Below are positions 1 through 55,390 of a stretch of 55,390 nt of DNA, one piece after another (positions within the stretch are counted from its first letter, which is position 1; each line of letters starts with the position of its first letter). The notes below the pieces were generated by a model. That model did no database searches and was not told the DNA's origin. It was given only the letters and a program-made list of their open reading frames with translations. Source of the stretch: Bolinopsis microptera (Eukaryota; Ctenophora; Tentaculata; Lobata; Bolinopsidae); contig NC_087084.1 in the NCBI RefSeq assembly GCF_026151205.1, forward strand, positions 15,969,337 through 16,024,726, given 5' to 3'. The position numbers and the translations under genes are program-made.

Positions 1-483
1 CTACATGAACTCGGCGGCTTATCTTTGTTCGATATCTTGAATTACATTCAGATGGTAGGGCATAGCATTTCACAATTTAGGCCCTTGAACTGCTAATGAG
101 TTGTAAAACAAGGTGAGGTTTCGTGCTGAACTGGTTCTACGTTTTGATGGGCGACAAACTGGTTTTTTGTTTAAGATTTCCACATGTGAAGAATAAAAAT
201 CGCATTCGTTAAAGAGACATCAGAAATAAGGGGGATAAGTGTAGTTGTACCATGCGATCCAGGTAGCGGAGATTGCTTATTTCTGATATTCTAACGGTGA
301 ACGCTTTTAATACACTCCAGTTCTTGGATTTTCGAGGGGTGCAAAAATGGAGAATAATACTTAGTTACTAAGTTTGAAATTAGCAACCACATTACTGATT
401 AGTATCCAAGTCGGAAACTGGTTACTGTGGTAAACTAGCTTACTAAAATGGCTTACTAAAATAGGACTGATTATGCAACTATC
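1..483. other. No gene recognised; probably intron of the gene ending at 1462
   Basis: No exon, RNA gene or named transposon is recognisable here. It lies upstream of an exon at 826 whose gene must begin outside the window, so it is most simply intronic. From about 420 the sequence becomes rich in GGTTAC/GTAACC words that lead into the array at 484. Confidence 0.4.
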
Positions 484-845
484 AGGTTACTTGATTGCTA
501 ACTAATCGCTATCTCAGTTGCTTCTGTGGGTGTCTAAGTAACCAGGTAACTAAGTAACCAGGTAACTAAGGTTACTTGATTGCTAACTAATCGCTATCTC
601 AGCTCAGTTGCTTCTGTGGGTGTCTAAGTAACCAGGTAACTAAGTGACCAGGTAACCAGGTAACTAAGTAACCAGGTAACTAAGGTTACTTGATTGCTAA
701 CTAATCGCTATCTCAGTTGCTTCTGTGGGTGTCTAAGTAACCAGGTAACTAAGTAACCAGGTAACCAGGTAACTAAGTAACCAGGTAACTAAGGTTACTT
801 GATTGCTAACTAATCGCTATCTCAGTTGCTTCTGTGGGTGTCGGT
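484..845 (+). repeat. Minisatellite carrying a 3' splice site and exon start
   Basis: Four copies of a 90-115 bp unit. Each contains a branch-point-like GCTAACTAAT, a CTATCTCAG acceptor and the first 17 bases of the exon that starts at 826, TTGCTTCTGTGGGTGTC. The upstream copies then run into taagtaaccaggtaac spacer repeats. Only the last copy continues into open coding sequence. The array looks like tandem duplication of an intron-exon junction. Confidence 0.8.
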
Positions 846-1462
846 GTTGGACTCTGTATCTCTGTGAAGGAGGACGCTGAGTGGTATTTCAACGAAGCGC
901 TCGGAAGGTCACTGTCTAGAGTTCTCCGAGAAGACGTGAGTATTAGTAGCAGTAATTAGTCAGTAATTAGTAATTAGTAATTAGTTATCGTTATGTTTAC
1001 TAGCTGTAGTGTTATGTAACCAGCAGTTGTAAAAATGTTAAACATGTTATAATAACTACAGTATATTTTCTGACCCTAAATTCCCTTTAAAATCTGCAGT
1101 TCCAACTGAATATCGACATGTTGAGTATCAACCTGAAGTCAGCTGAGCTGGTCACCATGCAGATCGGAGTTAGCGCTATCTTCGTCATCGCTGCCTGCTT
1201 CCTCATGCTCGTCGCCACTGTACTTGCAGGTAAATACTATACTTGCAGGTAAATACTATACTAGTTGCCATGGTAACTGCAGATTCGGGGTGTAAATGAA
1301 TCTTTTTACTAAATATGCTGACTTGGTGATATAGGTTGGTATTTCCGTGGCAGGGAAATGAAACGGTGCATAGAGGTGCTACTAATATTGTGAAATACAG
1401 CTTTTTCATTTTATTTAACATTTTTGTTATCTATTTCAGAACTGAGCAGGAACCTAAACTGA
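826..1462 (+). CDS. 3' part of a spliced gene; small protein with one hydrophobic segment
   Basis: Exons are inferred at 826-935, 1100-1229 and 1440-1462 (TGA stop). Junctions are acceptor CTCAG/TT, donor GAC/GTGAGT, acceptor CTGCAG/TTC, donor GCAG/GTAAAT and acceptor TTTCAG/AA, and phases agree at every join. The readable product has a Gly/Val-rich start (ASVGVGVGLCISVK), an amphipathic stretch (WYFNEALGRSLSRVL), a hydrophobic segment of about 20 residues (IGVSAIFVIAACFLMLVATV) and a short tail, AELSRNLN. This looks like the C-terminus of a membrane protein, but I do not recognise the family. The 5' end lies outside the window. AATAAA at 2226 could serve as its polyadenylation signal. Both the first acceptor and the second donor sit in tandem duplications. 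Moderately confident in the exons, not in the function. Confidence 0.6.
1221..1258 (+). repeat. 19-bp tandem duplication of exon end plus splice donor
   Basis: The sequence TACTTGCAG/GTAAATACTA is duplicated in tandem, so two identical donors lie 19 bp apart, at 1230 and 1249. Only the first keeps the reading frame into the exon at 1440. The second would add 19 nt and shift frame. Confidence 0.8.
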
Positions 1463-2650
1463 TAACTTCACTTCCGGGCTCAACACAAAGGGAAATATTC
1501 AGACTCAGCTATCATGGTTACCATGGTTACTCCTACTCCCAGCAATATACAAAACTGGACAGTAAAGCCTATGTATATTGTATAAACGTAATCAAATATT
1601 TACAATTTGCAAAATGGACTAAGAAATGCTAAGAAAATACGCACACCATATTTTCAATGCAAAGAGGTTCTGCTGACCCTGAAGTGTTTCCATGGTTACC
1701 ATTGTATTTTAGAAAATATTCACATCTATTTTATGTTTAAAATTATCTACGGACTGAACTTTTTCAGTTTTTCTTTTATCAATATCGTTGTGAAAGAAAA
1801 TTATATAAAAATGGAACTAAATAATTCTATGATTGTATCATTGGCTTTGGTAGTATGATTTAAGTTGATTAACTTCTTAAAATACAAAGTTCCTCTGTTA
1901 TTCTATATGTAGTTCTCCCTTCACTCTGAATGAAGCTCCTAATTACTGTTACCATGGTAGCAGAAGTTATTTTAATATTGTATTATTTTTATTTACACCA
2001 GATCTTGTTTGCTGACATTAAATTCCTATTTGTTTGCACACTAAGCTACATAACAGAATTATACGATGTAATTTGTGGTTTGTTACGTCAACAGTTTTCG
2101 TACTCAGTACTGAGTTAGTGAGTAATCAACTAAGACGACTGATCCATATGATTATATTATAAATATTGATGTATTTTCTCACAGATTAAAGAAACTTCGT
2201 GTTTTATTATGTTTTTTTTCCTTCAAATAAATCCCTAACCTAAGTGTCTGCATAATTCATGTTTATACTTTAGATTCACTTTGCAATCACTTACGAGAGG
2301 GGCGAGCAATAGTGAATAGACTAGATAAGGTAAGCGAGGTAATGCAAGCTAGCTAATCTAGATAAGGTAAGCTAGGTAATGCTAGCTAGCTTACAGCTAA
2401 GCTAGGTAATTGGTAACGCAGTCAGTCACTAAATTTTAAATGTATCGTTTGATTACACGGACATGGGCAAAAAACTTGGAACTGCATTTTCTGTTATCTT
2501 TCAAATTTGGTTCGTCCATCGTCGCTGATTTGGGACTCGCCCCACGACTCACGTGACATGCTTTTCTGGGGTGTGACCGCTTCGTATGTGGTCAGTGGTA
2601 TACATATTTGATATCGGAGCCGCTCGAGTGAAATGTCCATGGTAGTAAGG
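1463..2650. other. Probable 3' UTR, then intergenic sequence
   Basis: AT-rich sequence without supported coding exons. AATAAA at 2226 and ATTAAA near 2186 are candidate polyadenylation signals for the upstream gene. Around 2310-2420 there are two to three imperfect copies of a motif built on ctagataaggtaag and ggtaatgc. Confidence 0.4.
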
Positions 2651-2653
2651 CTG

Positions 2654-2746
2654 TTACCTGCACTGCCTGGGGACCCCAGGCCATAATCAATAATGTTCAT
2701 ATATGATATAATGAACGAATAGATATTCGGCGGTCATTCCGATTAG
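2654..2746 (+). repeat. Short dispersed element, degenerate copy
   Basis: It begins TTACCTG and has CTGGGGACCCCAGGC, a central self-complementary TTCATATATGATATAATGAA region and TTCGGCGGTCATTCCG. It matches the roughly 75-95 bp family seen at 3614, 5660, 6421, 26680 and 27076, but its 3' end has decayed. Confidence 0.5.
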
Positions 2747-2889
2747 ATTTCGACTGTTCTGTGTACACTGTAAATGCTTATACGTTTCTGTTTTATGAGT
2801 AAGCTGTGAAATTGTAAAAGTAAGCTATACCATATATTGTTTACGCGACGCCGATCTCGAATAAGACCTCTGACCTATATTAGGGGGTG

Positions 2890-3474
2890 CACGATAAAAA
2901 TAAACTTGCTCGGATTTAAAAAATTTTTGTACCACTGTTTTCTAGAGACTGTGAGAATTTTCACAATACCAAATTTGTCATACCTTTTTGGAAAGATCAG
3001 TGAGTTTCGCCTAGGTGCCATATTTGATGGTGCACGGCTTTTGGAGCAAAATTAGCTGTAAAAGTCGCGTAATTTGACCGAATTCGTCCAAATTTGACCA
3101 TTTTTGTCGTATTATTCGGATTTATCTTCAGTTCTTTAAATGAGATCATTCTGGAAATTGGCGACGACCTTCCAATAGGGCTTTCACAACTGTCCGAAAA
3201 ATTTGGTGGATATCGGAGTTGATATAGTGATCAAAATGGGGCAAAATACACTGCTTTTAGCTGTAACATAATTTCTGATGGTTGGATAAGCTTTAAATTT
3301 TTCGGACACTTTCCTTGTAAGTCTGTGAGTAAGCTTACCAATTTTTGTTGCAATTGAAGGTCGGGAAAGATACTCAATATCTATTTGTTTGAAGAAAATT
3401 GTGCTGGCCGAAATTAGCGCTAAAAAACCATCCTACAGTCGGCACGCGCGGCTCACTGTCGATTGCGCACTACC
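2890..3474 (+). repeat. Dispersed repeat, copy 1 of a direct pair
   Basis: About 585 bp from cacgataaaaataaacttg to gcgcactacc. It is similar along its length to 5476-6404, which carries extra insertions. Shared landmarks include gtgagtttcgcctaggt, gtaaaagtcgcgtaatttga, ttcacaactgtccgaaaaat and ctacagtcggcacgcgcggc. No coding potential was seen, so it is an unclassified, presumably non-autonomous, repeat. Confidence 0.7.
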
Positions 3475-3613
3475 AGTACCTACCTATATAATATTGCATA
3501 GCATAAAAATCATTTCTTGACGAGTTATGATCAAATAACCATTTTTGTCAATCGCGCGCACGTGACAGGTTTGTAAAACGATATTTGAGCTGTTTGTTTA
3601 TGCTTTAGGATTC

Positions 3614-3687
3614 TTACCTGGGGACCTCAGGCTATCATGTTTATAAACATGATTAGGCGGAATGACAGGCTGAGCGCGGCCCAGTAA
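3614..3687 (+). repeat. Short dispersed element, typical 74-bp copy
   Basis: Runs from TTACCTGGGGACCTCAGGC through the palindromic ATGTTTATAAACAT and GGCGGAATGACAGGCTGAGC to GCGGCCCAGTAA. The two ends read TTACCTGGG and, on the other strand, TTACTGGGC, so they are near-inverted. This is the most compact complete copy in the window. Confidence 0.7.
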
Positions 3688-3719
3688 TAGGATTCGAGTT
3701 AGTTTTGGTTTTAAAGTTG

Positions 3720-5262
3720 TCCATTAATAAAACAAATATTAATAAAACAAATATTTATTTTTACGGCACAATCAAACAATATCAATAATAAATAAATCAG
3801 GGGAGGTTTGAAGAGGTTTCAAGTGCCGAAGGCCACTGCTTATCTTTAGGATTTGAGAGTGACCTGTGCTTGAAACCCCCTCAACCATCCACTACGTCAA
3901 TATACTAATTACAGTATACAAATATAGAAAAATATAATAATCTTAAATTACTTATTGGTTTAGTTTGGTGACAAAGGAGAGCCCAGTTGAGTTTTAGTTT
4001 AGCTTTAGGTTTTGAATCACAGTTTAAAAGGTTAGCCATGTTTCATGGCAGAGAGAGATATCATGTGTGCATAGCCGTACCGGATGTAGAGTTTGAGATA
4101 TAATATAGATTAGTTACCATGTATTAGGGTCATCTCGATTTTGGAGGGATAGCAAGTGCTTTTTAAGGTTAGATTTAATAACACCTGACGAAGCTGATAA
4201 GTCTGAATTCTTGGAAGAACCCGGGATTATCAACCCATCTACATTAGCATCACATATTTCGAATACATAGGGGCTGAGGTCATTCCAAATTTTCGTAGAG
4301 GTGTACAAAAAGTTCTGTTGAGAGATATCTAACCTCAGTAATGGGACAATCAGACGAAGTTTTTCATTTCTAGGACAGAACTTGAAAAGATCTTTAATCG
4401 ACTGGGGGACATCAAATTTAAGAATTTTGAATAATTCCATAAATGTATGGTACATGTGCAGATTCTCCAGGTTCATAATTTTCTGCTCGGTGAATAGCGG
4501 TTTAGTGTGTTCAAGACAGTAGTTCTTGCTAGCCATATGTTCGTTATAAGTTCTTGAACGTGCACAGGTTAAATAGTATTCTTTATGATCAAAATTGGGA
4601 ATGTTACCAAATAGCAGTCTTATACATCGTTTTTGAATTGCAAAGATTTTATTCAGCTTATGTTTAGGGATCCCACCCCAGCAACTTATACAATAGCTAA
4701 GATGTGACATAAAAAGAGCATTGTATAGTTTCAAATATTCAGATTTGGGAATGAATTTGCAAATTCTCTTAATCGATACAATACTGGAGTTCAGCTTTAA
4801 CGATAAATGATTAAGATGTGGTTCCCAGCTTAGCTGTTCGTCTATTATCACCCCAAGAAACTTTGTACATTGAACTTTTTCTAGCTTTTTGCCATCTATT
4901 AAAATCGTTAGATTCCTGTTAAAGGGCCGTGTTCTGGCACAGGTCTGTGTTGCTCTTGACAAACCTGGCTGAAAATGCATATAACAACTTTTCCCTGCAT
5001 TTATATGTAACTTGTTAGACTCCATATAGTTACTGACTTGTTTCATTACATGATTAGCTTTTTCAAAAGCTTCCTGTGCTGAACTACCTATCACAAAAAT
5101 ATTTGTATCATCAGCAAACAGGACGAATTCAGCCAAGCTTGAGGAGCTCACAATATCATTTATATAAATCAGAAATAGTAGAGGTCCTAACACTGACCCC
5201 TGGGGTACACCATACTCAACTGAACACTTGTCCGACTTTTCAGTTTGAAAAGAAGTTACTTG
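3720..5262 (-). mobile_element. 5'-truncated CR1/Jockey-like LINE
   Basis: Minus-strand LINE remnant. The coding part (4114-5262) begins in the middle of the reverse transcriptase, just upstream of the GVPQGSVLGP block, and runs to the C-terminus. The 3' UTR lies to the left and fades out around 3720-3800. The 5' truncation falls next to a perfect 16-bp hairpin at 5272-5309. The element ends are approximate. Confidence 0.7.
4114..5262 (-). CDS. LINE reverse transcriptase, C-terminal half
   Basis: Partial non-LTR reverse transcriptase. Visible motifs are GVPQGSVLGPLLFLIYIND, the catalytic box LFADDTN, then KCTKFLGVIIDEQLSW-type and LSYCISCWGG-type blocks of the thumb and C-terminal region. 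The frame stays open for over 370 codons to the stop at 4114. The first methionine is internal, at residue ML of VLGPLL, so it is not a real start: the frame continues upstream to the truncation. The fingers, endonuclease and ORF1 are missing, so this is a dead copy. It differs from the LINE A/B/C group elsewhere in the window (FADD rather than YADD), which points to a separate family. Confidence 0.8.
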   Translation of the reverse strand, partial: QVTSFQTEKSDKCSVEYGVPQGSVLGPLLFLIYINDIVSSSSLAEFVLFADDTNIFVIGSSAQEAFEKANHVMKQVSNYMESNKLHINAGKSCYMHFQPGLSRATQTCARTRPFNRNLTILIDGKKLEKVQCTKFLGVIIDEQLSWEPHLNHLSLKLNSSIVSIKRICKFIPKSEYLKLYNALFMSHLSYCISCWGGIPKHKLNKIFAIQKRCIRLLFGNIPNFDHKEYYLTCARSRTYNEHMASKNYCLEHTKPLFTEQKIMNLENLHMYHTFMELFKILKFDVPQSIKDLFKFCPRNEKLRLIVPLLRLDISQQNFLYTSTKIWNDLSPYVFEICDANVDGLIIPGSSKNSDLSASSGVIKSNLKKHLLSLQNRDDPNTW

Positions 5263-5271
5263 GCTACGGTA

Positions 5272-5309
5272 CCGGGCTAGTCCATTACATTGTTAATGGA
5301 CTAGCCCGG
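5272..5309. repeat. Perfect 16-bp hairpin at a LINE breakpoint
   Basis: CCGGGCTAGTCCATTA at 5272-5287 pairs fully with its reverse complement at 5294-5309 around a 6-nt loop (CATTGT). It lies immediately beyond the truncated 5' end of the minus-strand LINE. Confidence 0.8.
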
Positions 5310-5475
5310 CGCGCGCTACTTCGTCATTCGTAGCATTTGCCTTGGGCCCTAACTGCTAACATTTCGAAAAGAAAGGGGCGTGCTCTACTTTGAAGAAATT
5401 TAGACGAGTAACATCCGTCAAGTTTTAAAGTAATTGTGAAGATAATATACAGATTTGAAGTACAAATAAGAGTTA

Positions 5476-6404
5476 CACGATAAAATTAAACTTGCTCGGA
5501 TTTTCAAAAGTTTTGTACCATTGTTTTCTAAAGACTGCGAAAATTTTCACAGTAGAAAATTTATTATACCTTTTAGGAATGACTATACTAGTGAGTTTCG
5601 CCTAGGTACGTGCCATATTTGATGGTGCGCGGCTTTTGTAGCAAAAGTAGGTGTAAAAGTTACCTGGGGACCTCAGGCTATCATGTTCATAAACATAATG
5701 ATTATATTAGGCGGAATGACAGGCTAAGCGTGACTGGGCCGCGCTCAGCCTGTCATTCCGCCGAATCTCTATTCATGTTTATGAACATAATAGCCTGAGG
5801 TCACCAGGTAAGCTGAGCGCGGCCCAATAAGTGTAAAAGTCGCGTAATTTGACGAAATTCGTTGATTTTTGTCGTATTATTCTTGCTCTATCCAGAGCCC
5901 TTGCGCCTGCAGTAGCGCGCGCCCGCCTCACGGCGGTAAAAAGTAACGCTTTTCTTGACTTGTGAAACAAGCGCGCCCGAAGTGGCGCGAAAGCACATGG
6001 TTAGGTGAATATTATTCTGTCATATCTTTGGTTCCTTGAATGAGATCATTTCGAAAATTTGTGAAGACCTTCCAATCGCGATCGGCCTTTCACAACTGTC
6101 CGAAAAATTTGGTGGATATCGCATATCGGAGTTGATATACAATATAGTGATGAAAATGGAGCAAAATACACTGCTTTTAGCCTAGCTGTAAAATAATGTC
6201 TAATTATCATGATTGGATATGCTTTAAATTTTTCGGACACTTTCTTTGTAAGCATATGAGTAAGCTACCCAATTTTTGTTAAAATTGGATCAAGGGAAGG
6301 TTCCTCAATGCGCATTTATTTTAAGAATATTGTGCTGGCCGAAATTAGCGCTAAAAACCATCCTACAGTCGGCACGCGCGGCTCACTGTCGATGACGCAC
6401 TACC
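5476..6404 (+). repeat. Dispersed repeat, copy 2, with insertions
   Basis: Second copy of the 2890-3474 repeat, in the same orientation. It is longer because short dispersed elements lie inside it at 5660-5830, and a roughly 130-bp GC-rich segment at about 5884-6010 is absent from copy 1. Confidence 0.7.
5660..5830. repeat. Two nested short dispersed elements in opposite orientation
   Basis: A plus-oriented copy starts at 5660 (TTACCTGGGGACCTCAGGC) and reaches GGCGGAATGACAGGC. It is interrupted by a minus-oriented copy (about 5731-5811, TGACTGGGCCGCGC to CACCAGGTAA) and resumes with GCTGAGCGCGGCCCAATAA to 5830. One copy inside another is good evidence that the family was mobile. The transcript could fold into a long hairpin. 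Confidence 0.7.
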
Positions 6405-6420
6405 CGCCTCCCGCCTTAAC

Positions 6421-6497
6421 TTACTGGGCCGCGCTCAGCCTGTCATTCCGCCGAATCTTTATGTTAATGAACATGATAGCCTGAGGTCCCCAGGTAA
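6421..6497 (-). repeat. Short dispersed element, reverse orientation
   Basis: Runs from TTACTGGGCCGCGCTCAGCC through CATTCCGCCGAATC to GAGGTCCCCAGGTAA. It is a minus-strand copy of the 3614-3687 element, 77 bp long. Confidence 0.7.
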
Positions 6498-6858
6498 GCC
6501 TTAACCTGCCTGAAACAAGCGCGCCGCTTCCCTAGCGAGATATCGGCGAAAAACTATTTTGATCACGTGATATGATCATATAAGGAAGTTGGTCTAATTT
6601 CTCGTTAGGATTAGGGTTTCAATCAAAATCTTGTTCACCTAACCATCTGCTTTTGCGCCTGGAGGTGGGCGGGCGCTACTGCAAAAAACATGTACTCTGG
6701 ATAGAGATACAAATCTTGTAGGGAACTGACTTTTGGCCCCCGCTGTATCATGTATTGAATGTCATTGTTTGAATGACCAATACTAAAAACACAATGAAAT
6801 GAGTAGATCAGTCACTTTACTTATCTTGTCATCACTGCTCGGGTAATCGATATTATGT
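6498..6858. other. Repeat-derived intergenic sequence
   Basis: Part of it (about 6527-6630: gcgagatatcggcgaaaaac, ttgatcacgtgatatgatca, ttaggattagggtttca) matches a stretch near 25996-26100 and more weakly one near 27830. It is therefore another dispersed repeat. No coding evidence. Confidence 0.5.
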
Positions 6859-6870
6859 GTTTGTTGTACA

Positions 6871-7795
6871 GCGGCTGAGAAAGGGGCAAGTGCTTGGTTA
6901 ACAGCACTACCTTTAAAAGAGTATGGATATCTGATGAATAAACAACAGTTCTCAGATGCAATAGCTCTCAGATACAACCTGAACTTAAAGGACTGCCCTA
7001 AAACATGTACGTGTGGCCAGAAATACTCAGCAAACCATGCGCTCATCCGCAAACTTGGTGGATATGTGTCACTGCGGCACAACTCGCTGAGAGACACCTT
7101 TGCAGAACTAATGAGAACTGTGAAATGCAAGGATGTGCAGACTGAGCCAGTTCTTCTTCCAGTTGATGGTCTAGAGTTACCAAAGGGAACAGTCCTAGGA
7201 GACCAAGCCAGGCTGGACATTTCTGCAAGATCGATTTGGAATGCTTCAGAGAGGGCATTTTTTGATGTAAGGGTATTTCATGCCCCAGCCCCCTCCAATG
7301 CAAGCAAACCGATACCAGCAATGTACCTGTCCCATGAAAATGAGAAAAAGCGATGTTACAATGCAAGGGTTCTTGAAGTGGAGAAAGGAAGTATTTTTAT
7401 CTATTAACTTATTACATATTTGTGCTCTGCTTTAGCATCACTTGACTATTAAAGTTCAGGCCATGACCTTATAGTCAGCCAATTGGCCATTGCTATATTA
7501 TGTGTATATTGTTTGAATATTCTTTTCTTCGAAAGGAAGCTTCACACCTTTAGTGTTCTCGACTTCTGGTGGAATGGGTGGTGAAGCTGAGAGACTGGTC
7601 AAGAAGCTGGCCAGTAAGATGGAGTACCACACTGGCCAGAGGTACTCAGACGCTGTAGGATACATAAGAAAGCGCCTTCGCTTTGAAATCCTCAGAACAA
7701 CAGTGATTTCTCTCCGTGGAGACAGAGGTGCGAGAAAAAACATTGTTGATATAAACAGTCTAGATCTTAACTTGGAGCCACAAGGCCAAGGGTAA
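6871..7795 (+). pseudogene. C-terminal zinc motif and endonuclease-like domain of a LINE, interrupted
   Basis: The frame opens with an AAEKGASAWLTALPL segment that in my memory of the family lies just after the RT. A Cys/His zinc motif follows (CTCGQKYSANHALIRKLGGY), in which the expected last Cys is Arg, then RHNSLRD. Next comes a PD-(D/E)XK-like core, with RLDISAR followed by AFFDVRV. The frame stops at 7407 because of the 139-bp insertion. It resumes at about 7541 with FSTSGGMGGEAERLVKKLAS and ends in LRGDRGARKN before a stop near 7795. The substituted zinc ligand, the 5' truncation and the insertion make it non-functional. Family assignment is from recognition of the motif order, not from a search. 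Confidence 0.65.
7392..7530 (+). mobile_element. 139-bp insertion with 9-bp TSD, a LINE 3' tail
   Basis: GAAAGGAAG occurs at 7383-7391 and 7531-7539. Removing the insert and one TSD copy restores the reading frame (EVEKGSFTPLVFSTSGGMG). The insert contains a 31-bp block starting cattgctatattatgtgtat (7488-7518) that recurs in the 3' tail of the host element (7858-7888). It therefore looks like a very short 5'-truncated copy of the same LINE family inserted into its relative. Confidence 0.75.
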
Positions 7796-7911
7796 AAATT
7801 TTTTTTGATTGTTAAGGGAATTTTTTGAATTCTTAAAGGGTTGATTTTATATAGGGTCATTGCTATATTATGTGTATATTGTTTGAATAATTTATACTCG
7901 TTTGTTGTACA

Positions 7912-8531
7912 TCACGATTCACGAACATTTTTTTTTTTGAACATTTAAAATATAATTTGGAACATTACAGTAACGTTATTCAAATCTCAAACAAAAAAAG
8001 TATATTTCAAAGCTTTGTGTTTTGATCATATGATTATGGGTGTATTGTGATTTTGATTGCATAAATTTGATTGGGCAGTGATGGTGAGTGAGAAGATGAT
8101 GGGAGTGCCAGCCAGTAACTCTGTCAAATGAACAGCCCACTGAGGAGTGGGTGAGCGCAGGCGCGAGAACGGCAGAGAGGGTGGCATAAAACGGAATACA
8201 CGGCCACAGAAAAGACACAGAAACTAAACCGTGCGCGGTAAGTTAGCCAGTGTCTGAGAGCTAGTGTTGCCCGGCAGGAGGCATCCAAAAGAGGTGCCGT
8301 GGTGAACTGTCGAGGCTAAGTTCGAATGCAAGGCGAAGCAACTCAAACTGATGATGAAGAGGTAGACTGAACGGGAAGTGAAGAAAAAGGAAAAGGAAGG
8401 ATCCAGCTGAGGTCTGGCTCATGTCAGGAAGTGATGAAAAGCTCACAGACAAAATCATCCGTGGCTGTCTACCCCGTACGTAGGCAGTGTCCGAGATTTC
8501 AGGCATCAGGATACACTGAAACAGTGCAGAG
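7912..8531. other. Unclassified GC-richer sequence, target of the copia insertion
   Basis: No open frame of note. From about 8080 the sequence is richer in GC and purines (gaagaaaaaggaaaaggaag at 8381). It continues on the other side of the copia element at 10380. It may be an older transposon, but no ends or motifs identify it. Confidence 0.3.
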
Positions 8532-8536
8532 CTGAT

Positions 8537-8701
8537 TGTGAATTGCTATATATTTGGTTTATATATTTATGATAGTCGATATAATATATACTAATTGTGT
8601 TCTATTTCAGAATGTACCACAAACATGTTGTCTGTGGGGTTTGATAATTACTTGTAACAACTGGTGTGTTTCATTGCATAGTGATCCATTTAAAGTTAAC
8701 A
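8537..8701 (+). repeat. 5' LTR of the copia element
   Basis: 165 bp, TGTGAATTGC to AAAGTTAACA. By eye it is identical to 10210-10374. AT-rich, with TATATATTTGGTTTATATAT near its start as a possible promoter core. Confidence 0.9.
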
Positions 8702-8723
8702 AGTGGTAGCAGAGAAGGACGCA

Positions 8724-9225
8724 ATGGCACCCCCAGAGACAGTTAGAGTAACTAGTAATTACAAAGCCCCACCGGCATACAGTGAGGATCAGGACTACTG
8801 CAATTGGAAGTTAGACCTGCAGCTGTGGCAAGAGTTCACGGGTTTAGAGAAAAAGAGACAAGGAACTGCGTTGCTCTTAGAATTGAAACAAGGGAAGATA
8901 AAGGATACAGTACGATCATTGGGAAAAGATGTCCTAATTGCAGAGGATGCAATAGCGAAGATTTTAAGTCATCTTGACAAAATCTATTTAGAGGACTCAG
9001 CTCAAACCTGTTACCGAGTTTACGGTAAGTTTGAAAAATATGTGAGACCAGAAGGGTTGTCTCTACAGAGTTACATATCTGAGTTTGAGAAGTTGCTAGC
9101 GGATCTCAGGAGACACAAAATCACTCTTCCTGAAGCAGTCCTGGCCTACAGATTCCTTAACAGCGCTAACCTTCCGTCAGAAAAATATGATCTCGAGAAA
9201 GATATATCAAAATATGATCAACGAG
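8724..9225 (+). CDS. Copia Gag, N-terminal and central part
   Basis: ATG at 8724, shortly after the primer-binding site, starts MAPPETVRVTSNYKAPPAYS. The frame shows the copia Gag pattern: a WKLDLQLWQEFTGL-type start, then a helical UBN2-like domain with AIAKILSHLDKIYLED, YRVYGKFEKYVRPEG, LQSYISEFEKLLADL and LPEAVLAYRFLNSANLP. There is no zinc knuckle, because the frame is joined near 9215-9225 to the end of RT, in another frame. The nominal Gag frame then runs through nonsense to a stop at 9320. The protein could still form or join Gag shells, which would help trans-mobilisation (inference). Confidence 0.75.
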
Positions 9226-9939
9226 AAAGAAAAGCAACAACTGAGAACTGTGTGCGGACAGTTGTTGTGGGTATCAACACAGACACGGCCAGATGTAGCT
9301 TATGCTACATGTTTTGCTAGTAATTCTGTGACTGAAGGGACCATCGCAGATTTGAAAATGGTAAACAAAACAGTAAAGTTCTTAGAAAAGAATCCTCTAA
9401 CACTCAGGTTTAAGAAACTACTGTTGCCTGAGTCAGTCTTAGTGGTTTTCTGTGATGCATCGTATGGAAACTTGAAGGATGGTAGCTCTCAGGGAGGCTT
9501 CATAATTTTCCTTGTTTCGCTTACAGGAAAATCTTGCCCCATTACATGGCAGAGTAGAAAAATCCGGAGAGTATGTAAAAGTACTTTAGCAGCGGAGAGT
9601 TGGGCAATGATCGAAGCAGTGGAAACATGTGAGTTGATCCAAGCTCAGCTGAGTGAGATCATGTTATCTGGAAAACTTGATGTCATTGTAATGACTGATT
9701 GCAAGTCTCTACATGATGCTATCCAAACCTCGAAAAATGTTGATGACAAGGGATTGAGGATACCAATAGCTTGCCTGAGACAGCGAGTGAACAATAGTGA
9801 AATGACAGTTCGTTGGATTTCAACAAAGAAACAGCTTGCAGATTGTTTGACTAAAGCTGGAGCTCCAACTTCACTGCTACGGGAGGTATTGTCGTCAGGA
9901 GAATTTGACAATGAACTGTTTAGAATTGTATTCCAATAA
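9215..9939 (+). CDS. Copia RT end plus RNase H
   Basis: The frame 9187-9939 carries the end of a Ty1/copia polyprotein. QLRTVCGQLLWVSTQTRPDV is the RT-RNase H connection and leads into RNase H, with catalytic acidic residues visible in FCDASYGN, STLAAESWA, VMTDCKSLHDA and KKQLADCLTKAG. The domain is complete to the natural C-terminus near 9937. The YVDD RT core, integrase and protease are absent, so the deletion joint lies near 9215. The frame is shifted by one base relative to Gag, so no fusion protein forms without frameshifting. Confidence 0.8.
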
Positions 9940-10209
9940 TAAACATTGTATTCAAAGTTTTTAATATTGTGTGTGAAGGATTTTAATAATCTTAATAATT
10001 TGAAACTTAAAGAAGTTAAAAGAGTGAATATATTGGTATTTGTGATTTATATAATGTGCTCGTTTAAAACGATTTTCTATTACATGTTGTGCATGTATCC
10101 ACAAAGAGGGAAGTTATATTTAGAAAGATTATAGTCTTTCTTGTGACACCTTTATTTTATATTTAATATTTTAAATCTTTCAAAGCCTTTTTAAGAAAGA
10201 ACGGGAGAT

Positions 10210-10374
10210 TGTGAATTGCTATATATTTGGTTTATATATTTATGATAGTCGATATAATATATACTAATTGTGTTCTATTTCAGAATGTACCACAAACATG
10301 TTGTCTGTGGGGTTTGATAATTACTTGTAACAACTGGTGTGTTTCATTGCATAGTGATCCATTTAAAGTTAACA
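10210..10374 (+). repeat. 3' LTR of the copia element
   Basis: Identical by eye to 8537-8701. Preceded by a polypurine tract (10192-10208) and followed by the TSD copy CTGAT. Confidence 0.9.
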
Positions 10375-10379
10375 CTGAT

Positions 10380-11623
10380 TACGACCAGGGTCCTCGCGGA
10401 TACCCCGCCTCGGAGGTCGAGCCAATGCCCGATGACGTCCCCTATATATACTTAAAGCTGATTCCCAACCAAAAACGTTAAAGATTTTGGTAAACATGAA
10501 ATTAAAGTCATCACTCATCCGGCAGGCAAAATTTCTGCAAGTTAATGGAAATGCAATTGCAATGGATAAAATCACTGTGCAAAGCCCCAATTGTATATTT
10601 AAAACCAATGGGTATCGGGTAAAGCCCAAAAAGGAATAATAATAATTGAGATGTGATACATACAAGTTGCCAGGGGTGCCCTACACCCCTGCAAGTAGCC
10701 TATGCTATGTATGTATATATACTATATAAACGACTTGACACAAATATCATTCCAGTTTACATACAATCTGACAGGTTCTACCAATCCAAGTGGTAAAGTA
10801 AGTTTCCATTCAGTTAGCAGTAAACAGTGTCAAGCACTGGTTGTACAAAAATAATAGGGACTATTTGTTACTCCCATATTTTACGGACGAAATGATCCCA
10901 GGGCCAGGCGGGTAGTTGATGCACATTTTACAAGCAAGAGCCACTTTGGTCTACTTGCTGTGAGGTGTCTCAGCTACATGGGTTGGGGGTCCTCCCTTTA
11001 AATAAAATGTTATTATTACAGGCTTGGGTACGGTAAGGCTGCGTACATACCTGTGGCTGGAGCATAGTAATTGGGAGTCTACTCAAGGAACTAGATTTTA
11101 GGCATGTGCATGGGTGGTCCCTCTAGAGTCTAGATTGGTACATCTTGAGCTTATCATTTTTATGATTTCACTGCAGACCTGGATGCATTTTCGGTCTCTA
11201 GCAGAAAATATCAGTCATAAGAAAGATCAAAGGTACTGTGAGTGGTGTTCTTAACAGACTGCTATTCGATTTACTAGGAAATAACTGGAATTTGTGATCT
11301 AGACTGATAAACACTACCTAGAGAAGAAATGCTCCGGGTGTTGTCAGGTGGGTAAAAGCCTGGACTGCTTGTTGCTATTGTAAATACAAATTCTCTTTTA
11401 TATTGACTGTAAAAGAAGATAGATTTTAGACTCTATTTTCAGTATGTATGACTATAAATTGCTCTCGCTAGGGGGTCTTCTGTCTAGCTTATATCTTCTA
11501 AATGATCCCTAGAACATATTATCCTGGAATTTCAGGGCGATAGCTCAAAAACTGTAGGAGAAGGTAGACTTTAAATAGACTCTATTTTCAGGGCGCAATT
11601 GAAATTCTCTCGCGTAATATAAT
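10380..11623. other. No gene recognised
   Basis: Continuation of the sequence split by the copia element. No frame with recognisable protein motifs, no clear TIRs and no arrays. Probably intergenic or old repeat. Confidence 0.3.
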
Positions 11624-11631
11624 TACACATA

Positions 11632-11991
11632 GAGTGGCGTAACGTTAGTGGCTGATTTAACTTGGCGCCCCCCGTCGGCTCGAAAAAGTCGCCCAAATTT
11701 TTTGTGTCCCTAAAAAAAAAATACAAAAAAAAGGTCGGGTGCCTTTTTTTGGCGCCCCCTACAGCTTTTTTGCGCCCCTGGAGCAAAAAAAGGACCCCAA
11801 AAATTGTTTCACACCAACTGAGCGCTAAATTGGACAGGGGAATACACCAATAAGGCGTTACTTTCAGTGAGAGGTCATAAAATTCAAGACAAATTCAAGA
11901 AAAAACCTAGGGGCGACTTTTCGTTGAGAAAGGGCGCCTTTTTTACGCCCCCCGGCGTAGCCGGGGTGGCCGGGGCAGCGTTACGCCACTG
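11632..11991. mobile_element. hAT-like non-autonomous element, 8-bp TSD
   Basis: Ends are GAGTGGCGTAACG and CGTTACGCCACTG, an inverted pair of 12-13 bp. TACACATA is duplicated at 11624-11631 and 11992-11999. An 8-bp TSD with a (C)AGTGG-type TIR is the hAT pattern. The 360-bp interior (ggcgccccc words, poly-A/T runs) has no transposase. A second copy lies at 42833-43079. Confidence 0.8.
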
Positions 11992-11999
11992 TACACATA

Positions 12000-12241
12000 G
12001 GTGCTGACCTTTGACTGGTGATTACTTTGGCTTGGAACAATAATTTTCCATAGGATCAAAAGCAGCTGATCATAGATATTACTCCCTTCTATTAGAAACA
12101 ACTAAAAAGTCGATTTCGAGAAAAAAATTTTCATGAAGAAAAAGTAAATTAACTTTTTAAAGAATTTAATTTTCAAATTTTGATACATTTCAATGTAAAT
12201 AATGGATAATACTGAACATTTTAATTTACCTTCAACATTAG
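12000..12241. other. Sequence just upstream of the PLNLS gene
   Basis: AT-rich. It ends in ttcaacattag, a possible 3' splice site immediately before ATAATGG. It is therefore unclear whether 12245 is the true start codon or an internal Met in an exon joined to unseen upstream exons. Confidence 0.4.
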
Positions 12242-12244
12242 ATA

Positions 12245-15200
12245 ATGGATGAGGAGACAGATGATCCACCAGCTTTGATGGACGAATGCACTAAGGAACA
12301 TGTCTCCAAAATGTTTGAAGATAATGGAGACTCTACAGTAGATCAGCAGGAGGAGGTTATGGAATCTGAGGGGGGCGAAAAGGCAGAAAATCCATTGCTC
12401 TATCAAAGAGAAATCGAGCAGAGTGGGAACAAGACTTGTGGCAGAGTAGAGGAGAAGGCTGAGTTGAGCAGACGTGACATTACACTAAGGGACGCTACAC
12501 CACATAGACTAAATGCAGAGACTGAAATCATTAAGTCAGAGGAGGGGAAGGGACCATCTCCGATCAAAACATCTAAACCTTTTGATCTGTACCCTAGTGT
12601 GAGTTAGTACAGTAAAAATGGTTTTTAAAATGTTTGCTCATGAAAATTGAATACAGATTTATTTATCATTATCAACTGATAATTGAACTTCCTTGTGTTG
12701 AAACTTAACCCACAGACCCTTCAGTTGAGTGTGTCACAAACAGCATTTTCGGATACTTCTTCGGTACTTTCTCCAGCCAGCAGCAGCGAGAATTACAATG
12801 AACCTCTAAATCTCAGTACAGGTGAGCATTACAATGAACCTCTAAATCTCAGTACAGGTGAGTATTACAATGAACCTCTAAATCTCAGTACAGGTGAGAA
12901 TTACAACAAACCTCTAAATCTCAGTACAGGTGAGCATTACAATGAACCTCTAAATCTCAGTACAGGTCAGCATTACAATGAACCTCTAAATCTCAGTACA
13001 GGTGAGAATTACAATGAACCTCTAAATCTCAGTACAGGTGAGCATTACAATGAACCTCTAAATCTCAGTACAGGTGAGCATTACAATGAACCTCTAAATC
13101 TCAGTACAGGTGAGAATTACAATGAACCTCTAAATATCAGTACAGGTAAGCATTACAATGAACCTCTAAATCTCTTATCTCAGTACAGGTCAGCTTCACA
13201 ATGAACCTCTAAATCTCAGTACAGGTGAGAATTACAATGAACCTCTAAATCTCAGTACAGGTGAGAATTACAATGAACCTCTAAATCTCAGTACAGGTGA
13301 GAATTACAATGAACGTCTGAGACAGAATGAACGCCTGAGACAGAACTGGAAGAGGCCAGAAGAGATTTGGTCTGTGAATCGGTGCGAGGGATGGTGCAAC
13401 CTCAAAAAAGAGTTGGCATCGGTTTTGGTGACTGGAAAAAACCTTGGGAGAGGATGGATGAGCGGGAAAGAGAGAGGGAGGTTATGCTGAGAGTGAAGGA
13501 GAACATTGAAAGAGAGAGGGAGGTGCAAGTAGGTTCTCTGGAGATGCAGAGCAGGTGGGGTGAGTGGAGAGAGCTCGTAATGAAGACGGATTTGAGCTGG
13601 CATACACTTTTTAAGTATGGTGACTCACTTATTGGGTTCATGCTAAGTGCTGTGTACGGCACCCTCTTAACCCCCTCTATGGTTTCCAAGTGGAGTGAAG
13701 ATGAGGATGGGAAGTGCAAGTTATGTGAGGAGAGGATGGGCACCATTCAGCACATTTTGGCTGGGTGTAAGGTGGCCCTTAGTCAAGGAAGGTATAGATG
13801 GCGGCACGACAAGGTTCTGAAGCAGATCTCTGAACAGGTTGTCTTCCATTGTGATCGCCGAGTGAACACTTATAAGAACAAGGCCGGCAATGGAAGACAG
13901 TTCATTGATTTTGTTCCTGCTGGGAGGAGAAAAGCAGGTACAGACGACCGGAAGGAGAGTCGTGGTTTTGGGATCCTGAGTGGGTATCGGGATTGGATAG
14001 TGCTGTCAGACCTTGAGGGGCAGCTTAAGTTTCCAAGTGAGATTGTGGAAACACGGCTGAGGCCGGACCTTGTGATATTCTCAAGGTCGGCAAAGACAGT
14101 TATTTGGTGGGAGCTAACAGTACCATCTGAAGAGCGGATCGCTGAATCGCACGAGTACAAACTCGACCGATACAGTGGTCTGCAGGCTGAGATTCAGGCG
14201 AAAGGTTGGTGCTGTTCTAATGCCGCAGTCGAAGTTGGAGCTAGGGGAGTGGTTGCGCAGAGTTTGGAGAGAGCTGCGAGGAGGATTGGTTTTAGAGGAA
14301 GAGAGCTGAAGAAGCTGGTACGGGACAGTGGGAAAGAGGCAGCCCACTGTTCCAGATGGATTTACTTGTTATCGAGAAAGAGGGAGTGGGAGTTCAGGAA
14401 GGTTGGAGCTTGAGAGTTCACTATAACATCTAGAGGAACCATAAACGTTATCTCGTCGCCAATTGCGAGCTCTAACGGGTCTCCTCAAGTGACTCTCGGA
14501 TCAGATGGTGGTTCAAGGGTGGACTGCTGGGGCGCCTGACAGGAAACCGTATTGCGATTAAAGCCCCGAAACGGTGTCAGGTTGGTAACTGATGATTCTG
14601 ATCCATGCTCCTGTGAGTTTGCTGTTGTATCTCAACTTGCTAAACTGAGGCATCTCCGCATCTTGGGTGAATATGCGTACATCTTCATACTAAACCCAGG
14701 TGTGGCATGTGTCAGTGAATACGGGCGAGCGGATGCAATAGCGAAGGTGGTGTGGCAAGGCCTAAAAGACACAGTCAGATAGTTGTCAGCTCGCTGACTG
14801 TAAGGGAGAAGGTATATCCGTATTTCGCTGCTACTGATGCAGTCCTTGATCTGGCAATCAAGGCTTCTCTGTTTTTCGTCTAACTATGTACCGTTGGGCT
14901 TGTGGAACCCGTAAGGGGGACATACATAGGTTAGAATGGTTTTGTGCACCAAGAGGAGTGAGGGAATGAGGGTTGAAGAGAGAGAGCTTGAGAGTTGTTA
15001 GGGTGGTTAGGATCAGTAGGTGGAGTGTTTGGTTGGAGCTTTCTGTTTTTGCTGTATAGCATTTTAGTCACTCCGCAGTTTATTAACTGTGTCTCAACTC
15101 AGAAATAGAAACATTCTCCAAATTTGACCTCATCTGCCTCAATGAAACCAACTGTAAAATTTCTAATCTTCCTAATGGTCTGAACGACATTGAAATCGAA

Positions 15201-18200
15201 CAGTTTCACGAGCCCTTTATCAAAGAACCTGCACGTAAATCGCTCGCCATCCACAAGCCCTAAAAAATTCCTTGAAAAGTTTGAAAACGTGCTCAGGGGT
15301 CTTGATAGACACTCCAGAAAGCAGATAGTCTTCCTGGGTGATGCAAATATTGATCTTATAAAATACGATACCGACGCTTACAGCCAGGATCTTATAAGCT
15401 TACTAGAAAAATATGGGTTTGCCCAGACTGTCTCCAAGCCTACCAGGGTAACTGACCACAGTGCAACGCTTATTGATCACGTGTATACTAATCACGTGAC
15501 CAACGTTATTAGTTGTAATGTCGTGACGTTGGATATGTCAGATCATCTCGCGGTTAGCACGACCATTAGTTTAGGAGCCACACCTAGTTTGAACGAGCGA
15601 TTCCGTAGTCAACGTGTAAAGAACAACAACACTAGCTTGAAATTAGAGGCCCGTGTATTTAACGAAGCTAATCATGCTAAATTCAAAGAGCTTATTGTAA
15701 GTGAGACCTGGGATGATGCTACCTCCTCAACGTGCGCTGATGAACAATACAATTCCATCTATCAAACGTACATGAAACACTACAATACTGCATACCCCCT
15801 GAAGCGCGACAGTTCGAGAAGAAAATTCGAAAGAGCTGACCCAAAGCCTTGGATCTTACCCTGGCTTGAGGCGGCATGCAACCGCAGGAAGTTACTTTTT
15901 TTTGAAAAAACTATAAATCCATCACAAAAAAACTGCGACGCGTATGATAAAATGAAAAAGTTTTGTCACAAACATGTGAATCTAGCCAAAGAAAAGTACT
16001 ATAAAAAAATGTTTGACAAATACCAAAACTGCTCTAAAAATCAATGGAAAATTATCAATGGCCTCCTGAACCGTAACAGAAAAAAGTTCGGACACACCCG
16101 TCTGAAGGACGACGATGGCACGATTATAAGCTCCGATCTGGCAGTCGCTGAGAAATTTAACGGCTACTTCTCCGGTATTGCAGCCAGTATCAAGAGGCAA
16201 ATCGCTGCCCGTCGAACCTTTGACCCAGGTGGTTTCAAGCATTTTCTTAAGGCTTCGTGTAATAACTCGATGTTTCTTAAGCCTACATCACACGGTGAAG
16301 TCCAAAAGATAATATCAGGGCTTAAGAACAAGTCCACACTCGATTGTAAAATTGAGCCATTGAAAATTGCAAACAGCTGCGAAAACTTTACCAGGGCACT
16401 AGCTAATGTCATTAACTGTTCGTTCTCCAGTGGTACCTTCCCAAATGCTCTAAAAACTGCGAAAGTCGTTCCTATCCACAAAGGTGGTTCAAAATTGGAA
16501 GTAGCTAATTATAGGCCGATCTCTCTTTTGGGATCATTCTCGAAAATTTATGAGAAACTTATGCATGCTCGTGTTTTAGAATTTTTAGATAAGAACGATT
16601 CTCTTTTCGAAAATCAATACGGATTTCGGCCAGGAAGATCGTGCGAACATGCACTGCTCAATGCCCAAAATTGTATACTACACTCTCTGAAAAAGAAACA
16701 AATTTCCCTACTGCTCCTGCTCGATTACAGTAAAGCCTTTGACGTGCTTGATCATGAGACCTTGCTTAAGAAGCTTGACCATTATGGGATCAGGGGAGTC
16801 GCGCACGAATGGTTTAGATCTTACCTCTGTAATCGATCTCAATACGTAACTTTAAACGGAACTTGCTCTTCTAGCATGCCCATAGTTTACGGCGTACCTC
16901 AGGGTAGCATTTTAGGACCTCTCTTATTTGTAATTTATATAAACGACCTACCTGGAATTAGTGATTTTGCAAAGTTCATCCTTTATGCCGACGACGCAAA
17001 CATATTAATTAGTGGAACCACCCTAGAAGAAATACAATTAAAAGCTAATCAGCTAATTTCACGTCTTGTAGATTGGGTAGGTGTTAATGGGCTATCTTTA
17101 AATGTAAAAAAGACGTGTTACATGATTTTCACTAGAAAAAGAATCGACTTCAGCGGCTTTAATTTGTCCATTGACAACACTGTAATCGAACGTAAGACTG
17201 AAGCAAAATTTTTAGGAGTGATCCTAGACGAAAAGCTCACTTGGCAAAAACACATTACGGCCGTTAGAATAAAGATGGGTCGCTACCTCGGAGTTATGTA
17301 TAAGCTAAAGCACCTTCTACCTATCAAAGCCCGCCTAAACATTTTCCAAAGCCTTATCCAATCCCATCTAAATTTCTGTTCTTTAGTGTGGGGATTTGCC
17401 TCAAAATGTCACATTGAATCTCTGTTCACCAAGCAAAAGCAGGGAATTAGAGCTGTTATGTCAGGATATGTAAATTATAGATATAAAGACGGCAATCCCC
17501 CGGAGCACACAAAAAGTGCGTTTAGATTGCATAATATCCTAACAGTCCATAGCGTCATTGTAAAAAACGCTCTTATTCTACTACACAAAGTAAGGAACAT
17601 GCCAAGCCTTCTCCCTAAATCCATCAAAGAACTTTTCCCTCACGATATTCCCACCTATAATTCCACATACGAACATAACCTTTCTTGGTTCACAACTTAC
17701 AACGGCCCAACATTTAGAAATACTCTTTTCTTCAAAGGACCCATGCTCTCTATTACAAAACAAAGTAAGGATATAACTATTCCAAGTTCTACCTTTTCAA
17801 TTGAAATCTTTAAAAATTCAGCTAAGCGCGAACTCCTCAAGCTGCAAAGCTCAGGAGACGATGAAAATTGGCCAAATTTCTTACTTTATAGTATACCTGG
17901 GCTAAGAAAGTCTCAAAGAGAAGGGCGCTCGCAAATAGACTACAGCACCGAGTTAGTAAGCGACAACTCGTAAAGAAAGATCACTCGCGACAAATGACTA
18001 TGATCTTTTATCAACAACATATCATTTTAATTTCACTGCCATTATGCAATGCCGAATTTACATCTGCCGCGCAAAACTTTTTATCTATTATTATTAAATA
18101 GTAATTAGCATGTTTACAAATTGCGACTTCAACCAGTTTTGCAGACCGTTAGTTATATAGTACTTTTAGTAGGGCATTTATTTTAATATATTTATTTTAC

Positions 18201-21200
18201 ATTATTATATTTTAGTGTGACTTCTATAATTTCATTTATGTAATAACCATTGATCAATAAATTGCGGCACACGCCAACCTCCACCGTGGGGTTTCAAAAC
18301 AAAACGTCTAAATCTCAGTACAGGTGAGAATTACAATGAACCTCTAAATCTCAGTACAGGTGAGAATTACAATGAACCACTAAATCTCAGTACAGGTGAG
18401 AATTACAATGAACCTCTAAAACTCAGTACAGGTGAGCATTACAATGAACCTCTAAATCTCAGTACAGGTGAGAATTACAATGAACCTCTAAATCTCAGTA
18501 CAGGTGAGAATTACAATGAACCTCTAAATCTCAGTACAGGTGAGCATTACAATGAACCTCTAAATCTCAGTACAGGTCAGCATTACAATGAACCTCTAAA
18601 TCTCAGCACAGGTGAGAATTTTCATGATAACGATTACAGATATGGAGTTTACAGACAGTGAGACTGTATATATATATTGTAACCATGGTAACGATTACAG
18701 ATATGGAGTTTACTGACAGTGAGACTGAAGCTAGACATGCTGTATGTAACATCTCCTCACACAGTGGACTGAACATTAACAATAGTAATGTTACTTCACA
18801 CACCAAACCTAAAGTTCAGCTCCCTTCTTTCTCCCCACAGAGGTTTCATTCCTTGAATTTAATCTAGATTCTTTCAGCTAACATTTAGATCAAGAACAAT
18901 TTAGAATCAAGACATAAATGAGTTTTTTGTAGTTTGTTATTGTGAAAAACTACCAGGATAGTTGTTCCTGCGCTGATTTAGATTGAAGTTGTTTGGGAAC
19001 CCTTCTGCTTTCTCTTAAACATAGTACTATTATACTTTACTTATACTCTCTATATAAAATAATGCTCTTTTAAAAATCTGAGTATATTTTCAGGTTTCCG
19101 CAGTCAATGTCTCCATTACACGTATCGGCTGGTTACGCTTCACCAGCTACCAGTATCCATGGCAACCAATCCCCCACACGTTCATTTCTCCCGGACGGTT
19201 TATCGGAGAACATCTCAGCTGTCAGAGTTAAAGTTAGATCCCGTCACGCTAGTTTCTCGGTAAGTTAGATCCCGTCACGCTAGTTTCTCGGTAAGTTAGA
19301 TCCCGTCACGCTAGTTTCTCGGTGAGTTAGATCCCGTCACGCTAGTTTCTCGGTGAGTTAGATCCCGTCACGCTAGTTTCTCGGTAAGTTAGATCCCGTC
19401 ACGCTAGTTTCTCGGTAAGTTAGATCCCGTCACGCTAGTTTCTCGGTAAGTTAGATCCCGTCACGCTAGTTTCTCGGTAATTTAGATCCCGTCACGCTAG
19501 TTTCTCGGTAAGTTAGATCCCGTCACGCTAGTTTCTCGGTAAGTTAGATCCCGTCACGCTAGTTTCTCGGTAATTTAGATCCCGTCACGCTAGTTTCTCG
19601 GTAATTTAGATCCCGTCACGCTAGTTTCTCGGTAAGTTAGATCCCGTCACGCTAGTTTCTCGGTGAGTTAGACCCCGTCACGCTAGTTTCTCGGTAAGTT
19701 AGATCCCGTCACGCTAGTTTCTCGGTGAGTTAGATCCCGTCACGCTAGTTTCTCGGTAAGTTAGATCCCGTCACGCTAGTTTCTCGGTGAGTAAGATTCC
19801 GTCACGCTAGTTTCTCGGTGAGTTAGATCCCGTCACGCTAGTTTCTCGGTAATTTAGATCCCGTCACGCTAGTTTTTCGGTGAGTTAGATTCCGTCACGC
19901 TAGTTTCTCGGTGAGTTAGATCCCGTCACGCTAGTTTCTCGGTGAGTTAGATCCCGTCACGCTAGTTTCTCGGTAAGTTAGATCCCGTCACGCTAGTTTC
20001 TCGGTGAGTTAGATCCCGTCACGCTAGTTTCTCGTTAATTTAGATCCCGTCACGCTAGTTTCTCGGTGAGTTAGATCCCGTCACGCTAGTTTCTCGGTGA
20101 GTTAGATCCCGTCACGCTAGTTTCTCGGTGAGTTAGATCCCGTCACGCTAGTTTCTCGGTAAGTTAGACCCCGTCCCGCTAGTTTCTCGGTGAGTTAGAT
20201 CCCGTCACGCTAGTTTCTCGGTAATTTAGATCCCGTCACGCTAGTTTCTCGGTGAGTTAGATTCCGTCCCGCTAGTTTCTCGGTGAGTTAGATCCCGTCA
20301 CGCTAGTTTCTCGGTAATTTAGATCCCGTCACGCTAGTTTCTCGGTAATTTAGATCCCGTCACGCTAGTTTCTCGGTAATTTAGATCCCGTCACGCTAGT
20401 TTCTCGGTAAGTTGATCCCGTCACGCTAGTTTCTCGGTAATTTAGATCCCGTCACGCTAGTTTCTCGGTAATTTAGATCCCGTCACGCTAGTTTCTCGGT
20501 GAGTTAGATCCCGTCACGCTAGTTTCTCGGTAAGTTAGATCCCGTCAGTCGTAAGGCTTGAAATCTTCGTAAAACTACATCATTAGAGCCTGTAAAAAGC
20601 ACTCTATCAAGTAAAATTCATATATAATCATATTATATTATATATAATCATCACAGTTTTTTTTTTTTTTTTTATCTAGACACTTATTTTACTTCGGTGT
20701 ATTCCAACAGCCACAATGTTACACAAGTGCAACCAGCCAATTACAGGAAGCCGAAGGATCTTTTTGGCCAGTGACGGTTAAGGTAGTGTGTACCATACTT
20801 TCTTCGTCCGAGACTTTGCTGCAATGTGCAGCTCCTCATTTAACCCTCACACCCGATTTCTCGAGTATTCGGCTGAGTAGACCGGGGGGCTGCATAGACC
20901 ACTCATGATCCTTAGCTGAACGTCGACGACGCTAACCCCACGACCAGGCAGTCAGTGGGTTTCGAACTCGCAACCTAACGATTGTAAGACAGGCGTTCTA
21001 ACCAACTGCGCTACCTGGCCGTTGATTAACTCAAAAGTAAAAATTGTAACAAAGGCAAAATTTAATCAGTCAAAATTCGTAGCATGTAAGTAATTATGGA
21101 TGGGGTACAACTCCACTCGGAAAATTATAGTATTTGATAAAGATATACAATATGACATGGCTTGATGGCTTCGTGTGGAAATACAAAACCATGTGATATA

Positions 21201-24125
21201 TTGTGTGCAGCAGGATGTCAGAATTATTGGCGTGTTTGAAAATGTACACTGTACAGTTCTCGATCAAGATACCGATCATTACAGCTTCTGCACAGTCCTT
21301 TCTATTTACTTAATAAGAGGAACTAACTTTTGCCATATTTTTAATCAAGTCATGTGTTTAAATCAAGGCGATGTATTCTTAACATGTGTGGAACGCTTTT
21401 CCCATTTAAAATATACATTTTACCTTTTTAGGTAAAATAGGGATAAGAAAATATAGGGGCACGCCTCAAATAGGGGTAAGAAATGGGGGCACGCCTCAAA
21501 TAGGTGTAAGAAATGGGGGCACGCCTCCAATAGGGGTAAGAAATGGGGGCACGCCTCCAATTTTGAGAGTCTATATCTGACAGTTTTAGAGTGGTTCAGT
21601 GTATGTGTTTGGTACATTATGTAGTTGTTAATAGCTACAGTTATTGGTTATAGCTCGATAATATGCAAATTACAAGATAGGGGCCGTGCCACAAAAGCCG
21701 AGAATATACTCTTTTATAAATTTAGTTGGAGCGCGCGGGCGCCAAATTCATTTTTTGTGATGGGATTCCCGCAGCCCATCCTATCAGCTACAATTTGTAG
21801 ATATTAGTTGCGCGGCGCTCAACTTACACGGATACATACACCCCGACATCTCAATGTGTACATTTCTCATGTCTCGGTGTGGGAATGTGGGAGGAAGGTG
21901 TGCAGCGTTTTAACTGCTCTCATTTTGTCATGTGCGAGTCGTACATTGTACATTGTACATTGTACATTGTGCGATTAGCGGAGAAAATAATTATTGCTGA
22001 AGACGATTGTTAATCAACTGCGTCTTGTTTGAAAGCAGCCAAAAAAGCAATGCCTTCATTAGGGAAACTTTCCCATAATGAATTTCAGATTGAGAGATCA
22101 AACTTGTCGGGGGTAGGGGACTAGGGGTTGGACATTAGATAAACTTGTCGGGGGTAGGGGACTAGGGGTTGGATATTAGACAAACTTGTCGGGGGTAGGG
22201 GACTAGGGGTTGGACATTAGATAAACTTGTCGGGGGTAGGGGACTAGGGGTTGGACATTAGACAAACTTGTCGGGGGTAGGGGACTAGGGGTTGGACATT
22301 AGACAAACTTGTCGGGGTAGGGGACTAGGGGTTGGACATTAGACAAACTTGTCGGGGGTAGGGGACTAGGGGTTGGACATTAGACAAACTTGTCGGGGGT
22401 AGGGGACTAGGGGTTGGACATTAGACAAACTTGTCGGGGGTAGGGGACTAGGGGTTGGACATTAGATAAACTTGTCGGGGGTAGGGGACTAGGGGTTGTA
22501 CATTAGATAAACTTGTCGGGGGTAGGGGACTAGGGGTTGGATATTAGACAAACTTGTCGGGGGTAGGGGACTAGGGGTTGGACATTAGATAAACTTGTCG
22601 GGGGTAGGGGACTAGGGGTTGGACATTAGATAAACTTGTCGGGGGTAGGGGACTAGGGGTTGTACATTAGATAAATGTATTTGGAAATCTAATCAGTCTA
22701 CCTTGTTTACTTCTGAAGAGAAGAGCTGTAGTGATCACCATGAGAATTATATTTCTTTAATTCAAACTTTAAAGGTGTACTGTACTGTAATTATTACTTA
22801 GAATACCCCTCAGCAAATTAAGGAAAGGGTATTCAACCTGTTTTAACCAATTTTTATACTGTATCTCACTAACTATGAACATTTCAGACACCCCCAAAAT
22901 CACCGGCCGATTCTCAGTGGAGATTATTTAAAGTTAACAGAGATATGAAGGAGGAAACCTTTGACGATATAAACGGAGAAAGAAATTTCACCCAGAGCCT
23001 AACTTTGAAGAATGTTTGCGATGCTAAACTTAATGTGTCGGTAAGTTAAGTGAGTAGTTTAGGTGAGAGGCCAGGTAATAGGTATTGTCACGAGATTAAT
23101 GGAATTGAATCAAATTTACACCGCAATACAATAAGGATACTAAATTATTTATAGAAGCTTCAATATGCTGTGCAGGACGTTCAAATCAGTCCCAAAAAAA
23201 CTGTCAATAGAATGCCCTACTAAAACATATGCATTAGAGTACTTGATCATGAATAAATGAGTTATAAGGAATAAGTAAATGGTTGTGGTAAAGTGAGTAA
23301 TAACATGAAACTGTGGAAATGAAGGTAAGTAACCATTAAACTGTTACGAAGATTATAGAGATATAGATATCAGAGCTCTGTTTGAAGCTCTTAGTTCTGA
23401 ATTAACAATTCACTCCCCCAGGATAAAGAGGACGGAATATCTCAAGTATCCAGTTGTTAACAATTCACTCCCCCAGGATAAAGAAGACGGAATATCTCAA
23501 GTATCCAGTTGTTAACAATTCACTCCCCCAGGATAAAGAAGACGGAATATCTCAAGTCTCCAGTTGTCCCTCCTCCCCACGACACCTGGGCTCCCCTGTT
23601 CGCAGTCTCACTTCTCCTGCTCGCCCCCCTGCTGTGTCCCCCGTACGTCCGGCTATCCTCCCCGTTAATTCCCCTGCCCGTCCCCTGCGTTGTCATGGTA
23701 ATGTGGAGCAGCGCCTCCCCCCTCACCGCAGCACCACCCCTTCTCCCTCACCACCTTTCTCTACTCCACCCACCCTCCCTGCACGCTGCGTCTCTCCTAA
23801 CTCCTTCACCCGAGCCAGTTCCTTCACTTTAAAGAGGAAGATAGTGGAGCCGGATTGTGCTAGTCCTCCCAAAAGACCGTGTACGATGGGACTGGGGCAC
23901 AGGTCCCCTACAGTAGAATACAGGGCCAGGAACCACAGCCCGGCTCCTCTCTCTCCGCTAGCAGTCAGCTCCCAGTCTGCCCCTGAGGGCGAGGTGGTGA
24001 GAGAGGTTCCTATTCACCTCCTGGACAAGATAGAGCTAATGAGCGAGCATTTCAGTGCCAACACCAGCGACAACAGCTCTGATTCGTCAGATAGTCCTCC
24101 TAGAAACATTAGATTAACGGGCTGA
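12245..24125 (+). CDS. Six-exon gene for a Ser/Pro-rich nuclear-type protein with PLNLS repeats
   Basis: Exons 12245-12598, 12716-12821, 18701-18842, 19094-19259, 22888-23040 and 23532-24125 join with matching phases (0, 1, 2, 0, 0) into 504 codons and a stop. Agreement at all five junctions is the main support. The N-terminus is acidic (MDEETDDPPALMDECTKEHV) with a sumoylation-like IIKSEE. Exon 2 ends in ENYNEPLNLSTG, where PLNLS is a variant of the PxDLS CtBP-binding motif (Drosophila Hairless uses PLNLS). The C-terminal exon is rich in SP pairs and has a basic stretch, KRKIVEPDCASPPKRP, like a bipartite nuclear signal. A transcriptional corepressor adaptor is a reasonable inference, but I recognise no named family. 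Four of ten internal splice sites lie in tandem arrays, and a 5-kb retroelement sits in intron 2. The start codon is uncertain. Confidence 0.7.
12716..12821 (+). CDS. Exon 2 of the PLNLS gene
   Basis: Acceptor CCCACAG at 12715. The sequence reads TLQLSVSQTAFSDTSSVLSP, then the first PLNLSTG unit, and ends at ACAG/GTGAG in phase 1. The frame stays open through nine further 36-bp units up to 13204, each with its own CAG/GT donor in the same phase, so longer versions of this exon are possible. Confidence 0.7.
12788..13318 (+). repeat. 36-bp minisatellite: PLNLS-coding unit with embedded splice donor, left part
   Basis: About 15 units of GARAATTACAATGAACC-TCTAAATCTCAGTACAGGT. Each is 12 codons, E(H/N)YNEPLNLSTG, and each contains CAG/GTGAG or a close variant (GTCAG, GTAAG). 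The first ten are in frame with exon 2. A 6-bp gain (ttatct) near 13172 and a base change then break the frame. The array is cut at 13318 by a retroelement and continues at 18303. Confidence 0.9.
13367..14413 (+). CDS. RT-less ORF with zinc motif and PD-(D/E)XK-like domain
   Basis: The open frame runs from a stop at 13330 to 14413. The first ATG is at 13391. Residues counted from 13367 show a Cys-x2-Cys-x8-His-x4-Cys zinc motif at about 117-134 (CKLCEERMGTIQHILAGC). At about 230-250 there is RPDLVIFSRSAKTVIWWELT, which reads as the PD...E-x-T core of a restriction-like endonuclease. The order zinc motif then PD-(D/E)XK is that of R2/NeSL-type LINE C-termini. The N-terminal part is charged and helix-forming (MDEREREREVMLRVKENIER). 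No reverse transcriptase precedes it. It may be a transposon fragment or a free-standing endonuclease gene. Function is inferred from motifs alone. Confidence 0.55.
   Translation: MVCESVRGMVQPQKRVGIGFGDWKKPWERMDEREREREVMLRVKENIEREREVQVGSLEMQSRWGEWRELVMKTDLSWHTLFKYGDSLIGFMLSAVYGTLLTPSMVSKWSEDEDGKCKLCEERMGTIQHILAGCKVALSQGRYRWRHDKVLKQISEQVVFHCDRRVNTYKNKAGNGRQFIDFVPAGRRKAGTDDRKESRGFGILSGYRDWIVLSDLEGQLKFPSEIVETRLRPDLVIFSRSAKTVIWWELTVPSEERIAESHEYKLDRYSGLQAEIQAKGWCCSNAAVEVGARGVVAQSLERAARRIGFRGRELKKLVRDSGKEAAHCSRWIYLLSRKREWEFRKVGA
14414..15102 (+). other. Tail of the endonuclease segment and junction with the LINE
   Basis: Non-coding or decayed. It holds a 76-codon frame at 14552-14782 without recognisable motifs. 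LINE homology resumes at about 15103 with FDLICLNETN. The exact joint between the two elements cannot be placed from one copy. Confidence 0.4.
15190..17973 (+). CDS. LINE C: partial endonuclease plus complete reverse transcriptase
   Basis: 927-codon frame. It begins inside the apurinic-type endonuclease (EN) and runs through GDANIDL, TLIDHVYTN and LDMSDHLAV. It continues into an intact RT with AKVVPIHKGGSK, YRPISLLGSFSKIYEKLM, QYGFRPGRSCEHAL, LLDYSKAFDVLDH, GVPQGSILGPLLFVIYIND and the catalytic LYADDAN. Compared with LINE B, the N-terminal zinc fingers are missing. About 65-80 codons of EN are also deleted near 15240, just after a readable upstream stretch (15103-15240, FDLICLNETN) in another frame. 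The nominal start codon is therefore accidental. A 3' UTR follows to 18302. RT is closely related to LINE B. Confidence 0.85.
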   Translation: MKSNSFTSPLSKNLHVNRSPSTSPKKFLEKFENVLRGLDRHSRKQIVFLGDANIDLIKYDTDAYSQDLISLLEKYGFAQTVSKPTRVTDHSATLIDHVYTNHVTNVISCNVVTLDMSDHLAVSTTISLGATPSLNERFRSQRVKNNNTSLKLEARVFNEANHAKFKELIVSETWDDATSSTCADEQYNSIYQTYMKHYNTAYPLKRDSSRRKFERADPKPWILPWLEAACNRRKLLFFEKTINPSQKNCDAYDKMKKFCHKHVNLAKEKYYKKMFDKYQNCSKNQWKIINGLLNRNRKKFGHTRLKDDDGTIISSDLAVAEKFNGYFSGIAASIKRQIAARRTFDPGGFKHFLKASCNNSMFLKPTSHGEVQKIISGLKNKSTLDCKIEPLKIANSCENFTRALANVINCSFSSGTFPNALKTAKVVPIHKGGSKLEVANYRPISLLGSFSKIYEKLMHARVLEFLDKNDSLFENQYGFRPGRSCEHALLNAQNCILHSLKKKQISLLLLLDYSKAFDVLDHETLLKKLDHYGIRGVAHEWFRSYLCNRSQYVTLNGTCSSSMPIVYGVPQGSILGPLLFVIYINDLPGISDFAKFILYADDANILISGTTLEEIQLKANQLISRLVDWVGVNGLSLNVKKTCYMIFTRKRIDFSGFNLSIDNTVIERKTEAKFLGVILDEKLTWQKHITAVRIKMGRYLGVMYKLKHLLPIKARLNIFQSLIQSHLNFCSLVWGFASKCHIESLFTKQKQGIRAVMSGYVNYRYKDGNPPEHTKSAFRLHNILTVHSVIVKNALILLHKVRNMPSLLPKSIKELFPHDIPTYNSTYEHNLSWFTTYNGPTFRNTLFFKGPMLSITKQSKDITIPSSTFSIEIFKNSAKRELLKLQSSGDDENWPNFLLYSIPGLRKSQREGRSQIDYSTELVSDNS
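18303..18620 (+). repeat. 36-bp PLNLS minisatellite, right part
   Basis: About 8.6 further units in the same orientation, each with CAGGTGAG. They follow the retroelement and end at ctcagcacaggtgagaattt. With the left part the array has roughly 23-24 units. Confidence 0.9.
18626..18740 (+). repeat. Tandem duplication of acceptor plus exon start
   Basis: The block gataacgattacagatatgg, followed by agtttacagacagtgagact, occurs twice, 61 bp apart. Both copies have ATTACAG/ATATGGAG, so acceptors end at 18639 and 18700. Only the second continues into the full exon 3. The first could form a 47-nt exon ending at ACCATG/GTAACG. Confidence 0.75.
18701..18842 (+). CDS. Exon 3 of the PLNLS gene
   Basis: Starts in phase 1 (MEFTDSETEARHAVCNISSH) and ends PKVQLPSFSPQ with AG/GTTTCA, a weak donor. 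The join to exon 4 gives the natural reading FSPQRFPQSMSPLHV. Ser/Asn-rich, with no known domain. Confidence 0.65.
19094..19259 (+). CDS. Exon 4 of the PLNLS gene
   Basis: Acceptor ATTTTCAG at 19093. Reads FPQSMSPLHVSAGYASPATS through RSRHASFS to donor TCG/GTAAGT at 19260. The last 29 bases plus the donor form the unit of the 31-bp array that follows. Confidence 0.7.
19229..20548 (+). repeat. 31-bp minisatellite built from exon 4 end plus donor, about 42 copies
   Basis: Unit GTAAGTTAGATCCCGTCACG-CTAGTTTCTCG. The first copy is the true end of exon 4 (aaagttagatcccgtcacgc), so the array grew from the exon-intron junction. Variants of the donor are GTAAGT, GTGAGT and GTAATT. A unit of 31 bp and the embedded TAG mean that only the first donor supports translation. 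Confidence 0.9.
20657..21023 (-). mobile_element. tRNA-derived SINE
   Basis: On the minus strand from 21023: GGCCAGGTAGCGCAGTTGGT resembles a tRNA 5' end with box A, and GGTTGCGAGTTCGAAACCC contains a box B. A CTTACAA anticodon-like loop lies between them. The acceptor and anticodon stems do not pair well, so it is not a working tRNA. The body extends left to a run of about 19 T (a poly-A tail on the minus strand) near 20657. Ends are approximate. Confidence 0.6.
21024..22099 (+). other. Intron sequence with a small 30-bp array
   Basis: Between the SINE and the G-rich array. At 21436-21560 there are about four copies of a unit built on gggggcacgcctcaaatagg and ggtaagaaat. TACATTGTACATTGTACATT at 21942-21970 is a short 8-bp repeat. 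No coding evidence. Confidence 0.5.
22100..22676 (+). repeat. 41-bp G-rich minisatellite, about 14 copies
   Basis: Unit taaacttgtcgggggtaggg-gactaggggttggacattaga. Each unit has GGGGG, GGGG and GGGG tracts spaced by 2-5 bases, so two neighbouring units supply enough runs for G-quadruplexes. It lies in intron 4 of the PLNLS gene on the coding strand. Confidence 0.9.
22888..23040 (+). CDS. Exon 5 of the PLNLS gene
   Basis: Acceptor CATTTCAG, donor TCG/GTAAGT, 51 codons in phase 0 (TPPKSPADSQWRLFKVNRDM, then KEETFDDI). The donor context TGTCGGTAAGTTA resembles that of exon 4. No recognisable domain. Confidence 0.7.
23406..23570 (+). repeat. 55-bp unit repeated three times: acceptor plus exon 6 start
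   Basis: CAATTCACTCCCCCAG/GATAAAG recurs at 23406, 23461 and 23516, giving acceptors at 23421, 23476 and 23531. The first two open frames read DKEDGISQVSSC and then stop. Only the third continues to the full last exon. Confidence 0.85.
23532..24125 (+). CDS. Exon 6 (last) of the PLNLS gene
   Basis: 198 codons including the TGA. SP-rich (SPVRSLTSPARPPAVSPVRP), with the basic stretch KRKIVEPDCASPPKRPC and an acidic/Ser end, SANTSDNSSDSSDSPP. Locally GC-rich compared with the AT-rich flanks, as expected for coding sequence. Confidence 0.7.
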   Translation, partial: DKEDGISQVSSCPSSPRHLGSPVRSLTSPARPPAVSPVRPAILPVNSPARPLRCHGNVEQRLPPHRSTTPSPSPPFSTPPTLPARCVSPNSFTRASSFTLKRKIVEPDCASPPKRPCTMGLGHRSPTVEYRARNHSPAPLSPLAVSSQSAPEGEVVREVPIHLLDKIELMSEHFSANTSDNSSDSSDSPPRNIRLTG

Positions 24126-26679
24126 GACCACGTTACCATAACAACCACTGCACGTGGTATGACGTCACATTACGCGACTTGAGATTATGACTTGTTAGAC
24201 CGGACCTCTGTCTCAATTTCGATAGTGATTATTGGTTTCGTGAAGGTTAAATTCAGTCAAGTCAAGTTGATACTCAGAAAAAATTTGTGTAGAACTGAGC
24301 ACCCACCAGTTTGATAACTTGAGACATATTGAAACTGGTAAAAATAAGTCACAACAAAGAAGGACTCGCTCAAAGTGGGATGCGTGCACTCTGCAGATAT
24401 AATTACGTTCAATTTTATTTTATTTTTTGCAATTTCAGCCGCGGCAGATATGTAACTTTATCACGAGTAGTAGTCATCTGTACATAGAATCAAGAAATTT
24501 GATTCTCTACATAAAATCTAGACATTTTGACTGTTTTTGGGTAAGTTTTTTGGTTAATCGATCTCACGAGTCAAAGCTAACTTTTTCGACAAATTTATTT
24601 GAGAACATTATTCCAACTAATAGCACAAGTTACCTGGCTACCATTACTTATACATCGTCACTACTATAAGTGTTATCTAGTATTACTACTAGTTACCATA
24701 GTTACACTACTAGTTACCATAGTTACACTACTAGTTACCATAGTTACACTACTAGTTACCATAGTTACACTACTAGTTACCATAGTAACTTATCGTGATT
24801 ACTATAAGTGTTATCTATTGTATTTAACAATGTTTTGAAAGGGATGTAGTCTAGCTATTTAGTTAGTGTCTATGTTACGACCTTAGGTTTTTGCATCAGT
24901 TAGTGTTTATGTCACGGCTTAAGGTTTTTGTTTACACATTGTGGTATAAATTGGCAGATTAGATAAAATTACTTTTCGAGGAGGTGGAGGCTAGGGCTTG
25001 GTATGGAAGTTTAAATAAGTTCTGCTCCAAAATGGGGCGATGGACAAAAGTTACCGACGTGGTAATTTGAATGGTCCGAGATAACCTGTTAGTAACATGA
25101 TTACTTTACAATTTAGCTTACTTAGGTTTATTAGTCACTAAATTAGCTATAGGCATAGCTACATTAATTCAGTTAGGTAATAGGTATCATTTGCATTGCG
25201 CATATTACGAAAGCCAAATTAGGGGCAGTTTGGAAATACTAATTTCTACACAAAAGTCTAAAATGGATTACGGAAAAAGGAGGAGTTCTCGCTATTATAG
25301 ACATAGTTGCTAAAGCTACAAGTTGCTACTGTAGTTACTTTAAGTTACTGTAATTTTTATTGCAACATGCAGTAATTATCTCTAGTTACAGTAGTTACTC
25401 CTTTATAATACAACATGTTACATGTTGTTCCTGTAGTTACTTAGTTACTAATAGCCTATTTAAGTTGTTTTAATAAGGAACCTGGTTATCATACCTCGTT
25501 CACATTTAGTAACTATATACTAGCACTATAATAATTGCCACCGGTATGTACTGTGATTACCTCGTTTCTTTAGTTTCTATAATTTATAAAATTAGTGATA
25601 AATGTAGTTAATTTCAGTTACCAATATGGTTCCCATATTTACTGTAGTCCTCTTGTGACAATTGTTACCTAGGTTAGAGGCAGGCTAAGCTTTTTTCTTT
25701 CATCTAATTGTTGTGCACACTATTATTGTGCAACTATCTCTAGTTACAGTAGTTACTCCTTTATAATACACACTAATTGTCTATTTTGCGGAATATTTAT
25801 AAACTGTTTTGACTTAACTTATTGGAAAATATTTATTGTGTTTCACCGTGATATTGTTGTTTTAATAATGAAAAGGACGAATTTCTATTGCCCATTATAA
25901 ATTTGTAACAAATATTGGTCGATGCATAACATAAAATTTCACCCTACCCAAAGACCAATATTTCTTTTAAACTTTTATAGGGTTAAAACGCTCCCCTAGC
26001 GAGATATTGGCGAAAAACTGTCTCGATCACGTGATATGACCATATACGGAAGTTAGTCTAATTTCTTGTTAGGCCCGGTTAGGGTTTCAGCATATGCTTT
26101 TGTTAGAGATTGGGTTAGGGTTTTGTCATACGTTGTATAACCCGCCGAGCACGAGTGCGCGGCTCCCCCTGTATCGCGTCAGGACCTAGTGAAACGACCG
26201 TGGGGGGTCAAGACGTGATACAAGTTAGGGTTAAGGTTGGGATCAGATTAGAGGGCTAGGATTTCGAATAGTCATTCTGGGCCACCAAGAGAAAGTGTTT
26301 AAAAAGTCACGTGACAGTCGAGTGTACAGTGATTAATCATCATCCTAATCATGGCTGTTGTAGCGCGATGCGCTATTGGCCTCGCCAAGCTGCGAATAAT
26401 TAAGTAAAACAAAATTAATCAATTAATCATGGCTGCCCCCCTGGACTTTTTTCCCTAGAAAACACCTTTCTCTACGTTTCATGCTACCGGCCCTGACCAT
26501 GCTATCATGATGAGCCGAAATCATTGTTATATATATTATGATATCCAGCCAAGCACCTTTTACTATTATAGCCGGATATTCGATCAATTTCTAAATTTTA
26601 TCACTATTATGAAAGTGTGAAAAAGAATGAAATTGAGTCTAGTGGTAAAAAAGAAAACTTTGATTACGTAATCAACGAC
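24126..26679. other. Gene-free, with small arrays
   Basis: Holds a 21-bp array (24685-24790, unit actactagttaccatagtta-c, about 5 copies) flanked by a copied ctataagtgttatcta. A direct repeat of ctctagttacagtagttact occurs at about 25380 and 25736. The block 25996-26100 (agcgagatattggcgaaaaa) matches 6530-6630. Several TTAGGGTT words occur at 26080-26250. No exon supported. Confidence 0.5.
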
Positions 26680-26771
26680 TTACCTAGCTGGGGACCTCAG
26701 GCTATCATGTTCATAAACATAAACATCCAAATAGAGATTCGGCGGAATGACAGGCTGAGCGCGGCCCAGTA
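26680..26771 (+). repeat. Short dispersed element with 9-bp TSD
   Basis: TTACCTAGCTGGGGACCTCA to GCGCGGCCCAGTA. ATCAACGAC flanks it at 26671-26679 and 26772-26780, extendable to 12 bp if GTA is counted as target. This is the best evidence that the family inserts by a staggered cut. Confidence 0.7.
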
Positions 26772-26781
26772 ATCAACGACC

Positions 26782-27075
26782 AAAACCCCCTCCCCCTTGT
26801 AATTACCCTAACCCCCCTCTCCTCGGCTGATTACGTAATATGTGAACGACCCCATACCAGTGATGCATTTTGCTGATCACGCGGGCCGAAGATTGTGATT
26901 GTGAGAAACATTACTTGATGCGCAGCGTGGCCCAGTTAAGTTAGTGCATTGCGCTTTATGTTGCACCAGTGCACCACGTTTTGATTCACGATGTCAATCC
27001 TTTGCATCTCGCTGATCTACATGTTGCGAGAAGATGCGCGGCCCAGTAATTCATCGCGCTACAATATCATTGACA
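26782..27075. other. Intergenic, no feature
   Basis: Mixed GC. Contains gcgcggcccagtaattcatc at about 27036, an isolated end of the short dispersed element. Nothing else recognised. Confidence 0.3.
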
Positions 27076-27169
27076 TTACTGGGCCGCGCTCAGCCTGTCA
27101 TTCCGCCGAATCTCTATTCTATGTTTTATGTTTATGAACATGATAGCCTGAGTAGAGGTCCCCATGTAA
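27076..27169 (-). repeat. Short dispersed element, reverse orientation
   Basis: TTACTGGGCCGCGCTCAGCC through CATTCCGCCGAATCTC to GGTCCCCATGTAA. It has a slightly longer central AT-rich palindrome region than 3614-3687. Confidence 0.7.
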
Positions 27170-27689
27170 CAATATTACGCCGTGACCCCGGCCCCATTAC
27201 ATTACATTGTCCTTTCACTAAGTGGCCAAGATACAGCCGCGCACTCGTGCGCGGCAGCTCTACAATTCATCTAACCATGTGCTTTCGCGCTACTGCAAGC
27301 AAAAGGGCGCTGTACTGGATAGAGCAAGGTCTACAACATATGAAAAAATTGCGCTACAATACTATAAAGTATTTAATTAAAGAACTTAATTAGCTCGTTG
27401 GGTATTCCATTTGCAGGACCATTGGCCCTCCCATTTTTCAAGCCCGAGGTGGCTGCATGGCATGTATTTCAAGTCCAGTAAAAGAAACATTGAGAGCACA
27501 TGACAGACCCTCAATAAGCTCATTGATGATGGTAAAAATCTTAAAATAACTGGCTACAATGAGCATTTTATTAACAATAAATAGTAAAGGTCAAAACTTC
27601 AATTTCCAAAAGACTAATAATTTTAAATACCTACCTAACAAAATTATACCCCGTTAAGACGTTATAAAGTATCAATAATTTAGCGCTCC

Positions 27690-28051
27690 TACTAAATCGC
27701 TCGCCCAAATTTTAAGAAAATTCTTGTGAAAAGGCCCTTTAGGCATGAAAATGATCTAGATCGGTGTATTTTTGGACGCTGATTCCGAATCACCCCCCAT
27801 GACGTAGGGTTAAAATGCTTACCTGGAGAGTTATGGGCAAACAACCGTTTTGGTCACGTGACAGGCTAGTAAAACGTGAATTCGATTATTTAGGGCTCGG
27901 GTTAGGGTTAGGGTTGTGGTTAAGATTATGGATAGCTTCGGGGTTATGGTTAGGGTTAGGGTTGGGTTAGGGTTTATGTAAAACCGTTTTGTACTGCTAC
28001 AAAACCAAAAAAACCAAAGTCACGTAAAATTTTTGGGCGAGCGATTTAGTA
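27690..28051. mobile_element. TIR element flanked by TA, with telomere-like core
   Basis: ACTAAATCGCTCGCCCAAAT at 27691 and its near-complement ATTTTTGGGCGAGCGATTTAGT ending at 28050 form TIRs of about 25 bp, bounded by TA on both sides (Tc1/mariner-type target). The interior includes GGTTAGGGTTAGGGTTG and related words at 27896-27978. There is no transposase, so it is non-autonomous. Confidence 0.65.
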
Positions 28052-28619
28052 CAAAATTAAAGATCTTAACAATTTCTACACTTCAAAATACTAGAATAAA
28101 TGTTCACAGAACACAATATTTGAAGCTTTACCAGTCACTTGACGTTTCAAAATGAAACTGAGGTTAAAGATGCAGTTACAAAAGGCCACTGGTTCTCAAT
28201 GGTTACTGAAACAAACTTTTTCCAAAATAAAAGTTTTAAAGCAGTCCATATCTGCTTTTCTGTGAACTAAACAGCTCAAATAGAAAAACTCATTCCCTTA
28301 TTATTACAACAATATTTAATTTAAAGGTGTTTGTTTTCAAAAGCTTCAATAAGCTCAAAAGGTTGGTCATCACGAGTAAAATGTTTTTTTTACAACAAAC
28401 GCTTTCATGTAGTCAAATGCAATCAAACAACCTTTTTCATTTGATATCCACTGCAATTGAGTTATTAGGTGGTTTAAATTTTTGAAGATGTCTTACTGCA
28501 TACTGCTTTAAACATTTTCCTGGGATCGTTAGTGTTATATTAGTTATATTAGTGATTTCACTGTTGGTCTGATCAGCTGATTGAGGAGCACTACCCAGAG
28601 GCATTGCTCGGCACTAACG
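28052..28619. other. No gene recognised
   Basis: AT-rich. May include the distal 3' UTR of LINE A, whose end I cannot fix without a second copy. Confidence 0.3.
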
Positions 28620-28942
28620 CCTTAAAATCTTTAATTACAATCAAATATAAATATATGCACACAATGTATAAAATATGAATAATGTATAAAATATGATTAC
28701 GCTATTAGCAAATTTGAATAGTACTACTATTAAGAATTTTTAAATAACTCTTATCTCTTGACATAAATTTAGAACAGCAACACAGGGTCTGAAGAATGCG
28801 CGGTGATATTTTTGTCTTGTAAATGACAGTGAAATTGCGCGGTAGCGATAGCATTGTAGAAAATGCTCGAAGATAGTCATATTTCGTTATGAGGTTAAAG
28901 TTTTGTTGCTCGTTATTATCAACGTATGTTGTACCAAATTAT

Positions 28943-30186
28943 TTAAATTTCTAAAAGTACGAAATTTGAGTTGTTCCAGTCCTTGTCATCCGGGTTAAGT
29001 GCTTGTGCAGTAAGCACATGCTTGCTGACTGTAGACTTGAATGAATTTAGGAATTTGTCTTGTAGGCAAGTCGTGACATATTTTATGTCCTTGTTAATAA
29101 TGTTGACTGTTTTGTTATATAACTTAGGCCCAATGTAAGAAATGCTCTTGTCTGAATTACATAAACGGTTAAATGGTACTGCAAAGAACTCAGGTTCTCT
29201 TCTAGGTGCGTTTAAGTTTGAAACAGTGAACATTTTTATAATATTTGGTGGTGCAGTGTTAGAATAAACTTTGTGCATTAAGCATAATATACATTTAGCT
29301 ATCACGTTCGGTAAAGCTAATACTTCTAGTTTATTGAAAATTTCCTTTGTGTGTGAAGGTGTACTGTTCAGATCTTTGTCATAAAAATAGCGGTGGTATT
29401 GGTTATCTGCAGCGCGAATGCCCTTTTTCTGGGCCGAGAAGACTCTTTTAACGGAGTTTAGCGATTTTGTTCCCCAAACTGTGCAGCAGTAATACAAGTG
29501 AGACTGAACAAAGCTGTTGTATATCAACTTGAGTGCTTTGTTAGGTACAGAGCCTTTGAGTTTGTAGAGTATGCCCGCATTTCTAGATACTTTAGTGGCT
29601 AAATGTCTAATGTGGTGGGCCCAATTTAGCTTGGTATCAATGATCACGCCAAGAAACCTTTCGTGATCACTTTGCTTTAATCGTTCACCTCCCATGTAAA
29701 TTTCTATATCCTCAGTTTTCTTATTTGTGAAGATCATATATTTAGTTTTGCTAGCATTTAATTTAAGCCCGTTATTAGTAGCCCAATCAATTATCAAAGT
29801 CAGAATCTCATTCACCATTGCATTAAGTTGTTCAAATGTATCTGTACTTATTATTAGGTTTGCGTCGTCAGCGAAATAAATATGTTTAGCTAAATTACTA
29901 ATCTGAGGAAGGTCGTTGATGTAAATTATGAACAGAATTGGTCCGAGAATGGAGCCCTGTGGTACTCCGTAGTTAAGTTTGAGGTGAGAGGACTTGCAGT
30001 TGTTGACGCTCACGTATTGCTCTCTATCGGTAAGATATGAGTGAAACCAAGATAAAGCCAATCCCCGAACTCCATAGTGCTCAAGTTTTCTCAGAAGAAT
30101 ACTGCTGTCAACCATGTCGAAGGCCTTGCTGTAGTCCAATAGAAGCAGTGCTGTGACCTGCTTTTTTTCTAGTGCCCTGTGGATAT
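28943..30186 (-). CDS. LINE A ORF2, 3' portion (RT palm to C-terminus)
   Basis: Carries LLLLDYSKAFDMVDS, YGVPQGSILGPILFIIYIND, catalytic YFADDAN, then HERFLGVIIDTKLNW and YCCTVWGTK. It ends with the family tail DKDWNNSNFVLLEI at 28943. The first residues of the open frame beyond 30186 (MRRKNGLSHQLAREIKDKHI) are translated LINE B 5' sequence, not LINE A. This is the downstream half of the ORF2 that begins at 39340. Apart from the LINE B insertion, its frame is unbroken. Confidence 0.85.
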
Positions 30187-30330
30187 ACATATCACTTTTT
30201 ACATCTCGTATATGTTTGTCTTTTATCTCTCTCGCTAATTGATGAGATAAGCCGTTTTTACGACGCACTGGCTACAGCATACAGCTTGTAACTACTGACG
30301 AACAGACGAACAGACGAACTCACGGGCTCA

Positions 30331-31989
30331 GTGGTACCGACACAGAGCGGTCCTTTTCCTAAAAGCCACAAAAACCTCCCTACTAAAGTAAGTCACTACA
30401 TTTCGATTTGCAATTTGACTGAAATGGAGACCCAGACTGAGCTAAGCGGTCGCACATATTGTTTCACCACGGCAACTTGCATGGACCTGATTGGTAAACT
30501 AGTAGGATACCAGCTCGATCGGGAGCTGAAATCTTTCGGAATGGACGACGAAACTCTTTGTAATCTAACCGTCCTTAAAAAGAAGGAACTACTCAAATTG
30601 AACCTTCAAGATAATGTGTGTTGCCAATCACCGAGCGAGACGACTAACAAACTCACTAAACTAACACAACTGTTTTCGAGGTCCGCGAACGATACGATGA
30701 CAGATCTAAAGAAGAGCTTAGAAGACGCCAAGGATCTCGTCTCCTCCCTACAGAAGCTTGATCCCGCCACCCACCCCCCACCCACCCTCCCTGAAACGGC
30801 AGTGACGGAAACTTCTCACGTTCAAGATATAGAGGAGCAGCCCTTCATCGCACTGGATTCCGGTAGCTTTCTCGAGAGGTTTGAGTTTGAAAAGCTTAAT
30901 TCTGAACTGACTTTTGAGTGCAGCTTTGCGAATAGGAAAGTAACTTACTTCGGCGATTTACCTTACAAGTACACTGGGGGTTATCACAAGAAGAAGGCCT
31001 TGCCAAAGGATTCATATCTCACTGAAATTCTACTTGCTGTGGCGGATATGTGCAAATCAAATGATATTGATTACTCCGAGTTCAATAGCTTCATGGTGAC
31101 TAAGTATGATACCCCCGACGATTACATACCCCCTCACTCGGATGATGAACAGTGTATAGCTAGAGATAGTAATATTCTCACAGTTTCTTTCGGGGGAGCT
31201 CGAGAAGTTGTTTTCCGTCGCCGCCCACCTGGCGAATACCGCAAACAGAGCTTAACTGTGAAGCACGGCGAGTGCTACGTCATGTCACGTAAATCTCAGG
31301 ATAGTTTTGACCATGCCGTCCCTAAGGTTGATCCTGCTAATTTTGACAGGCCGAGGATTAGTATAACACTTCGAAAATTGACCCCTAACATCCCACAAAT
31401 CCCCGCCAATGAACCTCAGCGACCCAAACGGGTGTTAGTATTATCAGACAGTAAAAACTCTTCTTTCGACTGTTCCAAGTTTAAAGCGCCCGTAGTTGCC
31501 TTCCGCGAAAATCTCTTCCTGCTGCGCGATCTTGAGGAACACAAAGAATCTATCAAATCCTCGGACATAGTTCTTATTAGTGCTGGGGTAAACGACATGA
31601 GGAAAAATGGTGTGAACGCCCAAATTTTGCATGATCATGTCAGAAACTTTGTCGTACAGTATCCGAAAACCCAGTTTCTATTTGATTCCGTTACAAACGT
31701 GACCATGAATGCAGACCCGTACAATGAACTGAACCCGAACATTAACTTCTTCAATCAGCTTATGTTTAAATGCTCCCTTCGTCATGCCAACATACATCTG
31801 TTTGATAACCTATCGTTCGGATGGGGTCATCTAGCACGTGACGGCCTACACTTTAACTACAGCGGACAGAAAGTCACGTCTGATACCTGGGTCCATGTTG
31901 TATTAGTCTGCCTTGGATTTAGACGTGGCCCTTTACCACTACGTTATGACTTTGTGAAATTGCATGAAGAGTCTCAGTCCTGGAAATGA
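30331..31989 (+). CDS. LINE B ORF1: AlkB-type dioxygenase fused to SGNH hydrolase
   Basis: 552 codons. The first ATG is used here. A second in-frame ATG at 30424 (METQTELSG) is equally plausible. Residues 1-170 are an unassigned, partly helical region. At about 175-350 sits an AlkB-like 2OG-Fe(II) oxygenase: the HxD iron pair is in PPHSDDEQ (His269, Asp271), the third ligand in FDHAVPK (His328), and RISITLRKL supplies the RxSxTxR 2-oxoglutarate-binding pattern. At about 365-535 there is an SGNH/GDSL hydrolase: VLVLSDS (Ser block), LISAGVNDM (Gly/Asn block) and DGLHFN (Asp/His block). SGNH esterases are known in CR1/L2 ORF1 proteins. The AlkB fusion is unfamiliar to me. A role in RNP assembly plus removal of base methylation from template RNA or cDNA is inferred. 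ORF2 follows 687 bp downstream. Confidence 0.85.
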   Translation: MVPTQSGPFPKSHKNLPTKVSHYISICNLTEMETQTELSGRTYCFTTATCMDLIGKLVGYQLDRELKSFGMDDETLCNLTVLKKKELLKLNLQDNVCCQSPSETTNKLTKLTQLFSRSANDTMTDLKKSLEDAKDLVSSLQKLDPATHPPPTLPETAVTETSHVQDIEEQPFIALDSGSFLERFEFEKLNSELTFECSFANRKVTYFGDLPYKYTGGYHKKKALPKDSYLTEILLAVADMCKSNDIDYSEFNSFMVTKYDTPDDYIPPHSDDEQCIARDSNILTVSFGGAREVVFRRRPPGEYRKQSLTVKHGECYVMSRKSQDSFDHAVPKVDPANFDRPRISITLRKLTPNIPQIPANEPQRPKRVLVLSDSKNSSFDCSKFKAPVVAFRENLFLLRDLEEHKESIKSSDIVLISAGVNDMRKNGVNAQILHDHVRNFVVQYPKTQFLFDSVTNVTMNADPYNELNPNINFFNQLMFKCSLRHANIHLFDNLSFGWGHLARDGLHFNYSGQKVTSDTWVHVVLVCLGFRRGPLPLRYDFVKLHEESQSWK

Positions 31990-32599
31990 ACGATAAATCC
32001 ATTTAACAGAATAGTAAAGTTTCAATCTAGAGATCAAAGTATAAATCGTATGTGACCAAATATTTAAGTCTTTAGAAATGCACTGAACACAAGAAACAAA
32101 ATCAATTTCCAACAAAATAATACTTACTACAAACTTTATGCTCGGCCTTGTAACTTGATGCAAGAGTAGCGAATTAAATGTCTAATCTTCTTTTTAGAGA
32201 GATAACGCCGATGATAAGGCGACTTACATTAAAAAGTAATTAAGTACACGTAATTTGCCACACGCGATTCCGGTGCCATGTACTCGGCACTGAAATACAT
32301 TGTACACACTCTGCACTATGCAGATACACTGACAGACACACTGACTAGTGACTTACAACAACACAAGCAAGCTGTTGCCAAGTGCAACATAAAATGTCTG
32401 AATCTCTACGGTTGCTAGGTAACCAAAAAGTAGAATTTTCAGTCTAGTAAAGAGTAAATTGTAAACACAGTTTTTCGTTTTTCAATTTTTAATTTTTGAC
32501 GATAATCTCTCACACAGAACTGAAAGTTCTCGTTAGATTTATCAAATTAATTTTCTTATTTTTCTTACTTCTTCCTCTCTTTTCTCCTCCTCCTTTTTC

Positions 32600-32660
32600 T
32601 TTCTCTTGGTATATCTATATATAGAGACCGCAGGTATAAATACTTATCGGTGAATCTCGG
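32600..32660 (+). promoter_or_regulatory. TATA-like motifs before LINE B ORF2
   Basis: TATCTATATATAGAG and GGTATAAATACTT lie 30-70 bp upstream of the ORF2 start codon. They could drive a separate ORF2 transcript, but only the sequence resemblance supports this. Confidence 0.25.
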
Positions 32661-32676
32661 TAATTGCAATCTTTAA

Positions 32677-35600
32677 ATGTCAAGCTTACCTAAAGCGAAA
32701 GTTTGTGATAAATGTAACAAACGTATTCCAAAAACCGCGCCTCTGCTTACTTGCTCACTTTGCAACGACACCAAGCATCCTAAATGTATGAGACTCTCGA
32801 AATCTGATTCCCTGCACATAATATCTTCAGGCTTTTCTTGGACCTGTTACGATTGTTTAGCCAGTGCCCTCCCTATCAATGCGTGCCATTCACCAGTCGA
32901 GAAGCCTGCATTCGGGCCTGTATTCAAAGTTAAATGCAATTCCTGTGCAGGATGGTGCTATTCACCAAAAAACCTAAGATATTGTAACTGGTGTGGAAAA
33001 AGTATACATTCCAAGTGTATGAAACACGAGTTAGGTTGTAAAACATGTTGTGAATCTATGATTCCTGGTTTCAACTACGAACCACACCATCTACTTGATG
33101 ATTACAGCCACCTACATGACTTATTTTTTAATCCATATGATAGAGAAAACATTGCAAATGATATAGGTAATCAACTTGATGATGAACAGGACAGGGAGTA
33201 CTTTGATGAAATTTCAAATATACTGGTAGAATGTAGATATAAGGAACAGAAGCACGTACAGAACTCAGGAGCAAACGAGCTGAAATTATTTTCACTGAAT
33301 ATTCGATCGCTGATCAAGAATATTGAACACCTGCGAGAAAACATAGAAACATACTGCAAGTACGATGTCCTATGTCTGAACGAAACCAATCTCATTGAAT
33401 CCAATTTGCCCAATGGCGTAACTGATATTTTACTCGAGGGTTTCCATGAACCTCTACTTAAGGGCTCAAACAGAACTTCGGGTCGGGGTGGTGGTCTTGC
33501 AATTTATATCAATAAGCGAGTGTGTGAGTTTGAGAATATTGAACAATTTATTCCTAATCTCCGGGACGTAGATGAGATCACCAAATCGGCAGGTGAATTC
33601 ATGTTGGTGAAAATTAACAACTGTAAAGGACTCAACAAAACCAAACTAATTGTTGACGTTTATAGGTCTCCATCACGTGACCCCGATAAGTTCATAGCTT
33701 TACTTGATTCCGTACTATTAAGCTTAGACCGTCACAACAGAAAACACATAATGTTTGCTGGAGATTTTAATTTAGACCTCATAAACCTCAGCAACAATGT
33801 ACATTGCCAAAATCTAGTGGACACCATGTCGAAATACGGTTTTTTTCAGCTTGTTGCACGACCAACACGAGTTACAAGTCACAGCAGGACCTTAATTGAT
33901 CATGTCTACAGCAACGATGTTCAGCATACTCTCAGTTGCAATGTCCTGACAGTTGACATTTCAGACCATTTTGCCACCTTGACTACGATCTCTCTTGGTG
34001 ATTTCTCTTACAGTCCTGCTAATGATCGATCCAAAACCGAACGATCACAAAAGCGTGATACACGTGCATTCAACGCCGCTAATAACTTACAATTTTACGA
34101 ACTGATCGACGCTGAAAATTGGGAGCAAATAACATCAAACATGGATGCTAATGAGCAGTATGATAAGTTCAACGAAATTTACAACAAGCACTATAACACC
34201 GCGTATCCAATCAAATCTAAGCATGTCAGAAGGATGAATGAAAGGAAAAACCCCAAGCCTTTTATTCTGCCGTGGCTTGAAGACGCGTGTGCTCGAAAAA
34301 ACTTGATGTATTTTGAATCCACAGTTTGCCCCACACAGAAAAATGTTGCTACGTACAAAAAATTGAAAAATTTTTGTGAAAAACATATCAATCTAGCAAG
34401 GGACAAATACCACAAAAAATACTTTGAAGAATATCAGTACAATTCCAAGAAACAGTGGGAGATGATAAATAAACTTCTAGGCAGGAAAGCTAAGCAAAAT
34501 TCCAAATTCAAATTGAGGAGAGATGATGGAAACTTGATAAATTCGAACCGCGATGTTGCTGAACATTTCAACGCGTACTTTGCTAATATAGCAACTAGAA
34601 TCAAAGATCAGATCAGTGCGCGTACCACTTTCGACCCTGGCGGGCATGCAAGATATTTAGACAGCCAGGTTGAGGAGAGCATGTTCATCTCGCCAACTGA
34701 TCCTGTCGAAATCCAACGAACAATATGTACCTTGAAAAATAAGGCCACACAGGATGTAAAAGTTGAGCCGCTCAAGATTGCCAAGGATTGTCCTAAGTTT
34801 TGTGGAATACTCTCAAATGTAGTAAATTCTTCCTTCAATGAAGGCTGCTTTCCGACATCACTGAAAATTGCAAAGGTAGTTCCTATCCTTAAGGGAGGCT
34901 CAAAACTAGATGTGAAAAACTACAGACCAATATCATTGCTCTGCACCTTTTCAAAAATCTATGAGAAACTCATGCACAGAAGAGTCCTTGACTTCCTGGA
35001 GCGACATAGCACTTTATTTGAAGGACAATACGGTTTTCGGCCGGGTCGGTCGTGTGAACATGCGCTCCTTGATGCAACCAACACGATTAGACACAACCTC
35101 TCCAAAAAAGAGGTCTCTCTACTCCTCCTACTTGATTTTAGCAAAGCGTTTGATGTAATTTCCCACGATATTCTCTTAGACAAACTGTATCATTATGGCA
35201 TAAGAGGACTAGCACACCAATGGTTCAAGTCTTATCTAAGTTCCAGGAGTCAGTATGTTTCAATAGGGGGCACAAATTCTTCCTCACAGTCCATGAGACA
35301 CGGAGTGCCGCAAGGCAGTATTTTAGGACCTTTACTTTTCATAATATATATCAATGACATGCCAAAAATCAAATCGTACGCTAAATTTGTTTTATATGCT
35401 GACGACGCAAACATAATTATCTCAGGTAAAAATCATCAAGAAATACTACAAAAGATGACCGAATTTTCACCTTTATTGATAAACTGGGTAGATCAAAATG
35501 GTCTTTCGTTAAACCTTAAGAAAACGTGCTACATGCTCCTCTCACCCAACAGAACCTCAACACCTGACGTAAATATTCAAATTGCAGGCACCACTATTGA

Positions 35601-36339
35601 GCGAAAAACTGAGGCCCGATTTCTTGGCGTAATTGTTGACGAAAAATTGACCTGGACCAGTCACATTACTGCTCTTAAAGCGAAAATGATGCGGTATATT
35701 GGTATTATGTACAAAATAAAAAGTCGGCTGCCGATTAAAGTTAGACTCCAGATATACCAAAGCTTTGTACAGTCTCATATAAACTATTGTTCATTGATAT
35801 GGGGTTTTGCTGCAAAAAGCCATATAGATGCTTTATTCAGCAAACAGAAGCAAGGAATAAGGGCTATTATGCCTGGCTTCGTAAACTACTACTTTAAGGA
35901 AGGTGCCTTACCACAACACACAAAGCCATTTTTCAGTGAACATGAAATTCTCACTGTGCATGGTCTTATCGTTTACAACTCAATTATCTTGATGCATAAA
36001 GTTAAAAACATGCCACAATTAGTCCCCAAAAACATCTCTCAAGCTTTTCCCGCCGACATACCCACAAAACTTTCTGATCACACGTCAGCCTGCTCCTGGC
36101 TCCAGTTATACGGGAAAAGACACTTTCAAAACAGTATTTTCTACAAGGGACCACTGCTCTCTGTCTTCGCAGACAAAGCAGACGTTACTACACTTCCGAC
36201 ATTATTTTCGATAAATCTGTTCAAGAGTAGTGCCAAGAAAATGCTACTTAATCTTCAAAGTGATGGTGATGTTAACGAGTGGCAACCATTCCTACTGCAC
36301 AACGTTCCTGGCCTAAGACAGTCTAGACGTGAAATTTAA
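32677..36339 (+). CDS. LINE B ORF2: zinc fingers, endonuclease, reverse transcriptase
   Basis: 1220 codons, intact. Residues 10-60 form a PHD-type finger (CDKCNK, CSLCNDTKHPKC, CYDC). Residues 87-125 are a second Cys/His-rich finger (CNSCAGWC, CNWCGKSIHSKC, CKTC). Residues about 201-440 are the apurinic-like endonuclease: SLNIRSL, CLNETN, RTSGRGGGLAIY, AGDFNLDL, TLIDHVYSN and DISDHFATLTT include the expected Asn, Glu, Asp/Asn and His residues. RT spans about 725-1000: AKVVPILKGGSK, YRPISLL, QYGFRPGRSCEHAL, LLDFSKAFDV, HGVPQGSILGPLLFIIYIND, catalytic YADDAN, FLGVIVDEKLTW. A conserved C-terminal region ends in HNVPGLRQSRREI. It acts with ORF1p in target-primed reverse transcription. No defect is visible. 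Confidence 0.9.
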   Translation: MSSLPKAKVCDKCNKRIPKTAPLLTCSLCNDTKHPKCMRLSKSDSLHIISSGFSWTCYDCLASALPINACHSPVEKPAFGPVFKVKCNSCAGWCYSPKNLRYCNWCGKSIHSKCMKHELGCKTCCESMIPGFNYEPHHLLDDYSHLHDLFFNPYDRENIANDIGNQLDDEQDREYFDEISNILVECRYKEQKHVQNSGANELKLFSLNIRSLIKNIEHLRENIETYCKYDVLCLNETNLIESNLPNGVTDILLEGFHEPLLKGSNRTSGRGGGLAIYINKRVCEFENIEQFIPNLRDVDEITKSAGEFMLVKINNCKGLNKTKLIVDVYRSPSRDPDKFIALLDSVLLSLDRHNRKHIMFAGDFNLDLINLSNNVHCQNLVDTMSKYGFFQLVARPTRVTSHSRTLIDHVYSNDVQHTLSCNVLTVDISDHFATLTTISLGDFSYSPANDRSKTERSQKRDTRAFNAANNLQFYELIDAENWEQITSNMDANEQYDKFNEIYNKHYNTAYPIKSKHVRRMNERKNPKPFILPWLEDACARKNLMYFESTVCPTQKNVATYKKLKNFCEKHINLARDKYHKKYFEEYQYNSKKQWEMINKLLGRKAKQNSKFKLRRDDGNLINSNRDVAEHFNAYFANIATRIKDQISARTTFDPGGHARYLDSQVEESMFISPTDPVEIQRTICTLKNKATQDVKVEPLKIAKDCPKFCGILSNVVNSSFNEGCFPTSLKIAKVVPILKGGSKLDVKNYRPISLLCTFSKIYEKLMHRRVLDFLERHSTLFEGQYGFRPGRSCEHALLDATNTIRHNLSKKEVSLLLLLDFSKAFDVISHDILLDKLYHYGIRGLAHQWFKSYLSSRSQYVSIGGTNSSSQSMRHGVPQGSILGPLLFIIYINDMPKIKSYAKFVLYADDANIIISGKNHQEILQKMTEFSPLLINWVDQNGLSLNLKKTCYMLLSPNRTSTPDVNIQIAGTTIERKTEARFLGVIVDEKLTWTSHITALKAKMMRYIGIMYKIKSRLPIKVRLQIYQSFVQSHINYCSLIWGFAAKSHIDALFSKQKQGIRAIMPGFVNYYFKEGALPQHTKPFFSEHEILTVHGLIVYNSIILMHKVKNMPQLVPKNISQAFPADIPTKLSDHTSACSWLQLYGKRHFQNSIFYKGPLLSVFADKADVTTLPTLFSINLFKSSAKKMLLNLQSDGDVNEWQPFLLHNVPGLRQSRREI

Positions 36340-36968
36340 ACTTTTAACATTTAACCTGAATCGAATTTCAACTGAAACGAATATAATCTAAGTTTAAATT
36401 AAGTCTATTGTCTAATTAATGGCTTGCAACAGGGAGCAGTATGAAAATCACACAACCCAGCACATAGAAACTACACTAAATGACACAAATTTAAATGACA
36501 ACTCGCAATTACTGACTACCAATATAATAACCGCTCGCATAACTACCCCCACTTAGCGTAGATAAGCAAGCATTTCACTGCCGCTAAATTCTTTTTCCAT
36601 ACATTAATCTCAATCGCGCACTCATAATTACTGTAAGCGCTGAGTTACCGGCCAAAATCATTAATCACTGATGGTAAAATTTTGCACAAAATTTTAAAAA
36701 CAATAGTCCAAGCTGTTCAGTGCAATTCTAAACTTCTTAACCTATAGGTTATGGATGTGTAATATCATGTGTAGCGTGAAGCGTTGTGTTTTTTAAATCT
36801 GTAGTTCATAGTACTTCATGATCACAGTGTACTTTTTGATAAACCGTGTGCAGTGCCCTTTCCAGAGGGTTTTTTTAAAAGAATTCTTTAACGTTACTAT
36901 TTTCTATCTATTACTGTTTGTATTATAATTTTGAGTAAACATTAATCGAGTAAACCGCTCGATTCCCA

Positions 36969-39340
36969 ATATGGTTTTGGGCTTCTAGTAAAGCATGTTC
37001 ACAGCTATGCCCAGCTCGAAATCCGTATTGAGAGTCAAATAGGATTTTCTCTGTCTTTAAGTGATCTAATAGTCGCGCTTGCATAATTTTTTCAAAGATT
37101 TTTGAGAAACACGAAAGTAGTGAGATAGGTCGATAGTTTGAAACTTCAGCACGTGACCCACCTTTGTGAAGTGGAATTACTTTCGCGATTTTCAATTGAT
37201 GTGGAAACTTCCCCTGATGTAGAGACGCAGAGACTAGGCAGCTAAGCACTGGCGCAAGTATATTGCTCACTTTTTTCAGGGGAAGTATACTCATATCAGA
37301 AGTCGACTTAATCTTCAGACCCTTAACTATTTCAATTATTTCTGATGCGGACGAATCTTCTAGATTCATGCTCCGCTGGCATCTGCTATCTTGAGTTTCT
37401 GTTACGATAGTCCGGCCCTCGGAGCATACGAGACCATTTTCTCTCTTAAGAGTCTCAGCTATATTGCAGAAATAGTCATTGAAGCTATTCGCAATTTGCT
37501 GAGAATCTGTTATCTCGCTCCCATTATAGTTAATTTTGTTTATCTTGATTTTGCCTTTTTTCTTTCTGTTTAACAAGTTATTAACCATTTGCCATTGTTT
37601 TCTGCTGTCGCTAGAATATTTTGTAAAGTATGCGTTGTAATATTTGTTTTTGGCCTTATCCACGTGTTTATTCACAAATTTTTTCATTTTCTTGTACCTA
37701 ATATCATTTTCAGTGGTCGGGTTTGTGACAAAATCTTCATAAAATTTATTTTTGCGATCACATGCGCACCGTAACCATTCTTGGATCCACGGCTTTGTGT
37801 TTTTACGGCGGCCTGGTTTACTCTTTTTTGCCTTCATTGGGAAATTTCGGTCGTATAGTTCACTATATTTTTTCTCGAAAGCCTCAAATTTTTCATCTGC
37901 AGAATCATAGTTATTAACCAAGTTCCAGTCTACGGCAGAAATGTCGTTCTCGAACTTTTTGATGCTGTCATCGTTTATTACTCGAGAAGATGTTTCTGTT
38001 GTATCTTCTTGAAGTTTACAACTGAGCCTATTCTGATCAACCATAATTGTGACAAAAGTTGCCAGGTGGTCAGAGATTGATTCAGAAATTACTCCCGATT
38101 TTGTAACAGCGTGGCAATTATTGACGAAAATATGGTCAATGATAGTCGCACTGTGATCTGTGACTCTAGTTGGTCTTGATATCACAGGAGCGAATCCGTG
38201 CTCTGCTAAAGTGTCCACATACTTAGTAACAGAGTCTATTCTCCCGTAATCTAGTAGGTCTATGTTAGTATCACCGGCCAGTATGATATTTTTGTTTCGA
38301 TGTCTTGCTAAGTTACGGAGGAAAATTTTCAATTGTTCAAGGAAACCATTCAAGTCCCCACTTGGAGAGCGATATATATTACAGATTAACGCGTTTTTGT
38401 GCCCTTTCAAGGTAAGTTCTGCAACCAAGAATTCTCCTATCTTAGGATTATCGTGGCAACATAGAGCGCTCTTAACGTTTATGTCAGATAATTCACATAG
38501 TTTTTTGTTAACATATATGACTAATCCTCCACCACGATTTGACGCTCTAGCGGGAGTCTGAACATACGGTGGATAGAAACCGTCTAGTTCGAGCTCCTCT
38601 CCCTGAAAAGGCAAACATTCCGTGTTACAATTTGTTTCATTGAAGCAGAGAACGTCGTATTTTGTGTATTGATCTATATTCTCCCGAAATTCTTCAATTT
38701 TCCCATTAAGTGACCTAACGTTTAGCGAGAAAACTTTTAATTCATACTCCTTCGTATTTTTGATCGCGTTCGCGGTATAATATTTGCAGTTATTTAGAAG
38801 ACTAGACGTTGTTTCCCATGGATTCAAATCAGCATCAGTATCATCATGATCACCTATTTGATTTGATAGGTGGTCGCGATTAAAGGGGTTAAACCTAATA
38901 GTGTTACTGAAATTTATCATGTGAAGCTGTCTAATGGAGACATCGTATGCTGGGAAAATTTTTCTCAAGCATTCTTTGCAGCCTGTTGAGCCAGCAGAAC
39001 ATCTTGTGTGGGATAGGTTGTCACAGTAGCAACATTTGGTCATTTGTCTTATATTCCCAATTTTTGTGCAAGTGTGACATTTTTCTCGTTTATTGGAGAC
39101 TTGGATTTGTATAGGCCGTGATGGTGATAGAGGCATGACGGCACCCACTGGAAGAATTTCTGAAATGCAGCTGTAGCAAGACCATTCTCCAGTAAGTTCA
39201 GTTATGTCGCTAGGTGTTAGGTGAGCACATTTTGGGTGATATGTCGTATAACAAATACTACAAGTGATGCTTACCTTGTGTGAGACTAGGCGCTTTGCAC
39301 AGGCCTTACAGCTATTTTTACTACTTCGGATAACTACCAT
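36969..39340 (-). CDS. LINE A ORF2, 5' portion (zinc fingers, EN, RT fingers)
   Basis: Starts MVVIRSSKNSCKACAKRLVS at 39340, with a PHD-type finger (CKACAK, CSICYTTYHPKC, CYSC). A second finger follows (CHTC, CCYCDNLSHTRC, CKEC), then EN with SLNVRSLN, CFNETN, RGGGLVIYVN, AGDTNIDL, TIIDHIFVN and ISESISDHLATF. The RT begins with AKVIPLHKGGSR, YRPISLLSCFSKIFEKIM and QYGFRAGHSCEHALLEAQNH. The frame then enters LINE B sequence and stops at 36923. It is clearly diverged from LINE B (different finger spacing and wording), so the two copies are not a recent duplication. Confidence 0.85.
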
Positions 39341-39818
39341 TTTTTAGCTGTAAATGATACTCTTGTTTAAATGTAGATATAGGTTTGCTACTGTATATAA
39401 TATAATAAAGTACACGGAAAACAGTCACTGAAAGTATCTACTCCAGATGAGTGAGCCAAGAAAATGGGGCCAGGGAAGAGTGAGAAAACGTGCGAGGTTT
39501 TGTGAACACTCTGTCCGGGTCCCTAACTTCAGCTTCTAACTAGAGAAATCAATTCAGTGAAGTGTTGTTCTGTGGGAATAAGTTTAAAAAGTTAATTGAA
39601 GTATGTGAAATGTGAATGTGACTTGTATTCTGTATTTGTAACTTGTAAGTGTATGTACTTAGTGGTCTGATTACGTGGTTCAACTTAGTAAAGATAAGAT
39701 TTCGATTAGCCGTAAGCTGGTGCAGATAAGACATGGTTCGTATACTGTACGATTCTTAGTAGATTAATAATTTTGTCCAAATTTTCGATATAGTATGTTT
39801 GCCGATTGTATTGCTGTT

Positions 39819-41558
39819 CTAAGGTCTGCCCAATGAAGAAACATACTCCCGTCTTAGCGGCCAGTGTTTTCGAATTAAGTAGCTGCGCACCATAAATTCT
39901 TTGACACAGGTAGCAAGAGAGCGAGCTATCTCTCTCTTGGACATGACTGTTAGGTGGATTCCGTTTCCATCAGGATCTACAATGACCTCTCTTCTCTGGT
40001 ATAAAACAGTACAAATATGGTGCGAGTCAAAGAACCATAGCTTGGACACTCTATTACTTAGTTCAAAAATAAAGCTGTTGAAATGCTTAACCTTCTCATT
40101 AAGCCACGAGAAACGTGTGAGAACTAAAGAATTAAATATAAAAGTCGTGTTAGGATATTTCTCAATTAGATAATCAATATTTCTTTTAAAATCACATGAA
40201 AGGGAGTGGTGGTGGTGGTCATAGCGAGATAAATCGTTTATACCAGAAGAAATTATGACAATTTTAGAGCCAGAAATATATTGTTCGTGATCTAAAATTT
40301 TGGATAACTGGTACATTTCGCGTTTGATGCAGTGTACGTTAGGAAGGTCAAAAGGGACATCTCTGAGAAGCGAGTCCGTCAAGAATAATAGACGCTCCTT
40401 AGGTTGAGACTGCTCAGTAACCGTAGGCTTATGAATCGGTTCGTGGATCCTCGGGATTTTTTTGCGAGGGGGGGTATTCTGAGAGAGGCGTCTGAACGTA
40501 AGCGATATTCTGCAGTCCTGAGTTTCTGGTTGTGGCAATATACCATGCTCCCAGAAATTCTGTGATTCACGTGTCATCACATACACACATCCATGGTCAA
40601 GTTTGTGGATCTGTTGTTTGACCGGACCGACTTTGCTACGAAATACTAGGTCTCTAGAGGCCCCAAGACTGAGTGTAATGATGTCACCAGTGACCTCATT
40701 TTCATCATCACTGTGGAAGGGTATATGGCACTTGCCGTTTTCATATTTGGTGATTAGACAAGTTACCTGCTCCTTATTAAACGTAGGGTCATCTAATGCG
40801 TTCGAAATGTTTGTAAAAATGTGGTCAATAACGGAGTTCTGAGGATAGTTTCTGGAATGATGCACGGTCGACCCATAGCGGTAATCTGTTGCTCCAAAGT
40901 ACCTTACTGATCGGGATGCGATTCTGCGGAAGTTCATGCTCTTGCAGATATCCATCCAATTAATGTCATTAAAGTTCACACTTAAATTACATACCGGAGT
41001 AGGTAGAGCTGCGGAGGGTGGGCTAATCACTAACTGTTGTGGGGCTGGAGCAGAAGGGAGTGCGCTGTTTCCGATGCAGTCTGCGGTTGTTCTCCGAACT
41101 TCTGTCTTGTAGTCCTCTAGTGTTGTTTCTGCCTTCTCCAGCAAACCGGAAAAATGGTTCATTAATGAATCTATTTTGGCGACATCTACCGTAAACGAAT
41201 TGATAAAGTTAGCATTTTTACAATCGTTCTCCAGTTTTTGTTTCAATAGAACTTTACGTTTTGAAATCTTAGTGTTGGATTTAATCCCTAAATCAATTCC
41301 CAGTGAATTGTTGTAGGAGATTTCGTGCGCCATGTGCTCATCCTTAACGTGCTCGAACAGATCGAGGCATAGTTTAGGTGACAGGGTAGGAAGCCACTGT
41401 CCAAATGTTATGTCTGTTTGAGTACTTATAACGCACATACCGGGTGTGGTAGGGGGTGCCAGGCAGTGTTCTGTAGAGGTAGTGGTATGGGCACCACTAC
41501 CTGGCAGCCCGGAGTCCGAAGAGATGAAGTCCATATTAGGAGTTGGTTGGATGTTCAT
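39819..41558 (-). CDS. LINE A ORF1: AlkB-type dioxygenase fused to SGNH hydrolase
   Basis: 579 codons, uninterrupted, minus strand, 478 bp upstream of ORF2. The N-terminal 200 residues are unassigned and contain Pro/Ser-rich linkers. The AlkB-like domain shows CHIPFHSDDE (HxD), NFWEHGILP (third ligand His) and RISLTFRRL (Arg for 2-oxoglutarate). The SGNH domain shows LLFLTDSLL (Ser block), VIISSGINDL (Gly/Asn block) and DPDGNGIHLT (Asp/His block). Outside these motifs it differs widely from the LINE B protein. Conservation of all catalytic positions across that divergence is evidence of selection on both activities. A HHHH run lies at the segment YDHHHHSLS. The AlkB assignment rests on motif order and spacing, not on a search. 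Confidence 0.85.
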   Translation of the reverse strand: MNIQPTPNMDFISSDSGLPGSGAHTTTSTEHCLAPPTTPGMCVISTQTDITFGQWLPTLSPKLCLDLFEHVKDEHMAHEISYNNSLGIDLGIKSNTKISKRKVLLKQKLENDCKNANFINSFTVDVAKIDSLMNHFSGLLEKAETTLEDYKTEVRRTTADCIGNSALPSAPAPQQLVISPPSAALPTPVCNLSVNFNDINWMDICKSMNFRRIASRSVRYFGATDYRYGSTVHHSRNYPQNSVIDHIFTNISNALDDPTFNKEQVTCLITKYENGKCHIPFHSDDENEVTGDIITLSLGASRDLVFRSKVGPVKQQIHKLDHGCVYVMTRESQNFWEHGILPQPETQDCRISLTFRRLSQNTPPRKKIPRIHEPIHKPTVTEQSQPKERLLFLTDSLLRDVPFDLPNVHCIKREMYQLSKILDHEQYISGSKIVIISSGINDLSRYDHHHHSLSCDFKRNIDYLIEKYPNTTFIFNSLVLTRFSWLNEKVKHFNSFIFELSNRVSKLWFFDSHHICTVLYQRREVIVDPDGNGIHLTVMSKREIARSLATCVKEFMVRSYLIRKHWPLRREYVSSLGRP

Positions 41559-41600
41559 GTGTTGTAAAGTTGAGTGTAGGGCAGTCTTATCAGCACCAGC

Positions 41601-42832
41601 CTACAATCTATCGGCGGCTTATCAAACTATACTAGCGAGTTAAAAGCATGCGTAATACATAAAACTGCTTGAGCAGACCTTTCTTCAACTAATCTTCTTT
41701 GGATACAATTAGTGAGGTGGTTGATGGATGACCTTAATTGAGACAAAAGACACTTAGATCTATTTTGGCACAGTATGTAGTCTATTTTATATTTGTGAGT
41801 ATACTCTGCCGACCAGCAGACCAATCCTTCCGCCAATCAGTAAATATTATTTTCCAAACATTATAACTGGCTGGTCACACACATCTAAATTAAATTACCC
41901 TAGGCTACTGTTTTCCAAGTCTTGTCCTGTGAGTAAAGTATGTGTGAGAAAGTTTTAATAAAATGAATGTATATTTTTGAATTTTTAAATTTTAATTTGA
42001 GAATGAAGTATAAAGAAATTTTTAATTAGCATTGTATAGTTTAAAATATTTATAGCTTATTATAACCATTGATAAATTTAAGCCATAATCTTTCGCCTGC
42101 TCTCCAATATCCACCTTGAAGGTGCATTTTTAATCCTTGAACTACACAATATAAAATCAAACATGTTTTAGTGTAGACTTTTTGTCACAACAAGACTGAA
42201 ACCTAGATAGTAAAAACTTTAAACAGAACCCCTAATGTCTGCTAACAATTTTTCTTATAGTCCTAATTTGAGCCTTGTCTCTAAAAACTTAACTGAACTA
42301 GCGTTTTGGTGTGTGCAAAAGCTCCCAGGCACGCGCATTCCTTGCCCCGTTAGTAACCTGTCCTTCCAAAACCAAACAAGCAGTCAAGGACAAAAAGTCA
42401 TACACCAAATGGGCATTATATTTTATGAATTGTTTTACATCTTTTATTCTGTAAAATGTGCTAAAATTAAATTTCTTGTTTCATTGAAAATTTCTTGTTT
42501 CATTGAAATAATGTAACATGTCTGCTTTGATGTATAAAACAAGTGTTTGCAGCAAAAAGGTTTTTTTCTGAGATAAAATCGAGCAATCAGAACCATTATT
42601 GTTCCTTACTCCCATTCCATACCTCCCCATATACCTACTGAAACCCTGTTCCATATATCAGAAGGAGATAATCTACCCAGTTTTGGATTAAAGTCACCCA
42701 GGAATTACAACTCCACATTAGAGGGGACATTTTTGGCCTCTCTCAGCTGCCCATAAAAGTTGTCCAAAACAACTGGATTTTTATGGACTAGCCTCTCATG
42801 TAAGCATTGATCACCCTTCAACCAGTGGCGTA
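41601..42832. other. No gene supported
   Basis: Begins with probable LINE A 5' UTR (to about 41850), then AT-rich sequence. A 93-codon frame at 42235 has no recognisable motif, and its coding status is unsupported. Confidence 0.3.
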
Positions 42833-43079
42833 ACGTTTCCTGTTGGCGCCCCCTCCCCTGCTGAAAAAGCGCCCCTCTGTTGGTGCCACCTCCCCTTTTG
42901 TCACTCCTCCCTAAAATTGAACAAATTAGGTGATTTTAGAGGATATGTCGGTAAAATCTCTAAAAAAGTGTGTTTCTAGATCAAAACGCGCAGTTTTGCT
43001 AGTACCTCAGTAAAGATGGCGCCCCCCCCCCCCCCCCCCCTGCACAGCGGGGTCGGTGGTGCCCTTCGTTACACCACTG
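42833..43079. mobile_element. hAT-like non-autonomous element, second copy
   Basis: CAGTGGCGTAACG at the left and CGTTACACCACTG at the right. Flanks CCTTCAAC (42825-42832) and CCTGCAAC (43080-43087) form an 8-bp TSD with one mismatch. The interior has ggcgccccctcccct and a 20-bp run of C. Same TIR as 11632-11991, but shorter. Confidence 0.75.
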
Positions 43080-44515
43080 CCTGCAACGTATGGGGTGTAC
43101 CGCTAGGTGAGTAAATACAAATATTGACATTGCATACCTGGTCACTAATCTACTTCCAGCAAACCACTTAGTTCATCATGTGAAGACTGATTTTGAAACC
43201 CATGCCTCCATGTTGCCCCCACGGATGTTGAAGGTGGAAAAGCTGATCATTAACGCAATGGTTGTTGAAAAAGTTGATTCCTTTTCAAAATTGTTTTATT
43301 TATTTGATTTTTTAATAATCTATAATATAATTTACTTATCAGAACTTGTAACCTAAGCCAATCATCTACTACAGGACTCAACATGAGCTTGTTACGTCGT
43401 GGGTAGTTGATTTCTATATGTACCCCAGACCATTTGATGATGAAGGTAATTATCATGAAAGACATAATGTACATAACAACATAATTAGTAGCTTTATACA
43501 TTATACAGTGATGTGCACTATTACTATACATCATTGACGTCACTTGACAGAATTTCACATGCAAGTACTAAATGCTTCACTACATCACTGCAACATTGTA
43601 GATGTCTTAGACGTATTTGAAAGGAAAACAAATTAGGAAAACAAATTACATTTTTGTATTTATTAATAACAATCAAAACATATCATATCATAAAAATAAA
43701 GCCGCACGTTGGTTGACTGCCTAAGTAAGGTAAATATTTTAAGCTTGAAGGTGCCCTGCGCATTTACAGAACCTCATGCGGCGATCACATGATCACGAGG
43801 ACCTGTGAGCGCCAAATTTAATTTAAAGTTTCTAGAAATCATACATCACTACGAGTTACTCATGCTTTTGAATTATAGGAGTGCGGATTGTCAGGTATTT
43901 CATTCATTCATACTTAATCGGTTTAAAGCTGTATATTTAGAACTCACTATTGTTTAAACTATGAAAGCAGAACGCAGATAATGGACAATATACCGACGAC
44001 AAAAGATAACCATGTGTAAGAAAACAAAGAACTGAGATAAATTACAAGAGGGTCACACCATAGTAAAAATACCGGACATTTCTATAAACTTCCATCTCAG
44101 AAGCGTGGAGAGAAGCGTGGACATGCAAATTCAGTTCGAAGTCACACACTCTAGCATCATGGCTTGTGCAGATTCTCAACAAAGGAGCTCTCGGCCATTG
44201 GATCAATCCCAAACACGGTACAAGGCGGTATACTATTTTTTCATCAATTTTCGTTTTAGCTAGGCCAAAAACGGAATAAAGCGACCATTTAATGGTCACC
44301 ATTGGGATTGACAAAAAAAAGTGATTTCTCCTTGTTCGGTACACTTTGTCTAACCTTAAAACTAATGTTAAAACGACTGGTCATTAGAACTTTTGGAGGA
44401 AATTTTTTGAAAACATGAATTGTTTTTACAAACCCATTTTATTATCAATAAGGAAACAGCTTTATTTAAAAAGACAATTTAAAGATATCATTTAAAGTAA
44501 TGGCATTCTTTATAG
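43080..44515. other. No gene supported
   Basis: AT-rich. The + frame at about 43130-43350 reads AYLVTNLLPANHLVHHVKTD and looks protein-like, but it has no family I know and no clear start or splice sites. It may be a transposon remnant. Upstream exons of the receptor gene should lie in or before this region and were not found. Confidence 0.3.
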
Positions 44516-47500
44516 GTACGTTTGAGTTGAATTGGGCAGAGGCAGCCCAAAACTGGTACAAGGCTAAGAAGAGACACTCCAGAATTGAAGATGCATCACA
44601 CCTTCTACACAAAGGTATGTTTAGATGCATCACACCTTCTACACAAAGGTATGTTTATTAAGATGCATCACACCTTCTACACAAAGGTATGTGTAAGATG
44701 CATCACACCTTCTACACAAAGGTATGTTTATCACACCTTCTACACAAAGGTATGCATCACACCTTCTACACAAAGGTATGTTTAGATGCATCACACCTTC
44801 TACACAAAGGTATGTTTATTAAGATGCATCACACCTTCTACACAAAGGTATGTTTATTAAGATGCATCACACCTTCTGCACAAAGGTGTGTTTATTTTTC
44901 AAGTTCAAAGAGAGCTACAAATGGGATTAATGTAAGTTTGTCTAGTTCAGGACTGGTACGATGAGATGATTAGCAGAATTGAATTTTGGGTAATTTTTCT
45001 TTTACCGATACCATTTCAATGAGTTTTGGATTCTGCAACTTAAAGGCGGTGATTCGTATAGTTTTAAAAATGTATTACCTTAAAAGCCATATTTCTGAAT
45101 TCAATCCCGACCAAAGTTCTCGGCAAGTCTAATTTATTTTTGCTTAGTTTGTTAGTCAGCTGCTTTTTTACAGCAAAGTAAATAACCCAGGTATACAAGC
45201 AGCTTTTCCGAAACTGGAGGAATTAAAAAGAGAACGGACGGGTCACCAGTGTGTCAGAAGAAGTTTTAAGATCAGCGACGATATTTGCAGCACTGTCCAG
45301 GCTATCGTGGGTCAGTACACATGCAATAGGTGGACCAAACCATGATCCAATAGAATCTGCAATGTATTATTTTCAATAAGTTGCTATAAGTTGCGTATAG
45401 CTTGAAATTTCAAATACCTAATTAACTATCTGTTTTACTTAACTATTATATAAACTAATTCTAATAACTAGAAAGCAAATAATCAATCTTCTTCAGTTGG
45501 TACAAGTAACAAGGAAAGGAAGAGATGTAAATGCAACAACTCCCAGTCTCTTCCGGTTAGCCTCATGAGATTAAATATTATGCTCTCTAAATAAACTACT
45601 CCCTCTCCCTCTCCCTCTCCCTCTCCCTCTCCCTCTCCCTCTCCCTCTCCCTCTCCCTCTCCCTCTCCCTCTCCCTCTCCCTCTCCCTCTCCCTCTCCCT
45701 CTCCCTCTCCCTCTCCCTCTCCCTCTCCCTCTCCCTCTCCCTCTCCCTCTCCCTCTCCCTCTCCCTCTCCCTCTCCCTCTCCCTCTCCCTCTCCCTCTCC
45801 CTCTCCCTCTCCCTCTCCCTCTCCCTCTCCCTCTCCCTCTCCCTCTCCCTCTCCCTCTCCCTCTCCCTCTCCCTCTCCCTCTCCCTCTCCCTCTCCCTCT
45901 CCCTCTCCCTCTCCCTCTCCCTCTCCCTCTCCCTCTCCCTCTCCCTCTCCCTCTCCCTCTCCCTCTCCCTCTCCCTCTCCCTCTCCCTCTCCCTCTCCCT
46001 CTCCCTCTCCCTCTCCCTCTCCCTCTCCCTCTCCCTCTCCCTCTCCCTCTCCCTCTCCCTCTCCCTCTCCCTCTCCCTCTCCCTCTCCCTCTCCCTCTCC
46101 CTCTCCCTCTCCCTCTCCCTCTCCCTCTCCCTCTCCCTCCCTTTTTCCTCTCTCTCCTTCTCTTTCTTTTTCTTTCTCTCATTCTCCCTCTACATCTATA
46201 ATTTAAGAAATTTCAGACGATGTGGCCTCTGTCAGAGCACCTATTAGGATTTGATTGTGAGTTTCATATGGAGCAAATGATCGCTCACGCTGTTGTTTTT
46301 ATCTTGATTTAAGCAGAGTGTGCAAATAAGAATTAAAATTGATAAATTTGATGCAATTTATAACAAAAAATAGTAATTTATTGTGAATTACCTTAGTTCC
46401 CAAAAATTTGTGTGCCATTATATTGAGCACAATTTATTTGAGCCCGAAAAATTTGGGCAGAAAATTTGAACTCATTTGGGCGACCGAAAATTTGGGCACA
46501 AATTCTTCGAAAAATGAACGATTTTCCACTAAAATGTCAGTTAGATATTTGCCTTAGTTCATTATTATTCCTTATTATTCCAGTCATTTTGCTTTCAATA
46601 TTAAGCATGTAGGTAGTAGTCTGAGTTGTTTCACATTATGAAATTTACGATCTGCCCAGTAACTACTAAAAAATACAGTGATGATGGCACACCAGGCACA
46701 GTACAAAATGATAGATATACAATAGTGATATTTAGTCTCTCAATCAGATAGTTTAGTCTACTTACACTCAGCATATCTTATCATACCCCTTTCACATACA
46801 ATTATCATTATGACGCCTCAACAGATGGTCGAAAGGTTTGGAAGAAAATTAGAAGGTTTACATCATGATCTATCAAACTAAGCGGCACATACGCTTAGCT
46901 TTGGGGGAAACAAAGGTGTACATAATTGTGTGTAGCGAACTACTGTAAACCCGGACCAAAGGTCTTGAAGTCTAATTCCAGTTATTTCTATTCATTTAAA
47001 ATATAAGCCTTTTTATAGATTAGAAAACTAAAATTTCAAATATTATTTCACTTGGATATGAAGAAAAAGCCATCTTTCTATAGATTTCAGGGCCACAGGC
47101 CAAATGCCAAAAGTTTGGTTAGCAAAAAATTTAGCAGACGGAAAAGATTTATGCAATTAATTTGGTCTGCAAAAAATTTGGGCGAGAGGCCCGCTCAAAT
47201 TTTTGGTCGCCCAAATTTTTGGTCGCCCAAATTTTTGGGAATTAAGGTAATCAGGACCTAATTGAGTATATCATTTAGTTTATCACAATGATAGGTTGGA
47301 TCGTTATGGTAGTATGATATTTTAGTATAGTTACACTTCAGGGGGACCTTAAGTCAGTTTGCAAACGTTTGGGCTTATTTCTCAGTCACTGAATGCCCGA
47401 TTGAGTTAATTGAGTTTGTGTAATTTGTAAAATCAGATGACTCAGACATAAAGCATAATGGGTTTGGTGCTAAATCAGATGACTCAGACATAAAGCATAA

Positions 47501-50500
47501 TGGGTTTGGTGCTAAATCAGATGACTCAGACATAAAGCATAATGGGTTTGGTGCTAAATCAGATGACTCAGACATAAAGCATAATGGGTTTGGTGCTAAA
47601 TCAGATGACTCAGACATAAAGCATAATGGGTTTGGTGCTAAATAACATGATCCCCCCCCCCCCCCCGCTAAATCACTCTACACTGGAACGTGAAACCAAC
47701 TTGATGTATTTCACATGATAGTCAGGTGATTGGGTTGCCATTAGATCGCACTATGGGAATCGTGCAGGGAGCCTATTTAGGGTGTCATGTCACACTGATA
47801 CTATTAAATGATCGGTGATATGCTACATCTAATAACCTATTAGTTGCCAGGTTACAGTTGCCTGGTTACAGTTGCCTGGTTACCTGGTTACCAGGCTACA
47901 TCTAATAACCTATTGCAGTTGCCTGGTTACAGTTGCCTGATTACAGTATGCTACATCTAATAACCTATTAGTTGCCTGGTTACAGTTGCCTGGTTACAGT
48001 TGCCTGGTTACCTATTGCATTATATAAAAATTAGGTTTCTCGCCTCCAAAATAGTGAAATAGTTACAATATCTGCAAAGTTACACGTGTCAGACAATAAT
48101 GTCATATGTATATGCCTAATCGTTTGTACACCAACTTATGAGCCCCTATATAGTGCATAGTGCATAGTGCATAGTGCATAGTGCATAGTGCATAGTGCAT
48201 AGTACATAGTGCATAGTGCATATTGTATAGTGTATAGTGTAAAGTGTATAGTATATAGTGTAAAGTGTATAGTGTAAAGTGTAAAGTGCATAGTGCATAG
48301 TATAGTGTATAGTGCATATAGTATAGTGTATAGTATATATATAAAATACATATAATATAATATATATTATTAGTATAGATAATAGATATTTTAAATTTGT
48401 TTCACTAAAATTTGTTTCACTATATATATATATTTATGTCTTATCTAAGACCCAACCCTCCGTTTGCTGAAAACCTGCTACCTCTCGAGTGGGAGTACGC
48501 AGACGACGCAGACTTCACAGACGAGCATAAAAAGAATTTGGAGTCCATGTTACCAATATGCAAGGAGATATTGGAGGAGTGGAATCTTTTTGTCAACGAA
48601 TCAAAAACAGAGTTCACACATATCTATCTGGCCGAGAAGAACGAAGTTGATGACAAAGGAGAGCCACTTCGAAGAAGAGAGCCCTGGAGATCATCTATCT
48701 CACTTGGTTCCAAATTGTGCAGCAACGAGGACATAAAAAGACGATGTATTCTGGCAAATCTTGCTTTCCAAACCTACAAGAAAGTTTGGGAACAAGGTAA
48801 ACGCATACCTCTTAAGACCAGACTTAAGATCTACGAAGCCCAGGTGGTCTCCGTCTTAATGTATAATTGTAGCTGCTGGGCTGCTTCAAAGCAGCTACTG
48901 AGTAAACTGGATATTTGCCACAGAAAGCATCTGATGCAAATCATCAGAATGACTTACCCTAATATAATAAAAAACGACACCCTTTACAAGAGATGTGAAG
49001 TGGTTCCACTCAGTGAGCGTGTTGCATGTGCACGATGGAGGATGCTCGGACATGTCCTTCGCAGTGATAACAACTCACCTGCACAGCTTGCATTACACTT
49101 TGCAGTAGAGAGTCAGAGTACCAAAAAGGGTAGAGTAGGCAGACACCAGTCGAACTTGCTTAAGACTATTAAATTTGATTTAGGTAGTAGGAACATTCCA
49201 TTTGTAAATACAGACGATTTGTACAATTTAAGACTTTTAGCCTCTGATAGAGCGGGATGGAAGAAGTTGTTATAGCTTGTGTATCAGTATTTCTTTTTTT
49301 CTGGCTACTTATCAGATCTTTAAGATGTTCATTTATGTTCTATTTTTGATTTGAATAAAGTTATATAATAATAATAATTTATATAATAATATATATAATA
49401 TATTTCAAACAAAGAAACACTCAAATTTGCGGGCAAAGGATCCGTTTCATGATAAGTAGAAAACAATACCATTAAATCCTCAGTGCCAAATAAGAATAAT
49501 GAATTTCAAAGATATGATATGTTGCTCCTTTATAAAATACTTTTTATCGATTTAAATTATGGTCAAGTGACAGGATATAAAACATTTTCAAAATTTCCAA
49601 TAACTTCTCGTCCAAATTTTAGTATTGTCTGTTGAGTAGGATATCTTTTGTTTTAAAAAGATATATCTTTACTAATAATCTCAATAAATCTGTGTGTGTA
49701 TGTATGTATGACGTATGTGTGTGTGCGGGAAATTTCCAAGCGACTTAATTAAAAAAACGGTAAGAGTTACGGGACTGGTTTGTTAGGTATAGTGCCGACA
49801 AAACTATAACGAAGCCAATAAGAAAATTTTTATTTAAATCGGCCGGTGGTAAGTGGTTCAATTGATGGTTTTTGTACCACAAATGTGACATAAAATTGCT
49901 AACTTTTTTCGCTCTTCGCTCTCTCTTCCATTACTGCATATTATGTAGCGTTGGTACATGAATCATAATTAGGTTAGCCGCAAGTAATACAATCAATCAT
50001 GATCAGATCGTCATCTCCTCAGTATGTTTGGTAAAGCCTAATGAACCTCATCAATACACGCTAACGCCTTACTCTTGATCAGATTGGGTAACGAGATCAC
50101 TGATTGAGTGCAGAGATCACTGACTGAGTGCTCGGATCACGTATCCGATGAATTTTGAAATGGTCATAACTCAACCAAATTTTGAACAATGAACTTGAAA
50201 CTTTGGGAAAGGTTTTAAATTATCAAGCCAAATGTGTGCAAAAAATTTGGAGTTCTTAGCTCAAAGCGTTCTCATTTTATGAAGAAAATAGTGAAAAAGA
50301 GAGAGTGTCACGCCACGCCCACTGTAATTGGGCGTGGCTTACAAAACTTTCAGGAAATCTAAGTTTGACCCATATCTATAATCTCTGAAATTTTGGTGCA
50401 ATTTGAAGACGAATTACGTTTGTTATTAAGAGGGTGCGTGTGGGAAGTCACTTTTGGGCCACCCTGTACTATAAGCTTATTAGGGATGGAGGGCACTGAT

Positions 50501-53500
50501 TGCGGTCTGTTTGGACTGTAGAGAGAGTTCATACTTTCATACGACAATATTATGCGCGTTTTAAAATATAATAGGCGGGTGTATACTTTTGCATTTCAAC
50601 TGCGATAGTGAAGTCCCGGCCGTAGGCACGGGTTACACTAGTATATATTATATATAATTCGAACAATCGAAACAAATCAAATTGGCGGGCAAACGACCCG
50701 TTTCATAATATGTATAAAACAATACCAATGGGCACTGATGATTGGTATTGTTTTATACATATCATGAAACGGAATACGGATAGTTTGCTCGCCAATTTGA
50801 TTTGTTTCAATTGTTCGAATTATAATGCTCCTGCTTAACAGCAGTCGAGCACTCTCTTTGGGAAACCAAGCAACAACTATTTATTAATATACCATTTATA
50901 CATACCATACTTAACTTGATGGTTCTGTCTGATATGAATTCAACATTCTTTTGATTCTAATTAATGTTGATGTTAACTGATTAGATTCACGAGCACGATT
51001 TAAACGAATTAAATTATATTTGTTGTATGAAAGCATTAATATGACATAACATTGAACATTTATATTCTAAAATTGGCCAGTTTTATCCTAGCAATTGTTT
51101 AACTGAGTCAATATGTCTTTAGTCCCAAATATCTTTCAGCACCGATCAAAGTGACACCTGTGAGAGATAGTACCTATCAGGATTTAGCCCGCGCTGCAGT
51201 AAGTTTATAGATTAGTACCTTTACTTATTTTGGGTCCTCTAAGTTGATAGATTAGTAACTTTACTTACTTTGGGTCCTCTAAGTTGATAGATTAGTAACT
51301 TTCCTTACTTTGGGTCCTCTAAGTTGATAGATTAGTACCTTTACTTACTTTGGGTCCTCTAAGTTGATAGATTAGTAACTTTACTTACTTTGGGTCCTCT
51401 AAGTTGATAGATTAGTAACTTTACTTACTTTGGGTCCTCTAAGTTGATAGATTAGTACCTTTACTTACTTTAGGTCCTCTAAGTTGATAGATTAGTAACT
51501 TAACTTACTTTGGGTCCTCTAAGTTGATAGATTAGTACCTTTACTTACTTTGGGTCCTCTAAGTTGATAGATTAGTAACTTTACTTACTTTGGGTCCTCT
51601 AAGTTGATAGATTAGTAACTTTACTTACTTTGGGTCCTCTAAGTTGGATGATCCTCTGTACTATCTTCTTTACTATCAAATACTAATCTGCAGTTTTGTG
51701 CACCAATCAATATATACAGTTGCCTGGTTACAGTTGCCCGGTTACAGTTGCCTGGTTACAGTTGCCTGGTTACAGTTGCCTAGTTACAGTTGCTAGGTTA
51801 CAGTTGCCTGGTTACAGTTGCCAGGTTACAGTTGCCAGGTTACAGTTGCCTGGTTACAGTTGCCTGGTTACAGTTGCCTGGTTACAGTTGCCTGGTTACA
51901 GTTGCCTGGTTACAGTTGCCTGGTTACAGTTGCCTGGTTAAAGTTGCCTGGTTACAGTTGCCTGGTTACAGTTGCCTGGTTAGAGTTGCCTGGTTAGAGT
52001 TGCCTGGTTACAGTTGCCTGGTTACAGTTGCCTGGTTACAGTTGCCTGGTTACAGTTGCCTGGTTACAGTTGCCCGGTTACAGTTGCCTGGTTACAGTTG
52101 CTTGGTTACAGTTGCCTGGTTACAGTTGCCTGGTTACAGTTGCCTGGTTACAGTTGCCTGTTTACAGTTGCCTTGTTGCAGTTAGATACAATTATAACAA
52201 TATATAATATACATAACAATTACTATCGAAGTAGTTACTAGTAACCTAGTGATGCTTATCAGGAGTAGTTACTAGTAACCTAGTAGTTACTAGTAACCTA
52301 GTTATTAGTAACCTAGTGATGCTTATCAGGAAAGTCCCAGTAACGATGAGATGATAAAGTGGGTAATGAAGAGTGGACAGAACCAGTTACTGCTAATCTA
52401 CCAGTGGGCAGTAAAACTCCCTGACTTCTGCGCTCTTGCTGAGGGGGATCAAAAGGTATATCAGTCCCGATTAAACTCCCTCAATGTCATGAAAACCATC
52501 AGATACCATTAGAACCAATCGCCGGCCATTGGTTCTATTGGTTTCTGATGGTTTTCGGTCAGAGTTCTTGACCCAAAAAATAAAAACGGATAAAATAATC
52601 CAAAATTTCAAAAATGGTCTACAAGCACATTTGTCAGAAAACGGCAAATATTTTTAAAATCTTGACAATCTATTTAAACACACTCTATTGTATCATGTAT
52701 AGTTGGGGTCTGCAAAAATCGGAAATGTGGAGCTAAAAATGTGACCCCCTCTCCCTCCCCAGAACTATTATTTTTCTAAAAGTATTTATTGTTTGTACTC
52801 TACCTGTTATATAATTCACTGTAGGTTTTGCTAAAAAGTGTGGTGAACGAGCTGTTGACTGTAAAACTAGCGTACAGAAGTGTTGACTTAACACAGCAGC
52901 TGCGGCTTGGAACTGGCAAGATAATCGACGTGGGACTGATCAGAGAACACTTTACAAAGTCCCTTGCTACCAGGTAAATACCTGGTTACAGTTGCCTGGT
53001 TACAGTTGCCTGGTTACAGTTGCCTGGTTACAGTTGCCTGGTTACAGTTGCCTGGTTACAGTTGCCTGGTTACAGTTGCCTGGTTACAGTTGCCTGGTTA
53101 CAGTTGCCTGGTTACAGTTGCCTGGTTACAGTTGCCTGGTTACAGTTGCCTGGTTACAGTTGCCTGGTTACAGTTGCCTGGTTACAGTTGCTAGGTTACA
53201 GTTGCCTGGTTACAGTTGCCTGGTTACAGTTGCCTGGTTACAGTTGCCTGGTTACAGTTGCCTGGTTACAGTTGCCTGGTTACAGTTGCCTGGTTACAGT
53301 TGCCTGGTTACAGTTGCCTGGTTACAGTTGCCTGGTTACAGTTGCCTGGTTACGGTTGCCTGGTTACAGTTGCCTGGTTACAGTTGCTAGGTTACAGTTG
53401 CTAGGTTACAGTTTCCTGGTTACAGTTGCCTGGTTACAGTTGCCTGGTTACAGTTGCTTGGTTACAGTTGCCTGGTTACAGTTGCCTGGTTACAATTTAC

Positions 53501-54911
53501 TAATTACAGCGTAGTGAAGAACATCGTGAGCACATTGAACGAGTTACGTCTGAGCGATTTGGAATTTGCTTTGATGCAGCAGATAATTCTCTTCAATCCA
53601 CGTAGGTATACTACACACTACACACTACACACTACACACTACACACTACACACTACACACTACACACTACACACTACACACTACACACTACACACTACAC
53701 ACTACACACTACACACTACACACTACACACTACACACTACACACTACACACTACACACTACACACTACACACTACACACTACACACTACACACTACACAC
53801 TACACACTACACACTACACACTACACACTACACACTACACACTACACACTACACACTACACACTACACACTACACACTACACACTACACACTACACACTA
53901 CACACTACACACTACACACTACACACTACACACTACACACTGGTACTAAAAGAATACTGTACTGTTATCATGACAATAAATATTACTGTAGTCATAATTT
54001 GCCGGTGTGGTTGTAACCTAGTAACAGATACGTTCCCTTACAAGAGACGAAATACGACTCCTCGATTACTAACCCAAGTTACCTCAAAAATGTATCCACT
54101 TATGTTATTAATATGGCCATTGTGATTTTTACCCACAAATAAAAATAATGTGTCGTAAACACCGAGACTCTATCATGTGTAATTCGACTCTGCAGTTTTT
54201 AATGTGTATTAGATGATGTATCAAGTAATCAGATTCAGTAATATAATACAGGTCATGTACATTTATATTATATTTTCGTAACATGGCCCAAAAGAAAAAC
54301 AACGCAACTGAAGGTTAGAGGTACCTTGTATTGTATTTCCACAGAACAAGTCACTTATCAGACCAGTACATATTAGAGTCCCAACCGGTTGCCAAGCAGT
54401 AGTTACAGGTTGCCAAGCAGTGGTTACAGGTTGCCAAGCAGTGGTTACAGGTTGCCAAGCAGTGGTTACAGGTTGCCAAGCAGTGGTTACAGGTTGCCAA
54501 GCAGTAGTTACAGGTTGCCAAGCAGTGGTTACAGGCTGCCAAGCAGTGGTTACAGGTTGCCAAGCAGTGGTTACAGGTTGCCAAGCAGTGGTTACAGGTT
54601 GCCAAGCAGTAGTTACAGTTGAAAAACAGGGTCGAGGGTCCCGTTTTATGAAGTCGAGAGACCAATAGCTACAAAAAGAGCATTCGGAAGCTTAGCTATG
54701 GGTAATTTTTTTTGGGCTTCATAGGTATGGCAGCCATAGGGACACCAGAGAGTTTCTACTACTACTACTACTACATATGGACACCAGAGAGTTTCTACTA
54801 CTACTACTACTACATAGGGACACCAGAGGGTTTCTATTACTACTACTACTACATAGGGACACCAGAGAGTTTCTACTACTACTACTACTACATAGGGACA
54901 CCAGAGAGTTT

Positions 54912-54948
<37 letters not shown>

Positions 54949-54968
54949 ATAGGGACACCAGGGAGTTT

Positions 54969-55005
<37 letters not shown>

Positions 55006-55367
55006 ATAGGGACACCAGGGAGTTTTCGGGGGCCACGACCCTCTCAGAAGCACGGTAACTCACTCTAGCTTGTATCTCATAGTTACCTAGTTACCTAGTT
55101 ACCTGGTTACCTGGTTACCTGGTTACCCACGACCCTCTCAGAAGCACGGTAACTCACTCTAGCTTGTATCTCATAAGGTGACTCCTCTTAATTGTTCCGA
55201 AATACTTTGTACTTTTCCACTATTTGTTTCTCTGAAGTAGTTTTGAGAAATCCAACTTTCCCGCTAGTTTATCGGAACACATAGCCAACATATTTAAACA
55301 GCTTCCAGGCAATTTGTCTCTGGAAAGTGGAAACGATACTATATTACTGTATTTTGAGGAATCATGA
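44516..55367 (+). CDS. Nuclear receptor ligand-binding-domain gene, NR2/RXR-like, 5' end not found
   Basis: Exons 44516-44614, 45191-45310, 51140-51198, 52330-52455, 52825-52973, 53510-53605, then less certain 54345-54387 and 55241-55367 (TGA). Phases match across the first seven. The product shows the LBD signature [20 protein letters not shown] (helices 3-5), [19 protein letters not shown], then IREHFTK and [22 protein letters not shown] (helices 7-8). It then reads LSDQYILES and [17 protein letters not shown] (helices 9-10). Wording is closest to RXR/NR2 receptors as I know them. No DNA-binding zinc fingers are seen in the exons found, and the frame stops soon after helix 10 without an AF-2 helix. 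The join between the last two exons fails in phase, so an exon is missing or the end is decayed. Upstream residues ([20 protein letters not shown]) are unassigned. Confidence 0.65.
44589..44893 (+). repeat. Exon end plus donor repeated nine times
   Basis: Unit GATGCATCACACCTTCTACA-CAAAG/GTATGTTTA, 23-38 bp, varying by a TTAA tail and by truncation. The first copy is the end of the exon at 44516-44614. Every later copy retains CAAAG/GTATG or GTGTG, so nine donors lie in series. Confidence 0.85.
45191..45310 (+). CDS. Second recognised exon of the receptor gene
   Basis: Acceptor AACCCAG at 45190. The frame reads [20 protein letters not shown] through [19 protein letters not shown], with donor GTGG/GTCAGT at 45311. 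It joins exon 51140 as [14 protein letters not shown]. It is a charged hinge or helix 1 region by position, with no zinc-finger pattern. Confidence 0.55.
45601..46138. repeat. (CCCTCT)n, about 90 perfect copies
   Basis: About 540 bp of uninterrupted hexanucleotide in intron 2 of the receptor gene (numbering from the first exon found). One strand is pure purine (AGAGGG). Such polypurine mirror repeats can form triplex (H-DNA) or G-rich structures. The 203-residue Arg-Gly frame on the minus strand is a by-product. Confidence 0.95.
46387..47251. mobile_element. TIR element of 865 bp, no transposase
   Basis: ATTACCTTAGTTCCCAAAAA at the left end and TTTTTGGGAATTAAGGTAAT at the right are inverted repeats of about 24 bp. 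Subterminal words such as aaatttttgggcgacc recur inside. No transposase frame. A target-site duplication is not obvious. Confidence 0.65.
47430..47641. repeat. 42-bp minisatellite, five copies
   Basis: Unit aaatcagatgactcagacat-aaagcataatgggtttggtgct, nearly perfect, followed by a poly-C run at about 47653. The matching minus-strand frame is a repeat artefact. Confidence 0.9.
47835..48015. repeat. GTTGCCTGGTTACA-type array with ctacatctaataacct blocks
   Basis: Short runs of the same 14-mer that makes the long arrays at 51717 and 52981, alternating with three copies of gctacatctaataacctatt. Confidence 0.8.
48149..48345. repeat. GTGCATA-type short tandem repeat
   Basis: 7-8 bp units (gtgcata, gtgtaaa, gtgtata, gtatata) in gradually drifting order. 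The frames that track it are artefacts. Confidence 0.8.
48430..49372 (+). mobile_element. 5'-truncated LINE (RTE-like)
   Basis: Starts inside the RT just before the catalytic box and ends with TTGAATAAAG and a taataataataattt tail. A microsatellite 3' end is common for RTE-type LINEs. It sits in an intron of the receptor gene. Confidence 0.7.
48436..49275 (+). CDS. RTE-like reverse transcriptase, C-terminal part
   Basis: About 280 codons. [11 protein letters not shown] contains the catalytic [14 protein letters not shown], a [11 protein letters not shown]-type block, [20 protein letters not shown] and [20 protein letters not shown] follow. The C-terminal region has [32 protein letters not shown] and [15 protein letters not shown]. 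This block order is that of the C-terminal third of many animal RTE/craft-like LINEs. The endonuclease and most of RT are missing. The frame is intact to its stop, so the truncated insertion is not old. Confidence 0.75.
   Translation: MSYLRPNPPFAENLLPLEWEYADDADFTDEHKKNLESMLPICKEILEEWNLFVNESKTEFTHIYLAEKNEVDDKGEPLRRREPWRSSISLGSKLCSNEDIKRRCILANLAFQTYKKVWEQGKRIPLKTRLKIYEAQVVSVLMYNCSCWAASKQLLSKLDICHRKHLMQIIRMTYPNIIKNDTLYKRCEVVPLSERVACARWRMLGHVLRSDNNSPAQLALHFAVESQSTKKGRVGRHQSNLLKTIKFDLGSRNIPFVNTDDLYNLRLLASDRAGWKKLL
49666..50641 (+). mobile_element. Helitron-like non-autonomous element
   Basis: Begins TCTTTACTAATAATC after an A. It ends with a hairpin (CCCGGCC, loop GTA, GGCACGGG; 50615-50632) followed by TTACACTAG and then T. 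TC...CTRR ends, a 3' subterminal hairpin and insertion between A and T are the Helitron pattern. The 5' region has the usual tgtgtgtgtatgtatgtatg run. No Rep/helicase frame. Confidence 0.6.
50653..50824. mobile_element. Fold-back element, about 82-bp arms
   Basis: TATAATTCGAACAATCGAAA at the left is mirrored by TTTCAATTGTTCGAATTATA at the right. The arms match with few mismatches around a centre of about 11 bp, gggcactgatg. A related half arm lies at about 49400-49480 (ccgtttcatgataagtagaa). Confidence 0.7.
51140..51198 (+). CDS. Receptor gene exon before helix 3
   Basis: Acceptor ATCTTTCAG at 51139. Reads [19 protein letters not shown], with donor GCA/GTAAGT. Phases fit both neighbours (G+CA at the start, phase 0 at the end). 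It corresponds to the loop before LBD helix 3. Confidence 0.6.
51199..51645 (+). repeat. 40-bp minisatellite starting at the splice donor, 11 copies
   Basis: The unit taagttgatagattagtaac-tttacttactttgggtcctc begins within one base of the intron start. The first copy reads GTAAGTTTATAG. Later copies have CTAAGTTGATAG and so have lost the GT. Confidence 0.9.
51717..52182 (+). repeat. 14-bp minisatellite GTTGCCTGGTTACA, about 33 copies
   Basis: Fills most of the rest of the intron between 51198 and 52330. The same 14-mer forms the array at 52981 and, scattered, at 47835. Confidence 0.95.
52231..52335 (+). repeat. Duplicated acceptor before the helix 3 exon
   Basis: GTGATGCTTATCAG/GA occurs with AG ending at 52262 and 52329, embedded in gtagttactagtaacctagt repeats. 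Use of the first acceptor would read GAG TAG, a stop. Confidence 0.7.
52330..52455 (+). CDS. Receptor LBD exon, helices 3-4/5
   Basis: Reads [20 protein letters not shown], then [20 protein letters not shown] and QK, with donor AAAAG/GTATAT. The LBD signature ([14 protein letters not shown]...DQ) is complete here. Phase 0 at both ends, 42 codons. Confidence 0.8.
52491..52556. repeat. 66-nt intronic hairpin, 29-bp stem
   Basis: GAAAACCATCAGATACCATT.. pairs with ..AATGG-type right arm ending TCTGATGGTTTTC. The two arms (52491-52519, 52528-52556) have two or three mismatches and a GC-rich 8-nt loop, CGCCGGCC. It lies 36 bp inside an intron. It could be a tiny fold-back element or a pre-microRNA-like hairpin. 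Confidence 0.7.
52825..52973 (+). CDS. Receptor LBD exon, helices 5-7
   Basis: Acceptor ATTCACTGTAG. Reads [20 protein letters not shown], then [20 protein letters not shown] and EHFTKSLAT, with donor ACCAG/GTAAAT. It follows DQK directly, matching the DQ-x-LLK-x-x-x-NEL pattern of NR2 receptors. Confidence 0.8.
52974..53500 (+). repeat. 14-bp minisatellite starting 7 nt after a splice donor, about 37 copies
   Basis: GTAAATACCTGGTTACAGTT begins the intron, then GTTGCCTGGTTACA repeats to 53490. The next acceptor (ACTAATTACAG, 53509) lies 20 bp beyond. The whole intron is therefore array. Confidence 0.95.
53510..53605 (+). CDS. Receptor LBD exon, helices 7-8
   Basis: Reads [20 protein letters not shown], then [11 protein letters not shown], ending CGTAG/GTATAC. 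L-x-E-L-x-L-x-x-x-E followed by IILFNP is a hallmark of the helix 8 region in nuclear receptors. The choice of donor at 53606 rather than 53602 gives a phase that fits the next exon ([14 protein letters not shown]). Confidence 0.8.
   Translation, partial: RSEEHREHIERVTSERFGICFDAADNSLQST
53606..53940 (+). repeat. (ACACTAC)n starting at a splice donor, about 47 copies
   Basis: Perfect 7-bp repeat beginning 4-5 nt into the intron (GTATACTACACAC). Confidence 0.95.
54345..54387 (+). CDS. Probable receptor exon, helix 9 start
   Basis: Acceptor TTTCCACAG, in phase with 53605. Reads [14 protein letters not shown], like the (L)SD...E segment that follows FNP in nuclear receptors. The donor CCG/GTTGCC is weak. 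If not spliced, the frame ends at a TAG at 54400. Confidence 0.5.
54388..54616 (+). repeat. 21-bp minisatellite GTTGCCAAGCAGTGGTTACA-G, about 11 copies
   Basis: Starts exactly at the proposed donor of exon 54345-54387. Each unit also contains a TTACAG/GTTG acceptor-donor-like junction. Confidence 0.9.
54739..55024 (+). repeat. (CTA)n blocks within a larger repeat unit
   Basis: Six copies of GGACACCAGAGAGTTTCTA followed by 5-13 CTA triplets and CATAG. A composite of a minisatellite and a microsatellite. Confidence 0.9.
55030..55175 (+). repeat. 48-bp direct repeat flanking a GTTACCTGGT array
   Basis: cacgaccctctcagaagcac followed by ggtaactcactctagcttgt occurs at about 55036 and 55128. In between are five 10-bp GTTACCTAGT/GTTACCTGGT units. 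Confidence 0.85.
55241..55367 (+). CDS. Possible last exon of the receptor gene, helices 10-11
   Basis: The frame [20 protein letters not shown], then [20 protein letters not shown] and S, ends in TGA at 55365. [14 protein letters not shown] fits the receptor helix 10 pattern (P.RF..LL..LP). An acceptor (GAAGTAG) is present but weak. Its phase does not match 54387, so an intermediate exon is missing. No AF-2 helix follows before the stop. Confidence 0.45.
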
Positions 55368-55390
55368 CAAGGCTTGCGCCTTCCATCAGA

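Follow-up and report, generated by a model that had tools for sequence, protein, structure and literature searches.

Tandem arrays carrying splice signals at exon-intron borders of the ctenophore Bolinopsis microptera, with a mild excess at donor sites

We analysed a window of 55,390 nucleotides from Bolinopsis microptera (contig NC_087084.1, positions 15,969,337 to 16,024,726), in which three genes are read on the forward strand; positions are counted from its first letter, all features lie on this strand, and a slash marks exon borders. The exons of gene 1 at 826 and 1230 are putative, predicted from the sequence, and a Pfam search of the gene returned no match. According to both TRF and the letters, acceptor 826 lay within a tandem array (484..842; units of about 85-109 bp with 8-, 16- and 24-bp sub-repeats) and donor 1230 within a 19-bp array of 2.4 copies (1217..1262), whose unit joined the exon end TTGCAG to GTAAAT.

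Gene 2, read through first donors and last acceptors, gave one uninterrupted frame of 504 amino acids. Against a diverged second copy of the locus, this frame showed 28 silent changes over 351 silent sites and 3 replacement changes over 1155 replacement sites. Its single Pfam match, PF03347, fell below the cut-off and was taken as chance. Exon 1 (12245..12598), which ran from the ATG to CCTAGT/GTGAGT, had an open frame and silent-biased differences. Exon 2 (12716..12821) was also open, and its final 34 bases were the first unit of a 36-bp donor array of 14.6 copies (donor 12822; 12788..13318, TRF), whose unit carried ACAG/GTGAG in frame with the exon. A retrotransposon-like insertion interrupted this array, which resumed with 8.8 further copies (18303..18620, TRF). 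The acceptor region of exon 3 (18701..18842) held two copies of a repeat unit. In exon 4 (19094..19259, open frame), the final 29 bases formed the first unit of a 31-bp donor array of 42.5 copies (19231..20547, TRF; unit TCTCG/GTAAGT). Exon 5 (22888..23040) was open, and exon 6 (23532..24125), which contained the stop codon and showed 13 silent and no replacement differences from the second copy, started within a 55-bp acceptor array of three copies (23402..23567, TRF; CCCCCAG/GATAAAG).

Gene 3 matched PF00104 at 1.2e-14 and also RXR structures, with the nuclear-receptor ligand-binding domain encoded by exons 52330..52455, 52825..52973 and 53510..53605. Its exons showed 5 silent and no replacement differences from the second copy. 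A PF00104 search of the genome returned no match, gene 3 itself included, probably because its exons are short. Exon 44516..44614, supported by comparison with the second copy, ended in the first unit of a 33-38-bp donor array of nine copies (44588..44894, TRF; unit CACAAAG/GTATGTTT), and further exons lay at 45191..45310, 45497..45555 and 51140..51198. The intron after 51198 was 89% arrays, namely a 40-bp array of 11.2 copies starting at donor 51199 (51200..51646, TRF) and a 14-bp array of 33.5 copies (51715..52183, TRF; TACAGTTGCCTGGT). Similarly, a 14-bp array of 36.7 copies (52981..53494) made up 96% of the intron after 52973; it began 8 bp beyond the final base of the exon and stopped 16 bp short of the next one. 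A 7-bp array of 47 copies (53610..53941) started 5 bp after the last base of exon 53510..53605. A 21-bp array of 11 copies (54387..54618) lay at the end of exon 54345..54387, whose 3' end is uncertain; 54388 is likewise uncertain as a donor, since the exon may simply end at a TAG within the first 21-bp unit. Dispersal of the 14-bp unit as a mobile unit was rejected, because its exact double copies occurred almost exclusively in the two copies of this locus; elsewhere there were one array on C12 and one match on C6, among 100 of 107 matches listed.

The first-pass annotation had placed 13 of about 30 exon boundaries in or directly against an array. All 13 positions were correct letter by letter, the eight donors being G/T at the given base and the five acceptors lying directly 3' of AG, and the boundaries of genes 2 and 3 were supported by the 504-residue open frame and by the silent bias of the differences between locus copies. 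The arrays are real. Using TRF at score 50, 10 of the 13 junctions fell inside an array or at most 10 bp from one, and three did not: 52330 lay 13 bp beyond an array end, 53510 lay 16 bp beyond one, and at 18701 the two unit copies were visible by reading without a TRF call, the second locus copy having a TRF-called 47-bp array of three copies. Arrays straddled the junction, with at least 6 bp on each side, at six of 31 boundaries (826, 1230, 12821, 19259, 23532 and 44614), close to the "at least seven" units containing a junction that had been claimed. Among the ten junction-straddling units tallied (19, 36, 31, about 35, 55, 53, 33, 38, 53 and 21 bp, leaving out the long array at 826, whose period is mixed), three were multiples of three, as expected by chance.

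To encode the conserved protein, the outermost sites must be used; only at the in-frame 36-bp array would inner donors keep the frame as well. The conserved frames of genes 2 and 3 fit the outermost sites of their arrays, and we infer that inner donors are ignored in the RNA. At 19260, splicing at any of the four donors that follow would end the protein prematurely at residue 259, whereas at 12822 the frame stayed open across all five donors tried, the 36-bp unit being equal to 12 codons. The latter would suit an alternative in which selection retains donor arrays, since spare donors would protect splicing or tune isoforms and the choice at 12822 would determine how many ENYNEPLNLSTG repeats are encoded. 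Among ungapped units, 117 of 118 of the 31-bp kind and 32 of 32 of the 36-bp kind retained the GT, and all seven donor arrays of the aligned region were kept in the second locus copy, as this alternative would have it. However, many non-GT positions were equally invariant, as homogenisation predicts, so that GT conservation was indistinguishable from homogenisation and was discarded as a sign of selection. Non-junction arrays were also mostly kept (9 of 13, counted by hand), most units were not multiples of three, and use of inner donors at 19260 stops the frame. Non-consensus bases among the 36-bp units, summed by hand over homogenised and non-independent units, were distributed 21/4/4 on codon positions 1/2/3. 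This spread, with no third-position excess, rules against a coding role for the array and indicates that its inner copies are not evolving as coding sequence. The first-pass annotation had put forward selection favouring repeats that carry functional splice sites; the 36-bp units bear no mark of coding constraint, and we consider such selection improbable.

The second locus copy lay at a distance of about 65 kb, segment identities were 74-100%, and the arrays differed in copy number between the two. The array at 19231 had 42.5 copies in the window against 78.5 in the second copy, that at 53610 had 47 against 202, that at 54387 had 11 against 196 and that at 23402 had 3 against 1; the array at 44588 had 6 copies in the second locus copy, and the 36-bp array was unsplit there, with 11.6. 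If the locus copies are alleles, these differences are allelic and the conclusion of instability is unchanged. A second copy so near could also mean that two haplotypes were laid in tandem, or that repeats were collapsed or expanded in the assembly, but the units differ among themselves and the structure recurs in kinesin genes on other contigs, which makes an assembly artefact hardly credible. The same comparison bears on intron birth from tandemly duplicated exon sequence that contains AGGT, also proposed in the first-pass annotation. Potato RdRp is reportedly a case of intron gain by tandem genomic duplication (PMC4974935). In the window, the units hold exon sequence with AG/GT and two introns consist of arrays for 89% and 96% of their length. 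Nevertheless, the introns are bounded by the outer sites and a single site per array, the outermost, suffices for the conserved frame, which speaks against multiplied splice sites in use. In addition, the intron before 23532 is present in the second copy with a single unit and is thus independent of the array, and among the 14 exons of this locus that were aligned no intron was present in one locus copy and absent in the other. We regard intron birth as very improbable. The Rogers model, in which introns are gained by tandem genomic duplication of such sequence (cited in PMC3087553), shares with our case, as far as that source describes it, raw material in the form of a tandem duplicate that includes exon sequence with splice signals, whereas here no new intron was seen, the duplicate sits at an existing border and the copies lie within an existing intron.

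The splice junctions had been described as generally seeded with arrays. Chance was modelled by circular shift over the window outside transposons (intervals set by eye), of which arrays plus 10 bp made up 24.6%. At TRF score 50, 10 of 31 boundaries were near an array when 7.6 were expected (p 0.24), and six were straddled when 6.7 were expected (p 0.66); the ligand-binding-domain exons alone gave two of seven near an array against 1.7. Nearness to an array does not exceed chance because arrays are so common, and the 13 of 30 boundaries, which are about what array coverage predicts, lost their significance in this test. In contrast, an array started at -55 to +10 of the donor in 7 of 13 cases in genes 2 and 3 (0.93 expected, P 5e-5, which is not a fair test since the window was picked for its striking look), while the same test on acceptors gave one of 13 against 0.93.

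An independent sample was taken from kinesin and myosin genes, selected without regard to arrays. Exon pairs with profile gaps beyond the limit were skipped in placing introns, and kinase matches, mostly long uninterrupted exons, were left out. The 72 introns were reduced to 67 by dropping three of L022 and one of L025 (near-identical copies) and one of L045, where a candidate straddling array at 1693 rested on poor intron placement. Donors with an array start at -55 to +10 numbered 8 of 67 at score 50 (3.4 expected, P 0.022), 6 at score 70 (2.0 expected, P 0.016) and 6 at score 100 (1.4 expected, P 0.003), a 2.4- to 4.4-fold excess over intron interiors, whereas only one of 67 acceptors had one, against 4.1, 2.5 and 1.9 expected. 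Arrays truly straddled the donor in four of 68 introns (2.9, 1.6 or 1.1 expected) and the acceptor in one of 68; the 18 myosin introns alone showed no clear junction-straddling array. In the loci sampled, array starts at donors were in modest excess and the rest of the claimed enrichment, at acceptors and in nearness, was not recovered; arrays at splice sites are only mildly commoner than chance. Units with exon end plus GT, or AG plus exon start, were found in the window and in these unrelated kinesin genes on other chromosomes, so the structure does not belong to a single odd locus. At all seven array-bearing junctions examined, the outermost site restored the kinesin motor motifs, such as AINTSLSEL/GNVMMALQ, which is joined over a 33-bp unit present in 52 copies (L037), and YRDSKLTRLLQDSLG/GNS (L031). 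At TRF score 40, arrays occupied 12% of the 150 kb that surround the kinesin genes, and within the introns placed in these genes the share was 21%. A length difference between kinesins L021 and L022, first taken as array growth, was really due to a transposon-like insertion whose ends carry inverted arrays.

The excess at donors could mean that these sites are true hot spots of tandem duplication, where transcription-linked breaks, R-loops or slippage at AGGTAAGT would give birth to arrays preferentially. The array starts of the window (7/13 against 0.93) and of the kinesin and myosin genes (6-8/67 against 1.4-3.4) agree with this, and CAGGTAAGT was repeated at 21-51 bp 493 times genome-wide, against 2 for the reversed motif. 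However, relative to intronic pseudo-donors (GT sites scoring at least 1.5) the donor excess was only 1.9-2.2-fold and not significant (Fisher 0.075-0.18), and the 493 count was inflated by a few long arrays. On C1-C9, CAGGTAAGT gave 12 array loci, by eye among the first 100 of the 493 matches, for 2462 single copies, and its one-letter non-donor neighbours gave 13 loci (all 94 pairs) for 4606 singles, only about 1.7-fold apart. The reversed neighbours gave 156 pairs for 7027 singles, so that the reversed-motif control of 2 was unusually low; with neighbour controls and locus counting, the apparently huge enrichment was reduced to about two-fold. The acceptor effect was little, with 480 TTTTCAGG pairs per 21684 singles against 120 per 8934 for the reversed motif. 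Strong donors in sense against antisense gave no signal in the interior arrays of the kinesin and myosin introns (0 against 1 of 28), and numbered 3 against 0 of 7 in the window, one of them being the split part of the 36-bp array. Altogether, we judge hot spots unlikely. Along similar lines, the 5' splice site itself may be a preferred cradle of arrays, with about one in ten donors abutted or straddled, some with tens of equally strong downstream copies, under a strict first-donor rule by which donor choice at the 36-bp array could set the number of 12-residue repeats; this we put forward tentatively and with considerable doubt.

The likely explanation, in our opinion, is that tandem duplications arise often and at random and that those at donors are tolerated since splicing uses the outermost site, a situation like the "mirages" of amphioxus. 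Short tandem duplications would arise at a high rate in nearly all sequence outside exons, and when the duplicated stretch held an exon end with its donor, or more rarely an acceptor, the outermost copy would stay the exon border and the others would become intron. Junction arrays would then expand, contract and homogenise like any minisatellite, and would persist as long as splicing kept to the first donor and the last acceptor. Donor-spanning arrays may be kept more often because the first transcribed donor is plausibly committed first, while an extra upstream acceptor would plausibly be met first and used, leaving fewer acceptor-spanning arrays. Against this explanation stands the donor excess over intron interiors (6 against 1.4 expected at score 100), which would not follow from a purely neutral origin.

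As described in the parts of the literature consulted, amphioxus mirages are minisatellite-like tandem repeats over exon-intron boundaries, found in Adh3, the globins BflGb6 and BflGb9, troponin C and PGBD5; BflGb6 has 3 and 6 copies in two haplotypes, and the Adh3 units measure 10-72 bp, with somatic instability reported (PMC3087553, PMC3902484). Judging from these accounts, the arrays of B. microptera are alike in that the repeated unit runs across the border together with its AG/GT signals (by TRF at 6 of 31 boundaries in the window), duplication can affect either border, and copy number is not stable, here between the window and the second locus copy. In amphioxus, where RT-PCR was carried out, the regular mRNA appears unaffected; here, the conserved frames fit the outermost sites. 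In contrast to the amphioxus cases, the host is a ctenophore, copies are far more numerous (up to 52-78 straddling a junction and 196 beside an exon end, against the 3 and 6 of BflGb6), units are shorter than the globin ones and mostly within the Adh3 range, a donor bias was measured, and single genes hold several arrays. With ordinary intronic minisatellites they share copy-number turnover, homogeneous units and many arrays away from junctions, but some of them include the exon end itself, and array starts are more frequent than expected at donors. Our literature searches turned up descriptions of boundary-spanning arrays in lancelets alone.

An array at a splice site is often expected by chance where about one fifth of sampled intron sequence is arrays. 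Dozens of near-identical donors beside one true donor constitute a natural experiment on how the spliceosome chooses among equal 5' splice sites. If donor arrays are common in ctenophores, the lancelet-type structure would also occur in a lineage from the base of the animal tree, and it would have to be reckoned with in gene-structure annotation, in intron-length change and in the model of intron gain by tandem duplication.

Three plus-strand genes were placed in the window (contig C13, 15969337-16024726; the assembly searched comprised 264.65 Mb in 232 contigs), with stretches judged by eye to be retrotransposon-like between and within them. A nuclear-receptor ligand-binding domain was identified in gene 3 (PF00104, 1.2e-14), with RXR as the best solved-structure match (2.9e-13); genes 1 and 2 gave no Pfam match above the cut-off. 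With the outermost site taken at every array (first donor, last acceptor), the six exons of gene 2 joined with correct phases into a single open frame of 504 codons. Window positions 10605-55382, covering genes 2 and 3, recur within the downstream 80 kb (C13:16,050,176-16,090,498, about 65-70 kb away) as a second copy with intact exons and aligned segments that are 74-100% identical, which may be a recent duplication (a paralogue) or the alternative haplotype placed in tandem by the assembly. Between the copies, gene 2 shows 28 changes at 351 silent sites and 3 at 1155 replacement sites, a count that omits six bases by which the lengths of exon 1 differ, and the gene 3 exons differ by 5 silent and 0 replacement changes. 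The open frame and these silent-biased differences give good support to the borders placed for the exons of genes 2 and 3, except at a 36-bp array (within 12716-13318) where inner donors likewise preserve the gene 2 frame. One gene 3 exon is probably missing between 45555 and 51140, since the phases there fail to join. Gene 1 has predicted exons only and falls outside the alignment with the second copy.

The first-pass annotation had listed 13 junctions in or against tandem arrays, and a GT at, or an AG before, each of the 13 was confirmed. Ten of them lie within an array or no more than 10 bp from one as called by TRF. It had also claimed at least seven cases in which the repeat unit contains the junction. 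Such units exist, and TRF arrays reach 6 bp or more to either side of 6 of the 31 boundaries, close to that claim. On the plus strand, the unit consists of exon end plus GT at donors 12822 (36 bp), 19260 (31 bp), 44615 (about 35 bp) and 1230 (19 bp), and of AG plus exon start at acceptors 23532 and 826; at 51199, 52974 and 53606, also on this strand, the array starts no more than 8 bp past the last exon base and the border is not within the unit. The position of the exon end at 54388 is uncertain. At 19260, splicing from whichever of the four following donors would end the frame at residue 259. Across the five donors tried, the 36-bp array stays open and in frame; each translated unit would contribute 12 residues resembling ENYNEPLNLSTG, in which PLNLS presumably resembles the CtBP-binding motif. 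Inner units do not behave as coding sequence: non-consensus bases in 32 ungapped 36-bp units fall 21/4/4 at codon positions 1/2/3, and multiples of three are not favoured among unit lengths.

Arrays with 10 bp of slack occupy 24.6% of the window outside transposons. Circular shifts predicted 7.6 of 31 boundaries at arrays against 10 seen (p 0.24) and 6.7 straddled boundaries against 6 seen, and for the ligand-binding-domain boundaries alone 1.7 were expected and 2 of 7 found. The junction count of the first-pass annotation is therefore not in itself remarkable, given how abundant arrays are. In genes 2 and 3, arrays start at 7 of 13 donors against 0.93 expected (P 5e-5), in a locus picked for its looks, and end at 1 of 13 acceptors, also against 0.93 expected.

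All seven array-bearing donors of genes 2 and 3 keep their array in the second copy. Copy numbers in the window and the second copy, respectively, are 14.6+8.8 and 11.6 at 12822 (36 bp), 42.5 and 78.5 at 19260 (31 bp), 9 and 6 at 44615 (about 35 bp), 11.2 and 11.1 at 51199, 36.7 and 52.7 at 52974, 47 and 202 at 53606, and 11 and 196 at the exon end at 54388. Acceptor array 23532 has three units in the window and a single one in the second copy, and acceptor 18701 has two copies in the window and a 47-bp x3 array in the second copy. The 36-bp donor array is split by an insertion that reads as LINE-like (13319-18302); near C13:16,052,388 the second copy has this array unbroken, an empty site for the insertion. 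Donor arrays are not clearly better kept than non-junction arrays, since 9 of 13 non-junction arrays with aligned flanks were likewise retained (hand count).

Other repeats were observed in both copies. A CTCCCT hexanucleotide array at 45599-46139 has 90 copies with 100% matches (TRF) and 76.5 copies in the second copy. Three arrays within 6 kb, all oriented alike, are built of the 14-bp unit TACAGTTGCCTGGT (47842-48011, 51715-52183 and 52981-53494); among the 100 of 107 matches listed, exact double units elsewhere occurred only in the second copy, in one C12 array and in one C6 match.

For an unselected sample, exons of two domains were located genome-wide: kinesin (PF00225, 109 matches, of which 24 stretches were taken) and myosin (PF00063, 73 matches, 3 stretches taken). 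In these, 54 kinesin and 18 myosin introns were placed by frame and splice-site strength, leaving 67 introns once near-identical copies and one poor placement were removed. At TRF score 50, 8 arrays start at donors where 3.37 would be expected (P 0.022); at score 70 the figures are 6 and 2.00 (P 0.016), and at score 100 they are 6 and 1.37 (P 0.003). Acceptors of the 67 introns showed no excess (1 against 4.12, 2.49 and 1.87 expected at the same scores). Donor rates of 0.119, 0.090 and 0.090 did not differ significantly from the 0.054, 0.048 and 0.042 of pseudo-donors, defined as intronic GT sites scoring at least 1.5 (Fisher 0.075, 0.18 and 0.13 at scores 50, 70 and 100). Arrays truly straddling the donor were found in 4 of 68 cases, with 2.9, 1.6 or 1.1 expected by TRF score. 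Every clear case in the sample was a kinesin one, with 0 of 18 myosin introns carrying a clear junction array: 33 bp x52 in L037 (donor within the kinesin motif, between AINTSLSEL and GNVMMALQ), 53 bp x8 in L041, 53 bp x2 in L023 and 38 bp x2 in L035. In L031 a 13-bp x21.7 array starts exactly at the GT, and in L035 a 21-bp x24 array ends over the acceptor.

Among the kinesin stretches, L031 (C12:14832901-14837200, minus strand) carries at 2189-2811, just past a donor, an array of the 21-bp unit ACTACTAGTTACCATAGTTAC (up to rotation), which also forms an array past the gene 2 stop codon (window 24685-24786). L021 contains an insertion (about 4740-5670) that looks like a transposon and has inverted tandem arrays at either end; it is absent from the near-identical kinesin copy L022 (about 4425). 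Protein kinase matches form two clusters (C11:1438036-1461999 and 1759438-1805885) of tandem, single-strand reading frames of 368-589 residues.

The donor word CAGGTAAGT occurs 2462 times in the genome and its reverse 1212 times, with 493 against 2 pairs spaced 21-51 bp apart. As a control, 2 is exceptionally low, since three one-letter neighbours abolishing the donor (CAGGVAAGT) gave 94 pairs among 4606 singles, and their reverse 156 among 7027. On C1-C9, counting by eye, at least 12 donor-word pair loci lie among the first 100 of 493 matches listed, against 13 neighbour loci (all 94 matches listed), about 1.7-fold per single copy for the donor loci among matches listed. The acceptor-like TTTTCAGG gave 480 pairs and 21684 singles against 120 and 8934 for its reverse. 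The genome-wide donor signal is present but modest, and a few long arrays produce the large raw pair ratio.

Most likely, tandem duplications arise at a high rate and those overlapping an exon border survive only when the mRNA stays intact. The outermost sites, first donor and last acceptor, would then be used, and the conserved frames fit this choice. From general splicing knowledge, the donor/acceptor asymmetry would fit the sequence in which sites are transcribed: the outermost donor would be available and occupied before its copies, whereas a surplus acceptor upstream would be encountered ahead of the true one. Donors may in addition be hot spots of array birth. Among the open-access papers listed on tandem repeats, introns, splice sites or minisatellites in ctenophores, none reports such arrays, as judged by titles and abstract openings, and the words 'intron' and 'minisatellite' are both absent from the Mnemiopsis genome paper. 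In amphioxus, mirages are described as tandem repeats across exon-intron borders, many with AG/GT, which are unstable in length and, by RT-PCR, leave splicing undisturbed (PMC3087553; PMC3902484). The arrays of the window have the same structure, and we file them as putative mirages, with more copies than in amphioxus and from a phylum new to this class.
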